A stretch of 64,000 nt of DNA. It comes from Thiomicrorhabdus aquaedulcis (lineage in GTDB: Bacteria; Pseudomonadota; Gammaproteobacteria; Thiomicrospirales; Thiomicrospiraceae). Below are positions 1 through 64,000 of the stretch, piece after piece (within the stretch, counting starts at the first letter, position 1; each line of letters opens with the position of its first letter). The notes beneath the pieces were generated by a model. That model ran no database searches and had not been told where the DNA came from. It worked only from the letters and a program-made list of their open reading frames with translations. Where the stretch lies: positions 1,178,001-1,242,000 of the forward strand of contig NZ_AP018722.1 in the NCBI RefSeq assembly GCF_004001325.1, in the 5' to 3' direction. The translations under genes were made by a program, and so were the position numbers.

Positions 1-555
1 ACCTTGTGGCATGGCGCGAAGCTGATCACGCAATAACAGAGTTTGTGCGCCTGCTTTGTAAGCGTGCGGCAGTACGTCTGCGGTAGCGCTGTTAACACCC
101 GCGTGTATGTCCCATTTAAAATCAATCCCAGGAGAAACCACTAAACGGTCATAAGATAAAGTTTTACCACTGGCTAACGTAATAGTTTGTTTTGCAGGAT
201 CGGCACTTTTTACCATGTCATGAATAACATTAACGCCACGCTTATTTAAGCCATCGTACGTTTGAGTAATTTCATTCATTTCTGCAAGACCACCAATCAC
301 CCAGTTTGAGCCAGGGCACGTTACATAGGTTTTGCTGGGTTCAATTAGTGTGACGTTTAGATCAGGGCTATAACGTTTTAAATATTTTGCTGTGCTACTA
401 CCACCAAAGCCACCGCCAATAACGATAACCTCGCCAGCGCCTTTGCGCGATGCTGTGGCACAACCTGTTAAGCTCAAACCTGCCGGTAGTGCAACGCCTG
501 CGGCCACTAGTTTTAGTGCTTGTCTGCGTGTTAAAGAATTCATAGTATGTTCCAT
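1..555 (-). CDS. fccB: Flavocytochrome c sulfide dehydrogenase, flavin subunit (partial, C-terminus outside window)
   Basis: This would be the FAD subunit that oxidises sulfide in the periplasm and passes electrons to the cytochrome encoded upstream. Only the first 185 residues are in the window. Visible are a twin-arginine signal (TRRQALK near residue 10), a dinucleotide-binding loop GGGFGG (residues 47-52) and the segment TCPGSNWVIGG. Cys80 in that segment fits the cysteine that binds FAD covalently in this family. The start at 555 is chosen because AAGGAGC lies 5 nt upstream; a second ATG at 543 is possible. The gene lies 10 bp downstream of the cytochrome gene in the same orientation, as expected for an fccAB operon. 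SoxF-type proteins are close relatives and cannot be excluded. Confidence 0.85.
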   Translation of the reverse strand, partial: MEHTMNSLTRRQALKLVAAGVALPAGLSLTGCATASRKGAGEVIVIGGGFGGSSTAKYLKRYSPDLNVTLIEPSKTYVTCPGSNWVIGGLAEMNEITQTYDGLNKRGVNVIHDMVKSADPAKQTITLASGKTLSYDRLVVSPGIDFKWDIHAGVNSATADVLPHAYKAGAQTLLLRDQLRAMPQG

Positions 556-565
556 CGTAAGCTCC

Positions 566-865
566 TTATTTGCCTTGTACGCCAATGTATTTTGCCATTA
601 GCACAATTTCTTCGTCCGTGTAGCCTTTAGCGTGACGAGGCATGATTGTTCCCTTACGAGTACCATCGCGGTAAGCCTTCATTTGGCTCACAATTAAAGA
701 GGCTGGATAATTGCCCAAAGGGGGGATTGTAGCGCCGGTGGCTTTGCCATCATAACCGTGGCAAGAGAAGCAGCTGTTTGCTAGCATTTCACCACGTTCT
801 ACGGCAAAGCTAGACAGGCTGGTTAACATTAATGCGCCGGCAAAGGCTATTGATGTTTTTTTCAT
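566..865 (-). CDS. fccA: Periplasmic c-type cytochrome, flavocytochrome c heme subunit
   Basis: A 99-residue class I cytochrome c. It has a Sec-type signal peptide (MKKTSIAFAG start, cleavage expected near Ala21), one heme site CFSCH at residues 32-36, and a methionine (Met75 in IMPRHAKG) placed as the sixth heme ligand. It is the first gene of a two-gene unit with the FAD subunit, so it most likely accepts electrons from sulfide oxidation. AAGGATG precedes the start. A perfect FNR-type box lies 40-53 bp upstream of the start codon. A generic monoheme cytochrome is the alternative, but the pairing makes the sulfide dehydrogenase role likely. Confidence 0.85.
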   Translation of the reverse strand: MKKTSIAFAGALMLTSLSSFAVERGEMLANSCFSCHGYDGKATGATIPPLGNYPASLIVSQMKAYRDGTRKGTIMPRHAKGYTDEEIVLMAKYIGVQGK

Positions 866-904
866 GAGTCATCCTTTTTAAAGAGTTAAGCGTTTTTCTT
901 TTTA

Positions 905-918
905 TTGATCTATATCAA
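905..918. promoter_or_regulatory. Perfect FNR/Anr-type box upstream of fccA
   Basis: TTGATCTATATCAA matches the FNR consensus TTGAT-N4-ATCAA exactly and is symmetric. Its centre is about 46 bp from the fccA start codon. Class II activation with a -41.5 site would leave almost no leader, so repression or another promoter position is possible. It suggests oxygen-responsive control of sulfide oxidation, which is an inference. Confidence 0.6.
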
Positions 919-1093
919 TTAGCATAAAAAATTATAGTACAAGTCAAATGTCATAAACACTGAGATTTAACCATTATAAAAAAAATTTATATAAGGATTG
1001 AATTTTATGGCGTGCGATTTGTCTAAGTTGGCGGGCATCTAGGGGGTTTTGTTAAGAGATTTTACGCATCTTTTTAGAGCATTGCACCATTGG

Positions 1094-1824
1094 CTAACCA
1101 TTGTCTATTAATGATAAAAGTAACGGTAAAATCAGTGCAGAAATCGACGCTGAAAGCGCCATGGCCAGACCCGCAAATGCACCCATCTGAGCACTCACTT
1201 GAAAACCACGAGCGGTGCCTAAACCGTGCGCTGTAACCCCAAGCGCGACCCCTTGAACTGCGTGATCTTTAATTTTAAAGAGTTTAAAAAGAGCGGTTCC
1301 AAGCACCGCACCCAAGATACCCGTTATGACCACAAAAACGGCCGTTAACGTGGGCAGGCCACCGTTTTTTCGGCAATGCCCATGGCCACGGGAGCGGTAA
1401 CGGACTTGGGGATTAGGGAGAGCATGGTTTGCTCGCTTGCCCCTAATAAAGACGCAATGTAATACGCACTAAATCCAGATACACTAATGCCAAACACCAG
1501 TGCAATGGACAGCGAAAGCCAAACGGTTTTAAGTTTGCTGAGTTGTGAGTAAAGTGGAATCGCTAGGGCAACGGTAGCGGGTCCCAATAAAAAATGAATA
1601 AATTGTGCCCCAGAAAAGTAGGCTTCATACGATATATTAAATAAACTCAGTGTGCCCACAATCATTAAAATAGAGAGTAATACTGGATTAAGCAGGGAGT
1701 TAGAGTGTGCTTGATGGTAAATCTTTACTGCCATTAGGTAACACACAAGAGTAAGCACCAAGCCTAAAAGTGGACTGGCTGACAGGTAAACCCAAACAGC
1801 TGAAGCTTGAGTCATTGGGGTCAT
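1094..1824 (-). pseudogene. lrgB: LrgB/CidB-family membrane protein, broken by a one-base shift
   Basis: The partner of LrgA, a multi-spanning inner-membrane protein of the LrgB/YohK family linked to murein hydrolase control or small-metabolite export. Two reading frames cover it. The upstream one ends after SVTAPVAMGIAEK, and the downstream one begins at VVITGILGAVLG. The join is at a run of six T (1365-1370, six A in the sense strand). One extra A gives GIAEKNGGLPTLTAVFVVITG, the conserved family sequence, and a 243-residue protein of normal size. No other damage is seen, so a sequencing indel or recoding is as likely as true inactivation. Its start overlaps the lrgA stop by 4 bp. Confidence 0.8.
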
Positions 1825-2204
1825 AAAGGTTTTTTTGGGGTTTTAAAGCGTTTAACAAGGTTAGGCAGTTTTAAAATGGCCATCATGCTCCACGCGGTAA
1901 CGAGTAAGCCCAGTATAGTGCTTACAACTAAGGCTACACTAATCGCAAGCCATTCTTCTTTTAAACGCCCTAAATGAATCATTAAACCGACACCTGCTGG
2001 TACAAACAATAGGGACAGGTGTGCTAATAGCATTTGTGCTGGTTTTTCGACCTGTTGCATAAGCGGTTTTTTAATAATGAGCGTCAGTAAGAACAATAAC
2101 ATGCCCACCACCGGACCGGGTATGGGCAAGTTTAAGCCCAGCACGATTAGTTCTCCGGCCAATTGATAAAGTAATAGCAATGTAATAACCGCTAGAAAAG
2201 TCAT
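1821..2204 (-). CDS. lrgA: LrgA/CidA-family holin-like membrane protein
   Basis: A 127-residue protein with about four hydrophobic segments and the family signature LPIPGPVVGMLL near residues 26-37, followed by a conserved PAGVGLMIHLG segment. LrgA/CidA proteins act in the inner membrane with LrgB and affect murein hydrolase activity or pyruvate-like solute movement; the exact role here is unknown. It overlaps the start of lrgB by 4 bp (ATGA), which indicates translational coupling. Upstream lie the iterated palindrome and a MITE-like element, so its promoter region is embedded in repeat sequence. Confidence 0.85.
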   Translation of the reverse strand: MTFLAVITLLLLYQLAGELIVLGLNLPIPGPVVGMLLFLLTLIIKKPLMQQVEKPAQMLLAHLSLLFVPAGVGLMIHLGRLKEEWLAISVALVVSTILGLLVTAWSMMAILKLPNLVKRFKTPKKPL

Positions 2205-2236
2205 GTTTTTTTCTCAACAACCATCATTCATAAACA

Positions 2237-2248
2237 ACCAGGCCTGGT
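2237..2248. repeat. Iterated palindrome copy 1
   Basis: Exact ACCAGGCCTGGT, extended to a 14-bp palindrome by flanking A/T. Intergenic, between lrgA and the MITE-like element. Confidence 0.9.
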
Positions 2249-2259
2249 TAAAACCCCTA

Positions 2260-2352
2260 GAGACCTTTGCACGCGTGATGCTAACAATAGGTTTAAATAC
2301 CGCTTGATGGTAAGTGTTAACTATTTTGGCGACACACGCGTGTAAACGTCTA
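2260..2352. mobile_element. MITE-like element 1 (about 93 bp)
   Basis: The left end GAGACCTTTGCACGCGTG (2260-2277) and right end CACGCGTGTAAACGTCT are near inverted repeats. The subterminal segment GTTAACTATTTTGGC is shared with the other copies. It fills the space between pfp and lrgA and ends 2 bp from the pfp stop codon. There is no coding capacity. Confidence 0.6.
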
Positions 2353-2354
2353 TT

Positions 2355-3659
2355 TTAATATTTGACTGCAATAAATTCAGGCAACTGTTTACTTAGTTTT
2401 TTAAAGTTAAGCGGAGCAATGTCGGGTAAACCATTTTTAAATTTAACAGGGCGCTCACCTTGAACCAATGGGCGTAAATAATCTAGTGCGGCGGGGGTAA
2501 TGTCCATGCCGTCTGCCGTGATAAATTCGTCTGGAACGGTTTTTTCAAGGTCGGCCACAGCCACTAGGTTAACGCTTTCAAACTGCCAGTTAAAGGGCGT
2601 GCATGAGCACATTTTTACCACCGGTAATACCCCGTGCTCGCCATTTATAGCCGCGTTAACCGATGCAACCCCTGCATCGTAAGCCATTTGCCAATCGGTC
2701 AGTGACACAATGTGACTGGCCGAGCGTTGCAAATAATCGGGAACGGCACAATGTGTTTTGCTGTTAAGGTGCTCGCTTACCAGGTGTGATAGTTGAGCGC
2801 CAACACCGCCTAATTGGGTGTAATCACGTTCGTGAGTGTGCTCTACGCTGGCAATGCTAAGGTATTGACCATGCTCATCGCGTAATCCTTCAGACACGCA
2901 ACATACGCAATATCCGTGTTGGGCAATTAAGGTTTCGATGCGTGCAATAAATGCTGTTTGATTAAATGCTCGCTCGGCCGGCAAAATAATAATAGGTACG
3001 TCTGGAATGACGTCTTTGACCAGGCCTGCTGCAATGGTTAACCAGCCAGTATTGCGACCCATAGCTTCTAAAATAAAAAACTTGGACGAGGTTTGATACA
3101 TAGACTGAATATCGAGCGTGGCTTCTAAAAAGCTGCTGGCTAAATATTTTGCGGCACTGCCAAAGCCCGGGCTGCAATGCGATAAATCCATGTCATTGTC
3201 GATGGTTTTGGCCACACCTACGCAAATTACTTTATGACCACGCTCTCCACAATAGTCGGCCACTTTTTGCGCAGTAACCATTGAACCATTTCCGCCATTG
3301 TAAAAAAAGTAGCCAATGTTGTACGCTTTAAAGACCTCAAGCACTCGGTCGTATTGCGCGGTATTGTGCTCGATTGGGTCAAGGTCAAATCGACAAGCCT
3401 TAAAGACTGCGCCAGGCTGGCGCTTTAAGTGTTCTAAGGTTTCTGTATCCATATTGGTAACGTCTACCATGTCTTCTTCTAACACACCTTTAATGCCATT
3501 GATGGCGGCGTAGCACCGGCCAAAAATGTGTGGGTTTGCTTGAACGGTTTCAATTACCCCAGCCGCACTGGTGTTTATAACCGCCGTTACGCCGCCGGCT
3601 TGGGCATAAAGTACATTGTTGTTTTGTGATGTGTTGTTCAAAGGGAATATTCCTTGCAA
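2355..3659 (-). CDS. pfp: 6-phosphofructokinase, PPi-type clade (phosphate donor uncertain)
   Basis: A 434-residue phosphofructokinase that interconverts fructose 6-phosphate and fructose 1,6-bisphosphate. The nucleotide/PPi loop is GGNGS (residues 122-126) and the catalytic loop is KTIDND (151-156), followed by HCSPGFGSAAKY. The overall sequence and length resemble the diphosphate-dependent enzymes found in methanotrophs and sulfur oxidisers. However, the fourth residue of GGNGS is Gly, as in ATP-dependent enzymes, whereas Asp is usual in PPi enzymes. The Lys before TIDND is the PPi-type residue, although some ATP-dependent trypanosomal enzymes also carry it. Donor specificity therefore cannot be read with certainty. 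It stands alone with no operon partner. Confidence 0.85.
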   Translation of the reverse strand: MQGIFPLNNTSQNNNVLYAQAGGVTAVINTSAAGVIETVQANPHIFGRCYAAINGIKGVLEEDMVDVTNMDTETLEHLKRQPGAVFKACRFDLDPIEHNTAQYDRVLEVFKAYNIGYFFYNGGNGSMVTAQKVADYCGERGHKVICVGVAKTIDNDMDLSHCSPGFGSAAKYLASSFLEATLDIQSMYQTSSKFFILEAMGRNTGWLTIAAGLVKDVIPDVPIIILPAERAFNQTAFIARIETLIAQHGYCVCCVSEGLRDEHGQYLSIASVEHTHERDYTQLGGVGAQLSHLVSEHLNSKTHCAVPDYLQRSASHIVSLTDWQMAYDAGVASVNAAINGEHGVLPVVKMCSCTPFNWQFESVNLVAVADLEKTVPDEFITADGMDITPAALDYLRPLVQGERPVKFKNGLPDIAPLNFKKLSKQLPEFIAVKY

Positions 3660-3713
3660 GATGAACTAGATTGAATAATTAAAGGTGCTTAGAGTCTATT
3701 GCTTATATTATCG

Positions 3714-4931
3714 TTAAAGCGGGTGCAATAATAAAACAGAATTATGAAATTTAATCGCTTGTTTGCCTTGCAACAGTGCTTGTAGTGGTTGACCTATGAG
3801 CAATTGTCGCCACCCCTTTAAGACAGGTTGATAAGGGTCGCACATTAAACGCTGAATATCGTCTTTATGAATTAAACTTTGTATATTTAGACCGTATTCC
3901 AGACTGACTTGTTGTGCGTAGCTAAAACAAAAGTCCACTACCGCCGATTGTTGCAGGTTAAGAGCGGGTTTTTTGGCCGGAAGTTGGGGCCAGGTTTCAG
4001 GTGCTTGAGCAAATACATCATCAATTTGTTTAATCCATTGAGCACCATAAAGTTTAACCGAGGAGGCTTTAATAAGAGGTACTTTGTAGAGTGCTTCTAA
4101 GGTTTGCGGTGGACGTTTGGCAATATCAATAATTACTTCATCGCTCATTACCCACTTTTTGGGTTGATTTTCGGTTATTGCAAAGTGTTCTCGCCACGTG
4201 GCTAGGCGCTCGACAATGGCCAATTGTTTAGGTTTTAACGATTGAGTTCCTTTGATTTTATCTCCGGCCTTAGAGGGATTAGGCTTGTAGAGGGTTTCGT
4301 CTAAAAGTGCTTGGCAATCTTCGGTTAACGCCTTACGTTGTTCTGGAGTAAGGGTGTGTATAAATTTTTGATACAAAGGCGATAAAAATCGCACATCGTC
4401 CAACGCGTATTCAATTTGCTGTTGCGTTAAAGGGCGGCTGTGCCAATTAGTGCGAGTTTGACTTTTGTCTAATAAGTGGCCTAATTCGGCTTCAATAACT
4501 CGTGCAAATCCAGCCATTTCGCCGTGTTTAAAAAATAGAGCGGCCAGTTGAGTGTCAAAAATTGAAGCGGGCATCTTATTGGCAAGTTGGTACAATACCT
4601 CGATGTCTTGGCGCGCTGAGTGAAACACTTTTAAGGTGTTGGGGTCGGTCAATAAATCGACCAAGCTGCTTAGGGGTGTTTGCCCAATAAGCTCATCGGG
4701 TTTATTATTGGATGCAGTGGCATTTTGCATAATGGCAATGGGGTCAATTAAAGCCGCTTGCCCCAAGCAGTCTTGTATTTGTACCAGGCTTAGTTCTGGA
4801 AAGTAAGTGTCAACCCGAATAAATTCAGTGTCAATGGCAATCCAGTCAATCTCGGGGTTGTGGATGATGTCGTGGCAATATGCATCCAGTTCGGCTTGGG
4901 TTTCAATCGTTAGGTAGGGTTCTTTTTTCAT
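3714..4931 (-). CDS. rnd: Ribonuclease D
   Basis: A 405-residue 3'-5' exoribonuclease acting in tRNA 3' maturation. The DEDD exonuclease core is visible: DTEF at residues 34-37, HSARQDIEVLY near 104, and EYALDDVRFL near 184. An HRDC domain (about residues 220-300) follows, with LATWREHFA and VMSDEVIIDIAKRPP. The start MKKEP fits the family N-terminus. No clear ribosome binding site is seen. The start codon overlaps the divergently oriented mpl start by 2 bp, so each promoter must lie inside or at the edge of the other gene. Confidence 0.93.
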   Translation of the reverse strand: MKKEPYLTIETQAELDAYCHDIIHNPEIDWIAIDTEFIRVDTYFPELSLVQIQDCLGQAALIDPIAIMQNATASNNKPDELIGQTPLSSLVDLLTDPNTLKVFHSARQDIEVLYQLANKMPASIFDTQLAALFFKHGEMAGFARVIEAELGHLLDKSQTRTNWHSRPLTQQQIEYALDDVRFLSPLYQKFIHTLTPEQRKALTEDCQALLDETLYKPNPSKAGDKIKGTQSLKPKQLAIVERLATWREHFAITENQPKKWVMSDEVIIDIAKRPPQTLEALYKVPLIKASSVKLYGAQWIKQIDDVFAQAPETWPQLPAKKPALNLQQSAVVDFCFSYAQQVSLEYGLNIQSLIHKDDIQRLMCDPYQPVLKGWRQLLIGQPLQALLQGKQAIKFHNSVLLLHPL

Positions 4932-6414
4932 GAGTGAGAGTTTAAAAGTTCGTATGAGTCAGAGCAAGGATAATTGCACTAAAGCACAAAAAATTCACAT
5001 ATTAGGCATTGCCGGCACGTTTATGGGCGGTATTGCACAAATTGCTCAAGCCATGAGCTTTGACGTGAGCGGATCGGATAAAGCTATTTACCCACCCATG
5101 AGCACTCAATTGGCGCAAGCAGGTATAACGGTCAGCGACGAACAAAGCCTTGAATTTTTAAACGCATGCCCAAACAGTGTTGTTATTGGTAACGCCTTAA
5201 GTCGAGGTCATATTGCGGTTGAGGCCACTTTAAATGCACAGCAATTGTACACTTCAGGCCCGCAATGGTTAGCCGAAAATGTTTTAAAAGACTGTTGGGT
5301 AATCGCGGTTGCGGGCACTCATGGTAAAACCACCACAGCCTCCATGGTGGCTTGGATTTTAGAGTATGTTGGATTAAATCCTGGTTTTTTAATTGGCGGT
5401 GTTCCTGCTAACTTTGGTGTGTCAGCGCGTTTGGGTGCAAAGCCTTTTTTTGTAGTAGAGGCCGATGAATACGACACGGCTTTTTTTGATAAACGCTCAA
5501 AATTTGTGCATTATCGACCACGTACCTTGGTGATAAATAACTTGGAGTTTGATCACGCTGATATTTTTGAAAATTTAGCCGCTATTCAGACTCAGTTTCA
5601 TCATTGTGTGCGCACGGTACCAGGCAATGGTTTGATTGTGTTGCCGGTAGACGACCCCAATGTTGACGCCGTGATTGCCAAAGGCTGTTGGACGGCGTTG
5701 CAAACGCAGAGCCTTGCTCATAAAGAGGAGGGTGGCAAAGCTGATTGGCACGCTAATGTCGTGCGCGCGGATGGCTCAGAGTTTGAGGTGTTTTATCGCG
5801 GACAACTGGTGGGAACGGTAGCCTGGCCCATGACAGGTTTACACAATGTACGCAATGCGATAAGCGCGTTGGCTGCGGCACAACACGCTGGCGTTCCTAT
5901 TAAAGAAGGTCTTGTTGCGTTAAGTCTTTTTAAGGGTGTGGCGCGGCGCATGAGTTGGGTAGGTGAGGTGAATGGAATTACGGTATTTGATGATTTTGCA
6001 CATCATCCCACTGCTATTGCAACCACGTTAGAAGGAGCCAAGCAGCGTTTAATGCAGAATAATCAAATTAATAAACTCACCAGGCCTGGTCGTTTAATTG
6101 CAGTATTTGAACCACGTTCAAATACCATGCGCATGGGTATTCATGCCAAAACTTTGCCGGCATCGTTTGCCTGTGCGGATGCGGTGTATGCATTTATTGA
6201 CCCTGTGTGGCAGTGGAATTTACCCACCAAACAATTTAGTCAACCTGTGCGTGTGCTGAATGCTTATGAAGATTTGTTGCAGTGTTTGTTAAATGATTTA
6301 GAGCCAGGCGATACCGTGGTGGTGATGAGCAATGGAAGTTTTGGTGAGATTCATCAAAAATTAGTGGCGGGATTGAAAAACAAATATAAACTCTCTGCAG
6401 TTGCCGAGAGTTAA
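4930..6414 (+). CDS. mpl: UDP-N-acetylmuramate:L-alanyl-gamma-D-glutamyl-meso-diaminopimelate ligase
   Basis: A cytoplasmic murein-recycling ligase that attaches recovered tripeptide to UDP-MurNAc using ATP. N-terminal HILGIAGTFMGG is the UDP-binding loop, AGTHGKTTTASM is the Mur-ligase P-loop (around residue 130), and DDFAHHPTAI and EPRSNTMRMG mark the central and C-terminal domains. The length (494) fits the family with a short N-terminal extension; ATG at 4954 is an alternative start. The iterated palindrome occurs in-frame at 6079 (encoding TRPGR). It is divergent from rnd with overlapping start codons. Confidence 0.93.
   Translation: MSESLKVRMSQSKDNCTKAQKIHILGIAGTFMGGIAQIAQAMSFDVSGSDKAIYPPMSTQLAQAGITVSDEQSLEFLNACPNSVVIGNALSRGHIAVEATLNAQQLYTSGPQWLAENVLKDCWVIAVAGTHGKTTTASMVAWILEYVGLNPGFLIGGVPANFGVSARLGAKPFFVVEADEYDTAFFDKRSKFVHYRPRTLVINNLEFDHADIFENLAAIQTQFHHCVRTVPGNGLIVLPVDDPNVDAVIAKGCWTALQTQSLAHKEEGGKADWHANVVRADGSEFEVFYRGQLVGTVAWPMTGLHNVRNAISALAAAQHAGVPIKEGLVALSLFKGVARRMSWVGEVNGITVFDDFAHHPTAIATTLEGAKQRLMQNNQINKLTRPGRLIAVFEPRSNTMRMGIHAKTLPASFACADAVYAFIDPVWQWNLPTKQFSQPVRVLNAYEDLLQCLLNDLEPGDTVVVMSNGSFGEIHQKLVAGLKNKYKLSAVAES
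6079..6090. repeat. Iterated palindrome copy 2 (inside mpl)
   Basis: Exact ACCAGGCCTGGT inside the mpl coding region, read in the frame giving TRPGR. Confidence 0.9.
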
Positions 6415-6451
6415 ATAAATTTAAGTACTTGGATTTAAGTGCATAAATCTA

Positions 6452-6484
6452 CACGCACCCATTAATGAAGTTTAGTGGTGCGTG
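6452..6484. terminator. Hairpin between convergent mpl and DAHP synthase genes (weak terminator)
   Basis: CACGCACC (6452-6459) pairs with GGTGCGTG (6477-6484) around a 17-nt loop, between two converging genes. No T-run follows, so intrinsic termination is uncertain. It is followed by AAAGGTCTC, which resembles a lone right end of the MITE-like family. Confidence 0.35.
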
Positions 6485-6497
6485 ATCTAGAAAGGTC

Positions 6498-7571
6498 TCA
6501 ATGTTTATTTCTAAAGTGACGACGTGCTAGAACCCCATTAGAAAGGGTTGCCAATAAACTCACGCTATCTGACCAGCCTAAGCAAGCGTCGGTAATGCTT
6601 TGGCCATAGGTTAAAGGTTTGTTAGTTTCAACATCTTGACGACCACCGACTAAATGACTTTCAGCCATTACGCCCATAATATGCGATTCGCCTTGGGTTA
6701 ATTGTTGGGCAATAGAGTCCGCAACAGACAATTGTTTTTCATGCTGTTTTTCGCTGTTGGCGTGACTGCAATCAATCATTAATTTGTCTTCAACACCGGC
6801 CGCTTTAAGCTGGCTAACAGCCTCAGCCACAAACGGAGCGGCGTAATTAGGTCCAGAGCTTCCGCCGCGTAAAATAACGTGACAATCTGGGTTGCCGGTG
6901 GTTTCAAAAATGGCAGAATGACCTGCTTTTGTCAGTGACATAAAAATGTGCGAATTATTGGCGGCACGAATAGCGTCCACCGCTACTTTAAAACTGCCAT
7001 CGGTACCATTCTTAAAGCCCACTGGACAGGATAGTCCAGAGGCTAATTCACGATGTCCTTGGCTTTCAGTGGTGCGCGCACCAATAGCGCCCCATGCAAT
7101 TAAGTCAGCCACATATTGTGGAGAAATAAGGTCTAAAAATTCGGTGGCCGCTGGTACGCCCATTTCATTAATGTCACGCAGTAATGAGCGTGCTAAATGC
7201 AATCCCTTGTTTATTTCAAATGATTCGTTTAACTCAGGATCGTTAATTAAGCCTTTCCAACCCACCGTTGTACGCGGCTTTTCAAAGTAAACGCGCATCA
7301 CAATTAATAAAGTGTCTTGGTATTGGTCAATTTGTGTTTTTAATTGACGAGCATAGTCGCGCGCAGCTACGGGATCGTGAATGGAGCAAGGGCCAATAAC
7401 CACCAAGAGCCTGTCGTCAAGACCGACTAAAATATTGTGTATTTGTTGACGAGTATCGTGCACAGTTTTAGCCGCTGCTTCGGTGAGTGGAAACAGATTG
7501 TGCAACTCTTGAGGCGCAAGAACTTCTGTGATGTTTTTGATGCGTAAATCATCGGTTTGATACTGCGTCAT
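6498..7571 (-). CDS. aroG: 3-deoxy-7-phosphoheptulonate (DAHP) synthase, class I
   Basis: Condenses phosphoenolpyruvate and erythrose 4-phosphate in the first step of aromatic amino-acid synthesis. The 357-residue protein has VVIGPCSIHD, MRVYFEKPRTTVGWKGLINDP, GARTTESQGHRELASGLSCPVGFKNGT and DCSHANS, all hallmarks of the E. coli AroF/G/H type. The start at 7571 (MTQYQTDDLRIKN) is chosen because family members begin here and AAGG lies upstream. An open frame continues 53 codons further upstream but looks noncoding. The feedback class (Phe, Tyr or Trp) cannot be decided from sequence alone, so the gene symbol is tentative. Confidence 0.93.
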   Translation of the reverse strand: MTQYQTDDLRIKNITEVLAPQELHNLFPLTEAAAKTVHDTRQQIHNILVGLDDRLLVVIGPCSIHDPVAARDYARQLKTQIDQYQDTLLIVMRVYFEKPRTTVGWKGLINDPELNESFEINKGLHLARSLLRDINEMGVPAATEFLDLISPQYVADLIAWGAIGARTTESQGHRELASGLSCPVGFKNGTDGSFKVAVDAIRAANNSHIFMSLTKAGHSAIFETTGNPDCHVILRGGSSGPNYAAPFVAEAVSQLKAAGVEDKLMIDCSHANSEKQHEKQLSVADSIAQQLTQGESHIMGVMAESHLVGGRQDVETNKPLTYGQSITDACLGWSDSVSLLATLSNGVLARRHFRNKH

Positions 7572-7813
7572 AGTGAACCTTGTGTTGCTTAAGTGAGCTT
7601 TTACAGCTCTGTAAATTTGAGGCGAAAGGCCGGAGCCATTTTTACAATTCACCCCGTAAATAAGGCGTGATATTATGCCACCATCCATCAAAAATTGCTT
7701 AAACAATTGCGGCAAATGAATAAAAAGCACTGAAAAATGTGTTATTAATGTATGATTACTGGCTGGTTATCTCATTCGAATATGTTAGAATTTAACCTGT
7801 TTTAAAAATAAAT

Positions 7814-8122
7814 ATGGCTGAAGCTAACGTGCATTGTAAATTTATTATAGAAGGTGTTACCGAAGACGGTGGTAAGTTTAGACCCAGTGATTGGATTGAT
7901 CGTGTTGCATCAATGATGGCCAGCTATGGGACTTCGCACCGTTTAGTGTATTCTGAGCTTATGCACCCAGAGTTGTATCAAGGTCAAAAGTGTCTCATGA
8001 TTGATACCGAACTTGAGGTTAAAGACCCCAGTATGTTTCAGTATGTAATGAACTTTGCGAAAAGTAATCGTCTTAAAATGACTAAAGTATGTGATTTAGA
8101 CGAAACTCAGCTTGGAACCTAA
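7814..8122 (+). CDS. DUF3579 family protein
   Basis: A 102-residue soluble protein with the DUF3579 pattern: an early FIIEGVTEDGGKFRPSDW segment, a central YSELMHPELYQGQKCLMID strand region and a C-terminal MNFAKSNRLKM helix. The function of the family is unknown. It is monocistronic, with a possible -10 region near 7786-7792 and an intrinsic terminator 40 bp downstream. The frame is supported by the family match from memory. Confidence 0.75.
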   Translation: MAEANVHCKFIIEGVTEDGGKFRPSDWIDRVASMMASYGTSHRLVYSELMHPELYQGQKCLMIDTELEVKDPSMFQYVMNFAKSNRLKMTKVCDLDETQLGT

Positions 8123-8164
8123 TGTTGCTGTGAGCTTGTAGTCATTTTGTATTAGTTTTAAATT

Positions 8165-8190
8165 AAAAGCGCCTTTAAGGCGCTTTTTGT
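8165..8190. terminator. Bidirectional intrinsic terminator
   Basis: AAAAGCGCC pairs with GGCGCTTTT around TTTAA, flanked by A-rich and T-rich runs. It sits between the DUF3579 gene and the converging pilD gene and can serve both. Confidence 0.8.
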
Positions 8191-8299
8191 GTTTTTAAGG
8201 GTTGGGCTATTATTTTTTTGACAGACTTATCGTGCAATGATGGGCGGTTTTAAATGGATTGTGAGCTTAACAAGTTTTGGTAAGTGGCTTTATAAAGTT

Positions 8300-9118
8300 T
8301 TATAAAATCGTTGGACCTAAAAATAATGTAACCCAGCCACCCAATGCTAAAAAAGGACCAAATGCCATGGGTGTGTCCATGTTACGTTGTTTTAAGGCTA
8401 TGCCGACCATGCCTAATGCGATGCTGGCTAAGGCTGCAATCAGTATAATTTGCGCAATCGCAGCAATACCAAACCAGGCGCCAAGTGCGGCTAATAGCTT
8501 AAAGTCTCCGTATCCCATGCCTTCTTTGCCGGTAAAAAATTTAAAACTGTGAAACACCATCCAAAGTAAAGCATACCCCAATACAGCCCCCCAAATAGCC
8601 TCTGTTGGCGAGGTAAAAACACTTTGAGTGTTAATAATGAGCCCCAGCCAAAGCAGTGGTAGGCTTAAATTGTCTAAAATTAAATGGTGTTCAAAATCAA
8701 TTACACAAATCGTAATTAAAATCCAGCTAAAGACAAGCGCGGCTAACGCTATAAACGTTGGGCCAAAATACCACACAATGTAAGCGGTGGTGATAGCGGT
8801 AGTGAGTTCAATAATAGGGTAGCGCGGTGAGATTTTAACTTTGCAATGATGGCATGTGCCGCGACTGGCTAGCCAGCTTAAAACAGGAATAAGCCGATAC
8901 CAAGGCAGGCGTGTTGAGCAGTGTGGGCATTTTGACCCACCCACGCTAATAGATTTTAGTGTTGATTCTTCATCCAATAATAGTATGCGCGGTAAGCGCC
9001 AGCTTAACATCGAAATAAAGCTGCCAATTATGAGGCCTAATAGACCGCTAAAAAAAAGAAGTTGTGGGATGCTGATGTGACTAAAGTAGCCCAAGGTATC
9101 AACAGAAAGGTTTGTCAT
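8300..9118 (-). CDS. pilD: Type IV prepilin peptidase (A24 family)
   Basis: An inner-membrane aspartic protease that cleaves and N-methylates type IV pilins and type II secretion pseudopilins. The 272-residue protein has two CxxC pairs (Cys64/67 and Cys89/92) in the cytoplasmic loop. The catalytic aspartates fall in ICVIDFEHH (Asp141) and in GMGYGDFKLL (Asp205), and about seven hydrophobic segments are present. No pilB/pilC/coaE genes are next to it, unlike many gammaproteobacteria. Its product implies pili, and possibly DNA uptake, elsewhere in the genome. Confidence 0.92.
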   Translation of the reverse strand: MTNLSVDTLGYFSHISIPQLLFFSGLLGLIIGSFISMLSWRLPRILLLDEESTLKSISVGGSKCPHCSTRLPWYRLIPVLSWLASRGTCHHCKVKISPRYPIIELTTAITTAYIVWYFGPTFIALAALVFSWILITICVIDFEHHLILDNLSLPLLWLGLIINTQSVFTSPTEAIWGAVLGYALLWMVFHSFKFFTGKEGMGYGDFKLLAALGAWFGIAAIAQIILIAALASIALGMVGIALKQRNMDTPMAFGPFLALGGWVTLFLGPTIL

Positions 9119-9152
9119 GAAAAAAGCCTGTATGCAAACAAAATGCGATTCT

Positions 9153-9164
9153 ACCAGGCCTGGT
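9153..9164. repeat. Iterated palindrome copy 3
   Basis: Exact ACCAGGCCTGGT between queD and pilD, 34 bp upstream of the pilD start. Confidence 0.9.
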
Positions 9165-9204
9165 CAAGCCTATAAACCAAATTTAATTTGTGCAGCAAAG
9201 AGTT

Positions 9205-9582
9205 TTACTCTGAGTAGGTCACGCAATTGCGGTCGTTTTCCCACACGGTAATGCTGTGCAGTGTCACTTCGTTGGTGGCTATGCGTGAATGAATGGTTTT
9301 ATACAGATACATAGCAATGTTTTCGGCCGTAGGGTTGATGTGCTCAAAGTGTGGGTGATCGTTTAAAAACGTGTGATCAAGCTCCTTTATAACCTCTTTT
9401 GCATGGCGTTTAATTTCTTTAAAATCAATCACCATACCAATGTTGTTGAGTTGATTTCCGGCGACATTAACTTCAATTTTCCAGTTGTGTCCATGAAGTT
9501 TTGCACAGTCGCCCGGGTAACCTCGTAAGCTGTGCGCTGAGGCAAAATCCAAAAGGGTTTTAAGTACAAACTGTTGAGCCAT
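9205..9582 (-). CDS. queD: 6-carboxy-5,6,7,8-tetrahydropterin synthase
   Basis: The second step of queuosine/7-deazaguanine synthesis, converting dihydroneopterin triphosphate to carboxytetrahydropterin. Zinc ligands are visible in ASAHSLRG and LHGHNWK, the catalytic Cys is in GYPGDCAKLHGHN, and DHTFLND and PTAENIA are typical. The start at 9582 (MAQQFVLKT) gives 125 residues and matches family N-termini; ATG at 9606 is possible. A TATAAT box lies just upstream on the minus strand near 9614-9620, which favours the shorter form. QueC is encoded about 14 kb away. Confidence 0.9.
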   Translation of the reverse strand: MAQQFVLKTLLDFASAHSLRGYPGDCAKLHGHNWKIEVNVAGNQLNNIGMVIDFKEIKRHAKEVIKELDHTFLNDHPHFEHINPTAENIAMYLYKTIHSRIATNEVTLHSITVWENDRNCVTYSE

Positions 9583-9695
9583 GATGGGTGTGTCTACGTT
9601 AACCATAAAGTCAAAATTATAACGAAAACCCAGGCCGATTGAAAGGCACGTTTTTGTTAAAATCTTTTGCTGCAACGGCTTAAAGCTTTGTTAGT

Positions 9696-10589
9696 TTAAT
9701 GTTTGCGTTGTGCAATATAGAGGGTTAATTGTTGCAAAAAAGAGCTGTCTATGGGCAGACGCTCAAGAGTTTGAAGGGCGTGAGAAATTAAGGTGTCACG
9801 ATGATTTTTGGAGGCCTCTAAGCCCATTAAGCGTGGGTAAGTCGACTTTTGTGCTCGTTCATCACTGCCTTGTGGTTTGCCCAAGGTTTGGGTATCGCCT
9901 TCTATGTCTAAAATGTCGTCATGCACTTGAAATGCCAGTCCAATTAATTCACCAAAACGTTCAATAGCCTCTGTTAATTCACTGTATTGTGGACTTTGGC
10001 ACGCTCCCATAAGCAATGCGGTTTTAAGCAATGCACCGGTTTTGAGTTGGTGCAAGGTTTGCAGTTGTGCAACAGTTAAGGTTTTGTTTTCAGATTCAAT
10101 GTCAATGACTTGGCCGCCAATCATGCCCGCTGTTCCGCTGGCTTTGCTTAATAATTGTATTAAAGTAATTTTATGGCGGTCGCTTACGTGTGTATCGTGA
10201 CTTAAAAGATAAAACGCTAAAGTTTGTTGGGCATCGCCCGCTAATATAGCCATGGCCTCATTAAAATGTATGTGGCACGTGGGCAGGCCACGGCGCAAGC
10301 TGTCGTTGTCCATAGCGGGCAAGTCATCGTGCACCAGCGAGTAGCTGTGAATTAACTCGATGGCACACGCGGCACTGTCTAGTTGTTCTAGCGGAATGTT
10401 TAAGGCCTCGCCCATGGCGTACACCAGCGCTGGGCGTAAGCGTTTACCCGGGTTGAGTGTGGCATAGTGCAACGCTAAAAACAGGGTGTTTGGCGTATCA
10501 GGCTGTTGGGTTTGTTGGAAGGTTAAATGCGTTAGCAAAGCCTTGTTTACTCGGTCTTGATACAGTTTTAAGTTGGTGTGCAAGCCCAT
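9696..10589 (-). CDS. ispA: (2E,6E)-Farnesyl diphosphate synthase
   Basis: Builds farnesyl diphosphate from isopentenyl and dimethylallyl diphosphates, feeding ubiquinone and undecaprenyl lipids. The 297-residue protein has the first aspartate-rich motif DDLPAMDND (residues 88-96) and the second DDILDIEGD in the C-terminal half, plus GKRLRP near residue 48. GGGAG sits almost against the start codon, an unusually short spacing. In many relatives it lies between xseB and dxs, but neither is present here. Geranyl or octaprenyl synthases are less likely given length and motifs. Confidence 0.9.
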   Translation of the reverse strand: MGLHTNLKLYQDRVNKALLTHLTFQQTQQPDTPNTLFLALHYATLNPGKRLRPALVYAMGEALNIPLEQLDSAACAIELIHSYSLVHDDLPAMDNDSLRRGLPTCHIHFNEAMAILAGDAQQTLAFYLLSHDTHVSDRHKITLIQLLSKASGTAGMIGGQVIDIESENKTLTVAQLQTLHQLKTGALLKTALLMGACQSPQYSELTEAIERFGELIGLAFQVHDDILDIEGDTQTLGKPQGSDERAQKSTYPRLMGLEASKNHRDTLISHALQTLERLPIDSSFLQQLTLYIAQRKH

Positions 10590-10750
10590 TCTCCCGCTGG
10601 TGTAATGTCTTTGTTATGTGTGTTGATGGTCAAGCAATTTGCAATTCAATTGAATCAGCTCTGTGTTCATTTTTAAATTATAGTGAGTACAATAAAAATT
10701 GAATAGCATTAAGGGTGTTTAAACGCAAAAATTTTTAACAGGTTGTTTAA

Positions 10751-10953
10751 GAGGTTTTTGCACGAGTGAGTGTAGGGATTAAATAGGCCTAAATTCTACC
10801 TGAATTTTTTACTCCCCATGGCTCTACAGTTGGGGGTTGCTTGTGAGTAGATTAGTTTTCACGGGGTGTCCGTCGCAAACGAAGAACGTAACGATTGGCT
10901 AAGAGTCAGGCCATTTTTCCTTATTTTTTGCGCCTCACTCGCGCAAAGGTCTC
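10751..10953. mobile_element. MITE-like element 2 (about 203 bp)
   Basis: The left end GAGGTTTTTGCACGAGTGAG (10751-10770) and right end CTCACTCGCGCAAAGGTCTC (10934-10953) are inverted repeats matching at 16 of 20 positions. TAA flanks both sides, as expected of a 3-bp TNA target duplication. There is no transposase ORF. It occupies most of the 392-bp gap between ispA and the CBS-domain gene, ending 28 bp before the latter. The rest of the gap (10590-10750) shows no recognisable feature. Confidence 0.7.
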
Positions 10954-10981
10954 TAAATGTTATCGCAGGATTGGAGTCAGT

Positions 10982-11614
10982 ATGTTTATTGTTTACAGCC
11001 CAGAAGGGCAACGCATCATAGGAGCCAGTTTGATACCGCCGTTAAAAGTGGATCCTGCCTCACGCATCAATCCAGTTGAGCAGGCTGGATTTGGAGCGGT
11101 AAACGTTGAAGAGCACGAACGCGAAAACCCCGCAAAACGAGCGCAAAGTCCATTAAATGCTTACGAGCTTATGCAAAAACAAGAACAAGGTAGGCGTTTG
11201 GTGGTTAAGGTCGCCGATATTATGTCCTATCCGGTTATTCACGTGTCGTCTGAATGGACTATTGAACAGGCCTGGTTGCTTATGCAGCAACATAAAATTA
11301 AGCATTTGCCTGTGTTAATGCACGATCGTTTAGTGGGTATTTGTTCACAAGATGATTTATTGGCGCGCATAATTTTATCCAAAAAAGGCGATATTGAAGG
11401 GGTAAAAGCCGAGCAAGTGGCCGATGTTATGCACGCCAATGTCATTACCACTGTGCCCGAGACTGATATTAGACGGGTTGCACAAGTGTTTGATGATTAT
11501 TCGATTGGCGCGTTGCTGGTGATGAGTACACAAGGTGTGATGCTGGGAATTGTGACTAAAATGGATTTAATTCATCGACTCTCACAAGAGCCTCCTTTGG
11601 AGCTTTATGTTTAA
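10982..11614 (+). CDS. CBS-domain pair protein
   Basis: A 210-residue soluble protein with an uncharacterised N-terminal segment (about 1-75) followed by two CBS domains. The first contains VADIMSYPVIHVSSEWT and KHLPVLMHDRLVGICSQDDLL, the second VADVMHANVITTVPETD and GALLVMSTQGVMLGIVTKMDL. Tandem CBS pairs bind adenine nucleotides; the target here is unknown. The start at 10982 is chosen because a GGAG lies upstream and protein-like sequence begins there. An open frame runs a further 29 codons upstream, but that stretch lies within the MITE-like element. It may signal energy state, which is only a family-based guess. Confidence 0.8.
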   Translation: MFIVYSPEGQRIIGASLIPPLKVDPASRINPVEQAGFGAVNVEEHERENPAKRAQSPLNAYELMQKQEQGRRLVVKVADIMSYPVIHVSSEWTIEQAWLLMQQHKIKHLPVLMHDRLVGICSQDDLLARIILSKKGDIEGVKAEQVADVMHANVITTVPETDIRRVAQVFDDYSIGALLVMSTQGVMLGIVTKMDLIHRLSQEPPLELYV

Positions 11615-11670
11615 ACGTCTGTCTCTCTTTAGAGTCGATGGGTTAATCGTTAAAACGAACCACTTTACTT

Positions 11671-11699
11671 TTCAAAAGCCGTTGGCTTTCATTTATAAT
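11671..11699 (+). promoter_or_regulatory. Sigma-70-like promoter of the DUF502 gene
   Basis: TTCAAA (11671-11676), 17 bp, then perfect TATAAT (11694-11699), 39 bp before the GTG start. Confidence 0.55.
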
Positions 11700-11738
11700 A
11701 CGCGACTTAATAGGTTTTGCTAACAGGGTTGTGTTTGA

Positions 11739-12455
11739 GTGGTGTATTTTAAGCGTTATTTAATTGCCGGCGTATTGGTGTGGTTGCCTTTAGGCGTAAC
11801 CATCGCCGTGCTGATGTTTTTGGTTAATTTGTTTGATCAAAGTCTACTGCTTATTCCTGAAGCCTACCGACCCAGTGAACTGTTGGGTATGGACATTCCC
11901 GGTTTTGGAATCTTGCTTTCTGTGAGCATTATTTTTGTAACCGGCATGCTGGTGGCTAATTTTTTGGGTTCACGCTTAATTGCTTTGTGGGAAAAGTTGT
12001 TATCTCGAATCCCGCTGGTTCGCTCAATTTATACTGCGGTTAAGCAGATATCAGAAGCGGTGTTTGGCGCTGGCGAGCAAACTTTTCAAAAGGTCTATTT
12101 AATTCAGTATCCTCGCCAAGGGTTATGGACGTTGGCGTTTCAAACTAGCTCAAAACAGGGCGAGGCACAAATTAAAACAGGCATGGTTAATGTGGTTAAT
12201 TTGTTTGTACCCACTACACCCAACCCAACTTCTGGATTCTTTTTAATGGCCTCTAAAACTGAAATCATCGAACTTGATTTGAACGTGGATGATGCCTTAA
12301 AAATGGTTATTTCTGGAGGCGTGGTAGTTCCTGCCTGGGTCAATAAAATTAATATAGACACCGAGTTGCCGCCCAATAAAGAGGTATTGTCGGTTCAGAG
12401 TTTAGAGCATCCCATTGTGTTGGATGTAGGCACCTCGGCGGTGTCCGAGAAATAG
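11739..12455 (+). CDS. DUF502 family inner-membrane protein
   Basis: A 238-residue membrane protein with two N-terminal transmembrane segments (about residues 7-28 and 55-80), the second followed by RIPLVRSIYTAVKQ, and the late motif FVPTTPNPTSGFFLM, all typical of DUF502. Its function is unknown; family members are widespread in bacteria and chloroplasts and are often next to aspS in gammaproteobacteria, as here. Translation starts at GTG; codon 2 is also GTG, so the start may be 11742. Confidence 0.8.
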   Translation: MVYFKRYLIAGVLVWLPLGVTIAVLMFLVNLFDQSLLLIPEAYRPSELLGMDIPGFGILLSVSIIFVTGMLVANFLGSRLIALWEKLLSRIPLVRSIYTAVKQISEAVFGAGEQTFQKVYLIQYPRQGLWTLAFQTSSKQGEAQIKTGMVNVVNLFVPTTPNPTSGFFLMASKTEIIELDLNVDDALKMVISGGVVVPAWVNKINIDTELPPNKEVLSVQSLEHPIVLDVGTSAVSEK

Positions 12456-12562
12456 CCATGTTGATTGGCTTTATTCTGTTTTATAAAATAAATAACTTGC
12501 AGCATAAAGCTGCGGGATCGTTTTAAATTTGATAAGCACGTAAGTGAAAGGTAATAAAGATT

Positions 12563-14350
12563 ATGCGCACGCATTATTGTGGACAAGTTACAGAATCCTT
12601 AATTGAACAAACGGTTACAGTGGCCGGTTGGATTCATCGTCGTCGAGATCACGGCGGAGTTATTTTTATTGACCTACGTGATCGAGAAGGACTTGTGCAA
12701 ATTGTGGTTAATCCGGATACCGTTGATACCTTTGCAAAAGCAGAGCGTTTGCGCTCAGAGTGCGTCTTAAAAATTACTGGTTTAGTCATTGCTCGCAGCG
12801 CAGGCACGGTTAACCCCAATATGACCACCGGTCAAATTGAAATTGTGGCCACCGATCTTGAAATTTTAAGCATGGCTGAGCCGATTCCATTTCAGTTGGA
12901 CGAAAAAAACGTCAGCGAAGAAGTCCGTTTAAAATACCGTTATTTGGATTTACGTCGTCAAGAGATGCAAGACATTATGATGTTGCGCTACAAAGTAACG
13001 CGCGCCATGCGACGTTATTTAGACGATAAAAACTTTATGGACATTGAAACACCCATATTAACCAAATCAACCCCCGAAGGCGCGCGCGACTATTTGGTGC
13101 CCAGTCGTACCCATCAAAACAAGTTTTTTGCGTTGCCGCAATCGCCGCAACTGTTTAAGCAGTTGTTGATGATGTCAGGCTTTGACCGTTACTATCAAAT
13201 TACCCGCTGTTTCCGTGACGAAGATTTGCGCGCCGATCGTCAACCCGAATTTACGCAGTTGGATATTGAAACCTCGTTTATGGAAGAAGACGCGGTAATG
13301 GACTTAATGGAAGGGCTGTTTAAAACCTTGTTTAGAGAGTGTATTGGGGTTGATTTTGATTACCCATTTGAGCGCATGCCGTATTCAGAAGCCATACAAA
13401 AATACGGTATTGACCGTCCCGATTTGCGTTTTGATATGCAGTTGGTGGATGTAGCCGATTTATTACAAGATATTGATTTTAAAGTGTTTGCCGCACCCGC
13501 TAAAGACCCTAAAGGTCGGGTTGCAGCGTTGCGCGTGCCCGGTGCGGGCGCAATGTCGCGCAAAGAGATTGACGATTACACCAAGTTTGTGGGCATTTAC
13601 GGTGCTAAGGGCTTGGCCTATATTAAGGTCAATGATTTGGCGGCCGGCATTGACGGTTTGCAGTCGCCGATTGTTAAGTTTTTTCCAGATCAAGTCATTG
13701 AAATTATGCAACGTGTTGGCGCGGTCGATGGCGATATTGTGTTTTTTGGTGCCGACAAAGCCAAAGTGGTCAACGAAGCTTTAGGGGCGTTGCGCGTTAA
13801 AATTGGCGAAGATTTAAAATTACACAATGGTCCATGGCGTCCATTGTGGGTAGTGGACTTTCCTATGTTTGAAGCCGATGACAAAACCGCCCGTGTGGCT
13901 GCGGTGCACCATCCGTTTACCCAGCCTAAAGCGACCACTGAAGAGATTTTAAACCACCCTGAGCCGTCACAACTGTTGTCAAAAGCGTACGACTTGGTGC
14001 TAAACGGTATTGAATTGGGCGGCGGTTCGGTGCGTATTCACGATACCCACATGCAAGCGGCTATTTTTAAAATATTGGGTATTTCTGACGAAGACGCGCA
14101 AGAGAAATTTGGCTTTTTATTGGACGCTTTAAAATACGGTTGCCCACCGCACGCTGGGATGGCATTTGGTCTAGATCGTTTAATTATGTTGATGGCTGGT
14201 CGTGAATCGATTCGCGACGTTATTGCGTTTCCAAAAACACAATCGGCGGCGTGTTTATTAACCGAGGCACCAGGCCTGGTTGATAATGCTCAGTTGCTTG
14301 AGTTGGGTTTAAAGTTTAGAAAGCCAGCTGTTGAGAGCGTGCAAGGTTAA
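12563..14350 (+). CDS. aspS: Aspartyl-tRNA synthetase
   Basis: A class II synthetase of 595 residues charging tRNA-Asp. The N-terminal OB-fold anticodon-binding domain is visible ([23 protein letters not shown]). Motif 2 is [18 protein letters not shown] and motif 3 is [13 protein letters not shown] near the C-terminus. The bacterial insertion (GAD) domain lies between motifs 2 and 3. It precedes nadA closely (4 bp from stop to nadA start), suggesting co-transcription. Whether it is discriminating or also charges tRNA-Asn cannot be judged here. The palindrome at 14269 encodes APGLVD. Confidence 0.96.
14269..14280. repeat. Iterated palindrome copy 4 (inside aspS)
   Basis: Exact ACCAGGCCTGGT in the aspS coding sequence, read as PGLV. 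Confidence 0.9.
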
Positions 14351-14354
14351 AAAC

Positions 14355-15437
14355 ATGGTAAAGACAGTGCAGCAAGTCTATGAAATACCTATGCAATTAG
14401 AGGCACGTATTCAAAGTTTGGCGACCATGGCGACACCCCAGCCGTTGTTGACGGTCACTGAGAAAACCGTTTTAAAAGATAAGATTAAAGCGTTGCTTAA
14501 ACAGCGTAATGCCCAAATAGTGGCGCATTATTATGTGGATGCGCAACTGCAAGCCTTAGCTGAAGAAACCGGTGGTGTAGTGGCCGATTCATTAGAGATG
14601 GCCAATTTTGGTGCGCAGTCTTCAGCTGACACGCTGGTGGTGTGCGGGGTGCGTTTTATGGGTGAAACCGCCAAAATGCTCAGCCCACAAAAAACCGTGT
14701 TAATGCCCGATTTACAGGCTAATTGTTCGCTTGATTTAGGCTGTCCGGCCAAAGAGTTTGGTGAGTTTTGTGCGCAATATCCCGACCACACGGTTGTGGT
14801 GTATGCCAACACCAGTGCTGAGGTTAAGGCGATTGCTGATTGGGTGGTTACTTCTGGTAATGCCTTGCAAATTGTCAAGCATTTGGCTGAGCAAGGTCAA
14901 AAAATTATTTGGGCACCCGATCGCCATTTAGGACGATGGATTGAGCAAGAAACCGGCATAGAGATGATTCGCTGGCAAGGTCACTGCATTGTGCACGAGG
15001 AGTTTAAAGCTTACGAGCTTGAGCTGCTTAAGGCGCAACACCCTACCGCAAAGGTATTGGTACACCCCGAATCGCCAGCCGATGTGGTGGCGCTGGCGGA
15101 TGTGGTGGGTTCGACCAAAGTCTTGTTAAATGCGGTAACCAATCTTCCCGATGACACCTTTATTGTGGCCACCGACTACGGTATTTTTTACAAAATGCAG
15201 CAAGCCGCTCCGCATAAAAAGTTGTTGGTCGCACCGACGGGAAGCCAAAGCAATGCCTGCCACAGTTGCGCACATTGTCCGTGGATGGCCATGAACAGCC
15301 TGGTTAATTTAGCCAGTTGTTTAGAACAGCAAACCGGTGAAATTTTAATCGAAGAGTCGGTTCGGCTTAAAGCGTTGCAGTCGGTTAATAAAATGCTCGA
15401 ATTTTCTCGTCAAACGGGTTTAATCAAAGCCAATTGA
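14355..15437 (+). CDS. nadA: Quinolinate synthase A
   Basis: A 4Fe-4S enzyme that makes quinolinate from iminoaspartate and dihydroxyacetone phosphate in NAD synthesis. The 360-residue protein has [20 protein letters not shown] near its start. The three cluster cysteines fall in [19 protein letters not shown] and [15 protein letters not shown]. The start at 14355 is chosen over an in-frame ATG at 14331 because AAGG is 8 nt upstream and the shorter form avoids overlapping aspS. No nadB or nadC is adjacent. Confidence 0.95.
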
Positions 15438-15451
15438 TTTGGTTTTAATAC

Positions 15452-15475
15452 AAACTGACCAGGCCTGGTCAGTTT
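15452..15475. repeat. Iterated palindrome copy 5, extended to 24 bp
   Basis: The 12-bp core at 15458-15469 is extended by GACC/GGTC, then CT/AG, then AAA/TTT into a perfect 24-bp palindrome between nadA and ruvC. As RNA it can form a long hairpin 13 bp before the ruvC start, so it may act as a terminator or attenuator. Confidence 0.9.
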
Positions 15476-15488
15476 AAATGGAGTGTTT

Positions 15489-16007
15489 TTGGCCAATTTA
15501 AAACGCATACTCGGCATTGACCCGGGTTCTCGTAAAACCGGTTTTGGCTTAATTGAATCGGGTCGTTACCATGCCAGCTATTTGGTCAGTGGGGTAATCC
15601 GAGTTGAGAAATATTCAGGTGCTGATCGACTTAAATACATTTTTGAATCTATGTGTCAAATCTTAGAGCAATATCAACCCGATGTTATGGCGGTTGAAAA
15701 AGTCTTTGTCTATAAAAATCCGCAATCGGCCATCACCTTGGGTCAAGCACGCGGAGTCATTTTGTGCGCTGCAGCACTGCGCAATATCCCTATAATGGAA
15801 TACACGCCAACCCAAATAAAAAGTACCATTGTGGGTAAAGGCCACGCCAATAAATCTCAGGTGCAATATATGGTGCAAACCATTCTTAAACTGACAGATA
15901 CACCGCAAGAAGACGCCGCCGACGCATTAGCGTGCGCGTTATGCCACGACCGCTATATGTCGCTGGGGATTGATCCGCAGTTGATATCAAAAGGCACTAA
16001 ATTTTAA
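15489..16007 (+). CDS. ruvC: Holliday junction resolvase RuvC
   Basis: An endodeoxyribonuclease that cleaves Holliday junctions with RuvAB. The first catalytic Asp is in [13 protein letters not shown], with further acidic residues in [11 protein letters not shown] and [13 protein letters not shown]. The start is taken as TTG at 15489, preceded by GGAG with 5-nt spacing, rather than GTG at 15483, which would overlap the ribosome binding site. This gives 172 residues, the usual length. It heads a ruvC-ruvA-ruvB run with 10-bp and 0-bp gaps. Confidence 0.95.
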
Positions 16008-16017
16008 GGAACACAGC

Positions 16018-16656
16018 ATGATTGGTTTTTTACGCGGCACCCTGGTGCACAAACAACCGCCTTTATTGGTGTTGGATGTGCACGGTGTGGGTTATGAAAT
16101 AGAAGCGCCCATGTCAACATTTTATACCTTAGAGCAGCATTCAGACGACGTCACCATCCTAACCCACATGCATGTTCGTGAAGACGCTATGTTGTTGTAT
16201 GGTTTTGCTACGGAAGCCGAGCGGATTTTGTTTAAAACTCTGTTAAAGGTTAATGGCGTGGGGGCGAAGATGGCGTTGGCCATTTTATCGTCCTTGTCTG
16301 TAAATGAGTTTTGCTCGTACGTGGACAGCGGAGATATTACCGCCTTAACCCGCGTGCCTGGTGTGGGCAAAAAAACGGCCGAACGTTTGCAAATCGAGAT
16401 GCGCGATCGGTTAAAAGTCATTGTTGGCTCAGGTCAGCTTAAGTATGAGCCGGTAGCTACTAAGCTCAATGTAAAAGGCGATTTGTTTGCCGCTATGCCG
16501 GTGTTTGGCAGCCAAACTCAGCAACTCGCTTGCGATGCCTTGATGACATTGGGCTATCGCGCGGCCGAAGCACAAAAAATGGTCGACAGTGTGTTTGACG
16601 AAACGCTCACGCTTGAGGCCATTATTAAACGCGCCTTGCAAGGGGTTAAGCTTTAA
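16018..16656 (+). CDS. ruvA: Holliday junction DNA helicase subunit RuvA
   Basis: A 212-residue junction-binding tetramer subunit. The N-terminal OB fold begins [10 protein letters not shown], and two helix-hairpin-helix motifs are visible at [18 protein letters not shown] and [20 protein letters not shown] linker and the C-terminal RuvB-contact domain ([16 protein letters not shown]) complete it. It directly abuts ruvB. Confidence 0.96.
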
Positions 16657-17670
16657 ATGATAGAAACCGATCGTATTATTGGCAATCAACAAACCGCAGA
16701 CGACATGTACGTCGCTCCATCAGTGCGCCCCAAACAAATTACTGAGTACATTGGCCAAACGGCCGTGCGTGAGCAATTGCAGTTGTCGATGGACGCAGCA
16801 CGCATGCGCAATGAGCAACTGGATCATGTGCTGTTATACGGTCCACCAGGCCTGGGAAAAACCACGTTAGCCAATATTATTGCCCAAGAAATGGGGGTGA
16901 CATTACGACAAACATCGGGTCCAGTGATTGAAAAACCGGGCGATTTGGCCGCGATATTAACGCGTCTAGAACCGTTTGATGTGTTGTTTGTCGATGAGAT
17001 TCACCGATTAAGCCCCATTGTTGAAGAGATTTTATATCCTGCTATGGAAGATTTTCAGATTGACATTGTGATTGGCGAAGGCCCCGCCGCGCAAAGTGTC
17101 AAAATTGATCTACCGCCGTTTACCTTGGTGGGTGCGACCACGCGTGCCGGTCTATTAACCTCACCGTTACGGGATCGCTTTGGTTTGGTACAACGGTTGG
17201 AGTTTTACAGTGACGAAGAGCTTACCCAAATTATTGCGCGGTCGGCCAATATTTTGGGTATTGCATGTGAACCTATGGGAGCGGCCGAAGTGGCCAAACG
17301 TTCGCGCGGCACTCCACGGATTGCAAACCGTCTACTGCGTCGGGTACGTGACTATGCGCAAGTGCGTGGACAAGGTGTTATTACCGCTAATATGGCTGAC
17401 TTAGCCCTAAATTTATTAGAGGTTGACCCCATGGGCTTAGATAAAATGGACAGGCGATTTTTAGAAACCTTAATTCAAAAATTTGATGGAGGGCCTGTTG
17501 GTATTGACAGCATGGCTACGGCATTAGGTGAAGAACGTGGCACCATTGAAGATGTAATTGAGCCTTTTTTAGTGCAACAAGGTTTTTTAATACGAACTCC
17601 GCGCGGCCGAATGGCGACTCGGCATGCGTATCAACACTTAGGTGAGGAGTTGCCCGCCTCAATGAAGTAA
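16657..17670 (+). CDS. ruvB: Holliday junction DNA helicase motor RuvB
   Basis: A 337-residue AAA+ ATPase driving branch migration. Walker [10 protein letters not shown] is at residues 62-70 and Walker [10 protein letters not shown] near 110, with sensor 1 at GATTRAG and a C-terminal winged helix ending in RTPRGRMAT. The DNA for Walker A includes ACCAGGCCTGGG, one base from the iterated palindrome; here the protein sequence alone explains it. A 200-bp gap with no recognised gene follows before tolQ. Confidence 0.97.
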
Positions 17671-17870
17671 CTTATTTATGTACTGCACCCTCAGAAAAGC
17701 CAATAAATAGTTTTTATAGGCTATGGCAAACGGTCATTTATTTCAGGATAATAGCAGATTTAAATCAACTACAATAATTAAGACATTTGTTTGCGCGAAC
17801 TGCTTTATCGCAACGCAGAATAAAGCAAATGTTTCTCATGGTAAACGTGCCAAAGGCTAGGAATAAAATA

Positions 17871-18560
17871 ATGAACGATAGCAATTTAATAGAACTTATA
17901 TTACACGCCAGCCCAGTGGTTCAGGCGGTTATATTGATTTTGCTCTTCATGTCCGTGGCCGTTTGGTCTGTGGCGTTTGCAAAATCCAATCAACTGCGTA
18001 AAGCCCGTCGTGATGCAGAAATTTTTGAAAAGAATTTTTGGGACACGCAAGAGCTTACCAATTTGTATCACCATGTCGAAGCGGTTCGCTACCAAAGTCA
18101 AGGTATGGCGATTATCTTTGCAGAAGGCTTTAAAGAATTTGTACGATTAAAAAATCAAGGCGTGCAAGATGTTTCCGATTTAATGGCCGGCACACAACGT
18201 GCCATGAAAGTAGCTTTTTCTAAAGAAGCCGAGGCGTTAGAAGAACGTCTTTCAATGTTAGCAACCATTGCTTCATCGGCACCTTATATTGGGCTTTTTG
18301 GAACTGTTTGGGGGGTTATGCACGCCTTTCAGGGTTTAAGCGATGCACAAAACTCAACGTTAGCCGCCGTTGCCCCCGGAATTTCAGAGGCTCTAGTGGC
18401 CACCGCCATTGGTTTGTTTGCCGCCATTCCTGCGGTCATTGCCTATAATCGCATGACCACTAAAACAGAAAACTTATTAACGCGTTATGAAAATTTTGCA
18501 GAAGGATTTTTGAGTATTTTGCAACGACAAGCGCACACACTAGAACAAAAGAAAGATTAA
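17871..18560 (+). CDS. tolQ: Tol-Pal proton channel subunit TolQ
   Basis: An inner-membrane MotA/TolQ/ExbB-family protein that, with TolR, uses proton flow to energise TolA during cell division and outer-membrane constriction. The 229-residue protein has three hydrophobic segments (about 17-38, 130-155, 170-195) and the family signature SAPYIGLFGTVWGVMHAF. The start at 17871 (MNDSNLIEL) has AGGA upstream; the open frame extends 28 codons further without family similarity. The usual upstream partner ybgC is absent, with ruvB taking its place. Confidence 0.95.
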   Translation: MNDSNLIELILHASPVVQAVILILLFMSVAVWSVAFAKSNQLRKARRDAEIFEKNFWDTQELTNLYHHVEAVRYQSQGMAIIFAEGFKEFVRLKNQGVQDVSDLMAGTQRAMKVAFSKEAEALEERLSMLATIASSAPYIGLFGTVWGVMHAFQGLSDAQNSTLAAVAPGISEALVATAIGLFAAIPAVIAYNRMTTKTENLLTRYENFAEGFLSILQRQAHTLEQKKD

Positions 18561-18668
18561 ATCTAATTGGGTTCACTAAACGCACAGAAGATTTAACCAG
18601 CCATATCTTTTATTAACTGTGCAGACACGCTAGATAAAAAGATTTGATAACACACATTGAGAAAAAAT

Positions 18669-19130
18669 ATGCAAAATGGATTTAGCGGATCAAGGCACAA
18701 AAAGCGCCTAGTAGCCGAGATTAACGTAGTACCTTATGTTGACGTCACTTTGATTCTTTTAATTATTTTTATGGTGACATCCCCTGTTGTGCAGCAAGCG
18801 GTATCGGTTGCTTTACCTAAGACACCACAAGTAATAGAAAAACAAGGTGCTTCAAAAAAAGAGCAAACCACACCTTTTGTCATTACAGTTAACAAAGATG
18901 GCATGTACAATACATCTGAACAACCTGATATTACTCTTAGTAACAAAGAGTTAGATGGTCTAGTGGCTGAAGTTATTGCGCGCGGTCAACTGGATAAATC
19001 ACAACCTATTTACATTCAAGGCGATCGTGATGCGCCTTATGGAAAAGTAGTGCATTTATTTGTGACATTAAAGTCAAATGGGGTTGAAAATGTATCTTTA
19101 ATGACTCAGCCCGATGAGGAAACGCCTTAA
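18669..19130 (+). CDS. tolR: Tol-Pal proton channel subunit TolR
   Basis: A 153-residue ExbD/TolR-family protein with one N-terminal transmembrane helix that carries the proton-pathway aspartate (Asp25 in VPYVDVTLILLIIFMV) and a periplasmic domain ending in VHLFVTLKSNGVENVSLMT. ATG at 18669 is preferred over TTG at 18657; GAG lies 8 nt upstream. Its stop codon overlaps the tolA start (TAATG), which indicates coupling. Confidence 0.94.
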   Translation: MQNGFSGSRHKKRLVAEINVVPYVDVTLILLIIFMVTSPVVQQAVSVALPKTPQVIEKQGASKKEQTTPFVITVNKDGMYNTSEQPDITLSNKELDGLVAEVIARGQLDKSQPIYIQGDRDAPYGKVVHLFVTLKSNGVENVSLMTQPDEETP

Positions 19131-20371
19131 TGTTGGATTTTATTCGCAAGCATCCGTGGTCAGTTACTCTGGCAGGCGTATTGCATATTGTTCTTGCGGT
19201 GTTAATTACACATCAATGGCGGGATAAAACGCAGGTATTTGAAATGTCAGGTGGCCAGCCACCAATGGCACAAATTAACCCTAATGTCCCCGTGATGGAG
19301 CAGCTTGAAACATCAACTGTCGATTCGGCGTTGGTGTATGAGCAGTTTGAAAAACTTAAATTACAGCAAGAGTCTCGATTGGCTGAACAAGCACGTGCAG
19401 ACGCGCAAGCCATTCAGGCAGTTGAAGATCAAAAACAAGCGGAACAGGCCAAATTACAAGCGGCGCAACTTGCATCAAAAGCAGAAGAAGCTTTAAAGCA
19501 AGCAGAAGCAGAACGTAAAAAGGCAGAGGACATTAAACAACAAGTCATGCTTGAAAAGCAGCAAGCCGAAGCCGTTCAAAAACAAGCTGAAATAGATAAA
19601 AAGCAAGCAGAGCTAGAAAAAGCAGAAGTGGCTAAAAAGCAAGCCGAGTTAGAAAAACAAAAAAATGAGGCTCAAAAGAAAATAGCCGAAGCAGAAAAGC
19701 AGAAAGTTGATGCTGAAAAACAAGCTCTAAAAGCGGAACAGGATGCTGAAAAGAAAAAAACTGAATTGGCTAAGCAAAAGCTAGAGGCCGAAAAGAAACA
19801 AGCTGAACTTGAAAAGCAAAAACTTGATGCCGAAAAACAAAAAGCTGAATTAGAAAAGAAAAAGTTAGAAGAGCAAAAGTTAGCTGAAAAAGAAGCACAA
19901 AAGCAAAAAGCAGAAGCCGAACAGAAAAAAGTGGAATTGGCTCAGCAAAAAGCAGAAGCTGAAAAGAAAAAAGCACAAGAAATAGCGGCGCAAAAAGCTA
20001 AGCAGCAAAAAGAAGCTGCGGCTTCAGCTTTACAAAGTCAGTTAGCAGAAGAGGCGGCTGAACAAAAAGCCGCTGAGCGCCGAAAGCAAATGGCAGCAAT
20101 GAAAGACAGTTACATCTCGTCCATCAGTGCTAAAGTAAAGGACAACTGGCGTACACCCAGTCAAATTGACCCAAGTGCCAAATGCCAGCTTAAGATTACG
20201 CAATCACCCAGTGGGTACATTACCAGTGTAAAAGTTTTAAACTGTAATGCGGCGGCCACTAAACAGTTTCAAGAAGCCGCTGAAAAAGCGGTATATCGAT
20301 CCGAACCTTTACCCGCTGCGCCGTCTGCAGATGTATTTGAGCGTGAAATAACTTTTGAATTTAAACCTTAA
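19130..20371 (+). CDS. tolA: Tol-Pal periplasm-spanning protein TolA
   Basis: A 413-residue protein with a single N-terminal membrane anchor (about residues 10-28), a very long charged helical domain II (about 80-320) built of Lys, Glu, Gln and Ala repeats such as KQAELEKQKLDAEKQ, and a C-terminal domain III (DSYISSISAKVKDNW to the end) that contacts TolB and Pal. Domain II is almost purely coiled or single alpha-helix in composition and gives the local sequence an A-rich purine bias. It starts within the tolR stop codon and is 2 bp from tolB. Confidence 0.94.
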   Translation: MLDFIRKHPWSVTLAGVLHIVLAVLITHQWRDKTQVFEMSGGQPPMAQINPNVPVMEQLETSTVDSALVYEQFEKLKLQQESRLAEQARADAQAIQAVEDQKQAEQAKLQAAQLASKAEEALKQAEAERKKAEDIKQQVMLEKQQAEAVQKQAEIDKKQAELEKAEVAKKQAELEKQKNEAQKKIAEAEKQKVDAEKQALKAEQDAEKKKTELAKQKLEAEKKQAELEKQKLDAEKQKAELEKKKLEEQKLAEKEAQKQKAEAEQKKVELAQQKAEAEKKKAQEIAAQKAKQQKEAAASALQSQLAEEAAEQKAAERRKQMAAMKDSYISSISAKVKDNWRTPSQIDPSAKCQLKITQSPSGYITSVKVLNCNAAATKQFQEAAEKAVYRSEPLPAAPSADVFEREITFEFKP

Positions 20372-20373
20372 AA

Positions 20374-21738
20374 ATGAGTCAAATGATGTCGTTAAAACGT
20401 ATTAAAAATTTTTTTGTAAAACCTGCCAAGATTACCTTGGCCTGTTTGTTTCTTGCGGCCGTTAATGTAAGCACGTCCGTGCATGCAGGTTTGACAATCG
20501 AAATCAGTGACAGTTTTGAAAATGCGCTGCCTATTGCCATTGTACCTTTTGGATACGATACACCGCAGGGCCCAACGGGATTGAAGGTGCCAATCCCGGT
20601 TGACTTAGCCGAGGTGATTCGCAGTGATTTGCGACGTAGCGGGCGTTTTAAACCCCTTGAGGCTTCACGTATGCCTGCCCAACCTACTGAAGTTGAGCAG
20701 TTAGTATTTGAACAATGGCGTGGTTTGGATATTGATAATTTGTTAATGGGTAAAGTAGTCGATCAAGGGAATGGTTTTTATCAGATTGATATTCGTTTGA
20801 TGGACGTTTTGCGAAAAAATCAGTTGATTGGTAAGCGCTGGACGCAAATTCCACAAGCTAATCTTCGTCAGGTCGCGCATCAAATTAGCGATTTAATTTA
20901 TAAAGAGCTTACCGGTGTTCGCGGTGCTTTTAATACTCAAATTGCTTATGTAATGCTTCGAAAAAACAATGGCAAGCGTTTGTTTACCCTTGAAATTGCA
21001 GATGCCGATGGCTTTAACCCTCAGGCTATTTTAAAGTCTAATCAGCCTATAATGTCGCCTACTTGGTCGCCTGACGGAAAAAAATTAGCCTATGTGAGTT
21101 TTGAAAAAGGGCGCTCTATGATTGTTGTGCAGAGTTTAGATGGCTCGAGCCGTAAAATTGTCGCGCAATACAAAGGCATTAACGGTGCACCGGCTTGGTC
21201 GCCAGATGGTCAAAAAATGGCGCTAACTTTGTCAAAAGATGGCAGTGCTGATATCTATATTTTGGATTTAAACACACAAAATCTTCGTAGAGTAACCAAT
21301 CATGGTGCGATTGAAACCGAATCGGTTTGGGCTCCTGATGGACGTTCACTGTATTTTAATTCGGATAGACGTGGTCAGCCGCAAATTTTCCAGGTGTTTT
21401 TAGACAGCGGTGAAGTAAATAGAGTTTCGTATGAAGGGCGTTATAATTCAAACCCTGATGTATCGCCCGATGGTCGCTATGTGGCGATGGTACATGGTAA
21501 TGGTGGGTTTAATATTGCATTACTTGATACGGTAAATAACAGATTTAATATTTTAACCGATACATTTTTAGATGAATCACCCAGCTTTGCACCTAATGCA
21601 GAAATGATTTTGTATGCGGCAAATAAAGGCGGAAAAGGAATTTTAGCAGTGGTTTCAATTGATGGAAAAGCGTCACAAACCTTAAAAGTCAATGACGGTG
21701 AAGTACGTGAACCTGCTTGGGGACCATTTTTAAATTAA
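20374..21738 (+). CDS. tolB: Periplasmic Tol-Pal protein TolB
   Basis: A 454-residue periplasmic protein with an uncleaved leader of about 38 residues (basic start, hydrophobic ITLACLFLAAVNV), a TolB N-terminal domain (about 40-170) and a six-bladed beta-propeller whose blades show the repeated SPDGKK/APDGRS-type turns. It links TolA to Pal at the outer membrane. A MITE-like element separates it from pal, which is normally next in the operon. Confidence 0.95.
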   Translation: MSQMMSLKRIKNFFVKPAKITLACLFLAAVNVSTSVHAGLTIEISDSFENALPIAIVPFGYDTPQGPTGLKVPIPVDLAEVIRSDLRRSGRFKPLEASRMPAQPTEVEQLVFEQWRGLDIDNLLMGKVVDQGNGFYQIDIRLMDVLRKNQLIGKRWTQIPQANLRQVAHQISDLIYKELTGVRGAFNTQIAYVMLRKNNGKRLFTLEIADADGFNPQAILKSNQPIMSPTWSPDGKKLAYVSFEKGRSMIVVQSLDGSSRKIVAQYKGINGAPAWSPDGQKMALTLSKDGSADIYILDLNTQNLRRVTNHGAIETESVWAPDGRSLYFNSDRRGQPQIFQVFLDSGEVNRVSYEGRYNSNPDVSPDGRYVAMVHGNGGFNIALLDTVNNRFNILTDTFLDESPSFAPNAEMILYAANKGGKGILAVVSIDGKASQTLKVNDGEVREPAWGPFLN

Positions 21739-21769
21739 AGTTTTTTTTATTTAATTTTATTTAATAAAT

Positions 21770-21887
21770 GAGACATTTGTACGTGTGAAGTGTGCAAGAA
21801 AATTGGGTTAAATTTACCAAGTTTTTCAATAAATTTAAGGTGGATTTAAACTATTTTTATTTGTGTATTCACTCATGCAAAGCTCTC
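21770..21887. mobile_element. MITE-like element 3 (about 118 bp), tolB-pal gap
   Basis: The left end GAGACATTTGTACGTGTGAA and right end ATTCACTCATGCAAAGCTCTC are imperfect inverted repeats. The subterminal TTTAAACTATTTTTATTTGTG matches the other copies. The right end stops 39 bp before the pal start codon. Confidence 0.65.
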
Positions 21888-21926
21888 AACTAGTGCTTAA
21901 TAGGCGCAACTAACAGGAAATATACA

Positions 21927-22487
21927 ATGACAAAGTTAAAATTAGTTTTTTCAGCCGCACTTTTATTAGGTTTGGTTGCGTGTAGCAGTACTCCAGATAC
22001 ATTAGAGGGTGAGGGTGGCGCTGGTGTTGATACGGCGCCTGGTTTAAATGGTATTGAAGTGATGCCTGCAGGCGGAACACGTATAGGCGGTGAAACATTG
22101 TCTGATGCTGAGTTGGATAAAATGAATATGTCTAATGTTGATGATGAGTTCTTTGGCAAGCTTGGCCCCGTTATTTACTTTGGGTTAGATCAGTTTACTT
22201 TAAGTGATGACAGCACCGCGATTGTTAAGCATTACTCACAAATTTTAAGCGCTAATCCGGCTCAAAAAGTAACTCTTAAAGGGCATACTGACGAACGTGG
22301 TTCGCCTGAGTACAATATTGCGTTAGGAGAGCGTCGTGGCAAGGCCGTTGCTCAGGCAATGATGCTGTTTGGCGTGAGCGAAAGCCGTATTGAAGTGGTT
22401 AGCTATGGTGAAGAGCAGCCAGCGGTAGCACAAAGTAATGAAGAGGCCTGGGCAAAAAACCGCCGTGTCGAAATTTACATTCGTTAA
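21927..22487 (+). CDS. pal: Peptidoglycan-associated lipoprotein Pal
   Basis: A 186-residue outer-membrane lipoprotein that binds meso-diaminopimelate in peptidoglycan. A lipobox LVAC places the lipidated Cys at residue 19. A flexible Gly/Glu-rich linker follows, and then the OmpA-like domain with VIYFGLDQF and GHTDERGSPEYNIALGERR. The last residues RRVEIYIR are the usual C-terminus. It is flanked on both sides by MITE-like elements, unlike the compact tol-pal operons of most relatives. Confidence 0.96.
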   Translation: MTKLKLVFSAALLLGLVACSSTPDTLEGEGGAGVDTAPGLNGIEVMPAGGTRIGGETLSDAELDKMNMSNVDDEFFGKLGPVIYFGLDQFTLSDDSTAIVKHYSQILSANPAQKVTLKGHTDERGSPEYNIALGERRGKAVAQAMMLFGVSESRIEVVSYGEEQPAVAQSNEEAWAKNRRVEIYIR

Positions 22488-22490
22488 ATA

Positions 22491-22650
22491 GCAACTTTTG
22501 CACATGTGGGGCTTGATAAAAATAAGTGTAATTACATCCTAAACGTAACGCGTTTTGTGGATTTAAGCTAGAAATGCAGCTTGTGCGTAATGCTTAAATT
22601 GGGTGAATATTAACCATTTTTATTCGTGCGCTCACTCGTGCAAAGGTCTA
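22491..22650. mobile_element. MITE-like element 4 (about 160 bp), pal-cpoB gap
   Basis: The left end GCAACTTTTGCACATGTGGG and right end CTCACTCGTGCAAAGGTCTA are imperfect inverted repeats. Subterminal ATTAACCATTTTTATTCGTG is shared with copy 3. It begins 4 bp after the pal stop and ends 27 bp before the cpoB start. Confidence 0.65.
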
Positions 22651-22677
22651 TTTTAGTAAAATATAAGGATTTAATAA

Positions 22678-23451
22678 GTGAATGCATTACTACGTTATGC
22701 TTTAGTGAGTGCCATTGGATCAACTTTGATCATGCCTTTAAGCGCGTTGCAAGCTTCTGAAGCTAATTTAGAACAGCGCATTATGCGCTTAGAACAAATG
22801 GCCAGCAATCCTGTTATGCTCCAGTTAACCCAGCGCATAAACGAACAGCAAGCTGAAATACAGCGGTTACAAGACCGTGTAGATCATTTGGTTCGTGATC
22901 AACAACTATCACAAGAAACGGCTAACAAACGCTATCAGGAAACTGATGAGCGACTAAATGTTTTGGAAACTAATCCTGCGCGTGCGCCGGGTTCGGCTGA
23001 GGCGGGTTCTGAAGCTTCTGGTTTAACCGACGAAGCACCATCTAAAAGTAACGTTGTGGTGACTCGTGAATCAACTGAAGCTGAAAAGCAGGTTTATCAA
23101 AAAGCATTTGCTCTTATGAAAGCGGCTAAATATAAAGAGTCTATCACTGCCTTTGAAGCGTTTATTGCAGCTTCTGGCGACAGTGATTTAGCTGGTAATG
23201 CCGCTTACTGGGCGGGTGAGGGGTATTTCATTTTACAGAAATATCCTGAAGCGTTAGCCGCATTTAAAAAAGTGATTCAAAGCTATCCTGCATCTCCTAA
23301 ATTTGATGACTCGCAACTTAGGGCGGGGGATACTTTAGACAATCTAAAAAAACCTGCAGAAGCTAAAGCGATGTATCAAGGTTTGGTGACAACTTCTCCA
23401 GACAGTAAAGCTGGACAAAATGCCGCTAAGCGTTTAGAAAAGTTGCGCTAA
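22678..23451 (+). CDS. cpoB: Cell division coordinator CpoB (YbgF)
   Basis: A 257-residue periplasmic protein that coordinates septal peptidoglycan synthesis with Tol-Pal. It has a signal peptide (LIMPLSALQASEA), an N-terminal trimerising coiled coil (about 30-80, LEQRIMRLEQM and IQRLQDRVDHL) and three C-terminal TPR-like repeats (YQKAFALMKAAKYKESITAF onward). The start is GTG with AAGGA 8 nt upstream. queC begins immediately after its stop codon. Confidence 0.93.
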   Translation: MNALLRYALVSAIGSTLIMPLSALQASEANLEQRIMRLEQMASNPVMLQLTQRINEQQAEIQRLQDRVDHLVRDQQLSQETANKRYQETDERLNVLETNPARAPGSAEAGSEASGLTDEAPSKSNVVVTRESTEAEKQVYQKAFALMKAAKYKESITAFEAFIAASGDSDLAGNAAYWAGEGYFILQKYPEALAAFKKVIQSYPASPKFDDSQLRAGDTLDNLKKPAEAKAMYQGLVTTSPDSKAGQNAAKRLEKLR

Positions 23452-24174
23452 ATGCAAGAAAGTGTTCATAGTGTTTTGACTCGCCAAGTCGAAAAAAATG
23501 CAAAAGCCATTATATTGTTGTCGGGTGGGTTAGATTCTGCCACTGTATTGGCGATAGCTGTTTCTCAGGGTTTTGAATGCCATACGATTAGTTTTGATTA
23601 CGGTCAGCGCCACTTGGTTGAGTTGCATTTTGCTCGCGATTTGTCCAAGCAGCTTGGCGCCAAAACTCATCGTGTAGTGTCGGTAGACATGAATCCTATT
23701 GGAGGCTCTGCCCTAACAGATTGGTCTATTGATGTACCTGTGTCGGGGGTAGACACTAACGCCATTCCTGTAACGTATGTGCCGGCACGAAATACCGTGT
23801 TTTTGTCTTATGCTTTAGCTTTAGCAGAGGTTTTGGGGGCAGATGATATTTTTATTGGTGTCAATTCGGTCGATTATTCTGGTTACCCAGATTGTCGTCC
23901 TGAATACATTGCAGCATTTGAAAAAATGGCTAATCTGGCTACCAAGGTTGGGGTTGAGGGTCATAAGCTTTGCATTAAAACACCCTTAATGACGCTAAGT
24001 AAGGCACAAATTATTAAATTAGGTCAGTCATTAGGGGTCAATTACGCCCTCACCGTATCGTGTTATCAAGCGGATGAGCATGGTTTAGCGTGTGGTGTGT
24101 GCGATTCATGTCGCTTAAGAAAGCAGGGCTTTGTGGATGCAAATGTGCCCGATCCCACGCAATATAAGGCTTAA
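23452..24174 (+). CDS. queC: 7-Cyano-7-deazaguanine synthase
   Basis: The ATP-dependent step that converts 7-carboxy-7-deazaguanine to preQ0 in queuosine synthesis. The N-type ATP pyrophosphatase loop [11 protein letters not shown] is near residue 23, and the zinc-binding cysteines are in SCYQ and [14 protein letters not shown] near the C-terminus. The 240-residue length is slightly above the family norm owing to an N-terminal extension of about 16 residues. It sits directly after cpoB, a common gammaproteobacterial arrangement. Confidence 0.95.
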
Positions 24175-24218
24175 AGAACACCTAATACTTAAAATAATTG
24201 AGTTTTTTGGTAAAAAGG

Positions 24219-24246
24219 TTGCGCCAAAGATTAAGACTTGTATAAT
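24219..24246 (+). promoter_or_regulatory. Promoter of the tRNA-Lys pair
   Basis: TTGCGC (24219-24224), 16 bp, then perfect TATAAT (24241-24246), ending 17 bp before the first tRNA. ACGCTCC just downstream is a GC-rich discriminator, typical of stable RNA promoters. Confidence 0.6.
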
Positions 24247-24263
24247 ACGCTCCATTCCAGAGG

Positions 24264-24339
24264 GGGTCGTTAGCTCAGCCGGTAGAGCAGTTGGCTTTTA
24301 ACCAATTGGTCGTGCGTTCGAATCGCACACGACCCACCA
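24264..24339 (+). tRNA. tRNA-Lys (anticodon TTT), copy 1
   Basis: A 76-nt cloverleaf with acceptor stem GGGTCGT/ACGACCC, D-arm GCTCAGCCGGTAGAGC, anticodon loop CTTTTAA with TTT at 24297-24299, T-arm with GTTCGAATC, and an encoded CCA end. Confidence 0.97.
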
Positions 24340-24373
24340 TTTACTTTGTTGTTTTATTTTGGAATACCTATCG

Positions 24374-24449
24374 GGGTCGTTAGCTCAGCCGGTAGAGCAG
24401 TTGGCTTTTAACCAATTGGTCGTGCGTTCGAATCGCACACGACCCACCA
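24374..24449 (+). tRNA. tRNA-Lys (anticodon TTT), copy 2
   Basis: Identical in sequence to the first tRNA-Lys and separated from it by a 34-bp spacer, indicating a recent tandem duplication or gene conversion. Encoded CCA. It probably shares the upstream promoter and the downstream terminator. Confidence 0.97.
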
Positions 24450-24455
24450 TATTTT

Positions 24456-24488
24456 AACCCCGTTCTTAACATTAAGAACGGGGTTTTT
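24456..24488 (+). terminator. Intrinsic terminator of the tRNA-Lys pair
   Basis: A 13-bp stem AACCCCGTTCTTA/TAAGAACGGGGTT with a 4-nt loop, followed by a run of T. Confidence 0.93.
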
Positions 24489-24555
24489 TTATGCTTAAAA
24501 TTTATGATGCATTTTGACGCTAAGCGTATTTTTGTGTGATTCTTTAACCATATGT

Positions 24556-24567
24556 ACCAGGCCTGGT
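24556..24567. repeat. Iterated palindrome copy 6
   Basis: Exact ACCAGGCCTGGT between the tRNA-Lys terminator and the converging Rossmann-fold gene. Confidence 0.9.
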
Positions 24568-24594
24568 CATGTGTAAAATGACTTTTTTAGTATT

Positions 24595-25380
24595 TTAAAT
24601 TACGGCATGTTTTTGAGCAATGTCCTTAAGCGTGCTTACAGCTAAATTAGCCTGCTGAGCACGCTCTAGCGCACGTTTTAAGCGCATAGGCGCTGAACGT
24701 CCCATGCATTGATGCTTGGGGTCTCCTTTAATAGCTTCTTGCAAGCCATCAAGTAAACGATCTCTAAGCGATGTGCTATTAACAACGCCGTCTGTAAGCC
24801 AGTTTTGAATGTCTAACACATCGTTGGCAATCGCTTCCATTAGCTTGGCGTGGTGTATTGCCAACTCTTCTACATTGCCCCCGACTTCTAATCCGGCTAC
24901 ATTAGTGGTGATGATGTATAAGTTTTTACGCACGAGCTCAAACAGTAATTCTTCAGGTGTGTCTAAAATTAAACAAGGCAAGTCAATTTGCGACAGTGCG
25001 TTAAACACCAGTTTAGCGTGTGGGCCAAATACAGGTGAGGGCAGCACCACTTTGCTGTCATTACCTTTTTTCTTTTCAAACCATACCGAGATTACAGTAG
25101 GTTGAATGATGGCTATACTTTGCCAATCGCGCGGTAAAAGCTCGTTTTGCAATAAAATTAATTTATCTTGCCACTCTGAAGGTATATTTTTAAGAACTTG
25201 GGTTATGTCCGATTCACCTACGGCGACTAATACAGCGGTTGGGCTGGGTATGTCTTTCGCCAAAGATTGTGGGTTTATATCACGTGTTAGAGTTTGTACT
25301 GGGTACCCTAAACGTAAAAATCCGCGTGCAAATACACTGCCAAGTTCGCCAAGGCCAATAATAATTATGGGTTGTTTCAT
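24595..25380 (-). CDS. NAD(P)-binding Rossmann-fold protein, function unknown
   Basis: A 261-residue protein opening with IIIIGLGELGSVFARGFLRLGYPV, a classic dinucleotide-binding start, followed by an acidic/basic turn TLTRD that could favour NADP. The rest (AVLVAVGESDI, ILLQNELLP, SPVFGPHAKLVF) resembles the ketopantoate reductase / 6-phosphogluconate dehydrogenase superfamily, but no specific enzyme was recognised. The start at 25380 is chosen because the protein-like sequence begins there; the frame is open 92 codons further upstream. It is divergent from a small membrane protein across a 123-bp region containing a perfect 14-bp palindrome. Confidence 0.7.
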   Translation of the reverse strand: MKQPIIIIGLGELGSVFARGFLRLGYPVQTLTRDINPQSLAKDIPSPTAVLVAVGESDITQVLKNIPSEWQDKLILLQNELLPRDWQSIAIIQPTVISVWFEKKKGNDSKVVLPSPVFGPHAKLVFNALSQIDLPCLILDTPEELLFELVRKNLYIITTNVAGLEVGGNVEELAIHHAKLMEAIANDVLDIQNWLTDGVVNSTSLRDRLLDGLQEAIKGDPKHQCMGRSAPMRLKRALERAQQANLAVSTLKDIAQKHAVI

Positions 25381-25412
25381 GAATGTTTCTCGTTTGTGAT
25401 GAATAATTAACA

Positions 25413-25426
25413 GTGCAAGCTTGCAC
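25413..25426. promoter_or_regulatory. 14-bp perfect palindrome in a divergent promoter region
   Basis: GTGCAAGCTTGCAC lies 32 bp upstream of the Rossmann-fold gene and 77 bp upstream of the small membrane protein gene. It may be an operator for a dimeric regulator. It is unrelated to the iterated palindrome. Confidence 0.4.
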
Positions 25427-25503
25427 CAAAATGAATTTTTGGCGTGAACACGGGTATTTTCGAGTAATATAAGCGCACCGTATTTATAAATAGGATAGTA
25501 ACA

Positions 25504-25764
25504 ATGAATGAGCAAAAAGCAAAATTTACCTGGCATTATTATGTTATGGCGGTAGGCGCACTTATGGCGATGTTGGCCGCTACGGTAGGCTCGGTAGGGG
25601 GTATTGTTTCGGGTTTGGCATTTGCCATTGTGAGTCACCCAAAACTGCCGTTTCAAGGTATTGGGCGTTTTGTGTTTTTAATACTGTTTTTAATTTTATA
25701 CGTCTTTGCCTTTCCCGACCCCGCCGTGATTCGCGATATGATGGCGGATAAAGCGTTATCTTAA
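25504..25764 (+). CDS. Small membrane protein, hypothetical
   Basis: An 86-residue protein with two hydrophobic stretches (about 12-40 and 54-72) connected by SHPKLPFQGIGR, and a short hydrophilic tail. No family was recognised. AGGA precedes the start, and it ends 1 bp before the ntrB start, so it appears to be the first gene of an ntrBC transcript. In some relatives a DUF4124-type gene occupies this place, but this protein does not resemble it. Confidence 0.7.
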   Translation: MNEQKAKFTWHYYVMAVGALMAMLAATVGSVGGIVSGLAFAIVSHPKLPFQGIGRFVFLILFLILYVFAFPDPAVIRDMMADKALS

Positions 25765-25765
25765 A

Positions 25766-26883
25766 ATGAGTTTAAATAAAGATAACCCACATCAAAAACA
25801 TTTACGCAAACAAGATTTGTTGCTCGCATCCAAAGATGACTGTGCTTTTTTTAAAGAAGTGCTTGAAGGCTTATCCACAGCGGTGGTGTGGGTAGATGCA
25901 AATGAAAAAATTCGTTTTATGAATGTTGCAGCTGGGGAGATTTTTCAAACCAGTACTACGCGAATCTTGGGTCGTAACTGGAGTTTTATCTTACCAGGCC
26001 TGTTAGACAATATTTATTTGGCGCAAGAAAAGAAACTTACCATTCACGAATATACCGTGGAGTTGGCTGATTTTAATAAAGTGCGCGTCAGCTGTACTAT
26101 TTCACCCTATGAAATGAACGGTCAAACAGGCTGGTTAATTGAAATTTTTAACACCGAACGCCATCACCGTATTGTAGAAGAAGATGAGCGTTGGCACCAA
26201 TATGAAGCGGGTAATTTACTGGTGCGCACTTTAGCGCATGAGGTTAAAAATCCATTAGCAGGCATTTTGGGTGCTACGCAACTACTGCAAAAACGACACC
26301 AGCCAGGTGATAAAGATTTGGCATTTTTAGAGATTATCTCTAAAGAGGTGCTGCGCCTAAAAAATTTAGTCGACCGTATGCTAGGGCCTAAATTAAGCGC
26401 GACTAAGGACTATCACAATATTCACGAACTGATTCGCTATGTTTTGCAGATTATAGAAGGTGAAAAACCAGCCAACGTTTACGTTAAGCTTGATTATGAT
26501 CCTAGTATTCCTGAGATTATGATGGATTTTGAAGCCATGGTGCAAGCATTACTTAATTTGCTTAAAAACGCCATTCAAGCAATGGAGGCGCACGGTGGCT
26601 TGTTGACCATTAAAACTCGTGTAGAGCATAAGTTTACTTTAGGGGCGTTTACTTACCCATTGGTAGCCGTGCTCAGCATAATGGATGAAGGAGAGGGCAT
26701 TCCAGAAGAGGTCTTTGACTCTATATTTTACCCCATGGTCAGCTCAAAAAAGAAGGTTCAGGCTTAGGTTTGCCAGTGTCTCAAAATGTATTACGCCAGC
26801 ATGATGGCTTGATTGTGGCTGAAAGTAAACCGGGTAAAACCGTGTTTAACGTCTATTTACCGTTAAAGCAAAAGGAGCGCTAA
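25766..26883 (+). pseudogene. glnL: Nitrogen regulation sensor kinase NtrB, broken by a one-base shift
   Basis: A soluble histidine kinase that phosphorylates NtrC under nitrogen limitation and is checked by PII. A PAS domain (about 30-130) is followed by the phosphoacceptor box LAHEVKNPLAG (His158), the N box LLNLLKNAIQAM and the G1 box MDEGEGIPEE. The frame stops at 26767, after SSKKKVQA. One extra A in the A6 run at 26746-26751 restores SSKKEGSGLGLPVSQ and a 372-residue protein ending 1 bp before ntrC. As written, the G2 ATP-lid is missing and the kinase would be inactive. A sequencing indel is a likely explanation. Confidence 0.85.
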
Positions 26884-26884
26884 G

Positions 26885-28318
26885 GTGTCCAATGATGCAG
26901 AAAATTTACCCATTGTTTGGTTGGTGGACGACGACGCTTCGATTCGTTGGGTGCTCGAAACCGCATTAGAAGACAAGCCCTATTTGGTTAAAGTGTTTGA
27001 TTCGCCCTTAACCGCTTTAAAGGCTTATGACGAGTTTCCCCCTACGGCCGTTTTAAGTGACGTTAGAATGCCTGACATGGACGGTTTAACGTTTATGGAG
27101 GCGCTGCACGAAAAAGATAAAGACATCCCCGTTATTATTATGACAGCGCATTCGGATTTAAACACCGCAGTCAAATCATTTCAAAGCAAAGCGTTTGAAT
27201 ACTTGCCCAAACCTTTTGATATTGATGAGGCCATTGGCTTGATTGACCGAGCGGTTAAACGTCATTTATCTGGCGGGGCGATTAGAGCTCCGCGTAAACC
27301 CAAAGTCGAAAAGCAATCGCTTAACATTGTGGGTGCGGCGCCGGCCATGCAAGAGGTGTTTCGTATTTTAGGCCGGGTATCGCAGCTGGATGTAACGGTA
27401 TTGATTAACGGTGAAACCGGAACAGGTAAAGAGTTGATTGCTCAAGCCTTGCACGAGCTTAGTCCCCGCGCTGAAGGGCCATTTGTGGCCTTAAACACAG
27501 CCGCTATTCCAAGAGAGTTACTTGAGTCTGAGCTGTTTGGACACGAAAAAGGCTCATTTACCGGTGCACACTCACAACGAGTAGGACGCTTTGAGCAGGC
27601 TCATGGCGGGACGCTGTTTTTAGATGAAATTGGGGACATGCCCGTTGATTTACAAACGCGTTTATTACGTGTTTTAAACGATGGCAGTATTTACCGAGTG
27701 GGTGGACGAAACCCCATTAAAACCGATGTTAGAATTGTGGCAGCCACTCATCAAAATATGGAAAAAATGGTGCGTGAAGGACGCTTTAGGGAAGATCTAC
27801 TTTATCGTTTAAACATTATTCGTATTAAAGTTCCTGCTCTTAGAGAACGTCGTGAAGACATACCTTTGCTATTAAGGTTTTACATGGAGCAAGAATCTAA
27901 AGCGTTAGGCTTAGAAGAAAAACAATTTAGCAAAGAAGTTGAACGGTTTTTATCATCCTTACACTGGCCTGGCAATGTGCGGCAGTTACGCAGTTTGTGT
28001 ACGTGGCTTACCATCATGGCGCCTGATAAAGTGGTTTATTTAGAAGATTTGCCTTTAGAGCTACAACACTCAGCCGAGCACCTTGATGAAGCGGTTGAAG
28101 GCGATAATTGGCAAGTTCCACTGCAAAAATGGTCTGAACAATTTTTGGCCAGTGGTAAAGAGGGTTTGCATACGGCGGCTGAAGCTCTGTTTGAAAAAGT
28201 ATTGATTGAAGCGGCGCTTAAAGCCAGTAACAATCATCGCCAAAAAGCGGCTATTTTATTAGGCTGGGGTCGCAATACCCTAACGCGAAAGTCGCAGGCT
28301 CTTGGTTTTGAAGAATAG
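26885..28318 (+). CDS. glnG: Nitrogen regulation response regulator NtrC
   Basis: A 477-residue sigma-54 activator. The receiver domain has acidic residues DDD (15-17) and phosphoacceptor Asp59 in LSDVRMP. The AAA+ domain has Walker A GETGTGKE (176-183) and Walker B TLFLDEIGD (243-251), and the C-terminal Fis-type helix-turn-helix includes NNHRQKAAILLGWGRNTLTRK. The sigma-54 contact loop reads GSFTGA (223-228) instead of the usual GAFTGA, a tolerated but less common variant. The start is GTG with AAGGAG 7 nt upstream. It follows ntrB directly. Confidence 0.95.
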   Translation: MSNDAENLPIVWLVDDDASIRWVLETALEDKPYLVKVFDSPLTALKAYDEFPPTAVLSDVRMPDMDGLTFMEALHEKDKDIPVIIMTAHSDLNTAVKSFQSKAFEYLPKPFDIDEAIGLIDRAVKRHLSGGAIRAPRKPKVEKQSLNIVGAAPAMQEVFRILGRVSQLDVTVLINGETGTGKELIAQALHELSPRAEGPFVALNTAAIPRELLESELFGHEKGSFTGAHSQRVGRFEQAHGGTLFLDEIGDMPVDLQTRLLRVLNDGSIYRVGGRNPIKTDVRIVAATHQNMEKMVREGRFREDLLYRLNIIRIKVPALRERREDIPLLLRFYMEQESKALGLEEKQFSKEVERFLSSLHWPGNVRQLRSLCTWLTIMAPDKVVYLEDLPLELQHSAEHLDEAVEGDNWQVPLQKWSEQFLASGKEGLHTAAEALFEKVLIEAALKASNNHRQKAAILLGWGRNTLTRKSQALGFEE

Positions 28319-28350
28319 ATATTAAAAAACTAGCGTTCTTAATGCGATTA

Positions 28351-28362
28351 ACCAGGCCTGGT
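28351..28362. repeat. Iterated palindrome copy 7
   Basis: Exact ACCAGGCCTGGT 32 bp after the ntrC stop codon, where a terminator would be expected. No T-run follows closely except TTTTT 3 bp downstream. Confidence 0.9.
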
Positions 28363-28454
28363 GAGTTTTTAAAAAATACACATGAGAATATTGAGTAATT
28401 CGGCATACAATCTCATGTTATTAACAATACAATTTAAGTGTGCGTGAGTACTTT

Positions 28455-29225
28455 ATGATTTGGGAATATTGGCAACATCTAACAACGCCAACGGCTATTG
28501 TGCTGGCGAAAGAGATGGGATTTTTAAAAGAATCGATTGCATTAGCGTCTCGTGCCAAGCGCTGTAAAGCCACCTGGAATCCACATTACCAAAATTGTCA
28601 GGCAAGCATCGTCCAAGCGGTGCAACGTTCGGTAGGGCGACGCAGTGTGCTTATTTTTGGCGCAGGTTCGTTACGCGATATTCCGTTAGCGTACTTGGCT
28701 CAACAGTTTCATCAGGTAATATTGGTTGATTTGGTATTTTTAAAATCGGCTAGAGCTCAAGCGCAGTCTTTTGATAATGTGGTTTTAATTGAACATGATG
28801 TTACTGAATCGCTGCAAGGTTTTTACACACAGCAAACCCATGTTGAACAGCCCCAAGCCTGGTTAAACGATGCGTCTATTGATTTGGTTATTTCTTTAAA
28901 TTTAATAACGCAACTGCCGCTTATTCCCGTTCGTTGGTTGTTAAGCCATGGCGCATTAACCGAATTGCAAGCGGATAAATTGGCCAAAAAAATTATTTAT
29001 GGGCATTTGCATTATTTAAAACAGTTTGCCGGTGAGGTGTGTTTAATTGCCGATGAATATGGCGTTGAATACGATAAGGCTGGAAAAGAAACGGATAAAG
29101 TTGACCCGTGGTGGGGAATAGAACCACCCAAAGCAGTACAAAATTGGTCGTGGGAGTTAATGCCATTAGGCGAGCAAACAACGCAGATTAGGCAGGTAAA
29201 TCATGTGGGTGTAACGTTTTTTTAA
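28455..29225 (+). CDS. SAM-dependent methyltransferase-like protein, function unknown
   Basis: A 256-residue protein with a Rossmann-type SAM-binding start VLIFGAGSLRDIPL, an acidic second strand VILVDLVFLKSARAQ, and a motif-IV-like IDLVISLNLITQLPL, so a class I methyltransferase fold is probable. No substrate-specific family was recognised. ATG at 28455 is preferred (GAG 6 nt upstream) over GTG at 28440. It lies alone between ntrC and the converging glnB. Confidence 0.65.
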   Translation: MIWEYWQHLTTPTAIVLAKEMGFLKESIALASRAKRCKATWNPHYQNCQASIVQAVQRSVGRRSVLIFGAGSLRDIPLAYLAQQFHQVILVDLVFLKSARAQAQSFDNVVLIEHDVTESLQGFYTQQTHVEQPQAWLNDASIDLVISLNLITQLPLIPVRWLLSHGALTELQADKLAKKIIYGHLHYLKQFAGEVCLIADEYGVEYDKAGKETDKVDPWWGIEPPKAVQNWSWELMPLGEQTTQIRQVNHVGVTFF

Positions 29226-29333
29226 ACGTCTTACCCACTGTGATTTAGTATGAATGGTTTACTTGCTGTTAAGGTTTAAGACCTTTAACTTTGCACGAAC
29301 GAGTAGGGGTTCAAGCTATATTATTGCAAACTA

Positions 29334-30619
<1,286 letters not shown>

Positions 30620-30681
30620 TTTGGGATGGTTATCTCTTGTTAACTCATGGTTTGAGGTGTTTTAAACAACTAATTTTAATG

Positions 30682-30687
30682 TATAAT
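30682..30687 (+). promoter_or_regulatory. -10 element upstream of argG
   Basis: Perfect TATAAT 45 bp before the argG GTG start, in the psd-argG divergent region. No good -35 was found at the proper spacing. A short direct repeat AGAAATTACA x2 lies at 30700-30719, just before the ribosome binding site. Confidence 0.45.
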
Positions 30688-30732
30688 TCGCGCAATTCAT
30701 AGAAATTACAAGAAATTACAAGGAAAACAATC

Positions 30733-31959
30733 GTGTCTGAGGTTAAAAAAGTTGTTTTAGCTTACTCTGGTGGTTTGGATACCTCCATTATTGTCAAATG
30801 GTTGCAAGATGAATACCAGTGTGAAGTGGTTACGTTTACCGCAGACATTGGTCAAGGTGGTGAAGTAGAACCGGCGCGCGTAAAAGCCGCGGCCATGGGC
30901 GTTAAAGAAATTTATATTGAAGATTTGCGTGAAGAATTTGCACGTGATTTTGTTTACCCAATGATGCGTGCAAATGCAATGTATGAGGGTGAATACCGCT
31001 TGGGCACATCGATTGCGCGGCCATTAATTGCTAAGCGTTTGGTTGAAATTGCACAAGCTGTTGGCGCAGACGCGATTTCGCATGGCGCAACGGGTAAAGG
31101 CAACGATCAAGTACGTTTTGAATTAAATTCTTATGCGTTAATGCCCAATGTTAAGGTAATTGCACCTTGGCGCGAGTGGGATTTATTGTCGCGTGAAAAA
31201 CTTATGGCTTATGCAGCCGAGCATAATATTCCGATTGAAAATAATAAGGGTAAAAAGTCACCTTATTCAATGGACGCCAATTTATTGCATATTTCGTATG
31301 AGGGCGGCGTGATTGAAGACCCAGCTAATGAACCCGAAGAAGATATGTGGTTGTGGACGGTTTCTATTGAAAATGCACCTGACGTACCGACCTATTTAGA
31401 CATCGGTTTTGAAAAAGGCGATATTATTAGCATCAATGGTCAAGAAATGTCTCCGGCCACTGTAATGGAATACTTAAATAAAGTAGGTGGCGCAAACGGA
31501 ATTGGTCGTGATGACATTGTTGAAAACCGTTTTGTCGGTATGAAAGCACGTGGCTGTTATGAAACGCCCGCTGGCACTATTATGTTAAAAGCGCATCGTG
31601 CTATGGAATCGCTAACCCTTGATCGAAATGCAGCGCATCTTAAAGACGATTTAATGCCACGCTACGCTGAGATGATTTACAACGGTTTTTGGTTTGCACC
31701 TGAACGTGAAATGTTACAGGCTTTAATTGACGAGTCGCAAACGTTTGTTTCTGGCAATGTGCGGGTTAAGTTGTATAAAGGCAATGTTGTGGTGGTGGGT
31801 CGTACTTCAGAAAACAGTTTGTTTGATGAAGCGATTGCAACGTTTGAAGAAGACGGTGGTGCATACAATCATAAAGACGCCGAAGGGTTTATTAAGCTTA
31901 ATGCATTACGCTTACGGACAGCCGCTAAACGTCGAGCTAAAAATGCGTCTAAAGCTTAA
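30733..31959 (+). CDS. argG: Argininosuccinate synthase
   Basis: Joins citrulline and aspartate using ATP in arginine synthesis. The 408-residue protein has the ATP loop [11 protein letters not shown] (residues 9-19), [17 protein letters not shown], and EIIAPWREW-like [10 protein letters not shown]. The start is GTG with AAGGA upstream. It is monocistronic: a composite hairpin formed around the iterated palindrome, and then a clear intrinsic terminator, follow it. Confidence 0.97.
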
Positions 31960-31987
31960 TTTTGTGATTTAAATATAAAATAGAAAA

Positions 31988-32017
31988 AAGCGTATGACCA
32001 GGCCTGGTCAAACGCTT
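31988..32017. repeat. Iterated palindrome copy 8 inside a composite hairpin
   Basis: The exact ACCAGGCCTGGT core (31997-32008), extended by TG/CA, is bracketed by AAGCGT and ACGCTT. The transcript can form a long interrupted stem just after argG, which may add to termination or mRNA end protection. Confidence 0.85.
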
Positions 32018-32042
32018 AAAGCCTAAATTGCTTAGATATTTT

Positions 32043-32070
32043 AAACAGCGTTATATTAACGCTGTTTTTT
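32043..32070 (+). terminator. Intrinsic terminator after argG
   Basis: AAACAGCGTTA pairs with TAACGCTGTTT around a 3-nt loop, followed by a T-run. Confidence 0.9.
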
Positions 32071-32120
32071 ATGTGGCGGTTTAACTGTGTGACTTACCGT
32101 GTAAAAAAAGAGATTGTTAC

Positions 32121-32633
32121 ATGTCAAAAAAATCACACCATTTTGTAGCCACACCCTCATTAAAACAATTGCTTAAAAATCCTATTTTACTATTAGGGTT
32201 TGGATTAGGTTCGGGCTTGGCAAAAGTAGGGCCCGGGACAGCAGGAACCTTACTGGGACTTTTGTTGTTTTTACCCCTGTTGCTCTGGAATGAATACTGG
32301 GCATGGGGTGTGTTTATAATGGCGTTGCTTGGTGGTTCTTACATTTGCGCCGAGTCGTCACGCTGGTTGGGTGTGCATGACCACGGCGGGATTGTGTGGG
32401 ATGAGTTTGTAGGCATTTGGCTGGTACTGTTATGTCTGCCTGAACAAAGCTGGGTTTATTGGTTAGCGGCTTTTGGGTTATTTAGAGTGTTTGACATTTT
32501 AAAACCCTGGCCAATTAATTGGATTGATCAACGTGTTTCAGGTGGTTTTGGCATACTGTTAGATGACCTAGTGGCCGCTGTTTTTGCGTTAGGCGCGATT
32601 TGGATTGGGTTTTATGTTTTGGCATTTGTATAA
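32121..32633 (+). CDS. pgpA: Phosphatidylglycerophosphatase A
   Basis: An inner-membrane phosphatase producing phosphatidylglycerol. The 170-residue protein shows GLGSGLAKVGPGTAGTL, the acidic motif IVWDEFVGIW and FRVFDILKPWPI, all typical of PgpA. It has about four hydrophobic segments. In many gammaproteobacteria it follows thiL; here it is next to a rhodanese gene. Confidence 0.94.
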   Translation: MSKKSHHFVATPSLKQLLKNPILLLGFGLGSGLAKVGPGTAGTLLGLLLFLPLLLWNEYWAWGVFIMALLGGSYICAESSRWLGVHDHGGIVWDEFVGIWLVLLCLPEQSWVYWLAAFGLFRVFDILKPWPINWIDQRVSGGFGILLDDLVAAVFALGAIWIGFYVLAFV

Positions 32634-32688
32634 AGTTAAGGTATATTACGCCAAAATACTGTGTAAATTTTGGGAGAGAGAATAAAAA

Positions 32689-32985
32689 ATGTTTATTGCA
32701 TGCGATGACGCTAAGCGTTTAATTAAAGAAAAAAAAGCCCAGTTGGTCGATGTCAGAACCCCGGAAGAGTTTGCTATGAGTAAATTGCCAGGCGCAATGA
32801 ACATTCCTTTGCAAGACATTGATCGTGTGGGCGAAAGTTTATTAGATAAAGACATTCCAGTGATTGTATTTTGTCGCTCTGGACAACGGTCGCACATGGC
32901 CATGCAAATTTTACTGTCGCAAAATTTTGACGAAGTCTATAATTTAGGTTCGTTTATGGCCTGGCACCAATGCCCGGATGTTTAG
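32689..32985 (+). CDS. Single-domain rhodanese-like protein
   Basis: A 98-residue sulfurtransferase-type domain with LVDVRTPEEFAMSKLPGAMNIPL and the active-site loop FCRSGQRS, where the Cys carries the persulfide. It has no signal peptide, so it is cytoplasmic. Its length fits a GlpE/PspE-like stand-alone domain. A role in persulfide handling would suit a sulfur oxidiser, but this is inferred only from family and organism. Confidence 0.85.
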   Translation: MFIACDDAKRLIKEKKAQLVDVRTPEEFAMSKLPGAMNIPLQDIDRVGESLLDKDIPVIVFCRSGQRSHMAMQILLSQNFDEVYNLGSFMAWHQCPDV

Positions 32986-33057
32986 CGTGCTTTTTATTCT
33001 AAGTTGGTTGCCAATTCAAAGAATATAACAAAGCTAAAACCAGTTTAATTGTGATTT

Positions 33058-33093
33058 AAAAGCGTTTAACACCCAGTGTTTAAGCGCTTTTTT
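33058..33093 (+). terminator. Intrinsic terminator after the rhodanese gene
   Basis: AAAAGCGTTTAACAC pairs, with one bulge, with GTGTTTAAGCGCTTTT, followed by T-rich sequence. Confidence 0.85.
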
Positions 33094-33152
33094 GCTTTTA
33101 ATACATTAGGGTTAAGCAAATATTACGTGCTCACCGTTTAAAGGATTAGACC

Positions 33153-34415
33153 ATGCGAATTGCCTTGCATTTACAAATTTTTATAGCCTTAATGCTGGCC
33201 GCCGCCATGGGCGCTTACACCGGAACCGACAAAACCATTTTGGGTCTTACTTGGTTGTCTGTATACACCTTTATTGGCACAATGTTTTTAAATGCCTTAA
33301 AGATGATTGTTGTGCCTTTAGTGATGTCGGCCATTATTGTAGGTATTGCTAATATTGCTGGACACGGTCAGTTTGGACGAATTGGGGCTAAAACTTTTTT
33401 ATATTACGTATCGACCACCACGATTGCAGTGTTGATAGGATTGGTGTTGGTAAACGCCATTCAACCCGGTGTCACCTCTAATGCCGCGCCTATTTTAGAA
33501 GCCAGTCAGGCAGTGCAGCAAGCGGTAGAAGGAAAAACCAGTGGCGATGTGGTGGATGTGTTCTTGCGAATGGTTCCTACTAATGTTGTAGCGGCTGCAG
33601 CCGAAGGGCAAATGCTAGGGCTTATTTTCTTTAGTTTATTGTTTGGTTACTTTATGGCCAAACTATCGGGTCGTCCCAAACGCACTGTACTGGATTTTTG
33701 GCAGGGTGTTTTAGATGTGATGATGTTAATGACCGCTTGGGTCATGAAGTTTGCACCCATAGGTGTTTTTGGTTTAGTGGCCGCTTCGATAGCAAAAACT
33801 GGCTTTGAGCAGTTTAGTCATTTAGCACTGTTTTTTGTCACAGTAACCCTTGCACTTGCCATTCACTTACTGGTGGTCATGCCTTTAATCTTGCGCTTTG
33901 TGGGCGGTATAAAAAATCCGTGGTTGCATTATCAAGCCATGTTACCAGCATTATTAATGGCTTTTTCAACCAGTTCATCGTCGGTTACTTTGCCTGTCAC
34001 TATAAGTTCGTTAGAAAATCGAGCGGGCGTATCTAATCGTATTACCAGTTTTGTTTTGCCTCTAGGCGCCACTATCAATATGGATGGTACAGCTTTATAT
34101 GAGTGTGTTGCGGTGGTGTTTATTGCGCAACTGTTTGGCATGTCACTTGATTTTTCTACCCAGTTGCTAATTGTATTATTGGCATTGCTTACGTCCATTG
34201 GGGTTGCGGGGATTCCGTCGGCCAGTTTGGTGGCCATCAGCATTATTTTACTGGCGGTTGGCTTGCCGGCTGAAGCCATAGGTTTGCTGTTGGTGGTTGA
34301 TCGTATACTGGATATGATGCGCACTGCGGTTAACGTATTTAGCGATTCGGTAGGCGCTGTTGTGATTGCGCGCTCTGAAGGCGAGAACCAAGTTTTAACG
34401 CAAAAATTATTTTAA
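33153..34415 (+). CDS. Dicarboxylate/amino acid:cation symporter (DAACS family)
   Basis: A 420-residue secondary transporter with about eight hydrophobic helices. Hairpin 1 carries the serine-rich STSSSSVTLPVT, helix 7 has NMDGTALYE and helix 8 has DRILDMMRTAVNVFSD, which form the substrate and cation sites in the GltPh/DctA family. The conserved Arg of helix 8 (MMRTAVNV) favours acidic amino-acid substrates such as glutamate or aspartate, but C4-dicarboxylates cannot be excluded. It is monocistronic. Confidence 0.9.
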   Translation: MRIALHLQIFIALMLAAAMGAYTGTDKTILGLTWLSVYTFIGTMFLNALKMIVVPLVMSAIIVGIANIAGHGQFGRIGAKTFLYYVSTTTIAVLIGLVLVNAIQPGVTSNAAPILEASQAVQQAVEGKTSGDVVDVFLRMVPTNVVAAAAEGQMLGLIFFSLLFGYFMAKLSGRPKRTVLDFWQGVLDVMMLMTAWVMKFAPIGVFGLVAASIAKTGFEQFSHLALFFVTVTLALAIHLLVVMPLILRFVGGIKNPWLHYQAMLPALLMAFSTSSSSVTLPVTISSLENRAGVSNRITSFVLPLGATINMDGTALYECVAVVFIAQLFGMSLDFSTQLLIVLLALLTSIGVAGIPSASLVAISIILLAVGLPAEAIGLLLVVDRILDMMRTAVNVFSDSVGAVVIARSEGENQVLTQKLF

Positions 34416-34452
34416 ACGTAATGTTATTACGTAGTTTCAAAGTATTAAAATG

Positions 34453-34464
34453 ACCAGGCCTGGT
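34453..34464. repeat. Iterated palindrome copy 9
   Basis: Exact ACCAGGCCTGGT 30 bp before the start of the following small gene and 37 bp after the symporter stop. Confidence 0.9.
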
Positions 34465-34494
34465 TAAATCATTTGAGCAAAAAGGAGGTCATAA

Positions 34495-34866
34495 ATGCAG
34501 TGGAATTTTGACGATTTACAGGGTTTGACAGAGCGAGCAGCGCATCCTAATCAGTATTCTGAACACGAGAAAGCTCAAAATTGCGCCTTAATTTTGCAGG
34601 AGCTTAATCGTGAACTGCATCGGTTTGAGCAAGTCCTTGTTCAAGATTTGTCGCACATCAGCACGGCGGCTATATATGCCGGAAATTTGCGGCTAGAAGC
34701 GGTAGTGCATTTAAAAGACAATTTGTATCGCTGTGATTACGGTTACGATTGGCAAATTGGCTGGACGTGTTCGGGTTTGCAAGAGAATGGTAGAGTGTAT
34801 GAAAAGATGCGTTTTAACCTTGCCAATAATGGTGAGATTATATTTAAGCCTTTGCAATTGGATTAA
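34495..34866 (+). CDS. Conserved-looking hypothetical protein
   Basis: A 123-residue soluble protein, acidic, with an N-terminal helical half (YSEHEKAQNCALILQELNRELHRFEQ) and a beta-rich C-terminal half (LYRCDYGYDWQIGWTCSG). No family was recognised. It has an unusually perfect Shine-Dalgarno sequence AAGGAGGT 8 nt before the ATG, which strongly supports the start and active translation. It converges with lpxH, leaving only 20 bp between the stops. Confidence 0.65.
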   Translation: MQWNFDDLQGLTERAAHPNQYSEHEKAQNCALILQELNRELHRFEQVLVQDLSHISTAAIYAGNLRLEAVVHLKDNLYRCDYGYDWQIGWTCSGLQENGRVYEKMRFNLANNGEIIFKPLQLD

Positions 34867-34886
34867 AGCGGATGAAAAACCGTAGA

Positions 34887-35666
34887 TTACGGTTTAAATT
34901 CGATGAGTTCGGGACCGTTATCAGTGACTTTAATAATGAATGCTGCCGGACGCCAGTCGCCCAATACCCAGCGCTTTAACGTAGTATGAGGTGCTTCAAT
35001 AAGGTGAAGACCTGGTCTGTGTGTGTGCCCATGAATTAGATGTTGGGCGATAGGAAAGGCTTTAAAAAGGTCGCACACCGCATCTTGAGTAACATCCATG
35101 AGCGTTTGAGGCTTTTGCAGGCTTGCGTCTTTTGAGCGTTGACGTAATTTTTGCCCCATTGCTGTACGGCGTTTAGGACTTAAGTGCAACATTAAGCGTT
35201 TAAACCACGGGTGTCTAAAAACGGTGCGCATACGTTGATAGCCTTTGTCTAGCGTACACAAGGTATCGCCGTGCAACATGACATACGGTTTGTCATATAA
35301 CGTAACAAGATGGGGCTCATTAATATACTGGATGCCGGTGGCTTGCCAAAATGCATCGCCCATTAAAAAATCTCGATTGCCAAAAAGTAAGTAAAGCTTT
35401 ACCCCTTGTGTACTGAGCTTTTTAAACTCGGAGATAATTTCCGGATACTGTTTAAGACTAATGTCATCGCCTAGCCAGACTTCAAACAAATCGCCCAAAA
35501 TATACAAGGCGTCTGCTTTGGGGGCTAAGGTTTTTAAAAATTGCAAAAAGGCATGATTTATAGGGTGTTCTAAAGAGTTTTCACCCGTGTGAGGAAACGA
35601 TTTAATACTGGGCTGTAAATGCACATCGGCAATAATAAGGGTATGACATGGAGTATGAGCGGTCAT
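34887..35666 (-). CDS. lpxH: UDP-2,3-diacylglucosamine diphosphatase
   Basis: A lipid A pathway enzyme producing lipid X at the inner-membrane surface. The 259-residue calcineurin-like phosphoesterase shows metal-binding motifs IIADVHL, LGDLFEVWLGDD, FGNRDFL, MLHGDTLCT and HGHTHRP in the proper order. The DVHL version replaces the more usual DLHL. Upstream, a MITE-like element lies 77 bp from the start codon. Confidence 0.94.
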   Translation of the reverse strand: MTAHTPCHTLIIADVHLQPSIKSFPHTGENSLEHPINHAFLQFLKTLAPKADALYILGDLFEVWLGDDISLKQYPEIISEFKKLSTQGVKLYLLFGNRDFLMGDAFWQATGIQYINEPHLVTLYDKPYVMLHGDTLCTLDKGYQRMRTVFRHPWFKRLMLHLSPKRRTAMGQKLRQRSKDASLQKPQTLMDVTQDAVCDLFKAFPIAQHLIHGHTHRPGLHLIEAPHTTLKRWVLGDWRPAAFIIKVTDNGPELIEFKP

Positions 35667-35743
35667 TGCAGATTAAACCCATATTAGCGTAAACGGTATA
35701 AAGCAAAATTAAGTTGCCTTTAAACAGATTCAAAATTAAACAT

Positions 35744-35907
35744 AAAAGCTTTGCACGAGCGGGGACTGGAAAAAAAGTGAAAAAATTTTACCTAAATAAG
35801 TTTAGCGAAAAACATACAGATTAGCGGGCTATTCAACAGTTTTCAAACAAAAATTAGGCAGAATTTAACTATTTTTTTGGCCGTATATCCACACGCGCAA
35901 CGGTCTC
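35744..35907. mobile_element. MITE-like element 5 (about 164 bp)
   Basis: The left end AAAAGCTTTGCACGAGCGGG and right end CCACACGCGCAACGGTCTC are imperfect inverted repeats. Subterminal TTTAACTATTTTTTTGGCCG matches copies 1, 3, 4 and 6. It fills much of the 274-bp gap between lpxH and ppiB. Confidence 0.6.
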
Positions 35908-35940
35908 AATAGTATGTTTAAAGGCTTTAAAGGATTATAG

Positions 35941-36444
35941 TTAATCTTCGATTAAAGTGGTTTTAGTAATAATAATGTCTTCAACTGGAACGTCCTGATG
36001 ACCGCGTTTGCTGCCAGTTTTAACTTTAGCCATTTCATCAACAATGTCCATACCTTCAACCACTTTACCAAATACAGCGTAACCCCAACCCTGCATGTCT
36101 TTTTTACTATGGTTTAAAAAATCATTGTCTTTAAGGTTGATAAAAAATTGAGCTGTAGCCGAATGAGGATCCATGGTGCGTGCATACGCCAAAGTACCGC
36201 GCTTATTTAATAAACCGTTGTCGGCTTCGTTTTCTATCGATTCCCCCGATGTTTTCTCTTCCATCCCCGGCATCATGCCACCACCTTGAACCATAAAATT
36301 AGGGATAATTCGGTGAAAAATAGTTCCTTTGTAAAAGTTATCCATAACGTAGTGAATAAAATTTTCAGTGCCTAACGGAGCCTTTTCGGCGTCTAATTCT
36401 ACGGTAATGTTTCCTAAGGTAGTTTCAATAATCACTTTGGGCAT
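35941..36444 (-). CDS. ppiB: Cytoplasmic peptidyl-prolyl cis-trans isomerase (cyclophilin)
   Basis: A 167-residue cyclophilin without signal peptide. [14 protein letters not shown] holds the catalytic Arg, and NRGT-like [10 protein letters not shown] and [13 protein letters not shown] are conserved. It assists folding by isomerising prolyl bonds. Its closest neighbour is a periplasmic paralogue 118 bp upstream with clear sequence similarity, consistent with an old tandem duplication. Confidence 0.94.
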
Positions 36445-36562
36445 GTGAAGTCCTTTTTATTTTGTTAAGTTATTTTTATTGGTGAAGTAAAAGATTCTTT
36501 AATAAATCTATGTCTTACATTGATGGCGGTGCATTACGCACAATTTACTATGCATAAATATT

Positions 36563-37168
36563 TTATTTAATTTGTGTCACTTTTAAAATGACAACTGGGT
36601 TAACAGGCACATCTTTAAAACCATTTTTAAAACCAGTTTGTTCAAGGCGAATTTTATTGACTACTTTCATACCATTGGTAACTTGACCAAAAACTGTGTA
36701 ACCATAAGCGCTAGCGGTTTTTTCACGAAAGTCTAAAAAGGTATTTTGAGCCACATTAATAAAAAATTGAGCCGTGGCCGAATGGGGGTCATTGGTTCGA
36801 GCCATGGCGACCGTACCGATTCGGTTACGTAAACCATTATCGGCTTCATTTTGAATGGGCGCGTGGGGAATTTTTTGTTGCATGTCTTCGGTAAAACCAC
36901 CGCCTTGAACCATAAAATCTGCAATTACACGATGAAAAATAGTACCGTTATAAAAACCTTCATTGACATAACGTAAAAAGTTTTCAACTGTTTTAGGCGC
37001 TTTGTCGGCATACAGTTCTAGCATGATGGTGCCATGATTGGTTTCTATTAATACTTGCGGATTGGAAGGAGTGGGGGATGTTTTGGTTTCTGCTTGGGCA
37101 AAACCTAAAGGGCTCAACAACGCAGTAAGCAGGGCAGCTTGCAAGTTTAAAAATAAACGACGGTTCAT
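36563..37168 (-). CDS. ppiA: Periplasmic peptidyl-prolyl cis-trans isomerase (cyclophilin)
   Basis: A 201-residue cyclophilin with an N-terminal signal peptide (LNLQAALLTALLSPLGFAQAE, cleavage near residue 26). Catalytic FHRVIADFMVQGGG and [13 protein letters not shown] are present. It shares most motifs with the cytoplasmic copy downstream. It is divergent from cysS, from which it is separated by 142 bp. Confidence 0.93.
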   Translation of the reverse strand: MNRRLFLNLQAALLTALLSPLGFAQAETKTSPTPSNPQVLIETNHGTIMLELYADKAPKTVENFLRYVNEGFYNGTIFHRVIADFMVQGGGFTEDMQQKIPHAPIQNEADNGLRNRIGTVAMARTNDPHSATAQFFINVAQNTFLDFREKTASAYGYTVFGQVTNGMKVVNKIRLEQTGFKNGFKDVPVNPVVILKVTQIK

Positions 37169-37310
37169 ATTTACTCCAAAATTGAGGCATTAATTTAAGT
37201 TACAATATCACTATTCTAACACTTGAAAGGCATAATCTTAAGCCTTTTATCAAGTGCTCTTGAGTCAGTTTTGATTAATCAGCCGCTTGTCGCACTTTAA
37301 AGAGAACCTT

Positions 37311-38678
37311 ATGAGCTTAAAAATTTACAACACCGAAACGCGTCAAAAAGAGACATTTACTCCAATTCATGCAAATAAAGTTGGCATGTATGTGTGTGGC
37401 GTGACGGTGTACGATTTGTGTCATATTGGGCATGCGCGAGTGATGGTGGTTTTTGATACCGTGGTTAGGCATTTGCGAGCCTTAAATTACGACGTGACTT
37501 ATGTGCGTAACATTACAGATATTGACGATAAAATCATCAAGCGTGCATTAGAAAATGCAGAGTCTATACAGTCATTAACCACTCGCATGATAGCTGAAAT
37601 GCACGCCGATGAAGCCGCCATGAACGTGGTTCGCCCTGATATTGAACCTAAAGCCACCGATTACATTGGCGAAATTGTCGCGATGATTGAAGTTCTTATA
37701 GACAAAGGCTTTGCCTACAAATCGGCCAATGGCGATGTGTATTTTAAAGTCAATTCATACCAAGATTATGGTCGTTTATCGGGTAAAAAGTTAGAAGATT
37801 TAGAAGCCGGAGCTCGTATTGAAATCAATGAAATGAAGCAAGATCCTATGGATTTTGTATTGTGGAAGGCTTCTAAGCCCAACGAACCAAGCTGGGACTC
37901 TCATTGGGGTCAAGGTCGTCCAGGTTGGCATATTGAATGTTCAGCCATGTCGACTAAGTGTTTAGGAAATCATTTTGATATTCATGGCGGTGGTATGGAT
38001 TTATCTTTTCCGCACCATGAAAACGAGATAGCGCAGTCAGAATGTGCAACGGGTGAACATTATGTTAATACTTGGATGCATTGCGGTTTTGTGAGAATTG
38101 ATGATGAAAAAATGTCAAAATCTCTTAATAATTTTTTTACCATTCGTGAAGTATTAAAAAAGTTTCATCCTGAAGTTATACGGTATTTTTTATTGGCAAG
38201 TCATTACCGCAGCCCTGTTAATTATTCACAAGAAAATTTAGAGCTGGCTAAAACCAGTGTTATGAAGCTTTACTCAGCCTTAGATGGATTAATGGTCGCT
38301 GAACCAAGCATGGATACCGAGTTTGAAGCCGACTTTAGAGCCGCAATGAATGATGACTTTAATACCCCGCAAGCCCTTGCGGTCTTGTTTGAATTGGCTA
38401 AAGAAATTAACACCCATAAGTTACCAGGCCTGGTTGGATTGCTGGTTAAACTTGCCAATCAACTTGGTTTATTAGAGCAATTGCCCGAGGTATTTTTTAA
38501 ATCTCAGCCTACCGACTCAGAATTAACCGAACAAGACATTGAGCAGTTAATTGCCGAACGTAAACAAGCGCGTTTGAATAAAGACTTTAGTCGATCAGAT
38601 GCAATACGCCTGCAGTTAACAGAGCAAGGGATTGAGTTATTGGACAGCGCGGAAGGAACACAATGGCGCAGAGCTTAA
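37311..38678 (+). CDS. cysS: Cysteinyl-tRNA synthetase
   Basis: A class I synthetase of 455 residues. The zinc/active-site Cys29 in [14 protein letters not shown] at residues 38-41 and KMSKS near residue 267 are visible, as are [15 protein letters not shown] and the C-terminal DALR-type domain. ATG at 37311 with AGAG upstream is preferred over an in-frame TTG at 37287. The palindrome at 38423 encodes LPGLVG. The cyclophilin-cysS pairing is common in gammaproteobacteria. Confidence 0.96.
38423..38434. repeat. Iterated palindrome copy 10 (inside cysS)
   Basis: Exact ACCAGGCCTGGT in the cysS coding region, read as PGLV. Confidence 0.9.
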
Positions 38679-38739
38679 ATGCGTTATTAAGCAGATTAAA
38701 GTAACTACGTTAAATTAAGTAAAGAATTAAAACTGGCGC

Positions 38740-38768
38740 TTGACTGGATAAGAAAGCGCTAATATAAT
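38740..38768 (+). promoter_or_regulatory. Consensus sigma-70 promoter with no ORF downstream
   Basis: TTGACT (38740-38745), a 17-bp spacer and perfect TATAAT (38763-38768). It is among the best promoters in the window. Nothing is encoded between it and the terminator at 38834, so it probably drives a small RNA. Confidence 0.7.
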
Positions 38769-38774
38769 CAGTTC

Positions 38775-38862
38775 ATTCATGTTTCTTCAATGAGTATCCT
38801 CCTCTGATTATTTCTAATGAGATAATTTATTTAAACCTTAGTTGTCCACTAAGGTTTTTTTT
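38775..38862 (+). ncRNA. Candidate small RNA (about 85-90 nt) with anti-Shine-Dalgarno motif
   Basis: Bounded by the promoter at 38740-38768 (predicted start near 38775) and the terminator at 38834-38862. The 5' part can form a weak stem TCATT/AATGA (38773-38777 with 38889-93 equivalents at 38789-38793). It is followed by an unpaired ATCCTCCTCTG, which contains TCCTCC complementary to ribosome binding sites, and then by a small ATTA/TAAT stem and the terminator hairpin. No ORF of any size with a ribosome binding site is seen. This is a prediction from signals only; no known RNA family was recognised. Confidence 0.5.
38834..38862 (+). terminator. Intrinsic terminator of the candidate small RNA
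   Basis: AACCTTA pairs with TAAGGTT around GTTGTCCAC, followed by nine T in a row. It lies 36 bp before the converging slt stop codon. Confidence 0.85.
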
Positions 38863-38897
38863 TGCCTTTTTTTGTTACACAGATTGTTTGACAAGGT

Positions 38898-40874
38898 CTA
38901 AGGATGAGCAGGATCAGTGCTTTGAATGGCTTGAATGCCAATATTGGGCATTACATCGTTTAAGCGGTCGTATTGTTGATTCATTATCGACTTGAAAATA
39001 GTAGTGTATTCAAGCACCGCTTTAACGTAAGCACGGGTTTCAGAAAACGGAATTGAATCAATCCACTGATCAGCCGGTAAATTTTGATGATTAGCAACCC
39101 AAGAGTCAACGCGAGATGGTCCTGCATTATACGCCGCGGTAGCAAGAACTCGATTGCCATTGTATTTTTTGTAAAGCGAACTTAAATACGCGCTACCCAG
39201 CTCAATGTTATTGTCGGCTTGCGTTAAATGGTTTTGCAAATACTTTGGATTACCGGTTTTTTTACCAATGTAAGCCGCTGTTTTAGGCATAATCTGCATT
39301 AATCCTAAAGCGCCAGTCGGCGATTCAATATCAGCTGAAAAAGCGCTTTCACGGCGTATAATTCCATATACCCAGGCCGGATCAAGATTATTTTTAGCCG
39401 CATTTTGCATAACAGGTTCTTTATGAGGGGTTGGAAACCGTAGATCAAGTGCGTCCCAGTAATTGGCTTTTGCTAAGGTTTGAATGGCCTGAGCGTGCAA
39501 TTGCCATTGATCGGCTAATACAGCAACGGCTTGCAATTCATTATTATCTGCTTTACTTAATAAACTATTCCATTCACGACGCGCACTTAGCGGCCAATCG
39601 ATGGCTAAAAGTTCTTGAATACGCAATAATTCTGGATATTTTTGAATAAGTTTCGGCTTATCAAAAGGTTGTATGGGTTTGGGATTAAATTGATATTTTA
39701 AATTGAGTTTGTCTGCGGCTAAAAAGGCATAAAAATTACGTTGTTTAGCGAGTGATTCAAATAAGGGTTTGGCCAATATGGCTTGATTAGTAGCATCTAA
39801 CGCGCGTGCTTTCCAATAAATCCATTGTGAGTCTTCACGTTCAGATTTATCCATAAGCTCAATGATGTCAAGCAGGCCTGGCCAATCCGAATTTTTTATG
39901 GCAATTTGTGCTTGCCACCGTGTAGTTTCTTCGGTCTTGCTACCCTGAGTGTTTACATCATTTAACAACGCTTTAGCTTCAGGTTTATATCGATAAGCTG
40001 TTCTAAGGGCAATTTTTCGTTCAAGAGTTTGATATTGTTCAGTGTTTAAAGCGTAAGTTTTGTGAAATTTATCTAAGGATTGTTTGGCCAAAATAGGCTC
40101 TGATGAGGCCAGCTGGGTTATGCCATACGAAAAAATAAGCTTTTTAACGGCGGGAGAAAACGTCTTAGGTAGGTTGTTGACAATTAGTTTTGGATCTTTA
40201 TGCACCAACAGCCAATAGTCGAGCATTTTAGTTTCTTGAGCCGACAGATATTGAGCAAACGCTTTTGCCTGGGTAAATTGTTTTTTATTGATTGCTAACT
40301 CAATACGGCTCCACACCATTTTGGGTGTGAGTTGCTTTTGAGTTGTTAGAAGGGTATCTAATGGTTTACAGGCATTGCTTAAAGTAGTTGATTCTTGCCA
40401 TATGCTTTGCGCTAATGGGATTGCAACAGTTGATTGTCTAGATGCGGCAAGAGCCTGAATGTTAAAGCATTGTAAATCTTGGCTTTTTTGCGGCGTATAC
40501 GCTTTTAAAAAGGCATTCCATTGTTTGGTGTTAGCAAGATGCGCCAGCCATCGACGATTGAGTTGCTCACCTAAATGATTATGACCGTTGTCTTTGATAA
40601 AGCTTTCAATTAACGCTGGAGGGGTATTTTTAAAATTAAAACTGTAATCATGAAATAAAATGTATGGATACAGTACGTAATTTTTTAATTTAGCTTTATA
40701 ACTTGCCACACTGGTTCGATCATTTTTTTTAATCGCTTCATAGGCGTCTAAAAAATCTTTTTGAGGTTGCGTTAGGGTGTCTGGATTAACTTGAGCTGCT
40801 GAGCTGTTTATTCCTAAACCCAATAGAACCAAAAAACCGATTATGCGTACAAACATTAACAACCTATAGGGCAT
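38898..40874 (-). CDS. slt: Soluble lytic murein transglycosylase (Slt70 type)
   Basis: A 658-residue periplasmic enzyme cleaving peptidoglycan to anhydro-muropeptides. It has a signal peptide (IIGFLVLLGLGINSSAAQ), a long superhelical U-domain and a C-terminal SLT domain. The catalytic Glu lies in IIRRESAFSADI, followed by GALGLMQIMPKTA and AAYNAGPSRV. It is downstream of mltD with 2 bp between the reading frames, so two transglycosylases are grouped. Products would feed recycling, for which mpl is also encoded in the window. Confidence 0.94.
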   Translation of the reverse strand: MPYRLLMFVRIIGFLVLLGLGINSSAAQVNPDTLTQPQKDFLDAYEAIKKNDRTSVASYKAKLKNYVLYPYILFHDYSFNFKNTPPALIESFIKDNGHNHLGEQLNRRWLAHLANTKQWNAFLKAYTPQKSQDLQCFNIQALAASRQSTVAIPLAQSIWQESTTLSNACKPLDTLLTTQKQLTPKMVWSRIELAINKKQFTQAKAFAQYLSAQETKMLDYWLLVHKDPKLIVNNLPKTFSPAVKKLIFSYGITQLASSEPILAKQSLDKFHKTYALNTEQYQTLERKIALRTAYRYKPEAKALLNDVNTQGSKTEETTRWQAQIAIKNSDWPGLLDIIELMDKSEREDSQWIYWKARALDATNQAILAKPLFESLAKQRNFYAFLAADKLNLKYQFNPKPIQPFDKPKLIQKYPELLRIQELLAIDWPLSARREWNSLLSKADNNELQAVAVLADQWQLHAQAIQTLAKANYWDALDLRFPTPHKEPVMQNAAKNNLDPAWVYGIIRRESAFSADIESPTGALGLMQIMPKTAAYIGKKTGNPKYLQNHLTQADNNIELGSAYLSSLYKKYNGNRVLATAAYNAGPSRVDSWVANHQNLPADQWIDSIPFSETRAYVKAVLEYTTIFKSIMNQQYDRLNDVMPNIGIQAIQSTDPAHP

Positions 40875-40876
40875 TT

Positions 40877-42840
40877 TTAAGCCTGAAAAAATGAATTAAG
40901 AGAGTAAAAGCTGACTTCAAGCGGAATTCTAATAACTTGGCCAGGTTTAATTGGAGTATTAACAGTAAATTTATTATAAAGCGTTATTTGCTGAACAGAC
41001 ACACTGTGAGCTTGAGCAATATTCCATAAACTGTCACCCACTTTAACCGTGTATTGTTTGTCTTTTATTGTTTTTGCGGGTTTATTGGACGCAGATGCCA
41101 CAACAACAGGCGCCGTGCTTGGTTTTATTGCAGGTTGTTGAGTATTTACTTTGCTAACAGGCGATTTAGCAGTGGACTTAATGGATTGAGTACTTTCAAC
41201 CAATGCACTGGATAATTTGGGCGGTTTAGATTGCATTACGGTTAGTTTCATACCTGGTTTAAGTGGTTTTAAAACACTTAACTTATTCCATTGGGTAAGT
41301 TCTATGGTCGATACATTAAATTTTTGGCTAAAGAAGCCAATGTTTCGCCTTTTTTAACCTGGTGATTTACTTTGTAGCTTAATGGATTGCTACGAATTTC
41401 AAGTTTTTGACCGGCCTTAAGAGCGCTTTTTGAGCCTAGATTATTCCAAGAACTTAGGTGAGCCACTTCTGTATTGTAGTTATTAGCAATTGACCACATA
41501 GACTCGCCCGGCGCGACGGTGTGAATAGTTTTTAATCCAGCGTAGGTTTGCGTTGTTGCTGCCGCAGGTGTGGTTCTAATTTTATGAAAGACCTCAGAGT
41601 ATTGACTTGGTAACGGAATTAATAATTGACTGCCAAGGGCAACGTTTTGATTTTTCATATTATTAAGCTGTTTTATTACCTGCTCTGAAACATGGTATTT
41701 TTTAGCAATTGATTTTAAAGATTCCCCATTACTTACCGCATGTTTAGCCCATTCAATGTTAAACGTACTTTTATCTTGAGCAATGGCGGTTTGAAATATA
41801 GCGGCATTTTTGCTTGGTAACAATATATTATGCGGCCCCGTTGGTGGCGTTGTTGGGCGCAAAAATCCAGGGTTTAGCTGTGTAATCATTTCATTGGATA
41901 CTTGCGATAATTGAGCTACTTTGCTCAAAGAAATAGGCTTTGATAGTCTAACCTCTGAGAAAAAAGGTCTATTATCAATGGGTTCAAGCTCTAAGTTAAA
42001 CTCTTTATAATGACTTATTGAGTGAGATACAGCGAGTAATTTAGGAACATAGTTTTGAGTTTCTTTAGGTAAATCGTCGCGTACGTTCCAAAAAGTAGCT
42101 AAAGAATTTGGATTTTTGTCTTGATATTTTTTTACTGCTTTTTGAATATTACCAAATCCAGCATTGTAAGATGCCAAAGCTAAGAGCCAATCGTTATTGT
42201 TAAGCTGATGCAGTTTTTGCAAATAATCTAAGGCGGCTTGCGTGCTCTTAATAACGTCTTGACGACCGTCGTACCACCAGTTTTGGTCTAAATTATATAA
42301 GTCTCCAGTGCCTGGAATAAATTGCCATAACCCTGCGGCACTCATGTGAGACCTTGCCTCGGGTTGAAATGCACTTTCAATAATAGGCAATAAGGCAATT
42401 TCGTAAGGCATTTTTCTTTTTTTAACTTCGCTTAAAATGTAGTGTAAATAAGGTCTTGCTCGTTCAGACACCTGACTTAAATGTTTGGTATTGTCGCGAT
42501 AAAAATCGATGTAAGGTTCATATCGCCCAGCATTTTCAGCCGTTAATGGAAGTTGATTGTTGAATTCATCCCACAAAGTAGGTTGATATCCTCGATCATT
42601 TTCTGAAAGTATGGTGCTTAGTAATGGATTTTCATGCGTAATGTCTGGTGTATTTAAACGCGATTGATGTGAGCGAGTTTGTAATGAGTGTAACGATTCG
42701 GTTTGTGAGTCGTTTGATGAGAAACCTGATGGGTCATCTGTTTTTACCGTTTGTTCAAGACCCGCACAGCCAGACAGTAAAATGCTGAGTGTGATAAGAC
42801 TGAGTTTTAAAGTAGGTCGGGGTGTTAGCAAACGTTTCAT
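40877..42840 (-). pseudogene. mltD: Membrane-bound lytic transglycosylase MltD, broken by a one-base shift in a LysM repeat
   Basis: An outer-membrane lipoprotein (lipobox LLSGC, Cys25) with an SLT catalytic domain (LPIIESAFQPEARS, GLWQFIPGTG) and at least four LysM repeats. The first frame ends inside the third LysM at ASLAKNLMYRP. A second frame of 124 codons contains the rest and a fourth LysM (VKVGDSLWNIAQAHSV). One extra A in the A5 run (T5 at 41321-41325) yields SLAKKFNVSTIELTQWNKL, a perfect LysM, and a 654-residue protein. The start at 42840 is chosen for the lipoprotein signal. A sequencing indel is likely; if real, the last two LysM repeats are lost. Confidence 0.85.
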
Positions 42841-42847
42841 AGTTTTC

Positions 42848-43641
42848 TCAAATAAGGTTAGGTGCAGTATCAAATTCATCTTTCCATGCGCGTAAAACTG
42901 CAAATAAGCTGGCAGGAGAGTCCTTTGCACCACGTTTTAATAGCTGGGATTTAATGTCCGGACTGTCAAAACGTAAAAATGGATTGGTCGCAATTTCAAG
43001 CTCTAAAGTAGACTGCGATTGAGTATAAATACTCGGGTATTTAATGTTTGTTTCAGACAGGCGCTGTTTTAACTGAGCGTTATAGGGGTCAACTTTTTGA
43101 GCAAAACGTAAATTGTCGACGGTGTATTCATGCGCACTGTAAAACTTGAGTGTGTTTGGAAGATGGCGTAGCTTTAATATCGATTCACTAAACTGCTCGG
43201 GGGTACCACCTAAAAGTTTTCCTGCGCCTGCGCTAAATAAAGTATCCCCACAAAACAAAACTTCATTATTAAAAAGCTAATATGGTTCGGAGTATGGCCA
43301 GGCGTGTCTAGTACGTTTAATGTGTAGCCAGGGTAAAGCGTGATGCTATCTTTTTCTTGCAGCGCTTTGTATTGCGGATAATAAGCAGACAAAGGGCTGT
43401 TTTTAGGGCCATAAATGTTTGACTCTGGACAATGTTTTAACAGTTCACTCACTCCATGAGTATGATCTTGATGGTCGTGGGTGATTAAAATACCGTGTAA
43501 ATTTAGACTATGCTGCTGTAAAAAGTCGATGACTTGCGATGATTCGCCAGGGTCTATAACCCAGGCCTTATCTTGATGATAAAGAATCCAAATTAAATTG
43601 TCATAACTTCCAACCAGTGCTGGTAGGCCAATGATAGTCAT
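42848..43641 (-). pseudogene. gloB: Hydroxyacylglutathione hydrolase (glyoxalase II), broken by a one-base shift
   Basis: A binuclear zinc hydrolase that releases D-lactate from lactoylglutathione. The metallo-beta-lactamase signature ITHDHQDHTHG and DTPGHTPNHISF lie in the upstream frame, while FCGDTLFSAGAGKL, SAHEYT and the C-terminal domain lie in another. One extra T (A5 run on the plus strand at 43271-43275) gives ISFFNNEVLFCGDTL and a 264-residue protein of family length. It neighbours a methyltransferase and rnhA, the same arrangement as gloB-yafS-rnhA in E. coli, which supports the identity. Confidence 0.85.
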
Positions 43642-43716
43642 ATTTTGCCGGTACTTAATTGTTATAATTTTGCCTATTCTAGCAAATAAACGCTTCAAAT
43701 TTATAGGAAAAGCTCG

Positions 43717-44577
43717 ATGAACCAGGGTTTCCAATCTTTTTTAAAGCAGTGGTACACCACGCAACCCGCCTCAAACCTGCTACGGCAGGAGAAAGTCTTG
43801 ACTGAAAAAGCGTTGCAAAATTTATTTGGTTATTTTTTAATTCAGCTTGGTAATGCAGCGCCAATTTCTTTTTTAAATGAAAGTCGTATTAAGCATAAAG
43901 TCTTGGTTGACGACGCATTTGATACTAAAGACCCTAGTTTTGTGGGAATAAAGTATGTAAAAGCAGATTTAGATTTCTTGCCTATCGCTAATGAATCTAC
44001 TGACGTGGTGTTTATGCCACATACCTTAGAGTTAGCAGAAGATCCGTATCTGCTATTAAGACAGGTGGACTCGATGCTAGTCCCTCAAGGTCATGTGGTC
44101 ATTACTGGCTTTAACCCTTATGGATGTGCCGTTTTACGCTTTAGAGCGCAGTCACGAAACAAATGGTTGCGTCACGCTCACTTGGTAAGGTTAAGGCGCT
44201 TAAAAGAATGGCTCGAGGTGTTAGGTTATGACATTAAATGGCAAGTGCACGCTCCTGTATATTGTTTTGGTAAGCCTGGATCAGAACAACCAGGCCTGGT
44301 CATGTGGTTTTTTAAAGCACTTGAATGGTGTGAAAAAGTCTTGAGTAAAGTGGGTTTTGATTTTGGTAATATTTATTGTTTGGTTGCTCAAAAAAGAGTA
44401 GATGCTCCAAAGTTAGTGGGTAAACGCTGGCACACACCAAACTGGATGTCTATTGCCGCTAAAGGTGTGATGCCAATGCAAAATCGGTCACGTTTACCTG
44501 GATTTTTTCAGCGTGTTGTTTGCAGGTTAAGGCGATTAAAATTATTTAGTTTTTTGACTAAAAAAACGTGTGATTAA
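43717..44577 (+). CDS. Class I SAM-dependent methyltransferase (YafS-like)
   Basis: A 286-residue protein whose central part (LPIANESTDVVFMPHTLELAEDPYLLLRQVDSMLVPQGHVVITGFNP split over residues 92-138) follows the Methyltransf_11 pattern, although the first SAM-binding glycine motif is weak. Divergent from gloB and upstream of rnhA, it corresponds by position to E. coli yafS, of unknown substrate. The C-terminal tail is rich in Arg and Lys. The palindrome at 44289 encodes QPGLVM. Confidence 0.75.
   Translation: MNQGFQSFLKQWYTTQPASNLLRQEKVLTEKALQNLFGYFLIQLGNAAPISFLNESRIKHKVLVDDAFDTKDPSFVGIKYVKADLDFLPIANESTDVVFMPHTLELAEDPYLLLRQVDSMLVPQGHVVITGFNPYGCAVLRFRAQSRNKWLRHAHLVRLRRLKEWLEVLGYDIKWQVHAPVYCFGKPGSEQPGLVMWFFKALEWCEKVLSKVGFDFGNIYCLVAQKRVDAPKLVGKRWHTPNWMSIAAKGVMPMQNRSRLPGFFQRVVCRLRRLKLFSFLTKKTCD
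44289..44300. repeat. Iterated palindrome copy 11 (inside the methyltransferase gene)
   Basis: Exact ACCAGGCCTGGT, read in-frame as PGLV. Confidence 0.9.
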
Positions 44578-44597
44578 AGTTTTTTTATTAGAACGAT

Positions 44598-44714
44598 AAA
44601 ACCTTTGAACGTGTGAGTGTTGAGATAAAAAGCGGTGTAAACACCTTTGCCAACTAGCAAAATTAAAGGTGTTTTAGCCATTTTTGGCCGTAACTTTATT
44701 TATGCAAAGGTTTC
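44598..44714. mobile_element. MITE-like element 6 (about 117 bp)
   Basis: The left end AAAACCTTTGAACGTGTGAG and right end TTTATGCAAAGGTTTC are imperfect inverted repeats. An internal hairpin AAACACCTTT/AAAGGTGTTT and the shared segment CCATTTTTGGCCGTAA are present. It ends 38 bp before the rnhA start codon. Confidence 0.6.
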
Positions 44715-44752
44715 ACATTGACTGTAACCGTTAACTTTAAAAGAGAGTATGT

Positions 44753-45196
44753 GTGCAAGTAGTTAAAGTATTTACCGATGGCGGTTGTCGAGGAAATCCA
44801 GGGCCAGGTGGTTGGGGGGTTGTTTTAAAGTATGGTGAGCACGAAAAAGAGATGAATGGGCATCAATTAGATACTACAAACAATCAAATGGAGCTTATGG
44901 CGGCTATTCAAGCGTTTGAGTCTTTAAAGCGGCCGTGTAAGGTACATATTACAACGGATTCACAGTATGTTAAAAATGGCATTACAGTCTGGATAAGTGG
45001 CTGGAAAAAAAAGGGCTGGAAAACATCTGCCAATAAACCGGTTAAAAATCAAGAATTGTGGCAACGTTTAGATGCGGCGATTAAAATTCATCAGGTTGAA
45101 TGGTTTTGGGTAAAAGGCCATAGCGGCCACGCCGAAAATGAGCGCGTAGATGAGTTAGCCAATTTGGCAATAGATGCGTTGCTGCGAGGTGGATAA
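44753..45196 (+). CDS. rnhA: Ribonuclease HI
   Basis: A 147-residue enzyme removing RNA from RNA-DNA hybrids. Catalytic acids are in [12 protein letters not shown] (Asp9), [10 protein letters not shown] (Glu), TTDSQYV (Asp) and [11 protein letters not shown] (Asp), with the basic handle region GWKKKGWKT. The start is GTG at 44753, with GAGAG 5 nt upstream. dnaQ, which usually follows or diverges in this neighbourhood, is absent. Confidence 0.96.
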
Positions 45197-45303
45197 TTTA
45201 TTACAGTATTTGTGTGCGTTTATATAATGCATTTATAAAAATTAAGCGCATTTTAGTTTAGATCCACATTGACCTAAATCTTACATATCTTCATAAAATA
45301 TAA

Positions 45304-45323
45304 TGAGACCTTTAACGGTCTCA
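45304..45323. terminator. Inverted repeat between rnhA and the DUF2892 gene
   Basis: TGAGACC (45304-45310) pairs with GGTCTCA (45317-45323) around TTTAAC, between converging genes. It may be a weak bidirectional terminator. Its arms also match the outermost bases of the MITE-like ends, so it may be a collapsed remnant. Confidence 0.45.
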
Positions 45324-45343
45324 CTATAAACATCTTACAAATT

Positions 45344-45547
45344 TTATTTAAACGCAGTGCCGTGTTTTAAGCCAAATTTACGCAAGATTTTGACCATGGG
45401 GCAAAAACCAGTCAAGCCAGTAAATAATAAGTTTGCGCCCACAAAACCGGTTAAGAAAATCCAGTTTGGAGAGTGGTAAGCAGCCAAAATAGAAGAGGCC
45501 AACACCATAGTGCCCGCCGCTAGAAATACAATTTTTTCAATCGTCAT
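45344..45547 (-). CDS. DUF2892 family small membrane protein
   Basis: A 67-residue protein with two hydrophobic helices (about 7-27 and 29-47) and the family motif TGFCPMVKILRKFG. It resembles the C-terminal membrane part of YgaP-type rhodaneses, here without a rhodanese domain. Its function is unknown. It is preceded by a 277-bp region that also contains the tig promoter. Confidence 0.8.
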   Translation of the reverse strand: MTIEKIVFLAAGTMVLASSILAAYHSPNWIFLTGFVGANLLFTGLTGFCPMVKILRKFGLKHGTAFK

Positions 45548-45714
45548 ACATAGAATCCTTAGATGTGAGTAATTTAGAAAATATTAGTTAAAGTAAAAAA
45601 TTGAGCCATTCAAAAAATAATTTAGGCTATACATAAAATTTATAACAATTTTAGCACCTTACTTAAAATAAACAAGATACCGTCACGCTACGATGCGTGT
45701 TAAATTTGTTTTAC

Positions 45715-45743
45715 TTTAAAAATTTACGTAAATTAAGTATAAT
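45715..45743 (+). promoter_or_regulatory. Sigma-70-like promoter of tig
   Basis: TTTAAA (45715-45720), 17 bp, perfect TATAAT (45738-45743), 81 bp before the start codon. Confidence 0.55.
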
Positions 45744-45824
45744 CTTGGGTTTTATTTTTAGCTAGTTTAATCCCTTGATTAAACGTTAGCTTTCCTTTCA
45801 AACAATGAACTTTGAGAATACAAC

Positions 45825-47138
45825 ATGCAAGTAACTGTAGAAAAGCCAGAACAAGGTCTTGAACATAAAATGACTGTCACATTTCCTTCTGCCGATTTAA
45901 ACAGCAGTGTGGAAAAACGTTTAAACGAAATTCGTCGCAGCGTTAAGATGGACGGTTTTCGCCCTGGCAAGGTTCCGTTAAATGTGGTTAAAAAGCGCCA
46001 TGGTGCACAAGTAAACCAAGAAGTAATGGGTGAGGCTCTACAAAAGGCATTTTATGATGCTGTTGATCAAGAGTCATTGAATGTGGCCGGAATGCCGATG
46101 TTTGATGAGTTAAATGACAAAGATGGTTCGGTAACCTTTACAGCTCGCTTTGAGGTCTATCCTCAAATTGCTTTGCCTGAATTTAGTGCCATTAAAGTAG
46201 ACACCATCGTAGCCGAAGTAACCGATACTGATGTTGAAGAGATGATTACTCGTTTACGTGAGCAACGTGCTGCTTGGAAGCCTTCTTCTAGCGCGGCTAA
46301 AAAAGCCAACAAAGGCGAACAAGTCATTATTGATTTTGTAGGTAAAATTGATGGTGATGTATTTGAAGGTGGTTCTGCCGAAAACGTTCCATTAGAATTA
46401 GGCAGTGGACGTATGATTCCTGGTTTTGAAGACGGCATTATTGGCATGAAAAAGGGCGAAACCAAAACCATTGAAGTGACCTTTCCTGAAAACTATCATG
46501 CGGACAGTTTAAAAGGCAAATCGGCCGCATTTGATGTGACGGTGCACTCGGTTTCAGCTAAAGTTTTACCAGAAATTGATGAAGAGTTTGTTCACGCCTT
46601 TGGTATTGATGACGGCAAAGAAGAAACTTTGCGTCAAGAAATTAAAGACAGCATGGTTAAAGAATTGTCTCGTGCAGTTGAGAACCATAACCGCACAGAA
46701 GTGCTTAATGCCTTGGAAGAAATTGTTGATGTTGAAATACCTAAGTCATTAATTAATCAAGAAGTTAAAGGTTTGATGGACCGCGCAGTTAAAAACCTTC
46801 AGCAACAAGGTGTTAACCCACAAGAAGTAAATATCGAAGCCAGTCATTTTGAAGTAGAAGCTAAAAAGCGTGTTAAGTTAGGCTTAATTTTAGGCGACAT
46901 CATTAAAGCCAATAAATTGCACGCTTCAGATGAGGAAATTAACACGTTTATTTCTGAGCAAGCGTCTTCTTACGAAGATCCAAAAGAAGTAATTCAATGG
47001 TATGCTCAAAACCCAGGCGCAATGCATGAAATTCGTTCTATTATTGTCGAGAGTCAGGTTGCGCAACGCATTTTAAATGAAGCCACTGTTAAACAGGTGA
47101 CTAAGTCATTTAAAGACGTTATAAACCCTGCCGCTTAG
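45825..47138 (+). CDS. tig: Trigger factor
   Basis: A ribosome-associated chaperone and prolyl isomerase of 437 residues. The ribosome-docking signature GFRPGKVP is at about residues 44-51, the FKBP-type domain (about 165-245) includes GDVFEGGSAENVPLELGSG and MIPGFEDGIIGMKKGE, and a helical C-terminal domain follows. It heads the conserved tig-clpP-clpX-lon-hupB series, but an intrinsic terminator and a fresh spacer separate it from clpP. Confidence 0.96.
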   Translation: MQVTVEKPEQGLEHKMTVTFPSADLNSSVEKRLNEIRRSVKMDGFRPGKVPLNVVKKRHGAQVNQEVMGEALQKAFYDAVDQESLNVAGMPMFDELNDKDGSVTFTARFEVYPQIALPEFSAIKVDTIVAEVTDTDVEEMITRLREQRAAWKPSSSAAKKANKGEQVIIDFVGKIDGDVFEGGSAENVPLELGSGRMIPGFEDGIIGMKKGETKTIEVTFPENYHADSLKGKSAAFDVTVHSVSAKVLPEIDEEFVHAFGIDDGKEETLRQEIKDSMVKELSRAVENHNRTEVLNALEEIVDVEIPKSLINQEVKGLMDRAVKNLQQQGVNPQEVNIEASHFEVEAKKRVKLGLILGDIIKANKLHASDEEINTFISEQASSYEDPKEVIQWYAQNPGAMHEIRSIIVESQVAQRILNEATVKQVTKSFKDVINPAA

Positions 47139-47192
47139 TATTTATTAATCGGTTTTGTATTAAAAGCCATTGTAAATCGCACAAAAGCCCTT

Positions 47193-47249
47193 AAAAACTT
47201 AATTCTGGCGATGAATCTGCTATTTGTCGTTAGGGTTAAGTTTTTTTTT
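47193..47249 (+). terminator. Intrinsic terminator after tig
   Basis: An outer stem AAAAACTTAA/TTAAGTTTTT encloses an inner stem CTGGCGA/TCGTTAG (two G-U pairs), followed by nine T. Confidence 0.75.
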
Positions 47250-47323
47250 GCCTAAGAAAACGCTAAGATACTAATTGTTTAATAAAAGCGTAATAAAGCC
47301 AACAAGAGGAAGCAACAAAGAAT

Positions 47324-47923
47324 ATGGACAACACAATTCACAATGTACTTGTACCAATGGTTATCGAACAGACCAGTCGTGGTGAGCGCTCTTATGATAT
47401 TTATTCTCGCTTATTAAAAGAGCGTGTTATTTTTTTGGTGGGACAAGTAGAAGACCATATGGCCAACCTTATAGTGGCGCAAATGCTGTTTTTAGAATCG
47501 GAAAACCCCGAAAAAGATATTCATTTATACATTAATTCACCAGGCGGCAGTGTAACAGCTGGTATGGCTATTTATGACACTATGCGTTTTATCAAACCAA
47601 ATGTAAGCACTATGTGCATAGGTCAAGCGGCCAGTATGGGTTCTTTTTTATTGTCAGCAGGCGCTAAGGGTAAGCGTTTTGCCTTGCCTAATTCACGCGT
47701 TATGATTCATCAGCCGTTGGGTGGTTTTCAGGGTCAAGCCAGTGATATTCAAATTCATGCCAAAGAAATTATGCATATAAAAGACAAGCTAAATCGTGCC
47801 CTTGCAGAACATACAGGACAAGACTTAGCCACCATTGAAAAAGACACCGATCGTGATAACTTTATGAGCGCGCAAGCGGCTTGTGATTATGGGTTAATTG
47901 ATCAAGTTTTAACCAGTCGATAA
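47324..47923 (+). CDS. clpP: ATP-dependent Clp protease proteolytic subunit
   Basis: A 199-residue serine protease forming the tetradecameric chamber used by ClpX. The catalytic Ser104 is in GQAASMGSF, His129 in [10 protein letters not shown], and the Asp in [11 protein letters not shown] near residue 178. The N-terminal propeptide is short. It is 11 bp from clpX, so the two are co-transcribed. Confidence 0.97.
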
Positions 47924-47934
47924 GGTTTGATGTT

Positions 47935-49194
47935 ATGAGTGTAGATAAAAAATTATATTGCTCGTTTTGCGGTAAAGGGCAAGACGAAGTTCGTAAACTT
48001 ATTGCTGGCCCCTCAGTGTATATTTGTGATGAGTGTGTTGAGTTATGCAATGACATTTTGCGTGAAGAATTTGGTGAGGAAGCGACCGGACAGTTTGAGT
48101 TGGATAACCTACCAACACCGCACGAAATAAGTGCTATTTTAGACAATTATGTAATTGGTCAAAATAAAGCCAAAAAAGTTTTATCGGTGGCAGTATACAA
48201 TCACTACAAGCGCCTACAAAACTCGCACGTTAAAGATGATGTGGAGTTGACTAAAAGCAATATTTTACTGATTGGGCCAACGGGTTCTGGTAAAACATTA
48301 CTGGCGCAAACTCTAGCCCGTTTACTTGATGTACCGTTTGCCATTGCCGACGCCACCACATTAACCGAAGCCGGTTATGTAGGCGAAGACGTTGAAAGCA
48401 TTATTCTAAAACTATTGCAACGCTGTGATAACGATCCAGAAAAGGCCGAGCGTGGCATTATTTATATAGATGAAATTGATAAGATTACCCGTAAATCTGA
48501 AAATCCGTCCATCACCCGTGATGTTTCGGGAGAGGGTGTTCAACAGGCTTTGTTAAAGTTAATTGAAGGCACGCAAGCGGCTGTTCCTCCGCAGGGTGGG
48601 CGTAAACACCCTAACCAAGATATGATTCACGTGGACACATCAAAAATCCTGTTTATTGTGGGTGGGGCGTTTGAAGGTTTAGACAAAATTATTGAACAGC
48701 GAACTGAAACAAATGTGGGAATTGGTTTTTCTGCCGACGTCAAAACTAAAGAAAATAAGCTGAGCATGACGCAAAAGCTGAAAAAGATTGAACCTGAAGA
48801 TTTAATTAAGTTTGGTTTAATTCCTGAATTTGTGGGTCGTTTACCGATGATTGCAGCACTTGAGGAGTTAGACGAGTCGGCTTTAATTCAAATTTTAACC
48901 GAACCTAAAAATGCTTTGGTTAAGCAGTTTCATAAAATGTTTGAACTAGAAGGCGCAGAGTTACAGTTTAGAAAAGACGCTTTAAGCGAAATTGCCAAAC
49001 TGGCGATAGAGCGTAAAACGGGCGCCCGTGGTTTGCGTTCTATTTTAGAACAAATATTGTTAGATACAATGTACGACTTACCTAGCTTGAAAAATATTGA
49101 GACGGTCATTATTAACAAAGCAGTTATTCAAGGCAAAAAACCACCTATGTTGGTGTACAAAGAAGACGAGCTTAAAAAAGCGTCAAGTGAATAA
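47935..49194 (+). CDS. clpX: ATP-dependent Clp protease ATP-binding subunit ClpX
   Basis: A 419-residue AAA+ unfoldase. An N-terminal zinc-binding domain has Cys9, Cys12, Cys31 and Cys34. Walker A GPTGSGKT and Walker [10 protein letters not shown] follow, then the pore loop region GYVGEDVES and RKHPNQDM. A conserved IGF loop for ClpP docking falls in NVGIGFSAD. An intrinsic terminator follows. Confidence 0.97.
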
Positions 49195-49242
49195 TGGTAT
49201 AAACTGCGCCAATTTAATGCGTTAAGCATGGCTTATGTTTTA

Positions 49243-49268
49243 AAACCCAGCGGTGTCTGGGTTTTTTT
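49243..49268 (+). terminator. Intrinsic terminator after clpX
   Basis: AAACCCAG pairs with CTGGGTTT around CGGTGT, followed by a T-run. Confidence 0.9.
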
Positions 49269-49302
49269 AAGGTAAATTTGACCTTTATAACAGAGGGAAA
49301 GT

Positions 49303-51720
49303 ATGGATATTGATCAAGTAAGTATGAAAATGAATGTGTTGATCTTACCGTTAAGAGACGTGGTGGTATTCCCCGGCAATGTAATGCCTTTATTTGTGGG
49401 CAGAGATAAATCCATTCAAGCGCTTAATGAGGCGATGAAAGGTGATAAACAGATTTTCTTGATAACGCAAAAAAGTGCTGAGTTGGATTTACCAACGTTA
49501 GAAGACCTTTATTCTGTTGGTACTATGGCCAATATATTGCAACTATTAAAACTTCCAGATGGTACGGTTAAGGTTTTGGTTGAAGGCATACAACGTTTTG
49601 AGTTGCTGGGCTTACATACTGAACAGAGTATTTTATTAGGGGATATTCAAGCATTGGCCAGTGAGGATGATAATACCGTCGATACCTTAGCGCTTATGCG
49701 TGCGTTACGTGAACGTTTTATGGTGCTTGCGGAGTTTAAAAAGAAAGTACCTTCAGAGGTAAAGGCCTCTATAAAAAAAGAAGATAATCCAGACAGAATG
49801 GTTGATTTAGTCTCAGCGAATGTTGATTTAACAGTAGTCGATAAACAGCAACTGCTTGAACTTACATCTGTGAGTGCTCGTTTAGAACGCATGCTGGCCA
49901 TTGTAGAAACAGAATTAGAGTTATTAGAGTCCGAAAAACGTATTACCACGCGTGTAAAAAGTCAGATGGATAAAACACAGCGAGAATACTACTTAAATGA
50001 AAAAATCAAAGCCATTCATAACGAACTAGCCGAAGGCGACAACTCGGTGGTGAGTGAGCATGATCAGTTGCTTAAGCGCATTGAAGAGGCGGGCTTAACC
50101 GATCAAGCTAAAAGCAAAGCCAGTGCCGAGCTTAAAAAACTTAAAATGATGCCTGCACAGTCATCAGAAGCGACTGTGGTGAGAAATTATTTAGACTGGT
50201 TGCTCGACATTCCATGGAAAAAACGCAGTCGAGTTTCAACCGACTTGAAAAGAGCACAAGAAATATTAGATGCGCAGCATTATGGCCTAGAAAAAGTAAA
50301 AGAACGCATTGTAGAGTATCTAGCCGTTCAAAAAAGGGTGCGTAAAATGAAAGGGCCTATCTTATGTTTGGTAGGGCCTCCAGGAGTAGGTAAAACGTCT
50401 TTGGCGCGTTCGATTGCAGAAGCGACTAATCGCAAGTACGTTCGCATGTCGTTGGGCGGTGTTCGTGACGAGGCCGAGATTCGTGGCCATCGTAAAACCT
50501 ACATTGGTGCATTGCCTGGTAAAATTATTCAAAAAATGCAAACTGCTGGTACAAAAAATCCCCTGTTTTTGCTGGATGAGATTGATAAGATGTCAAGTGA
50601 CATGCGCGGTGATCCTGCCAGTGCGTTGCTAGAAGTATTAGATCCTGAGCAAAATAGCGCCTTTAACGACCACTATCTTGAAGTAGATTATGATTTATCA
50701 GATGTTATGTTTGTTGCCACCTCAAACTCCATGGATATTCCAGAGGCCTTGTTAGATCGCATGGAGGTTATTAATTTATCGGGCTATACCGAGCCTGAAA
50801 AATTAAACATAGCAATCAAGCACTTACTGCCCATCGCCAAGAAAGATCATGGTTTAAAACCCAGTGAGTTGATGGTAACGCAAGAGTCTATTAAAGAGAT
50901 AATTCAGTTTTACACTCGTGAAGCAGGCGTTAGATTGCTGGCAAGAGAGTTGGCTAAATTATGTCGAAAAGCGGTTAAAAAAATAGTTACTCATGAGGTT
51001 AAAGCCCCTATCACTATAACCCCTGACATGCTTGAGGCTTATTTGGGTGTGGCTCGATATCGAGTAGGGTTGGTGGATGAAAAAAATCGAATAGGCCAAG
51101 TAGCAGGTTTGGCTTGGACGAAGGTAGGGGGTGATTTGCTCCGCATTGAAGCCACAGCCATGCCTGGTAAGGGCAAATTATCCAGTACAGGGCAGTTAGG
51201 CAGTGTAATGCAAGAATCGGTGCAAACGGCTATGAGTGTTATACGCAGCCGTTCAGACGCTCTGGGTTTAAAACCAGGATTTTATGAAGAGTTTGATTTG
51301 CACTTGCACTTCCCAGAGGGCGCCATTAAAAAAGATGGCCCCAGCGCAGGAGTTGCTATTTGCACAGCAATTACTTCGGTGTTGACAAATATTCCAGTCA
51401 GAGCTGATGTAGCCATGACGGGTGAAATAACTTTGCGTGGTGAAGTATTGCCTATTGGTGGTTTAAAAGAGAAGCTGCTGGCGGCGTTACGTGGCGGTAT
51501 TAAAATGGTGCTAATACCAAATGAAAACCTTCGCGATTTAGCCGATGTTCCGGATGAAGTAAAAAACCAGCTTGATATTCGTCCTGTAAGATGGGTGGAA
51601 GAAGTGCTGGAATTGGCTTTATTAGAGGCTCCAAAACCATTAGAGAAACTGGAAGAAGCGGTCGCTTTTAAAGAGCAAGTCGCACCAAAAACCCAAGAAA
51701 AGGTAACTAAACGTCATTAA
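49303..51720 (+). CDS. lon: ATP-dependent Lon protease
   Basis: An 805-residue cytoplasmic protease for damaged and regulatory proteins. The N-terminal LON substrate-binding domain ([16 protein letters not shown]) is followed by the AAA+ domain with Walker [10 protein letters not shown] and Walker [10 protein letters not shown], and the protease domain with catalytic Ser681 in KDGPSAG and its Lys partner in [15 protein letters not shown] precedes the start. The C-terminal 35 residues are a variable charged tail. Confidence 0.97.
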
Positions 51721-51743
51721 TCAATTAAATTGACCTTTTTTAC

Positions 51744-51773
51744 TTGACACCATTTGCCAAGGATTGCTATAAA
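51744..51773 (+). promoter_or_regulatory. Strong sigma-70 promoter of hupB
   Basis: Perfect TTGACA (51744-51749), 18 bp, extended -10 TGCTATAAA (TATAAA at 51768-51773), 54 bp before the start codon. Confidence 0.75.
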
Positions 51774-51827
51774 TGCTTAAGCCAAAGCTGGTGAACAACA
51801 ATACGACAACAAATCACGGAGAATAAA

Positions 51828-52100
51828 ATGAATAAATCTGAATTAGTGAGTGCAATTGCAGAACAAGCCGGTTTAACCAAAACAGATGCTGCAAAAGCAT
51901 TGGACGCGACGGTTGCCGCAATTACTACCGCGATGAGCAAAGGCGATTCAGTTGCAATCATCGGCTTTGGTAGCTTTAAGGTAGGTGAACGTTCTGCACG
52001 TACCGGTCGCAATCCGCAAACAGGTGCAGAAATGCAGATTCCTGCTGCAAAAGTACCTAAGTTTACAGCTGGTAAAGCATTGAAAGACGCAGTAAATTAA
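51828..52100 (+). CDS. hupB: DNA-binding protein HU-beta
   Basis: A 90-residue histone-like dimer subunit that bends [28 protein letters not shown] is the dimer core (split here as residues 1-25), [21 protein letters not shown] is the beta-arm with the intercalating Pro, and [20 protein letters not shown] ends the protein. Position after lon is the normal place for hupB. It has its own strong promoter. Confidence 0.97.
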
Positions 52101-52139
52101 TTTTTTGCTAAAAATAATCAAAAAATGTCATTTCTTTTA

Positions 52140-52167
52140 TTGACAACTTCTCTTAGAACTCTATAAT
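52140..52167 (+). promoter_or_regulatory. Promoter of the Val-Asp tRNA cluster
   Basis: Perfect TTGACA (52140-52145), 16 bp, perfect TATAAT (52162-52167), then ACGCGAC discriminator. Typical of stable RNA operons. Confidence 0.85.
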
Positions 52168-52238
52168 ACGCGACATCAATTAAGCAACGTACTTTACCTA
52201 GCCAAAGCGGTGTGGTTAAGGGGTTTAAGAGTTTGATT

Positions 52239-52314
52239 GGGTGATTAGCTCAGCTGGGAGAGCATCGCCCTTACAAGGCGAGGGTCACTGGTTCGAACCC
52301 AGTATCACCCACCA
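52239..52314 (+). tRNA. tRNA-Val (anticodon TAC), copy 1
   Basis: 76 nt with acceptor stem GGGTGAT/ATCACCC, anticodon loop CTTACAA (TAC at 52272-52274), T-loop GGTTCGAACC and encoded CCA. Confidence 0.97.
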
Positions 52315-52315
52315 C

Positions 52316-52392
52316 GGAGCGGTAGTTCAGCTGGTTAGAATGCTTGCCTGTCACGCAGGAGGTCGCGGGTTCGAGTCCCGTCCGCTCCGCCA
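52316..52392 (+). tRNA. tRNA-Asp (anticodon GTC), copy 1
   Basis: 77 nt with acceptor stem GGAGCGG/CCGCTCC, anticodon loop CTGTCAC (GTC), discriminator G and encoded CCA. It begins 1 bp after tRNA-Val. Confidence 0.97.
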
Positions 52393-52492
52393 CATTTTAA
52401 AAGTTGTTTATAACAGCTTTTTTATTGCAAATCTTCAGGAGTTTGCAATAAGTTTTACTAAAGTGTATTCCCATTACATTTTAAAATATCCT

Positions 52493-52568
52493 GGGTGATT
52501 AGCTCAGCTGGGAGAGCATCGCCCTTACAAGGCGAGGGTCACTGGTTCGAACCCAGTATCACCCACCA
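52493..52568 (+). tRNA. tRNA-Val (anticodon TAC), copy 2
   Basis: Identical to the first tRNA-Val and 254 bp downstream of it, part of a duplicated Val-Asp unit. The 100-bp spacer before it is AT-rich and differs from the spacer preceding copy 1. Confidence 0.97.
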
Positions 52569-52576
52569 TACAATTA

Positions 52577-52653
52577 GGAGCGGTAGTTCAGCTGGTTAGA
52601 ATGCTTGCCTGTCACGCAGGAGGTCGCGGGTTCGAGTCCCGTCCGCTCCGCCA
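52577..52653 (+). tRNA. tRNA-Asp (anticodon GTC), copy 2
   Basis: Identical to the first tRNA-Asp. The Val-Asp spacer is 8 bp here, against 1 bp in the first unit. Confidence 0.97.
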
Positions 52654-52660
52654 TTTAATA

Positions 52661-52698
52661 AAAAAAGCGAATCCAGTTTACTGAGTTCGCTTTTTTTT
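52661..52698 (+). terminator. Intrinsic terminator of the tRNA cluster
   Basis: AAAAAAGCGAA pairs with TTCGCTTTTTT, followed by a run of T. Confidence 0.92.
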
Positions 52699-52725
52699 GT
52701 CTAAAATTTAGCACTCTTTCTATTG

Positions 52726-52749
52726 GAGACCTTAGCATGCAAAGGTTTC
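52726..52749. repeat. Collapsed pair of MITE-like ends
   Basis: GAGACCTTAGC runs directly into ATGCAAAGGTTTC, that is, a left end and a right end of the MITE-like family with no interior, forming a 24-bp imperfect palindrome. It could be a deletion derivative or a chance similarity. Confidence 0.4.
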
Positions 52750-52840
52750 TATTAATGTTATTAATGCGGCACGCATTTTATAAGTGATGCGTGCAACATT
52801 AATAAAGCCACTTGTTTATGCAATTTTAAACGGATAATTA

Positions 52841-53641
52841 TTACAACAAGTTAAGTGGTAAAGCCGATTTTTTATAGGTCTTTGGAACGCTAAATTCGGC
52901 TGGCTTAATGTCGCTGTTAGTCACCTCGGCTAAATAAGACTTCGCGTTGGCCATGTTGTAATACACCGGCACTACTTGACCAATCGTAGCAAAATTAACG
53001 CTTTGATCTTGTCCAAATTGCGACGCCAGTTTTTCTATTGTGTTCATCAATCCTGCCATCATGGAGTACTCGACTTGACTGATGTCTAGCTGAGCGTAGT
53101 TAACCACGCAAAATTCACCACTGGCTTTGCCTTCAACTGTTCGTTTAACCGGCTGACAAGTGTAGCCATAAAGTTTTTGCATTTTCCCCGTCTTGCTGTA
53201 TTGCGGGATTGACGTGGCTTTTGGCAGTACGCTATTTACAATGCCTTGCATCATAGCGCGCATTTTTTCTTGTTGGTCGGCGGGAAGTTTGGCCAGTTGT
53301 TTTTCAAGCACGTCGTCTATTTGTTGACTGGCGTTGGCCAGCTTTTCTATTTCAGTGTGCGTCATCAGTGTGTAAGAGCGTTCATCGTGATTGATGAGCG
53401 TATAGGTTTGTTGGCTTTGATTAAACAACACATCGACATTGGCTTGGGTTTTATTAGCGATTTTAATCCACTCTGGCGTGATTAAAATGCGATTGGCTTC
53501 ACCACCCGTAGTGTGGTGATAAATTAAGGTGGTATCGGCTTTGCTGGCCGCTGAAAAAGAGAGTAATGCAGTGGCTAAGCTAATACAAATGCCTAGGTTT
53601 AAGGGTTTTAACTTGGGTGTTGTTAGGTTTTTGGGTCTCAT
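52841..53641 (-). CDS. Exported hypothetical protein
   Basis: A 266-residue protein with a signal peptide (about residues 12-36, ISLATALLSFSAASKADT) and no membrane helix afterwards. The mature part has beta-rich segments (TLIYHHTTGGEANRILITPEW, QQTYTLINHDERSYTLMT) and two cysteines, in YTCQPV and EFCVVN, that could form a disulfide. It vaguely resembles DUF4412-type proteins, but no family was assigned. It is flanked by the tRNA terminator and a GGDEF/EAL gene and is likely monocistronic. Confidence 0.65.
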   Translation of the reverse strand: MRPKNLTTPKLKPLNLGICISLATALLSFSAASKADTTLIYHHTTGGEANRILITPEWIKIANKTQANVDVLFNQSQQTYTLINHDERSYTLMTHTEIEKLANASQQIDDVLEKQLAKLPADQQEKMRAMMQGIVNSVLPKATSIPQYSKTGKMQKLYGYTCQPVKRTVEGKASGEFCVVNYAQLDISQVEYSMMAGLMNTIEKLASQFGQDQSVNFATIGQVVPVYYNMANAKSYLAEVTNSDIKPAEFSVPKTYKKSALPLNLL

Positions 53642-53813
53642 GCATAAGCTCGCGACGTCTAAAGAAAATAAAATTACTTTTCTTATAGTAGGTTTAAGAC
53701 GAGCTGTTTAAAAGGGATAACGCATTTTTATTTGCAATTGGCTAAGGCGCATTATTAGTTGAAATCAAGGCAGCAAGTACAAAACTTGTTTTGTGCAAGT
53801 TCCCAGGCCTATT

Positions 53814-56211
53814 TCACTGCAAAGTAACGCGGTCGGCTAATTGCTGAATGGACAGCGGTATAAATGAAAATTCTTTTGGGGTGGTGGGGTAGCCTAGATA
53901 GTAACCCTGGCCTTCGTCGCAGCCCATTTTTCGCAAAAGGGTGAGTTGTTGAGCGGTTTCGATGCCTTCGGCCAATACTTTTAAGCCAAGGCTGTGTCCC
54001 ATGGTAATAATGGCCGACACGATGCTGTCAGACTCTTCATTTTGTCCCAGATCGTTAATAAAGCTACGATCGATTTTAATGCGATCCACTGACAAGTGTT
54101 TGATGTAGGCAAGCGATGAGTAACCTGTGCCAAAGTCGTCAATTGAAATTTCGATGCCTTGGTTTTGCAAGACTTCGAGAGCAGTTTTGTGTTGTTTTAG
54201 ATTTTCCATTAACACGGTTTCGGTGATTTCTAAATCAATTTGGTGGGCATGAATGTCAGAGTTTTTAAGGGCGTGTTCAACATCGGCGACAAAGCTGTGC
54301 AAACTAATTTGAGCCGAAGAGACGTTAATGGCCATTTTAGGCAGCAATAATCCTTGTTGTTGCCAGTGTGCTAGTTGTTGAATACTGGTGCGCATTACAA
54401 ACTCACCAATGGCGTGTATAAGGCCAAACTTTTCAGCCAACGGTATAAATTCGGCAGGGGAGACTGCTTTACCCAGATGCTGCCAACGAACTAAGGCTTC
54501 GGCACCAGTAAGCTGTCCATTTTGCAGGTTGTATTGCGGCTGAAAATGAATGTTTAGCTCATGGTTGGTTAGGGCTGTTTGCAAATTGTGTTCCATGTCA
54601 TATAAATAATGAATGCGTTCATTCATCGCCTCTGAAAAAAAGCAATATTGATTTTTACCCTGTTCTTTAGCTTTGTACATAGCAAAATCGGCGTGGCGCA
54701 TTAGGGCGGCTTGCGTTGTGCCGTCTTTAGGATACGAGGCTACGCCAATGCTGCAACCAATCGATTTTGAGTATTGATTAATTTGATTAACTTGCGCGCA
54801 GCAATTTAAAATTTGGTCGGCCATCATTACGTGACAGTTATCGTCACAGTTTTCAACCAAAACGGCAAATTCATCACCGCCTAAACGACAAACCAATACT
54901 TGGCGATTGGTTTCAAAGGTATTGGCTAATTGGGTTGCAATTTGCAATAAAAACTGGTCGCCAGAGCCGTGTCCTAACGTGTCGTTAATCCATTTAAAGT
55001 TATCTAAGTCAATGTAAAATAAGCTAAATTGCTCAATTTTTTCATTAGAAAGCGCGCGGCTTAAGTAAGTTTGAAAATAGTGACGATTGGGCAGTTGAGT
55101 AACAGGATCAAAGTTGGCCAAATGCTCAAGATGCTGTTGAGTGGTTTTGAGTTCGCTTACGTCAGTCAGCAGTAAGGAAATATAGCGTTGGTCTAGTTGT
55201 TCATCGTTTACACAATAAATATCAATAAAATAATGGCACGCTCTGGTGTCTATCACCAACTCACATTCGTGGCGCGTATAGCCATACTCCCCCAACGATT
55301 TTTTTATGGACTCAATAGACAGAGCGGGTAAAAGTGTTTGGATGACTTGCCAAAGGTTGTCGCAGGTTAGGTTTGCGGACGAGAGCAGTTGATTAAATTT
55401 TTGATTGGTTTTGACCATGTCGCCTGTGCAACTGGCCACTGCGACGGCTTCATGAATATTATGTAAAACACTGCTGTCCAGATGCAGTTCGAGGGTGCGT
55501 TTTTTAACTTGGGTTTCAAGCGTTTGTTGAAACAGGGTTTGCGCTTGACCAAGCTGGCGTAAACGCTTAAGGGTAAACAAGCTGATTATCAATAAGCTTA
55601 TGCCAAATACAAGCGATAAGCTTATCCACAACACTTTATTAGAACTAAGATAACCGTGCATTTTTTGTTCGGCCAAATTGGCCTTGGTGTTGAGCTCTTC
55701 TTGAAACAACGTCAAGATTTCAAGGGCTTGCTCTTGAACGGGCAGGGTTACGTCAACTAAAAATTGCCGTGCGTTATCGGCATTTTCTTGCGTCATTAGA
55801 TTGTAAACGTGACTTTGATTGTCACGGTTTTGGGTGGTAATACGAAAAAGTTGTTTTAACCAGGCCTGGTGGTCTTGATCGGTAACCCGTTGGCTAATCT
55901 GTTGTGCGGCTTGGGTAATGGACAAGGCTACAATATCCATCTCTCGTTGAATATCGTCTATTAAAAAAGGATCGGTGGTGGCAATCATTCTTAACAAAAG
56001 CACGCTGCGATCACGCGCACCGCGAATCATGACTGCCGCATCGTTTTGCTGTTCACGTATTTAGTTGCAACTGGGTGGTGGTTTGCTGAATATTACGTTC
56101 TAGTGTAAAAAAGAATGCGCTGGACAGGCCAATTAAAGCCAATAGCAATGCATATCCCCACGCTACCACGCGCACACTGGTTTGACTTGAAAGTTTATTG
56201 TCTGCGAACAC
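53814..56211 (-). pseudogene. Membrane GGDEF-EAL protein, broken by a one-base shift near the N-terminus
   Basis: A cyclic-di-GMP enzyme with two transmembrane segments around a periplasmic helical sensor, a PAS-like region, a GGDEF domain (RLGGDEFAVL) and an EAL domain (GAEALVRWQH, DDFGTGYSSL). Both active sites look intact, so it may be bifunctional. The long frame starts at 56030, without the first membrane helix. An upstream frame from GTG 56211 (AGGA 7 nt before) encodes it and ends in QLQLNT. Removing one A (T3 run at 56060-56062) gives QLQLIREQQNDAAVMIRGARDRS and a 798-residue protein. As written, translation from an internal start would lose membrane anchoring. Confidence 0.8.
55859..55870. 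repeat. Iterated palindrome copy 12 (inside the GGDEF-EAL gene)
   Basis: Exact ACCAGGCCTGGT, read on the minus strand as HQAWL rather than PGLV. Confidence 0.9.
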
Positions 56212-56351
56212 CGCATAATCCTAATTAGGCTTGAGTGCGTTCATTCTGCATAAAAAATTTAAATAAACAACGGCAAGGGATTGAATGGACTTATTACTTA
56301 ACTTAATGAGGTGCGTTTTGAGTTGATTTGATGTTAATAAAAACCCTTGCA

Positions 56352-56380
56352 CGCCTTAAATCATGAGTTGATTAAAGGCG
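56352..56380 (-). terminator. Hairpin downstream of dps
   Basis: CGCCTTAAATCA pairs with TGATTAAAGGCG with one mismatch. On the minus strand it is followed after a few bases by GGGTTTTT, so it may terminate dps transcription. Confidence 0.5.
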
Positions 56381-56405
56381 CATAAAAGAGGACAGTCTTA
56401 AGCGT

Positions 56406-56876
56406 TTATTGACACAGTGCGCGCAACATCCAAGCAGTTTTTTCGTGAAGACGCATGCGATCCGACACCAAAGCCGCGGAAGATTCGTCGTTACCGTCTT
56501 GTGCCAACTTTAGGGCAAGACGGGCGGTTTTAACCACTTGTTCGTGGCCATGCAACAAAATAGTCACCATGTCGCTGGCGGCTGGAATGGTTTCAATTTC
56601 TTTGATGGCGCTCAGTTGTGCTAAGGCTTTGTAGGTGCCTGGTGCAATAACGTCCAATGCGCGAATGCGCTCGGCAATGTCGTCAACGGCAACGGCCAGT
56701 TCGGTGTAGTGTTCTTCAAACATTAAATGCAATTCTCTAAATTGCGGGCCGGTCACGTTCCAATGAAAATTGTGTGTTTGCAAATACAAAGTATACGAGT
56801 CGGCCAGTAGGTGCTTTAAACCTTCAGCAATGTGCAAACGGTTTTTTTTATTAATGCCAATATCAATGGTGCTCAT
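56406..56876 (-). CDS. dps: Dps-family ferritin-like DNA protection protein
   Basis: A 156-residue protein forming dodecamers that store iron and shield DNA from peroxide. The ferroxidase residues are in [23 protein letters not shown], with His, His, Asp and Glu at the usual places, and [11 protein letters not shown] follows. The N-terminal tail is short with few Lys, so DNA binding may be weak. AGGA is found upstream of the start. No OxyR site was identified. Confidence 0.92.
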
Positions 56877-57073
56877 AGGATTTTCCTTAGTATTGAGAAG
56901 AGGTACGCCTTTTAATCATAAAGGATTGCATGGGTTTATAAAACATTTATGAGCAATTGATGCTGTCTCTTTTATAAGAAGCCTAAACTATGCGACCTGC
57001 TAATAATAAATGTGAATTTTTTCCATTTAGTGTAATATGCTCATGAATTCTCGTTAAAACAGGAACATTAAGC

Positions 57074-57514
57074 ATGAAACGAATTTTATGGGTTACCGCG
57101 TTTGCGGTGTTGTTTAGCACTCCTAGTCAAGCAGCCGATGTGGGCGTGTCTATAAGCGTTGGCCAGCCAGGGTTTTATGGACAACTTGAATTAGGTGATT
57201 TTCCACGTCCGCAACTGGTTTATTCAGAACCGCGCTACATTGAGCGTATTGTGCATCACCGCGCGCCGGTTTATTTGCGAGTACCGCCCCGACACATGAG
57301 CCACTGGAACAAATATTGTCATCGTTACCAGGCCTGTGGAGAACGCGTGTATTTTGTTAAAGACGACTGGTACGAGCGTGAATACATGCCGCGCTATAAA
57401 GAAAAGCATCGCATAAAATACGATTCGCATCCTGGGCGTGGCCATCACCACGACGATCGTCGTGATGAGCGTCGTTACGACAGTCGTGATGAACGCCGCG
57501 ATTACCGCGATTAA
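57074..57514 (+). CDS. Exported protein with charged C-terminal tail, function unknown
   Basis: A 146-residue protein with a clear signal peptide (MKRILWVTAFAVLFSTPSQA, cleavage near residue 20). A conserved-looking core PVYLRVPPRHMSHWNKYCHRYQACGERVYFV resembles exported proteins seen in betaproteobacteria (from memory; residues about 76-108). Its two Cys could bond or bind metal. The last 30 residues are almost entirely His, Asp, Arg and Tyr (HHHDDRRDERRYDSRDERR), which suggests metal or polyanion binding. No function is assigned. Confidence 0.7.
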   Translation: MKRILWVTAFAVLFSTPSQAADVGVSISVGQPGFYGQLELGDFPRPQLVYSEPRYIERIVHHRAPVYLRVPPRHMSHWNKYCHRYQACGERVYFVKDDWYEREYMPRYKEKHRIKYDSHPGRGHHHDDRRDERRYDSRDERRDYRD

Positions 57515-57584
57515 ACGACACAAGATTTGCATTTGGCTTAATAGCGCAATAACACACGTTTAAATCGGCTTTAAATCCGCTTCA

Positions 57585-57596
57585 ACCAGGCCTGGT
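57585..57596. repeat. Iterated palindrome copy 13
   Basis: Exact ACCAGGCCTGGT, extended to 14 bp by A/T, occupying the -35 region of the predicted glnS promoter. Confidence 0.9.
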
Positions 57597-57608
57597 TAGA
57601 TTAATTAG

Positions 57609-57617
57609 TGCTATAAT
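57609..57617 (+). promoter_or_regulatory. Extended -10 promoter of glnS flanked by two iterated palindromes
   Basis: TGCTATAAT is a perfect extended -10. The predicted start is near 57624. No -35 consensus is present at the usual spacing, where palindrome copy 13 lies; copy 14 is centred about 18 bp downstream of the start. Confidence 0.6.
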
Positions 57618-57635
57618 TTGCGCTCTTTATTTTTG

Positions 57636-57647
57636 ACCAGGCCTGGT
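57636..57647. repeat. Iterated palindrome copy 14
   Basis: Exact ACCAGGCCTGGT, extended by G/C to 14 bp, only 51 bp from copy 13 and inside the probable glnS leader. Confidence 0.9.
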
Positions 57648-57702
57648 CGTTTGTATCAGGCGGTATGGTTGTCTTTTTAAGCAGGTGAGTGGGTTTTAAA
57701 GC

Positions 57703-59373
57703 ATGAGCAAAGTTGACACAGTGGAACGTCCCGTAAATTTTATTCGCAATATCATTGATGACGATTTAGCATCTCATAAACACACGCAAATTCAAACGCG
57801 CTTTCCACCCGAACCTAATGGTTATTTGCACATTGGGCACGCCAAATCCATCTGCTTAAATTTTGGTTTAGCGCAAGATTATAACGGTTTGTGCAACCTG
57901 CGTTTTGACGACACCAATCCTGCCAAAGAAGACCTAGAATACGTCGATTCCATCAAAGCCGATGTGGCGTGGTTGGGCTTTGAATGGAGCGGTAATCCGC
58001 GTTATTCGTCCGACTATTTTGAGCAGTTTTACCGCTACGCCGTTGAGTTAATTGAAAAAGGTTTGGCGTATGTCTGTTTTTTAAACGCCGAAGAAACCCG
58101 TCAATACCGTGGCACGCTCAAAGAGCCTGGGCAAAATAGCCCGTATCGCGATACTGCGGTGGCCGAAAACTTAGCCCTATTTGCTAAAATGCGCGCCGGT
58201 GGTTTTAAAGAGGGTGAATGCGTGTTGCGCGCCAAAATAGACATGGCGTCGAGTTTTATGTGCATGCGCGACCCTACGTTGTACCGTGTGCGTTTTGAAC
58301 ACCATCACCAAACCGGTGACGCATGGTGCATTTACCCTATGTACGATTTTGCCCACTGTATTTCTGACGCGATTGAAGACATTACCCATTCGTTGTGTAC
58401 GCTTGAGTTTCAAGACAACCGTCGTTTGTACGACTGGGTGTTAGACAATCTTAACGACTTTAACAAACCCGATCGTCCGCATCAGTATGAGTTTTCGCGT
58501 TTAAATTTAGAATACACGGTCATGTCCAAACGCAAACTGCATCAATTGGTGGCCGATAAATTGGTATCGGGCTGGGACGATCCACGCATGCCAACCATTT
58601 CTGGGCTGCGTCGTCGCGGTTATACCCCGGCCTCGTTGCGTGATTTTGCCGAACGCATTGGTATCTCAAAAGTAGACAGCGTAACCGAAATGAACATTTT
58701 AGAAGCTGCCATTCGCGACGATTTAAACGTAAACGCCCCTCGCAGCATGGCGGTGTTAAACCCGCTAAAAGTGGTGATTGAAAACTACCCCAATTCGCAA
58801 CCCGAATCGATTCAAGCGCCGGTGCACCCGCAAAATGAAGCGATGGGCAAGCGTGAAATTTTCTTTGGTCGTGAGTTGTACATTGACCGCGCCGATTTTG
58901 AAATGGTCGCCCCCGACGCTAAGTTTCAGCGTTTGGCGTTAGACAAAGAGATTCGCTTGCGCAACAGCTACATTATTAAAGCTCTGCGCGTTGAACACGA
59001 TGCACAAGGACAAATCAGCACGGTTTATTGCAGTTACGACCACGATACCCTGGGCAAAAACCCAGCCGACGGTCGCAAAGTAAAAGGGGTGATTCATTTT
59101 GTTGAAGCCAGCCATGCGCTGCCGGCCGAGTTTAGACTGTATGATCGGCTCTTTAGTGTGGCCAATCCGGGTAAAAGCGATGATTTTGAAAGCGTTATGA
59201 ACCCAGATTCTTTGGTGATACAACACGGTTTTATCGAACCAGGCCTGGTGAATTCTCTGCCTGAACAGGCGTATCAGTTTGAGCGCGAAGGCTATTTTTG
59301 CCGCGACAATCAAGCCGGTTCGGCGCAAATTTACAATCGTACGGTCGCGCTACGCGACACTTGGGGAGCTTAA
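57703..59373 (+). CDS. glnS: Glutaminyl-tRNA synthetase
   Basis: A class I synthetase of 556 residues that charges tRNA-Gln directly, so this organism need not use the transamidation route for Gln. HIGH is at residues 43-46 ([10 protein letters not shown]), the KMSKS-like VMSKRKL is near residue 272, and two beta-barrel anticodon domains follow ([19 protein letters not shown]). It is followed directly by a DUF3010 gene. The palindrome at 59238 encodes EPGLVN. Confidence 0.96.
59238..59249. repeat. Iterated palindrome copy 15 (inside glnS)
   Basis: Exact ACCAGGCCTGGT, read as PGLV. Confidence 0.9.
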
Positions 59374-59823
59374 ATGGGAAGCGTAAACATGCGAGTCTGC
59401 GGCGTAGAAATCAGCGGCAACGATGCCATTATTAGTTTGTTGTCACAAAACGACGGAATTTTTAACATTCCCGAGTGCCGAGTGAGCCGAATTACCTGTC
59501 AAAATCCGGATCGGGTGGAAGATTTACGGTACTTGCAAAAGACGTTTTTGCAACTGGTGCAAGACTATAAAGTTGATTTGGTGGTGATTCGTGAGCGCCT
59601 AAAAAAGGGCAAGTTTGCCGGCGGTGCGAACGGCTTTAAAATTGAAGCGGCGTTGCAGTTAACCCCCGGTTTAAGCTCAATGCTTATGACCAGCACCGAT
59701 TTAAAAGCGCATTTAAAGCACTACCCCATGCCTATTTCATTTGTTGAAACCGGCCTTAAAAAATTTCAAGAACCTTCGTTTACCACCGCCTTTGCCTATT
59801 TTGCCAGTAAACACAAATGGTAA
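59374..59823 (+). CDS. DUF3010 family protein
   Basis: A 149-residue protein matching the DUF3010 pattern: RVCGVEISGNDAIISLL at the start, CRVSRITCQNPDRVEDLRYLQ in the middle and KKFQEPSFTTAFAYFASKH at the end. The RVCGVEISG start and the conserved acidic residues recall the RNase H-like/RuvC fold, but no activity is known. ATG 59374 with GGAG upstream abuts the glnS stop codon; ATG at 59389 is a possible alternative. Confidence 0.75.
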   Translation: MGSVNMRVCGVEISGNDAIISLLSQNDGIFNIPECRVSRITCQNPDRVEDLRYLQKTFLQLVQDYKVDLVVIRERLKKGKFAGGANGFKIEAALQLTPGLSSMLMTSTDLKAHLKHYPMPISFVETGLKKFQEPSFTTAFAYFASKHKW

Positions 59824-59864
59824 ATGCGCACGCGTAAACGGCACAAATTAACTAAACTAATTTG

Positions 59865-59876
59865 ACCAGGCCTGGT
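59865..59876. repeat. Iterated palindrome copy 16, extended to 18 bp
   Basis: Exact core extended by TTG/CAA to an 18-bp perfect palindrome (59862-59879), 41 bp after the DUF3010 stop and 64 bp before dbpA. Confidence 0.9.
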
Positions 59877-59940
59877 CAAGTTTAAATGGCTTTATTGTTC
59901 ACTTTGTTACACTAATTATTTTATTAAATGAGTACCCCGC

Positions 59941-61320
59941 ATGTCCCGCACCTTTGAACACCTGGATTTACCGCTTAGCGCGCTAGAGAACTTAACCCAA
60001 TTGGGTTATGAGTTTATGACGCAAATTCAAGAAGAGGCGTTGCCACTGGCGTTGGGTGGGCACGATTTGATTGCACAAGCCAAAACCGGCAGTGGAAAAA
60101 CCGCCGCGTTTGGGATTCCCATGCTGAATAAAGTCGATGTCAAACGCATGGACATTCAGGGTTTGGTCATTTGCCCCACGCGTGAACTCAGCAATCAGGT
60201 GGCCGAAGAGTTGCGTCGTTTGGCGCGTTTTCAACCCAATTTAAAAGTGGTGGTGTTAAGCGGCGGCATTGCGTTGCGTCCGCAAATTGCCTCGTTAGAA
60301 TACGGTGCACACATTGTGGTGGGTACGCCAGGGCGTTTGCAAGACCACATTGACAAGGGGCATTTAAACCTAAGTCACATTACCACGTTGGTGTTGGACG
60401 AAGCCGATCGCATGCTTGAAATGGGCTTTAAAGAAGCGATGATTTCGATTATTGGCGATTTGCCTAAAGAGCGCCAAACGCTGCTGTTTTCGGCGACTTT
60501 TCCGGCTGACATTGAATACATTAGCCGTCGTTTTCAAAAAAATCCCATGCAAATCTCGGTTGAATCGCATCACAGTATGGACACGATTGACCAGCAATTT
60601 TACATTTGTCACCATAAAGACAAACTACCAGGCCTGGTTAAGTTGCTTAATCACAACGCGTTTGAACACGGTATGATTTTTTGCAACACCAAAGCTTTGG
60701 TGACCGAGGTGGTAGATTTTTTAAACGAAAAAGGCATTCATGCCGTAGGTTTGCATGGCGACATGGAGCAGCGCGAGCGCGAACAAATTTTAATTCGCTT
60801 TAAACACCACAGCGTAAGCTATTTGGTGGCCACTGACGTGGCGGCGCGTGGCTTAGACATTGAAGCCTTACCCATGGTTATAAACTACGAATTGCCGCGC
60901 AACCAAGACACCTATGTGCACCGCATTGGACGCACCGGACGCGCTGGATTAGACGGCGTGGCGATTACGTTGTTTACCGAAAAAGAGCGTTATAAACTTG
61001 CTCAATTGGGTGAGTTTCAGGGGCATCCTTTGTCGTATGAGTCAATTGACATTGTGCCTAGCGCCCGCGCGCAGCGCATTGAGCCCAAATACATTACCTT
61101 GTATATCTCGGGTGGACGTAAAGACAAAGTACGTCGTGGCGATGTCTTAGGCGCGTTAACGGGAGAGGCTGGGATTGACGCCCAGCACATTGGTAAAATT
61201 GACGTGGTGGAGCATTCAACCTATTTTGCAATTGAAACCCCCTTTGCCGCGCAAGCAGTAAGCCGGTTAAATCAAGGTAAGATAAAAGGTAAAAAGTTTA
61301 AAGTAGGGCGGGTTGAGTAA
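59941..61320 (+). CDS. dbpA: ATP-dependent RNA helicase DbpA
   Basis: A 459-residue DEAD-box helicase that acts on 23S rRNA hairpin 92 during large-subunit assembly. Walker A AKTGSGKTAA, PTRELSNQV, VLDEADRM, SATFPA, and HRIGRTGRAG are all present. The C-terminal KYITLYISGGRKDKVRRGD begins the DbpA-specific RNA-binding domain, which separates it from RhlE or SrmB. The palindrome at 60627 encodes LPGLVK. It is monocistronic and ends at a shared terminator. Confidence 0.94.
   Translation: MSRTFEHLDLPLSALENLTQLGYEFMTQIQEEALPLALGGHDLIAQAKTGSGKTAAFGIPMLNKVDVKRMDIQGLVICPTRELSNQVAEELRRLARFQPNLKVVVLSGGIALRPQIASLEYGAHIVVGTPGRLQDHIDKGHLNLSHITTLVLDEADRMLEMGFKEAMISIIGDLPKERQTLLFSATFPADIEYISRRFQKNPMQISVESHHSMDTIDQQFYICHHKDKLPGLVKLLNHNAFEHGMIFCNTKALVTEVVDFLNEKGIHAVGLHGDMEQREREQILIRFKHHSVSYLVATDVAARGLDIEALPMVINYELPRNQDTYVHRIGRTGRAGLDGVAITLFTEKERYKLAQLGEFQGHPLSYESIDIVPSARAQRIEPKYITLYISGGRKDKVRRGDVLGALTGEAGIDAQHIGKIDVVEHSTYFAIETPFAAQAVSRLNQGKIKGKKFKVGRVE
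60627..60638. repeat. Iterated palindrome copy 17 (inside dbpA)
   Basis: Exact ACCAGGCCTGGT, read as PGLV. Confidence 0.9.
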
Positions 61321-61373
61321 ACATGTTTAGTAGGTCTTTTAGCAGGTCGTTTTGAATGTTAAGCAGAACTTAA

Positions 61374-61401
61374 AAAAATGACACCCTTGGGTGTCATTTT
61401 T
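61374..61401. terminator. Bidirectional terminator between dbpA and bcp
   Basis: AAAAATGACACCC pairs with GGGTGTCATTTTT with a 2-nt formal loop, so A and T tracts lie on both sides of converging genes. Confidence 0.92.
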
Positions 61402-61428
61402 GTTTTAAGTCGTAAAAGTGTCAGTGTT

Positions 61429-61902
61429 TTAAACGCCCAGCGCCTTAACGCGCGCTAACATGTCGGCTGCATGACCTTCTGGGCTTACACCGTACAATGC
61501 GGCCTCTAAGACACCGTTTTTATTAATTAAAAACGTCGAGCGTACAATGCCCATTTTTTTCTCACCATTTTTCTCTTTTTCTTGCCAGACATCGTATGCC
61601 GCACAGACCGATCCGTCGGTGTCGGCCAATAAATGCAGTTGCAAATTAAACTTGTTAATAAACGCTTGATGGCTCGCGCAATTGTCTTTACTGACGCCAA
61701 TCACCACGGCATTGGCTTCGTTAAACGCTGGGCTTAAGGTGCTAAAATCGTTGGCTTCAATGGTGCAACCCGGGGTGTCATCCTTGGGGTAAAAATACAA
61801 CACCACGTGTTGCTTGCCTATAAAGTCGCTTAATTGCACGGTGTGTTGGTCTTGGTTTACGCTCTTAAAATGGGGAGCGGTTTGCTGGGCTTGTAACATC
61901 AT
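61429..61902 (-). CDS. bcp: Thioredoxin-dependent peroxiredoxin (BCP/PrxQ type)
   Basis: A 157-residue cytoplasmic peroxidase. The peroxidatic Cys46 is in DDTPGCTIEANDF. The resolving Cys that often follows five residues later is absent (Asn51 instead). Two other Cys (NCASHQ and SVCAAYD) might resolve it, or it could be a 1-Cys enzyme. FYPKDDTPGC and VRSTFLINKNG are the family signatures. AAGGA precedes the start; ATG codons 1 and 2 are both possible. Confidence 0.93.
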   Translation of the reverse strand: MMLQAQQTAPHFKSVNQDQHTVQLSDFIGKQHVVLYFYPKDDTPGCTIEANDFSTLSPAFNEANAVVIGVSKDNCASHQAFINKFNLQLHLLADTDGSVCAAYDVWQEKEKNGEKKMGIVRSTFLINKNGVLEAALYGVSPEGHAADMLARVKALGV

Positions 61903-62057
61903 GGAGATTCCTTAAAGGTAAATTGAGTTAAATTGGCACGCTAATTAGGTTAATTTCCGATAAAATGATACGCTATTTTTAAACCATTTTGACTCAATTA
62001 TACGTTTGGAAACCCCCTCTTAATGCTTATTTTGCTTGCTTGTTACACTGCGTTGCT

Positions 62058-64000
62058 ATGCTGACCCCCTTTTTACAGGCTCGATCTTTAATAGGGCTTA
62101 CGCTCGTATCTTTATTGATATTGGTCTTAGGAGTGGGGCTTACAGGGATACTCTTTAAAGCACAAGAAGCTGATAAAATTCGTGCGTTGGAAGGCGCATT
62201 TGAACAACACAGCCATAAGGCCGAAGTTGCTATTAGACGTGCGTTAAGCCATCAACGCGACCGTTTAAAAAGTTTAGCAGTGGTCTTTGAGGTATCTAAA
62301 AATATATCACGCGACGATTTTAATCAATACGCTAAGGTTTTAATGGCCTCAAAAAATGCCACTCAAGCGTTGGAGTTTTTAAAAATTGTACCTCATGCCG
62401 ATCGTGATTTTTTTGAGGAATCGGTTCGTGCCGAAGGTTTTAGTGACTTTAATATTACCGCTATGAGTCATGGTGTTTTGGTTAAAGCACCCGTGGCCGA
62501 TGAATACGCAGTGGTTAAATATGTATACCCGTTTAATGAAAATAAAATGGCATTTGGGTTAAACGCGTACGCTAACGCCAGTCAAAAAGCCGCCATGCAA
62601 GAAGCGTTTGAGAATAAAGCCATGGTGGTTACATCTCCGCAAAAACTAGTGCAAGCAGCACAAACTAAAAGCGCAGTTATTTTTTATTTGCCGGTATTTA
62701 CCGATGACACTAAAGTGCATTTAAAAGGCTACGCAGCCTTGTTATTGCGTATGGATGAATTTGTGGATTTTATTCAAGAAAAACATCTTTTAGACGCATC
62801 GCTGTTTTATCAATTAGAAGATCCTATGAGTTCCGATAGTGGGTTTATGCAGCTAGGTCCGCATTACAACGCGCAAACCAATCCCAATGTAAGAACATTT
62901 ACTCGAGACTTTTTGGTGGCTGGACGCACCTGGGCACTTACCACGCAGGTTGATTTATTGCGTTTACCGCAGGCTCAAATGTATGCCAAACAAACCCCCT
63001 TTAAACAAATGTTACCAGGCCTGGTCATTAGTGTATTTATGGCTTTATTGGTGTTTTTTGTGGGGCGTTCGTATAAAGAAAAACAACTTAAACGACAAGA
63101 ACTGTTCAAACAAGAGAGTCGTTATCACGACTTAATTGAACAGAGCTCGGACGCGTTCTTTTTGCTTAATTGCGAGGGTTGCATCTTAAACGTCAATTCA
63201 CAAACTGAGCGCTTGCTGGGGTATAAAAAAAGCGAATTAATCGGCATGAACCTAGCCAAAATTGATGTTAAATATTCTAAGTTGCAAATTTCATCCATGT
63301 GTCAGACCATTCAAGCTGGCGAAAAACTGTTAATTGAAAGCCTACACCGTCGTAAAGACGGTACTACTTTGCCTGTTGAAATCAGCGCCAATAAAATATT
63401 ATATGGTGAAGAAATTGTTACCAGCGCCTTTGCGCGTGATTTAACTGAACGCTTATCTTTTAGAGCTTTAAGCGTGGGTAACCTTAAATTGCAAGCGTCC
63501 ATTACCCAAACTACGCAAGCGTTAGAGGCACAAAAAGCCGCATTTGAAACCATTTTTAACCAGTCGGCTGACGGATTTTTTATTACCGCTGGGCGCACAG
63601 TATTAGACTGCAACGAAGCCGCTGTAAGATTGTTGGGCTATTTTAGTAAAGATGCCGTGTTAAATCGTTCAAATCGCTTGTTTTCACCCCGCTTTCAACC
63701 TGATGGTGCACGCTCTACCCGCAAAGGCTTAGAGATGATTTTGTTGTGCCATAAGAACGGTTCGCACACCTATGAATGGGTTAATTTGCGCGCAAATGGT
63801 GAGCTTTTTTGGAGCGATGTGGTGCTTACTCGGATTGATTGTTTCGGCAAGCCGGCCATTTTAATTGCGTTACGTGATATTTCACAACGCAAGTTGTTGG
63901 AAGCACAAATGCAGGCCGCACGCGAAACCGCCGAAAGGGCGCATCAAAGTAAATCTGACTTTTTGGCCAGTATGTCACACGAAATTAGAACGCCGTTGCA
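62058..64000 (+). CDS. CHASE-PAS-PAS sensor histidine kinase (partial, C-terminus outside window)
   Basis: 647 codons are open to the window edge. A first transmembrane helix (about residues 10-35) and a second (about 323-340) bracket a periplasmic CHASE-type domain (around FLKIVPHADRDFF and VKYVYPFNENKMAFG). Two cytoplasmic PAS domains follow (about 355-470 with RRKDGTTLPVEI, and 495-620). The dimerisation box ASMSHEIRTPL places the phosphoacceptor His at 641. KSDFLASMSHEIRTPL is typical of hybrid kinases, so an ATPase, receiver or Hpt domain probably follows. The ligand is unknown. The palindrome at 63014 falls in the second membrane helix. Confidence 0.88.
   Translation, partial: MLTPFLQARSLIGLTLVSLLILVLGVGLTGILFKAQEADKIRALEGAFEQHSHKAEVAIRRALSHQRDRLKSLAVVFEVSKNISRDDFNQYAKVLMASKNATQALEFLKIVPHADRDFFEESVRAEGFSDFNITAMSHGVLVKAPVADEYAVVKYVYPFNENKMAFGLNAYANASQKAAMQEAFENKAMVVTSPQKLVQAAQTKSAVIFYLPVFTDDTKVHLKGYAALLLRMDEFVDFIQEKHLLDASLFYQLEDPMSSDSGFMQLGPHYNAQTNPNVRTFTRDFLVAGRTWALTTQVDLLRLPQAQMYAKQTPFKQMLPGLVISVFMALLVFFVGRSYKEKQLKRQELFKQESRYHDLIEQSSDAFFLLNCEGCILNVNSQTERLLGYKKSELIGMNLAKIDVKYSKLQISSMCQTIQAGEKLLIESLHRRKDGTTLPVEISANKILYGEEIVTSAFARDLTERLSFRALSVGNLKLQASITQTTQALEAQKAAFETIFNQSADGFFITAGRTVLDCNEAAVRLLGYFSKDAVLNRSNRLFSPRFQPDGARSTRKGLEMILLCHKNGSHTYEWVNLRANGELFWSDVVLTRIDCFGKPAILIALRDISQRKLLEAQMQAARETAERAHQSKSDFLASMSHEIRTPL
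63014..63025. repeat. Iterated palindrome copy 18 (inside the sensor kinase gene)
   Basis: Exact ACCAGGCCTGGT, read as PGLV at the start of the second membrane helix. Confidence 0.9.

Follow-up and report, generated by a model that had tools for sequence, protein, structure and literature searches.

A 12-nucleotide palindrome and its lineage-specific dialects as putative DNA uptake sequences in Thiomicrorhabdus, Hydrogenovibrio and their relatives

Results

The window, the 64-kb stretch of DNA analysed here, carries genes that we take from their sequences to be aspS, nadA, ruvABC, tol genes, queC and ntr genes, together with a type IV prepilin peptidase gene (Table 1). Dispersed among them is ACCAGGCCTGGT, a 12-nt perfect palindrome (hereafter the 12-mer) with 18 exact copies, all of which lie where the first-pass annotation had placed them. 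That annotation had also listed five close variants and divided the exact copies into eight genic and ten intergenic ones. Four of the variants (3019, 11265, 16845 and 25993) differ by one mismatch, whereas the fifth (57327) differs by more than one; the mixed placement holds, but seven copies fall within ORFs (minimum 150 aa) and the other eleven do not; these eleven include the copy at 63014, although ORFs running past the window end are absent from the list. The claimed extension into a 24-bp palindrome is visible at 15458, and, in line with the remark that the motif is not a described element, no paper containing the 12-mer was found in the openly licensed literature.

Table 1. Copies of the 12-mer, its one-mismatch forms and the prepilin peptidase gene in the window
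Feature	Position	Strand	Context
Exact ACCAGGCCTGGT	2237..2248	.	outside ORFs of at least 150 aa
Exact copy	6079..6090	.	within ORF 4930-6414
Exact copy	9153..9164	.	between ORFs, upstream of prepilin peptidase ORF 8300-9118(-)
Exact copy	14269..14280	.	within aspS; slot filled in 18/23 main-dialect genomes
Exact copy	15458..15469	.	nadA-ruvC gap; centre of 24-bp palindrome; slot filled in 11/15 main-dialect genomes
Exact copy	24556..24567	.	intergenic, 3' of ORF 24595-25656(-) 'orfX'; slot filled in 11/13 main-dialect genomes
Exact copy	28351..28362	.	between ORFs
Exact copy	31997..32008	.	between ORFs; hairpin-forming flanks (z -4.4)
Exact copy	34453..34464	.	between ORFs; folding at shuffle level (z 0.07)
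Exact copy	38423..38434	.	within ORF 37287-38678
Exact copy	44289..44300	.	within ORF 43717-44577
Exact copy	55859..55870	.	within ORF 53814-56030(-)
Exact copy	57585..57596	.	between ORFs; close pair, member 1
Exact copy	57636..57647	.	between ORFs; close pair, member 2, 51 bp apart
Exact copy	59238..59249	.	within ORF 57703-59373
Exact copy	59865..59876	.	between ORFs; hairpin-forming flanks (z -2.6)
Exact copy	60627..60638	.	within ORF 59941-61320
Exact copy	63014..63025	.	close to window end
One-mismatch form	3019..3030	.	
One-mismatch form	11265..11276	.	
One-mismatch form	16845..16856	.	within ruvB; slot common to relatives
One-mismatch form	25993..26004	.	within ORF 25766-26767
Type IV prepilin peptidase	8300..9118	-	PF01478 and PF06750 matches; pilus machinery context

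None of 100 dinucleotide shuffles of the window contained any exact 12-mer. The source genome (G000; 2,537,035 bases, in two contigs of 2,440,205 and 96,830 bases, the smaller of which is plasmid-like by its genes) harbors 718 copies, compared with 0 of a reversed control word, and the chromosomal density is approximately 290/Mb. In a 444-kb chromosome sample of G000, consisting of the window and 19 further stretches, 130 exact copies, 46 one-mismatch forms and 30 two-mismatch forms were counted, against 0.02, 0.63 and 11.0, respectively, expected from base composition. Of 12 scrambled palindromes matched in composition, 11 were absent from this sample as exact copies and one occurred once. 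This count against composition and one-mismatch forms was one of the checks that the first-pass annotation had proposed; exact copies far exceed the expectation and also outnumber the one-mismatch forms, and thus neither of the outcomes named there as refuting (a count at the composition-corrected level, or equally common one-mismatch forms) was observed. Genome-wide over-representation of a word of approximately 9-12 nt, as expected of DNA uptake sequences, is therefore present. Most one-mismatch forms in the sample (40 of 46) deviate at the two outermost half-site positions. The motif also extends beyond the 12-mer: the second base outside it is A on 75% of sides in G000, followed by A/T and T preferences, yielding a symmetric site of about 24 bp, roughly AAWTTnACCAGGCCTGGTnAAWTT. 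This preference extends genic and intergenic copies alike (A at the second outside base on 65% and 86% of sides, respectively), and copies located 3' of genes have roughly equal A and T tracts on their two sides.

With genes defined by a simple ORF rule, the 444-kb sample contains 1034 copies/Mb in intergenic and 183/Mb in genic DNA, with 71 of the 130 copies being genic and 59 intergenic. Among the 57 intergenic copies that could be classified, 41 lie in tandem, 14 in convergent and 2 in divergent gaps, corresponding to 1142, 1823 and 195 per Mb and indicating a bias to gene 3' ends. Spacing is near random (sd/mean 0.93), regular placement was not seen, and the variance in copy number among 19 stretches is likewise close to random. 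One stretch without any copy (L011), considered as a possible island, instead contains genes that are presumably rpoB, rpoC and tuf-like. The plasmid contig is depleted (5 copies versus 28 expected, P about 1e-7), and no closely related plasmid was identified when it was compared with PLSDB. Hairpin folding of four copies gave z values of -1.7, -2.6 and -4.4, and of 0.07 for the fourth, which folds no better than shuffles.

Among 62 genomes of the family (Thiomicrorhabdus, Hydrogenovibrio and relatives), 26 contain at least 90 copies of the 12-mer (range 93-718; hereafter motif-rich); of the remainder, one MAG has 84 copies and the other 35 genomes have 0-38. Outside the family, a draw from one class (369 gammaproteobacterial genomes, four of them family members) showed at most five copies in each of the 365 genomes counted as outside. 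NCBI taxonomy places Thiomicrorhabdus within Piscirickettsiaceae, and G000, G022 and G023 carry the same genus label.

Several relatives poor in the 12-mer use another word, i.e., the family has lineage-specific dialects. G026 carries 1025 copies of ACCGGCCGGT, with at most 15 in each of the other 61 family genomes, and CAGGCCTG, with flanks of its own, was counted at 104 sites over 300 kb from the G023/G046/G047 group and is also carried by G041. Two dialects are asymmetric, namely CCAGGYTGGG (consensus AAAATCTGCCAGGYTGGG) in G007, G008 and G013, with 331, 371 and 403 copies and at most 15 elsewhere among family genomes, and AACAGGCCGGG in G022 and G036, with 511 and 300 copies and at most nine elsewhere among family genomes, the G022 copies being preceded by an A-tract. 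G014, with CCAGGGGTGG four times in 23.8 kb, is a weak case. Asymmetric dialects contain a single half-site, composed of an A-tract, three to five bases and CCAGG or ACAGG, and palindromic dialects contain two such half-sites placed back to back. Single 20-kb stretches carry asymmetric words in both orientations, and all six neighbouring copies less than 40 bp apart in asymmetric genomes form inverted pairs; the inverted pairs and lack of strand bias expected of uptake sequences are thus seen in six close pairs and in the local strand mixing of sampled stretches. Asymmetry of the word is true of known uptake sequences and not required for function; it is lacking in the window dialect, a perfect palindrome, and present in the dialects of some relatives.

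Absence of the 12-mer does not equal loss of the system in at least six genomes, which bear other words, five of these relatives having been missed by a palindrome-only word scan. No convincing word was found in G024, G050, G028, G029, G030, G040, G042 and G051 (40-140 kb sampled each or per pair), and no known dialect occurs at the ruvB locus of these eight motif-less genomes; the assessment leaves aside the thinly sampled genera g2, g4 and g5 and several MAGs. Two candidate words, GTTGCAAC in G045 and G028 (6 and 4 in 20 kb) and CTAAAGCCA in G028 (10 in 40 kb versus 0.48 expected), lacked a clear flank consensus and were set aside. The over-represented words and dialects across the family are real and too abundant for chance.

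On a FastTree phylogeny of nine proteins from 41 genomes (midpoint root; G036 not included), dialects group into clades as far as they could be placed, by topology only: G007, G008, G013 and G014 stand together, G022 is nested in the chilensis group (that of G023), and G026 is nested in the motif-less group. Dialects that follow phylogeny and have a partly common core, another property of uptake sequences, are thus observed at the level of topology, the G014 word being represented by four copies. Positions in the ruvB neighbourhood were scored in 33 dialect genomes (23 main, 10 other) and 8 motif-less ones at eight slots chosen post hoc, after the positions of shared copies had been seen; each row leaves out any genome in which the gene was missing or the gap exceeded 400 bp (Table 2). 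In these counts over related, non-independent genomes, four of the eight slots are filled in just 0-5 of 23 main-dialect genomes. The same orthologous gaps, e.g., nadA-ruvC and that 3' of orfX, hold different dialects in different genomes, the orfX gap containing AAAAAATCTACCAGGCCTGGTAGATTTT in G005 versus AAAAAAATCTACCAGGTTGGG in G008. Genic copies occupy orthologous codons across relatives, a sharing that is partly due to conserved amino acids.

Table 2. Genomes with a filled slot in the ruvB neighbourhood (post hoc slots; related genomes)
Slot	Main dialect	Other dialects	Motif-less
nadA-ruvC gap	11/15	4/9	0/8
3' of orfX	11/13	6/9	0/5
aspS codon 569	18/23	0/10	0/8
ruvB codon 64	12/23	0/10	0/8
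ruvB codon 164	0/23	5/10	0/8
tolA-tolB	5/23	5/10	0/8
Upstream of DUF502	0/23	6/10	0/8
nadA codon 352	0/23	0/10	0/8

Discussion

Among the readings raised by the first-pass annotation, an uptake signal is the best supported, given the lineage-specific dialects and the positions they share, the preference for gene 3' ends, the depletion on the plasmid, the A/T flanks of the motif and the inverted pairs. The 12-mer and its dialects probably represent DNA uptake sequences of natural transformation, which is the best explanation for what the genomes contain. A further claim, which we favour on balance but with somewhat more reserve, is that this is a third family with genome-wide uptake sequences, mostly in the form of a perfect palindrome made of two back-to-back half-sites, with symmetry switched at the same positions. 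The 12-mer would then form the central part of the 24-bp site given above, the whole serving as a self-recognition tag. A surface receptor, probably on a type IV pilus, would recognise the core together with its A/T flank in free DNA and thereby favour DNA from the cell's own lineage; ComEC would import one strand, and recombination with tagged DNA may maintain and spread the tags. Since the palindromic dialects contain the half-site twice, back to back, either end of a palindromic copy could be recognised, and some of the copies at gene 3' ends may have acquired a second role as stems of terminators.

Known uptake sequences, as described in the passages cited here, reach hundreds or thousands of copies (PMC12616744) and have dialects as well as inverted pairs acting as terminators (PMC12616744, PMC3630211), and those of Pasteurellaceae have A/T flanks (PMC12616744). 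The DUS of Neisseriaceae are similar in being short words with hundreds to thousands of copies, lineage-specific dialects around a common core, and inverted pairs serving as terminators (parts of PMC3630211, PMC12616744 and PMC1852404). However, the words and the family differ here, most dialects are palindromic, and the uptake role is read from sequence; the DUS have a ComP-type receptor, no counterpart of which was found in the sampled stretches. The USS of Pasteurellaceae likewise combine a core with an A/T-rich flank, dialects, and genic and intergenic copies (parts of PMC12616744 and PMC1939737), but the USS core is asymmetric and has its A/T regions on the downstream side, whereas here such regions border palindromic words at both ends and asymmetric words at the left end. 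Several observations count against an uptake role. In the cited part of PMC1939737, uptake sequences are not palindromes and are mostly neither inverted repeats nor biased downstream of genes, the latter being denied there and seen here, whereas the main dialect is palindromic with a clear 3' bias. The 718 copies fall below the 'generally >= 1,000' given in the cited part of PMC1852404. In addition, ComEC is present in seven of the eight related genomes that gave no convincing word in the sampled stretches, G022 keeps its dialect despite a shortened ComEC, and the scan of sampled stretches for pilins gave no receptor candidate.

Alternatively, the words could be bound inside the cell by a nucleoid or chromosome-organising protein, which some lineages would have lost or altered in specificity; we consider this unlikely. 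In favour of this idea, also raised by the first-pass annotation, the site is symmetric, spans about 24 bp including its A/T flanks and is spread over the whole genome with a variance near random among 19 stretches, and the word is absent from related genomes. However, a homodimer site predicts symmetry, and therefore asymmetric words at hundreds of copies in two groups and five genomes are not predicted; near-random spacing, the 3'-end bias and plasmid depletion also speak against it.

A family of intrinsic transcription terminators would account for the 3'-end bias and for the folding of three of the four copies, but is improbable. Such terminators lie 3' of genes and combine a stem with a one-sided T run, whereas genes contain 71 of the 130 sampled copies, T and A tracts are similarly represented on either side and also flank genic copies, and the folding results are mixed, with the fourth copy at shuffle level. 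The gene-internal copies and two-sided tracts lead us to reject a terminator-only reading, and a homodimer site or terminator alone leaves both the asymmetric dialects and the gene-internal copies unexplained.

Hundreds of copies with an intergenic preference might also suggest a dispersed mobile repeat (REP or MITE type) or a Chi-like recombination signal, but the shared sequence is confined to the core and short A/T flanks and genic copies sit at orthologous codons, making this very improbable. Chi has an orientation bias, and a strand-biased signal is rejected by the local strand mixing of asymmetric dialects within single 20-kb stretches.

We give the least credence of all to a HIP1-like origin, in which the word would result from, or serve as the target of, a CCWGG, AGGCCT or GGCC methylase combined with biased repair. 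The first-pass annotation had suggested a methylase of this kind, an idea that comparison among genomes did not support for the three methylase families covered. As Elhai describes for HIPs in the cited part of PMC4390886, a GC-rich palindrome is over-represented and replaced by other words in some relatives, and one-off forms concentrate at outer positions (40 of 46); G000 also has one PF00145 methylase. The density of about 290/Mb on the chromosome, however, compares with 500-2500 per million for cyanobacterial HIPs (cited part of PMC4390886). A cognate methylase is expected wherever a HIP occurs, whereas eight of the 26 motif-rich genomes (G021, G025, G048, G049, G006, G058, G060 and G061) show no match to PF00145, PF01555 or PF02086, and neither do G026, G023, G046 and G007, which use other dialects. 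The methylase idea therefore fails as a general cause for these three families, and the asymmetric dialects fit it poorly.

If the uptake reading is true, a third bacterial family would join the two known to carry uptake tags, with the first palindromic uptake sequences known to us, as we know of no earlier ones. These free-living bacteria would provide a case for studying the origin, change and loss of uptake specificity, and their several dialects, symmetry changes and word-less relatives would offer independent material for a receptor search by covariation. In the openly licensed literature, no link of these genera to uptake sequences and no uptake or natural transformation data for them were found: 'competence', 'DNA uptake' and 'transformation' are all absent from the text of PMC6501319, and in the cited part of PMC12927875 'natural transformation' and 'Thiomicrospira' occur solely in a reference title and a family name.

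The competence machinery expected of an uptake system is present, with DprA (PF02481) in 62 of 62 family genomes and ComEC (PF03772) in 56, including all 26 motif-rich ones. A prepilin scan of the sampled stretches yielded four pilin-like ORFs, all in one stretch, and no minor-pilin receptor candidate. Seven of the eight motif-less genomes keep ComEC (G050 has no match), indicating that competence genes do not track the motif; they are permissive and not discriminating for it, and loss of ComEC is unsupported as a cause of motif loss. In G022, ComEC ends at 592 aa, without the C-terminal metallo-beta-lactamase domain, and the 511 dialect copies persist. The truncated gene adjoins phage tail-fibre and D12 methylase genes.

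Additional features of the sampled genomes

In G022, a relative with an asymmetric form of the repeated word, comEC is shortened to 592 aa and lacks the metallo-beta-lactamase domain. Genes for a phage tail-fibre protein, a DUF1353 protein and a D12 methylase adjoin this short gene, which suggests a prophage insertion at the locus. On the plasmid of the source genome, a single reading frame looks, by eye, like one encoding a ParA-ParB fusion. A prepilin scan of the sampled stretches returned a run of four adjacent pilin-like ORFs, resembling type II secretion pseudopilins on visual inspection.

Other words also recur. The 444-kb chromosome sample of the source genome contains 37 copies of the GC-rich CGCGGGGGGCGC, which may form a local repeat array. 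Words recurring ~18-29 times in the sampled stretches of the family genomes G007 and G005 are perhaps CRISPR arrays. In stretches L037-L039 of G051, a relative whose sampled stretches show no convincing candidate tag word, CTCGCTGCCGCC and overlapping words total ~98 occurrences in 60 kb.

Coordinates of the additional features
Feature	Location
G022 comEC locus, including neighbours	L186:8048-9826 and 3489-7967
Apparent ParA-ParB fusion, plasmid	L028:17907-19511
Pilin-like ORFs	L021:5953-7471
tRNA-Val/tRNA-Asp pair, two consecutive copies	window 52239-52653
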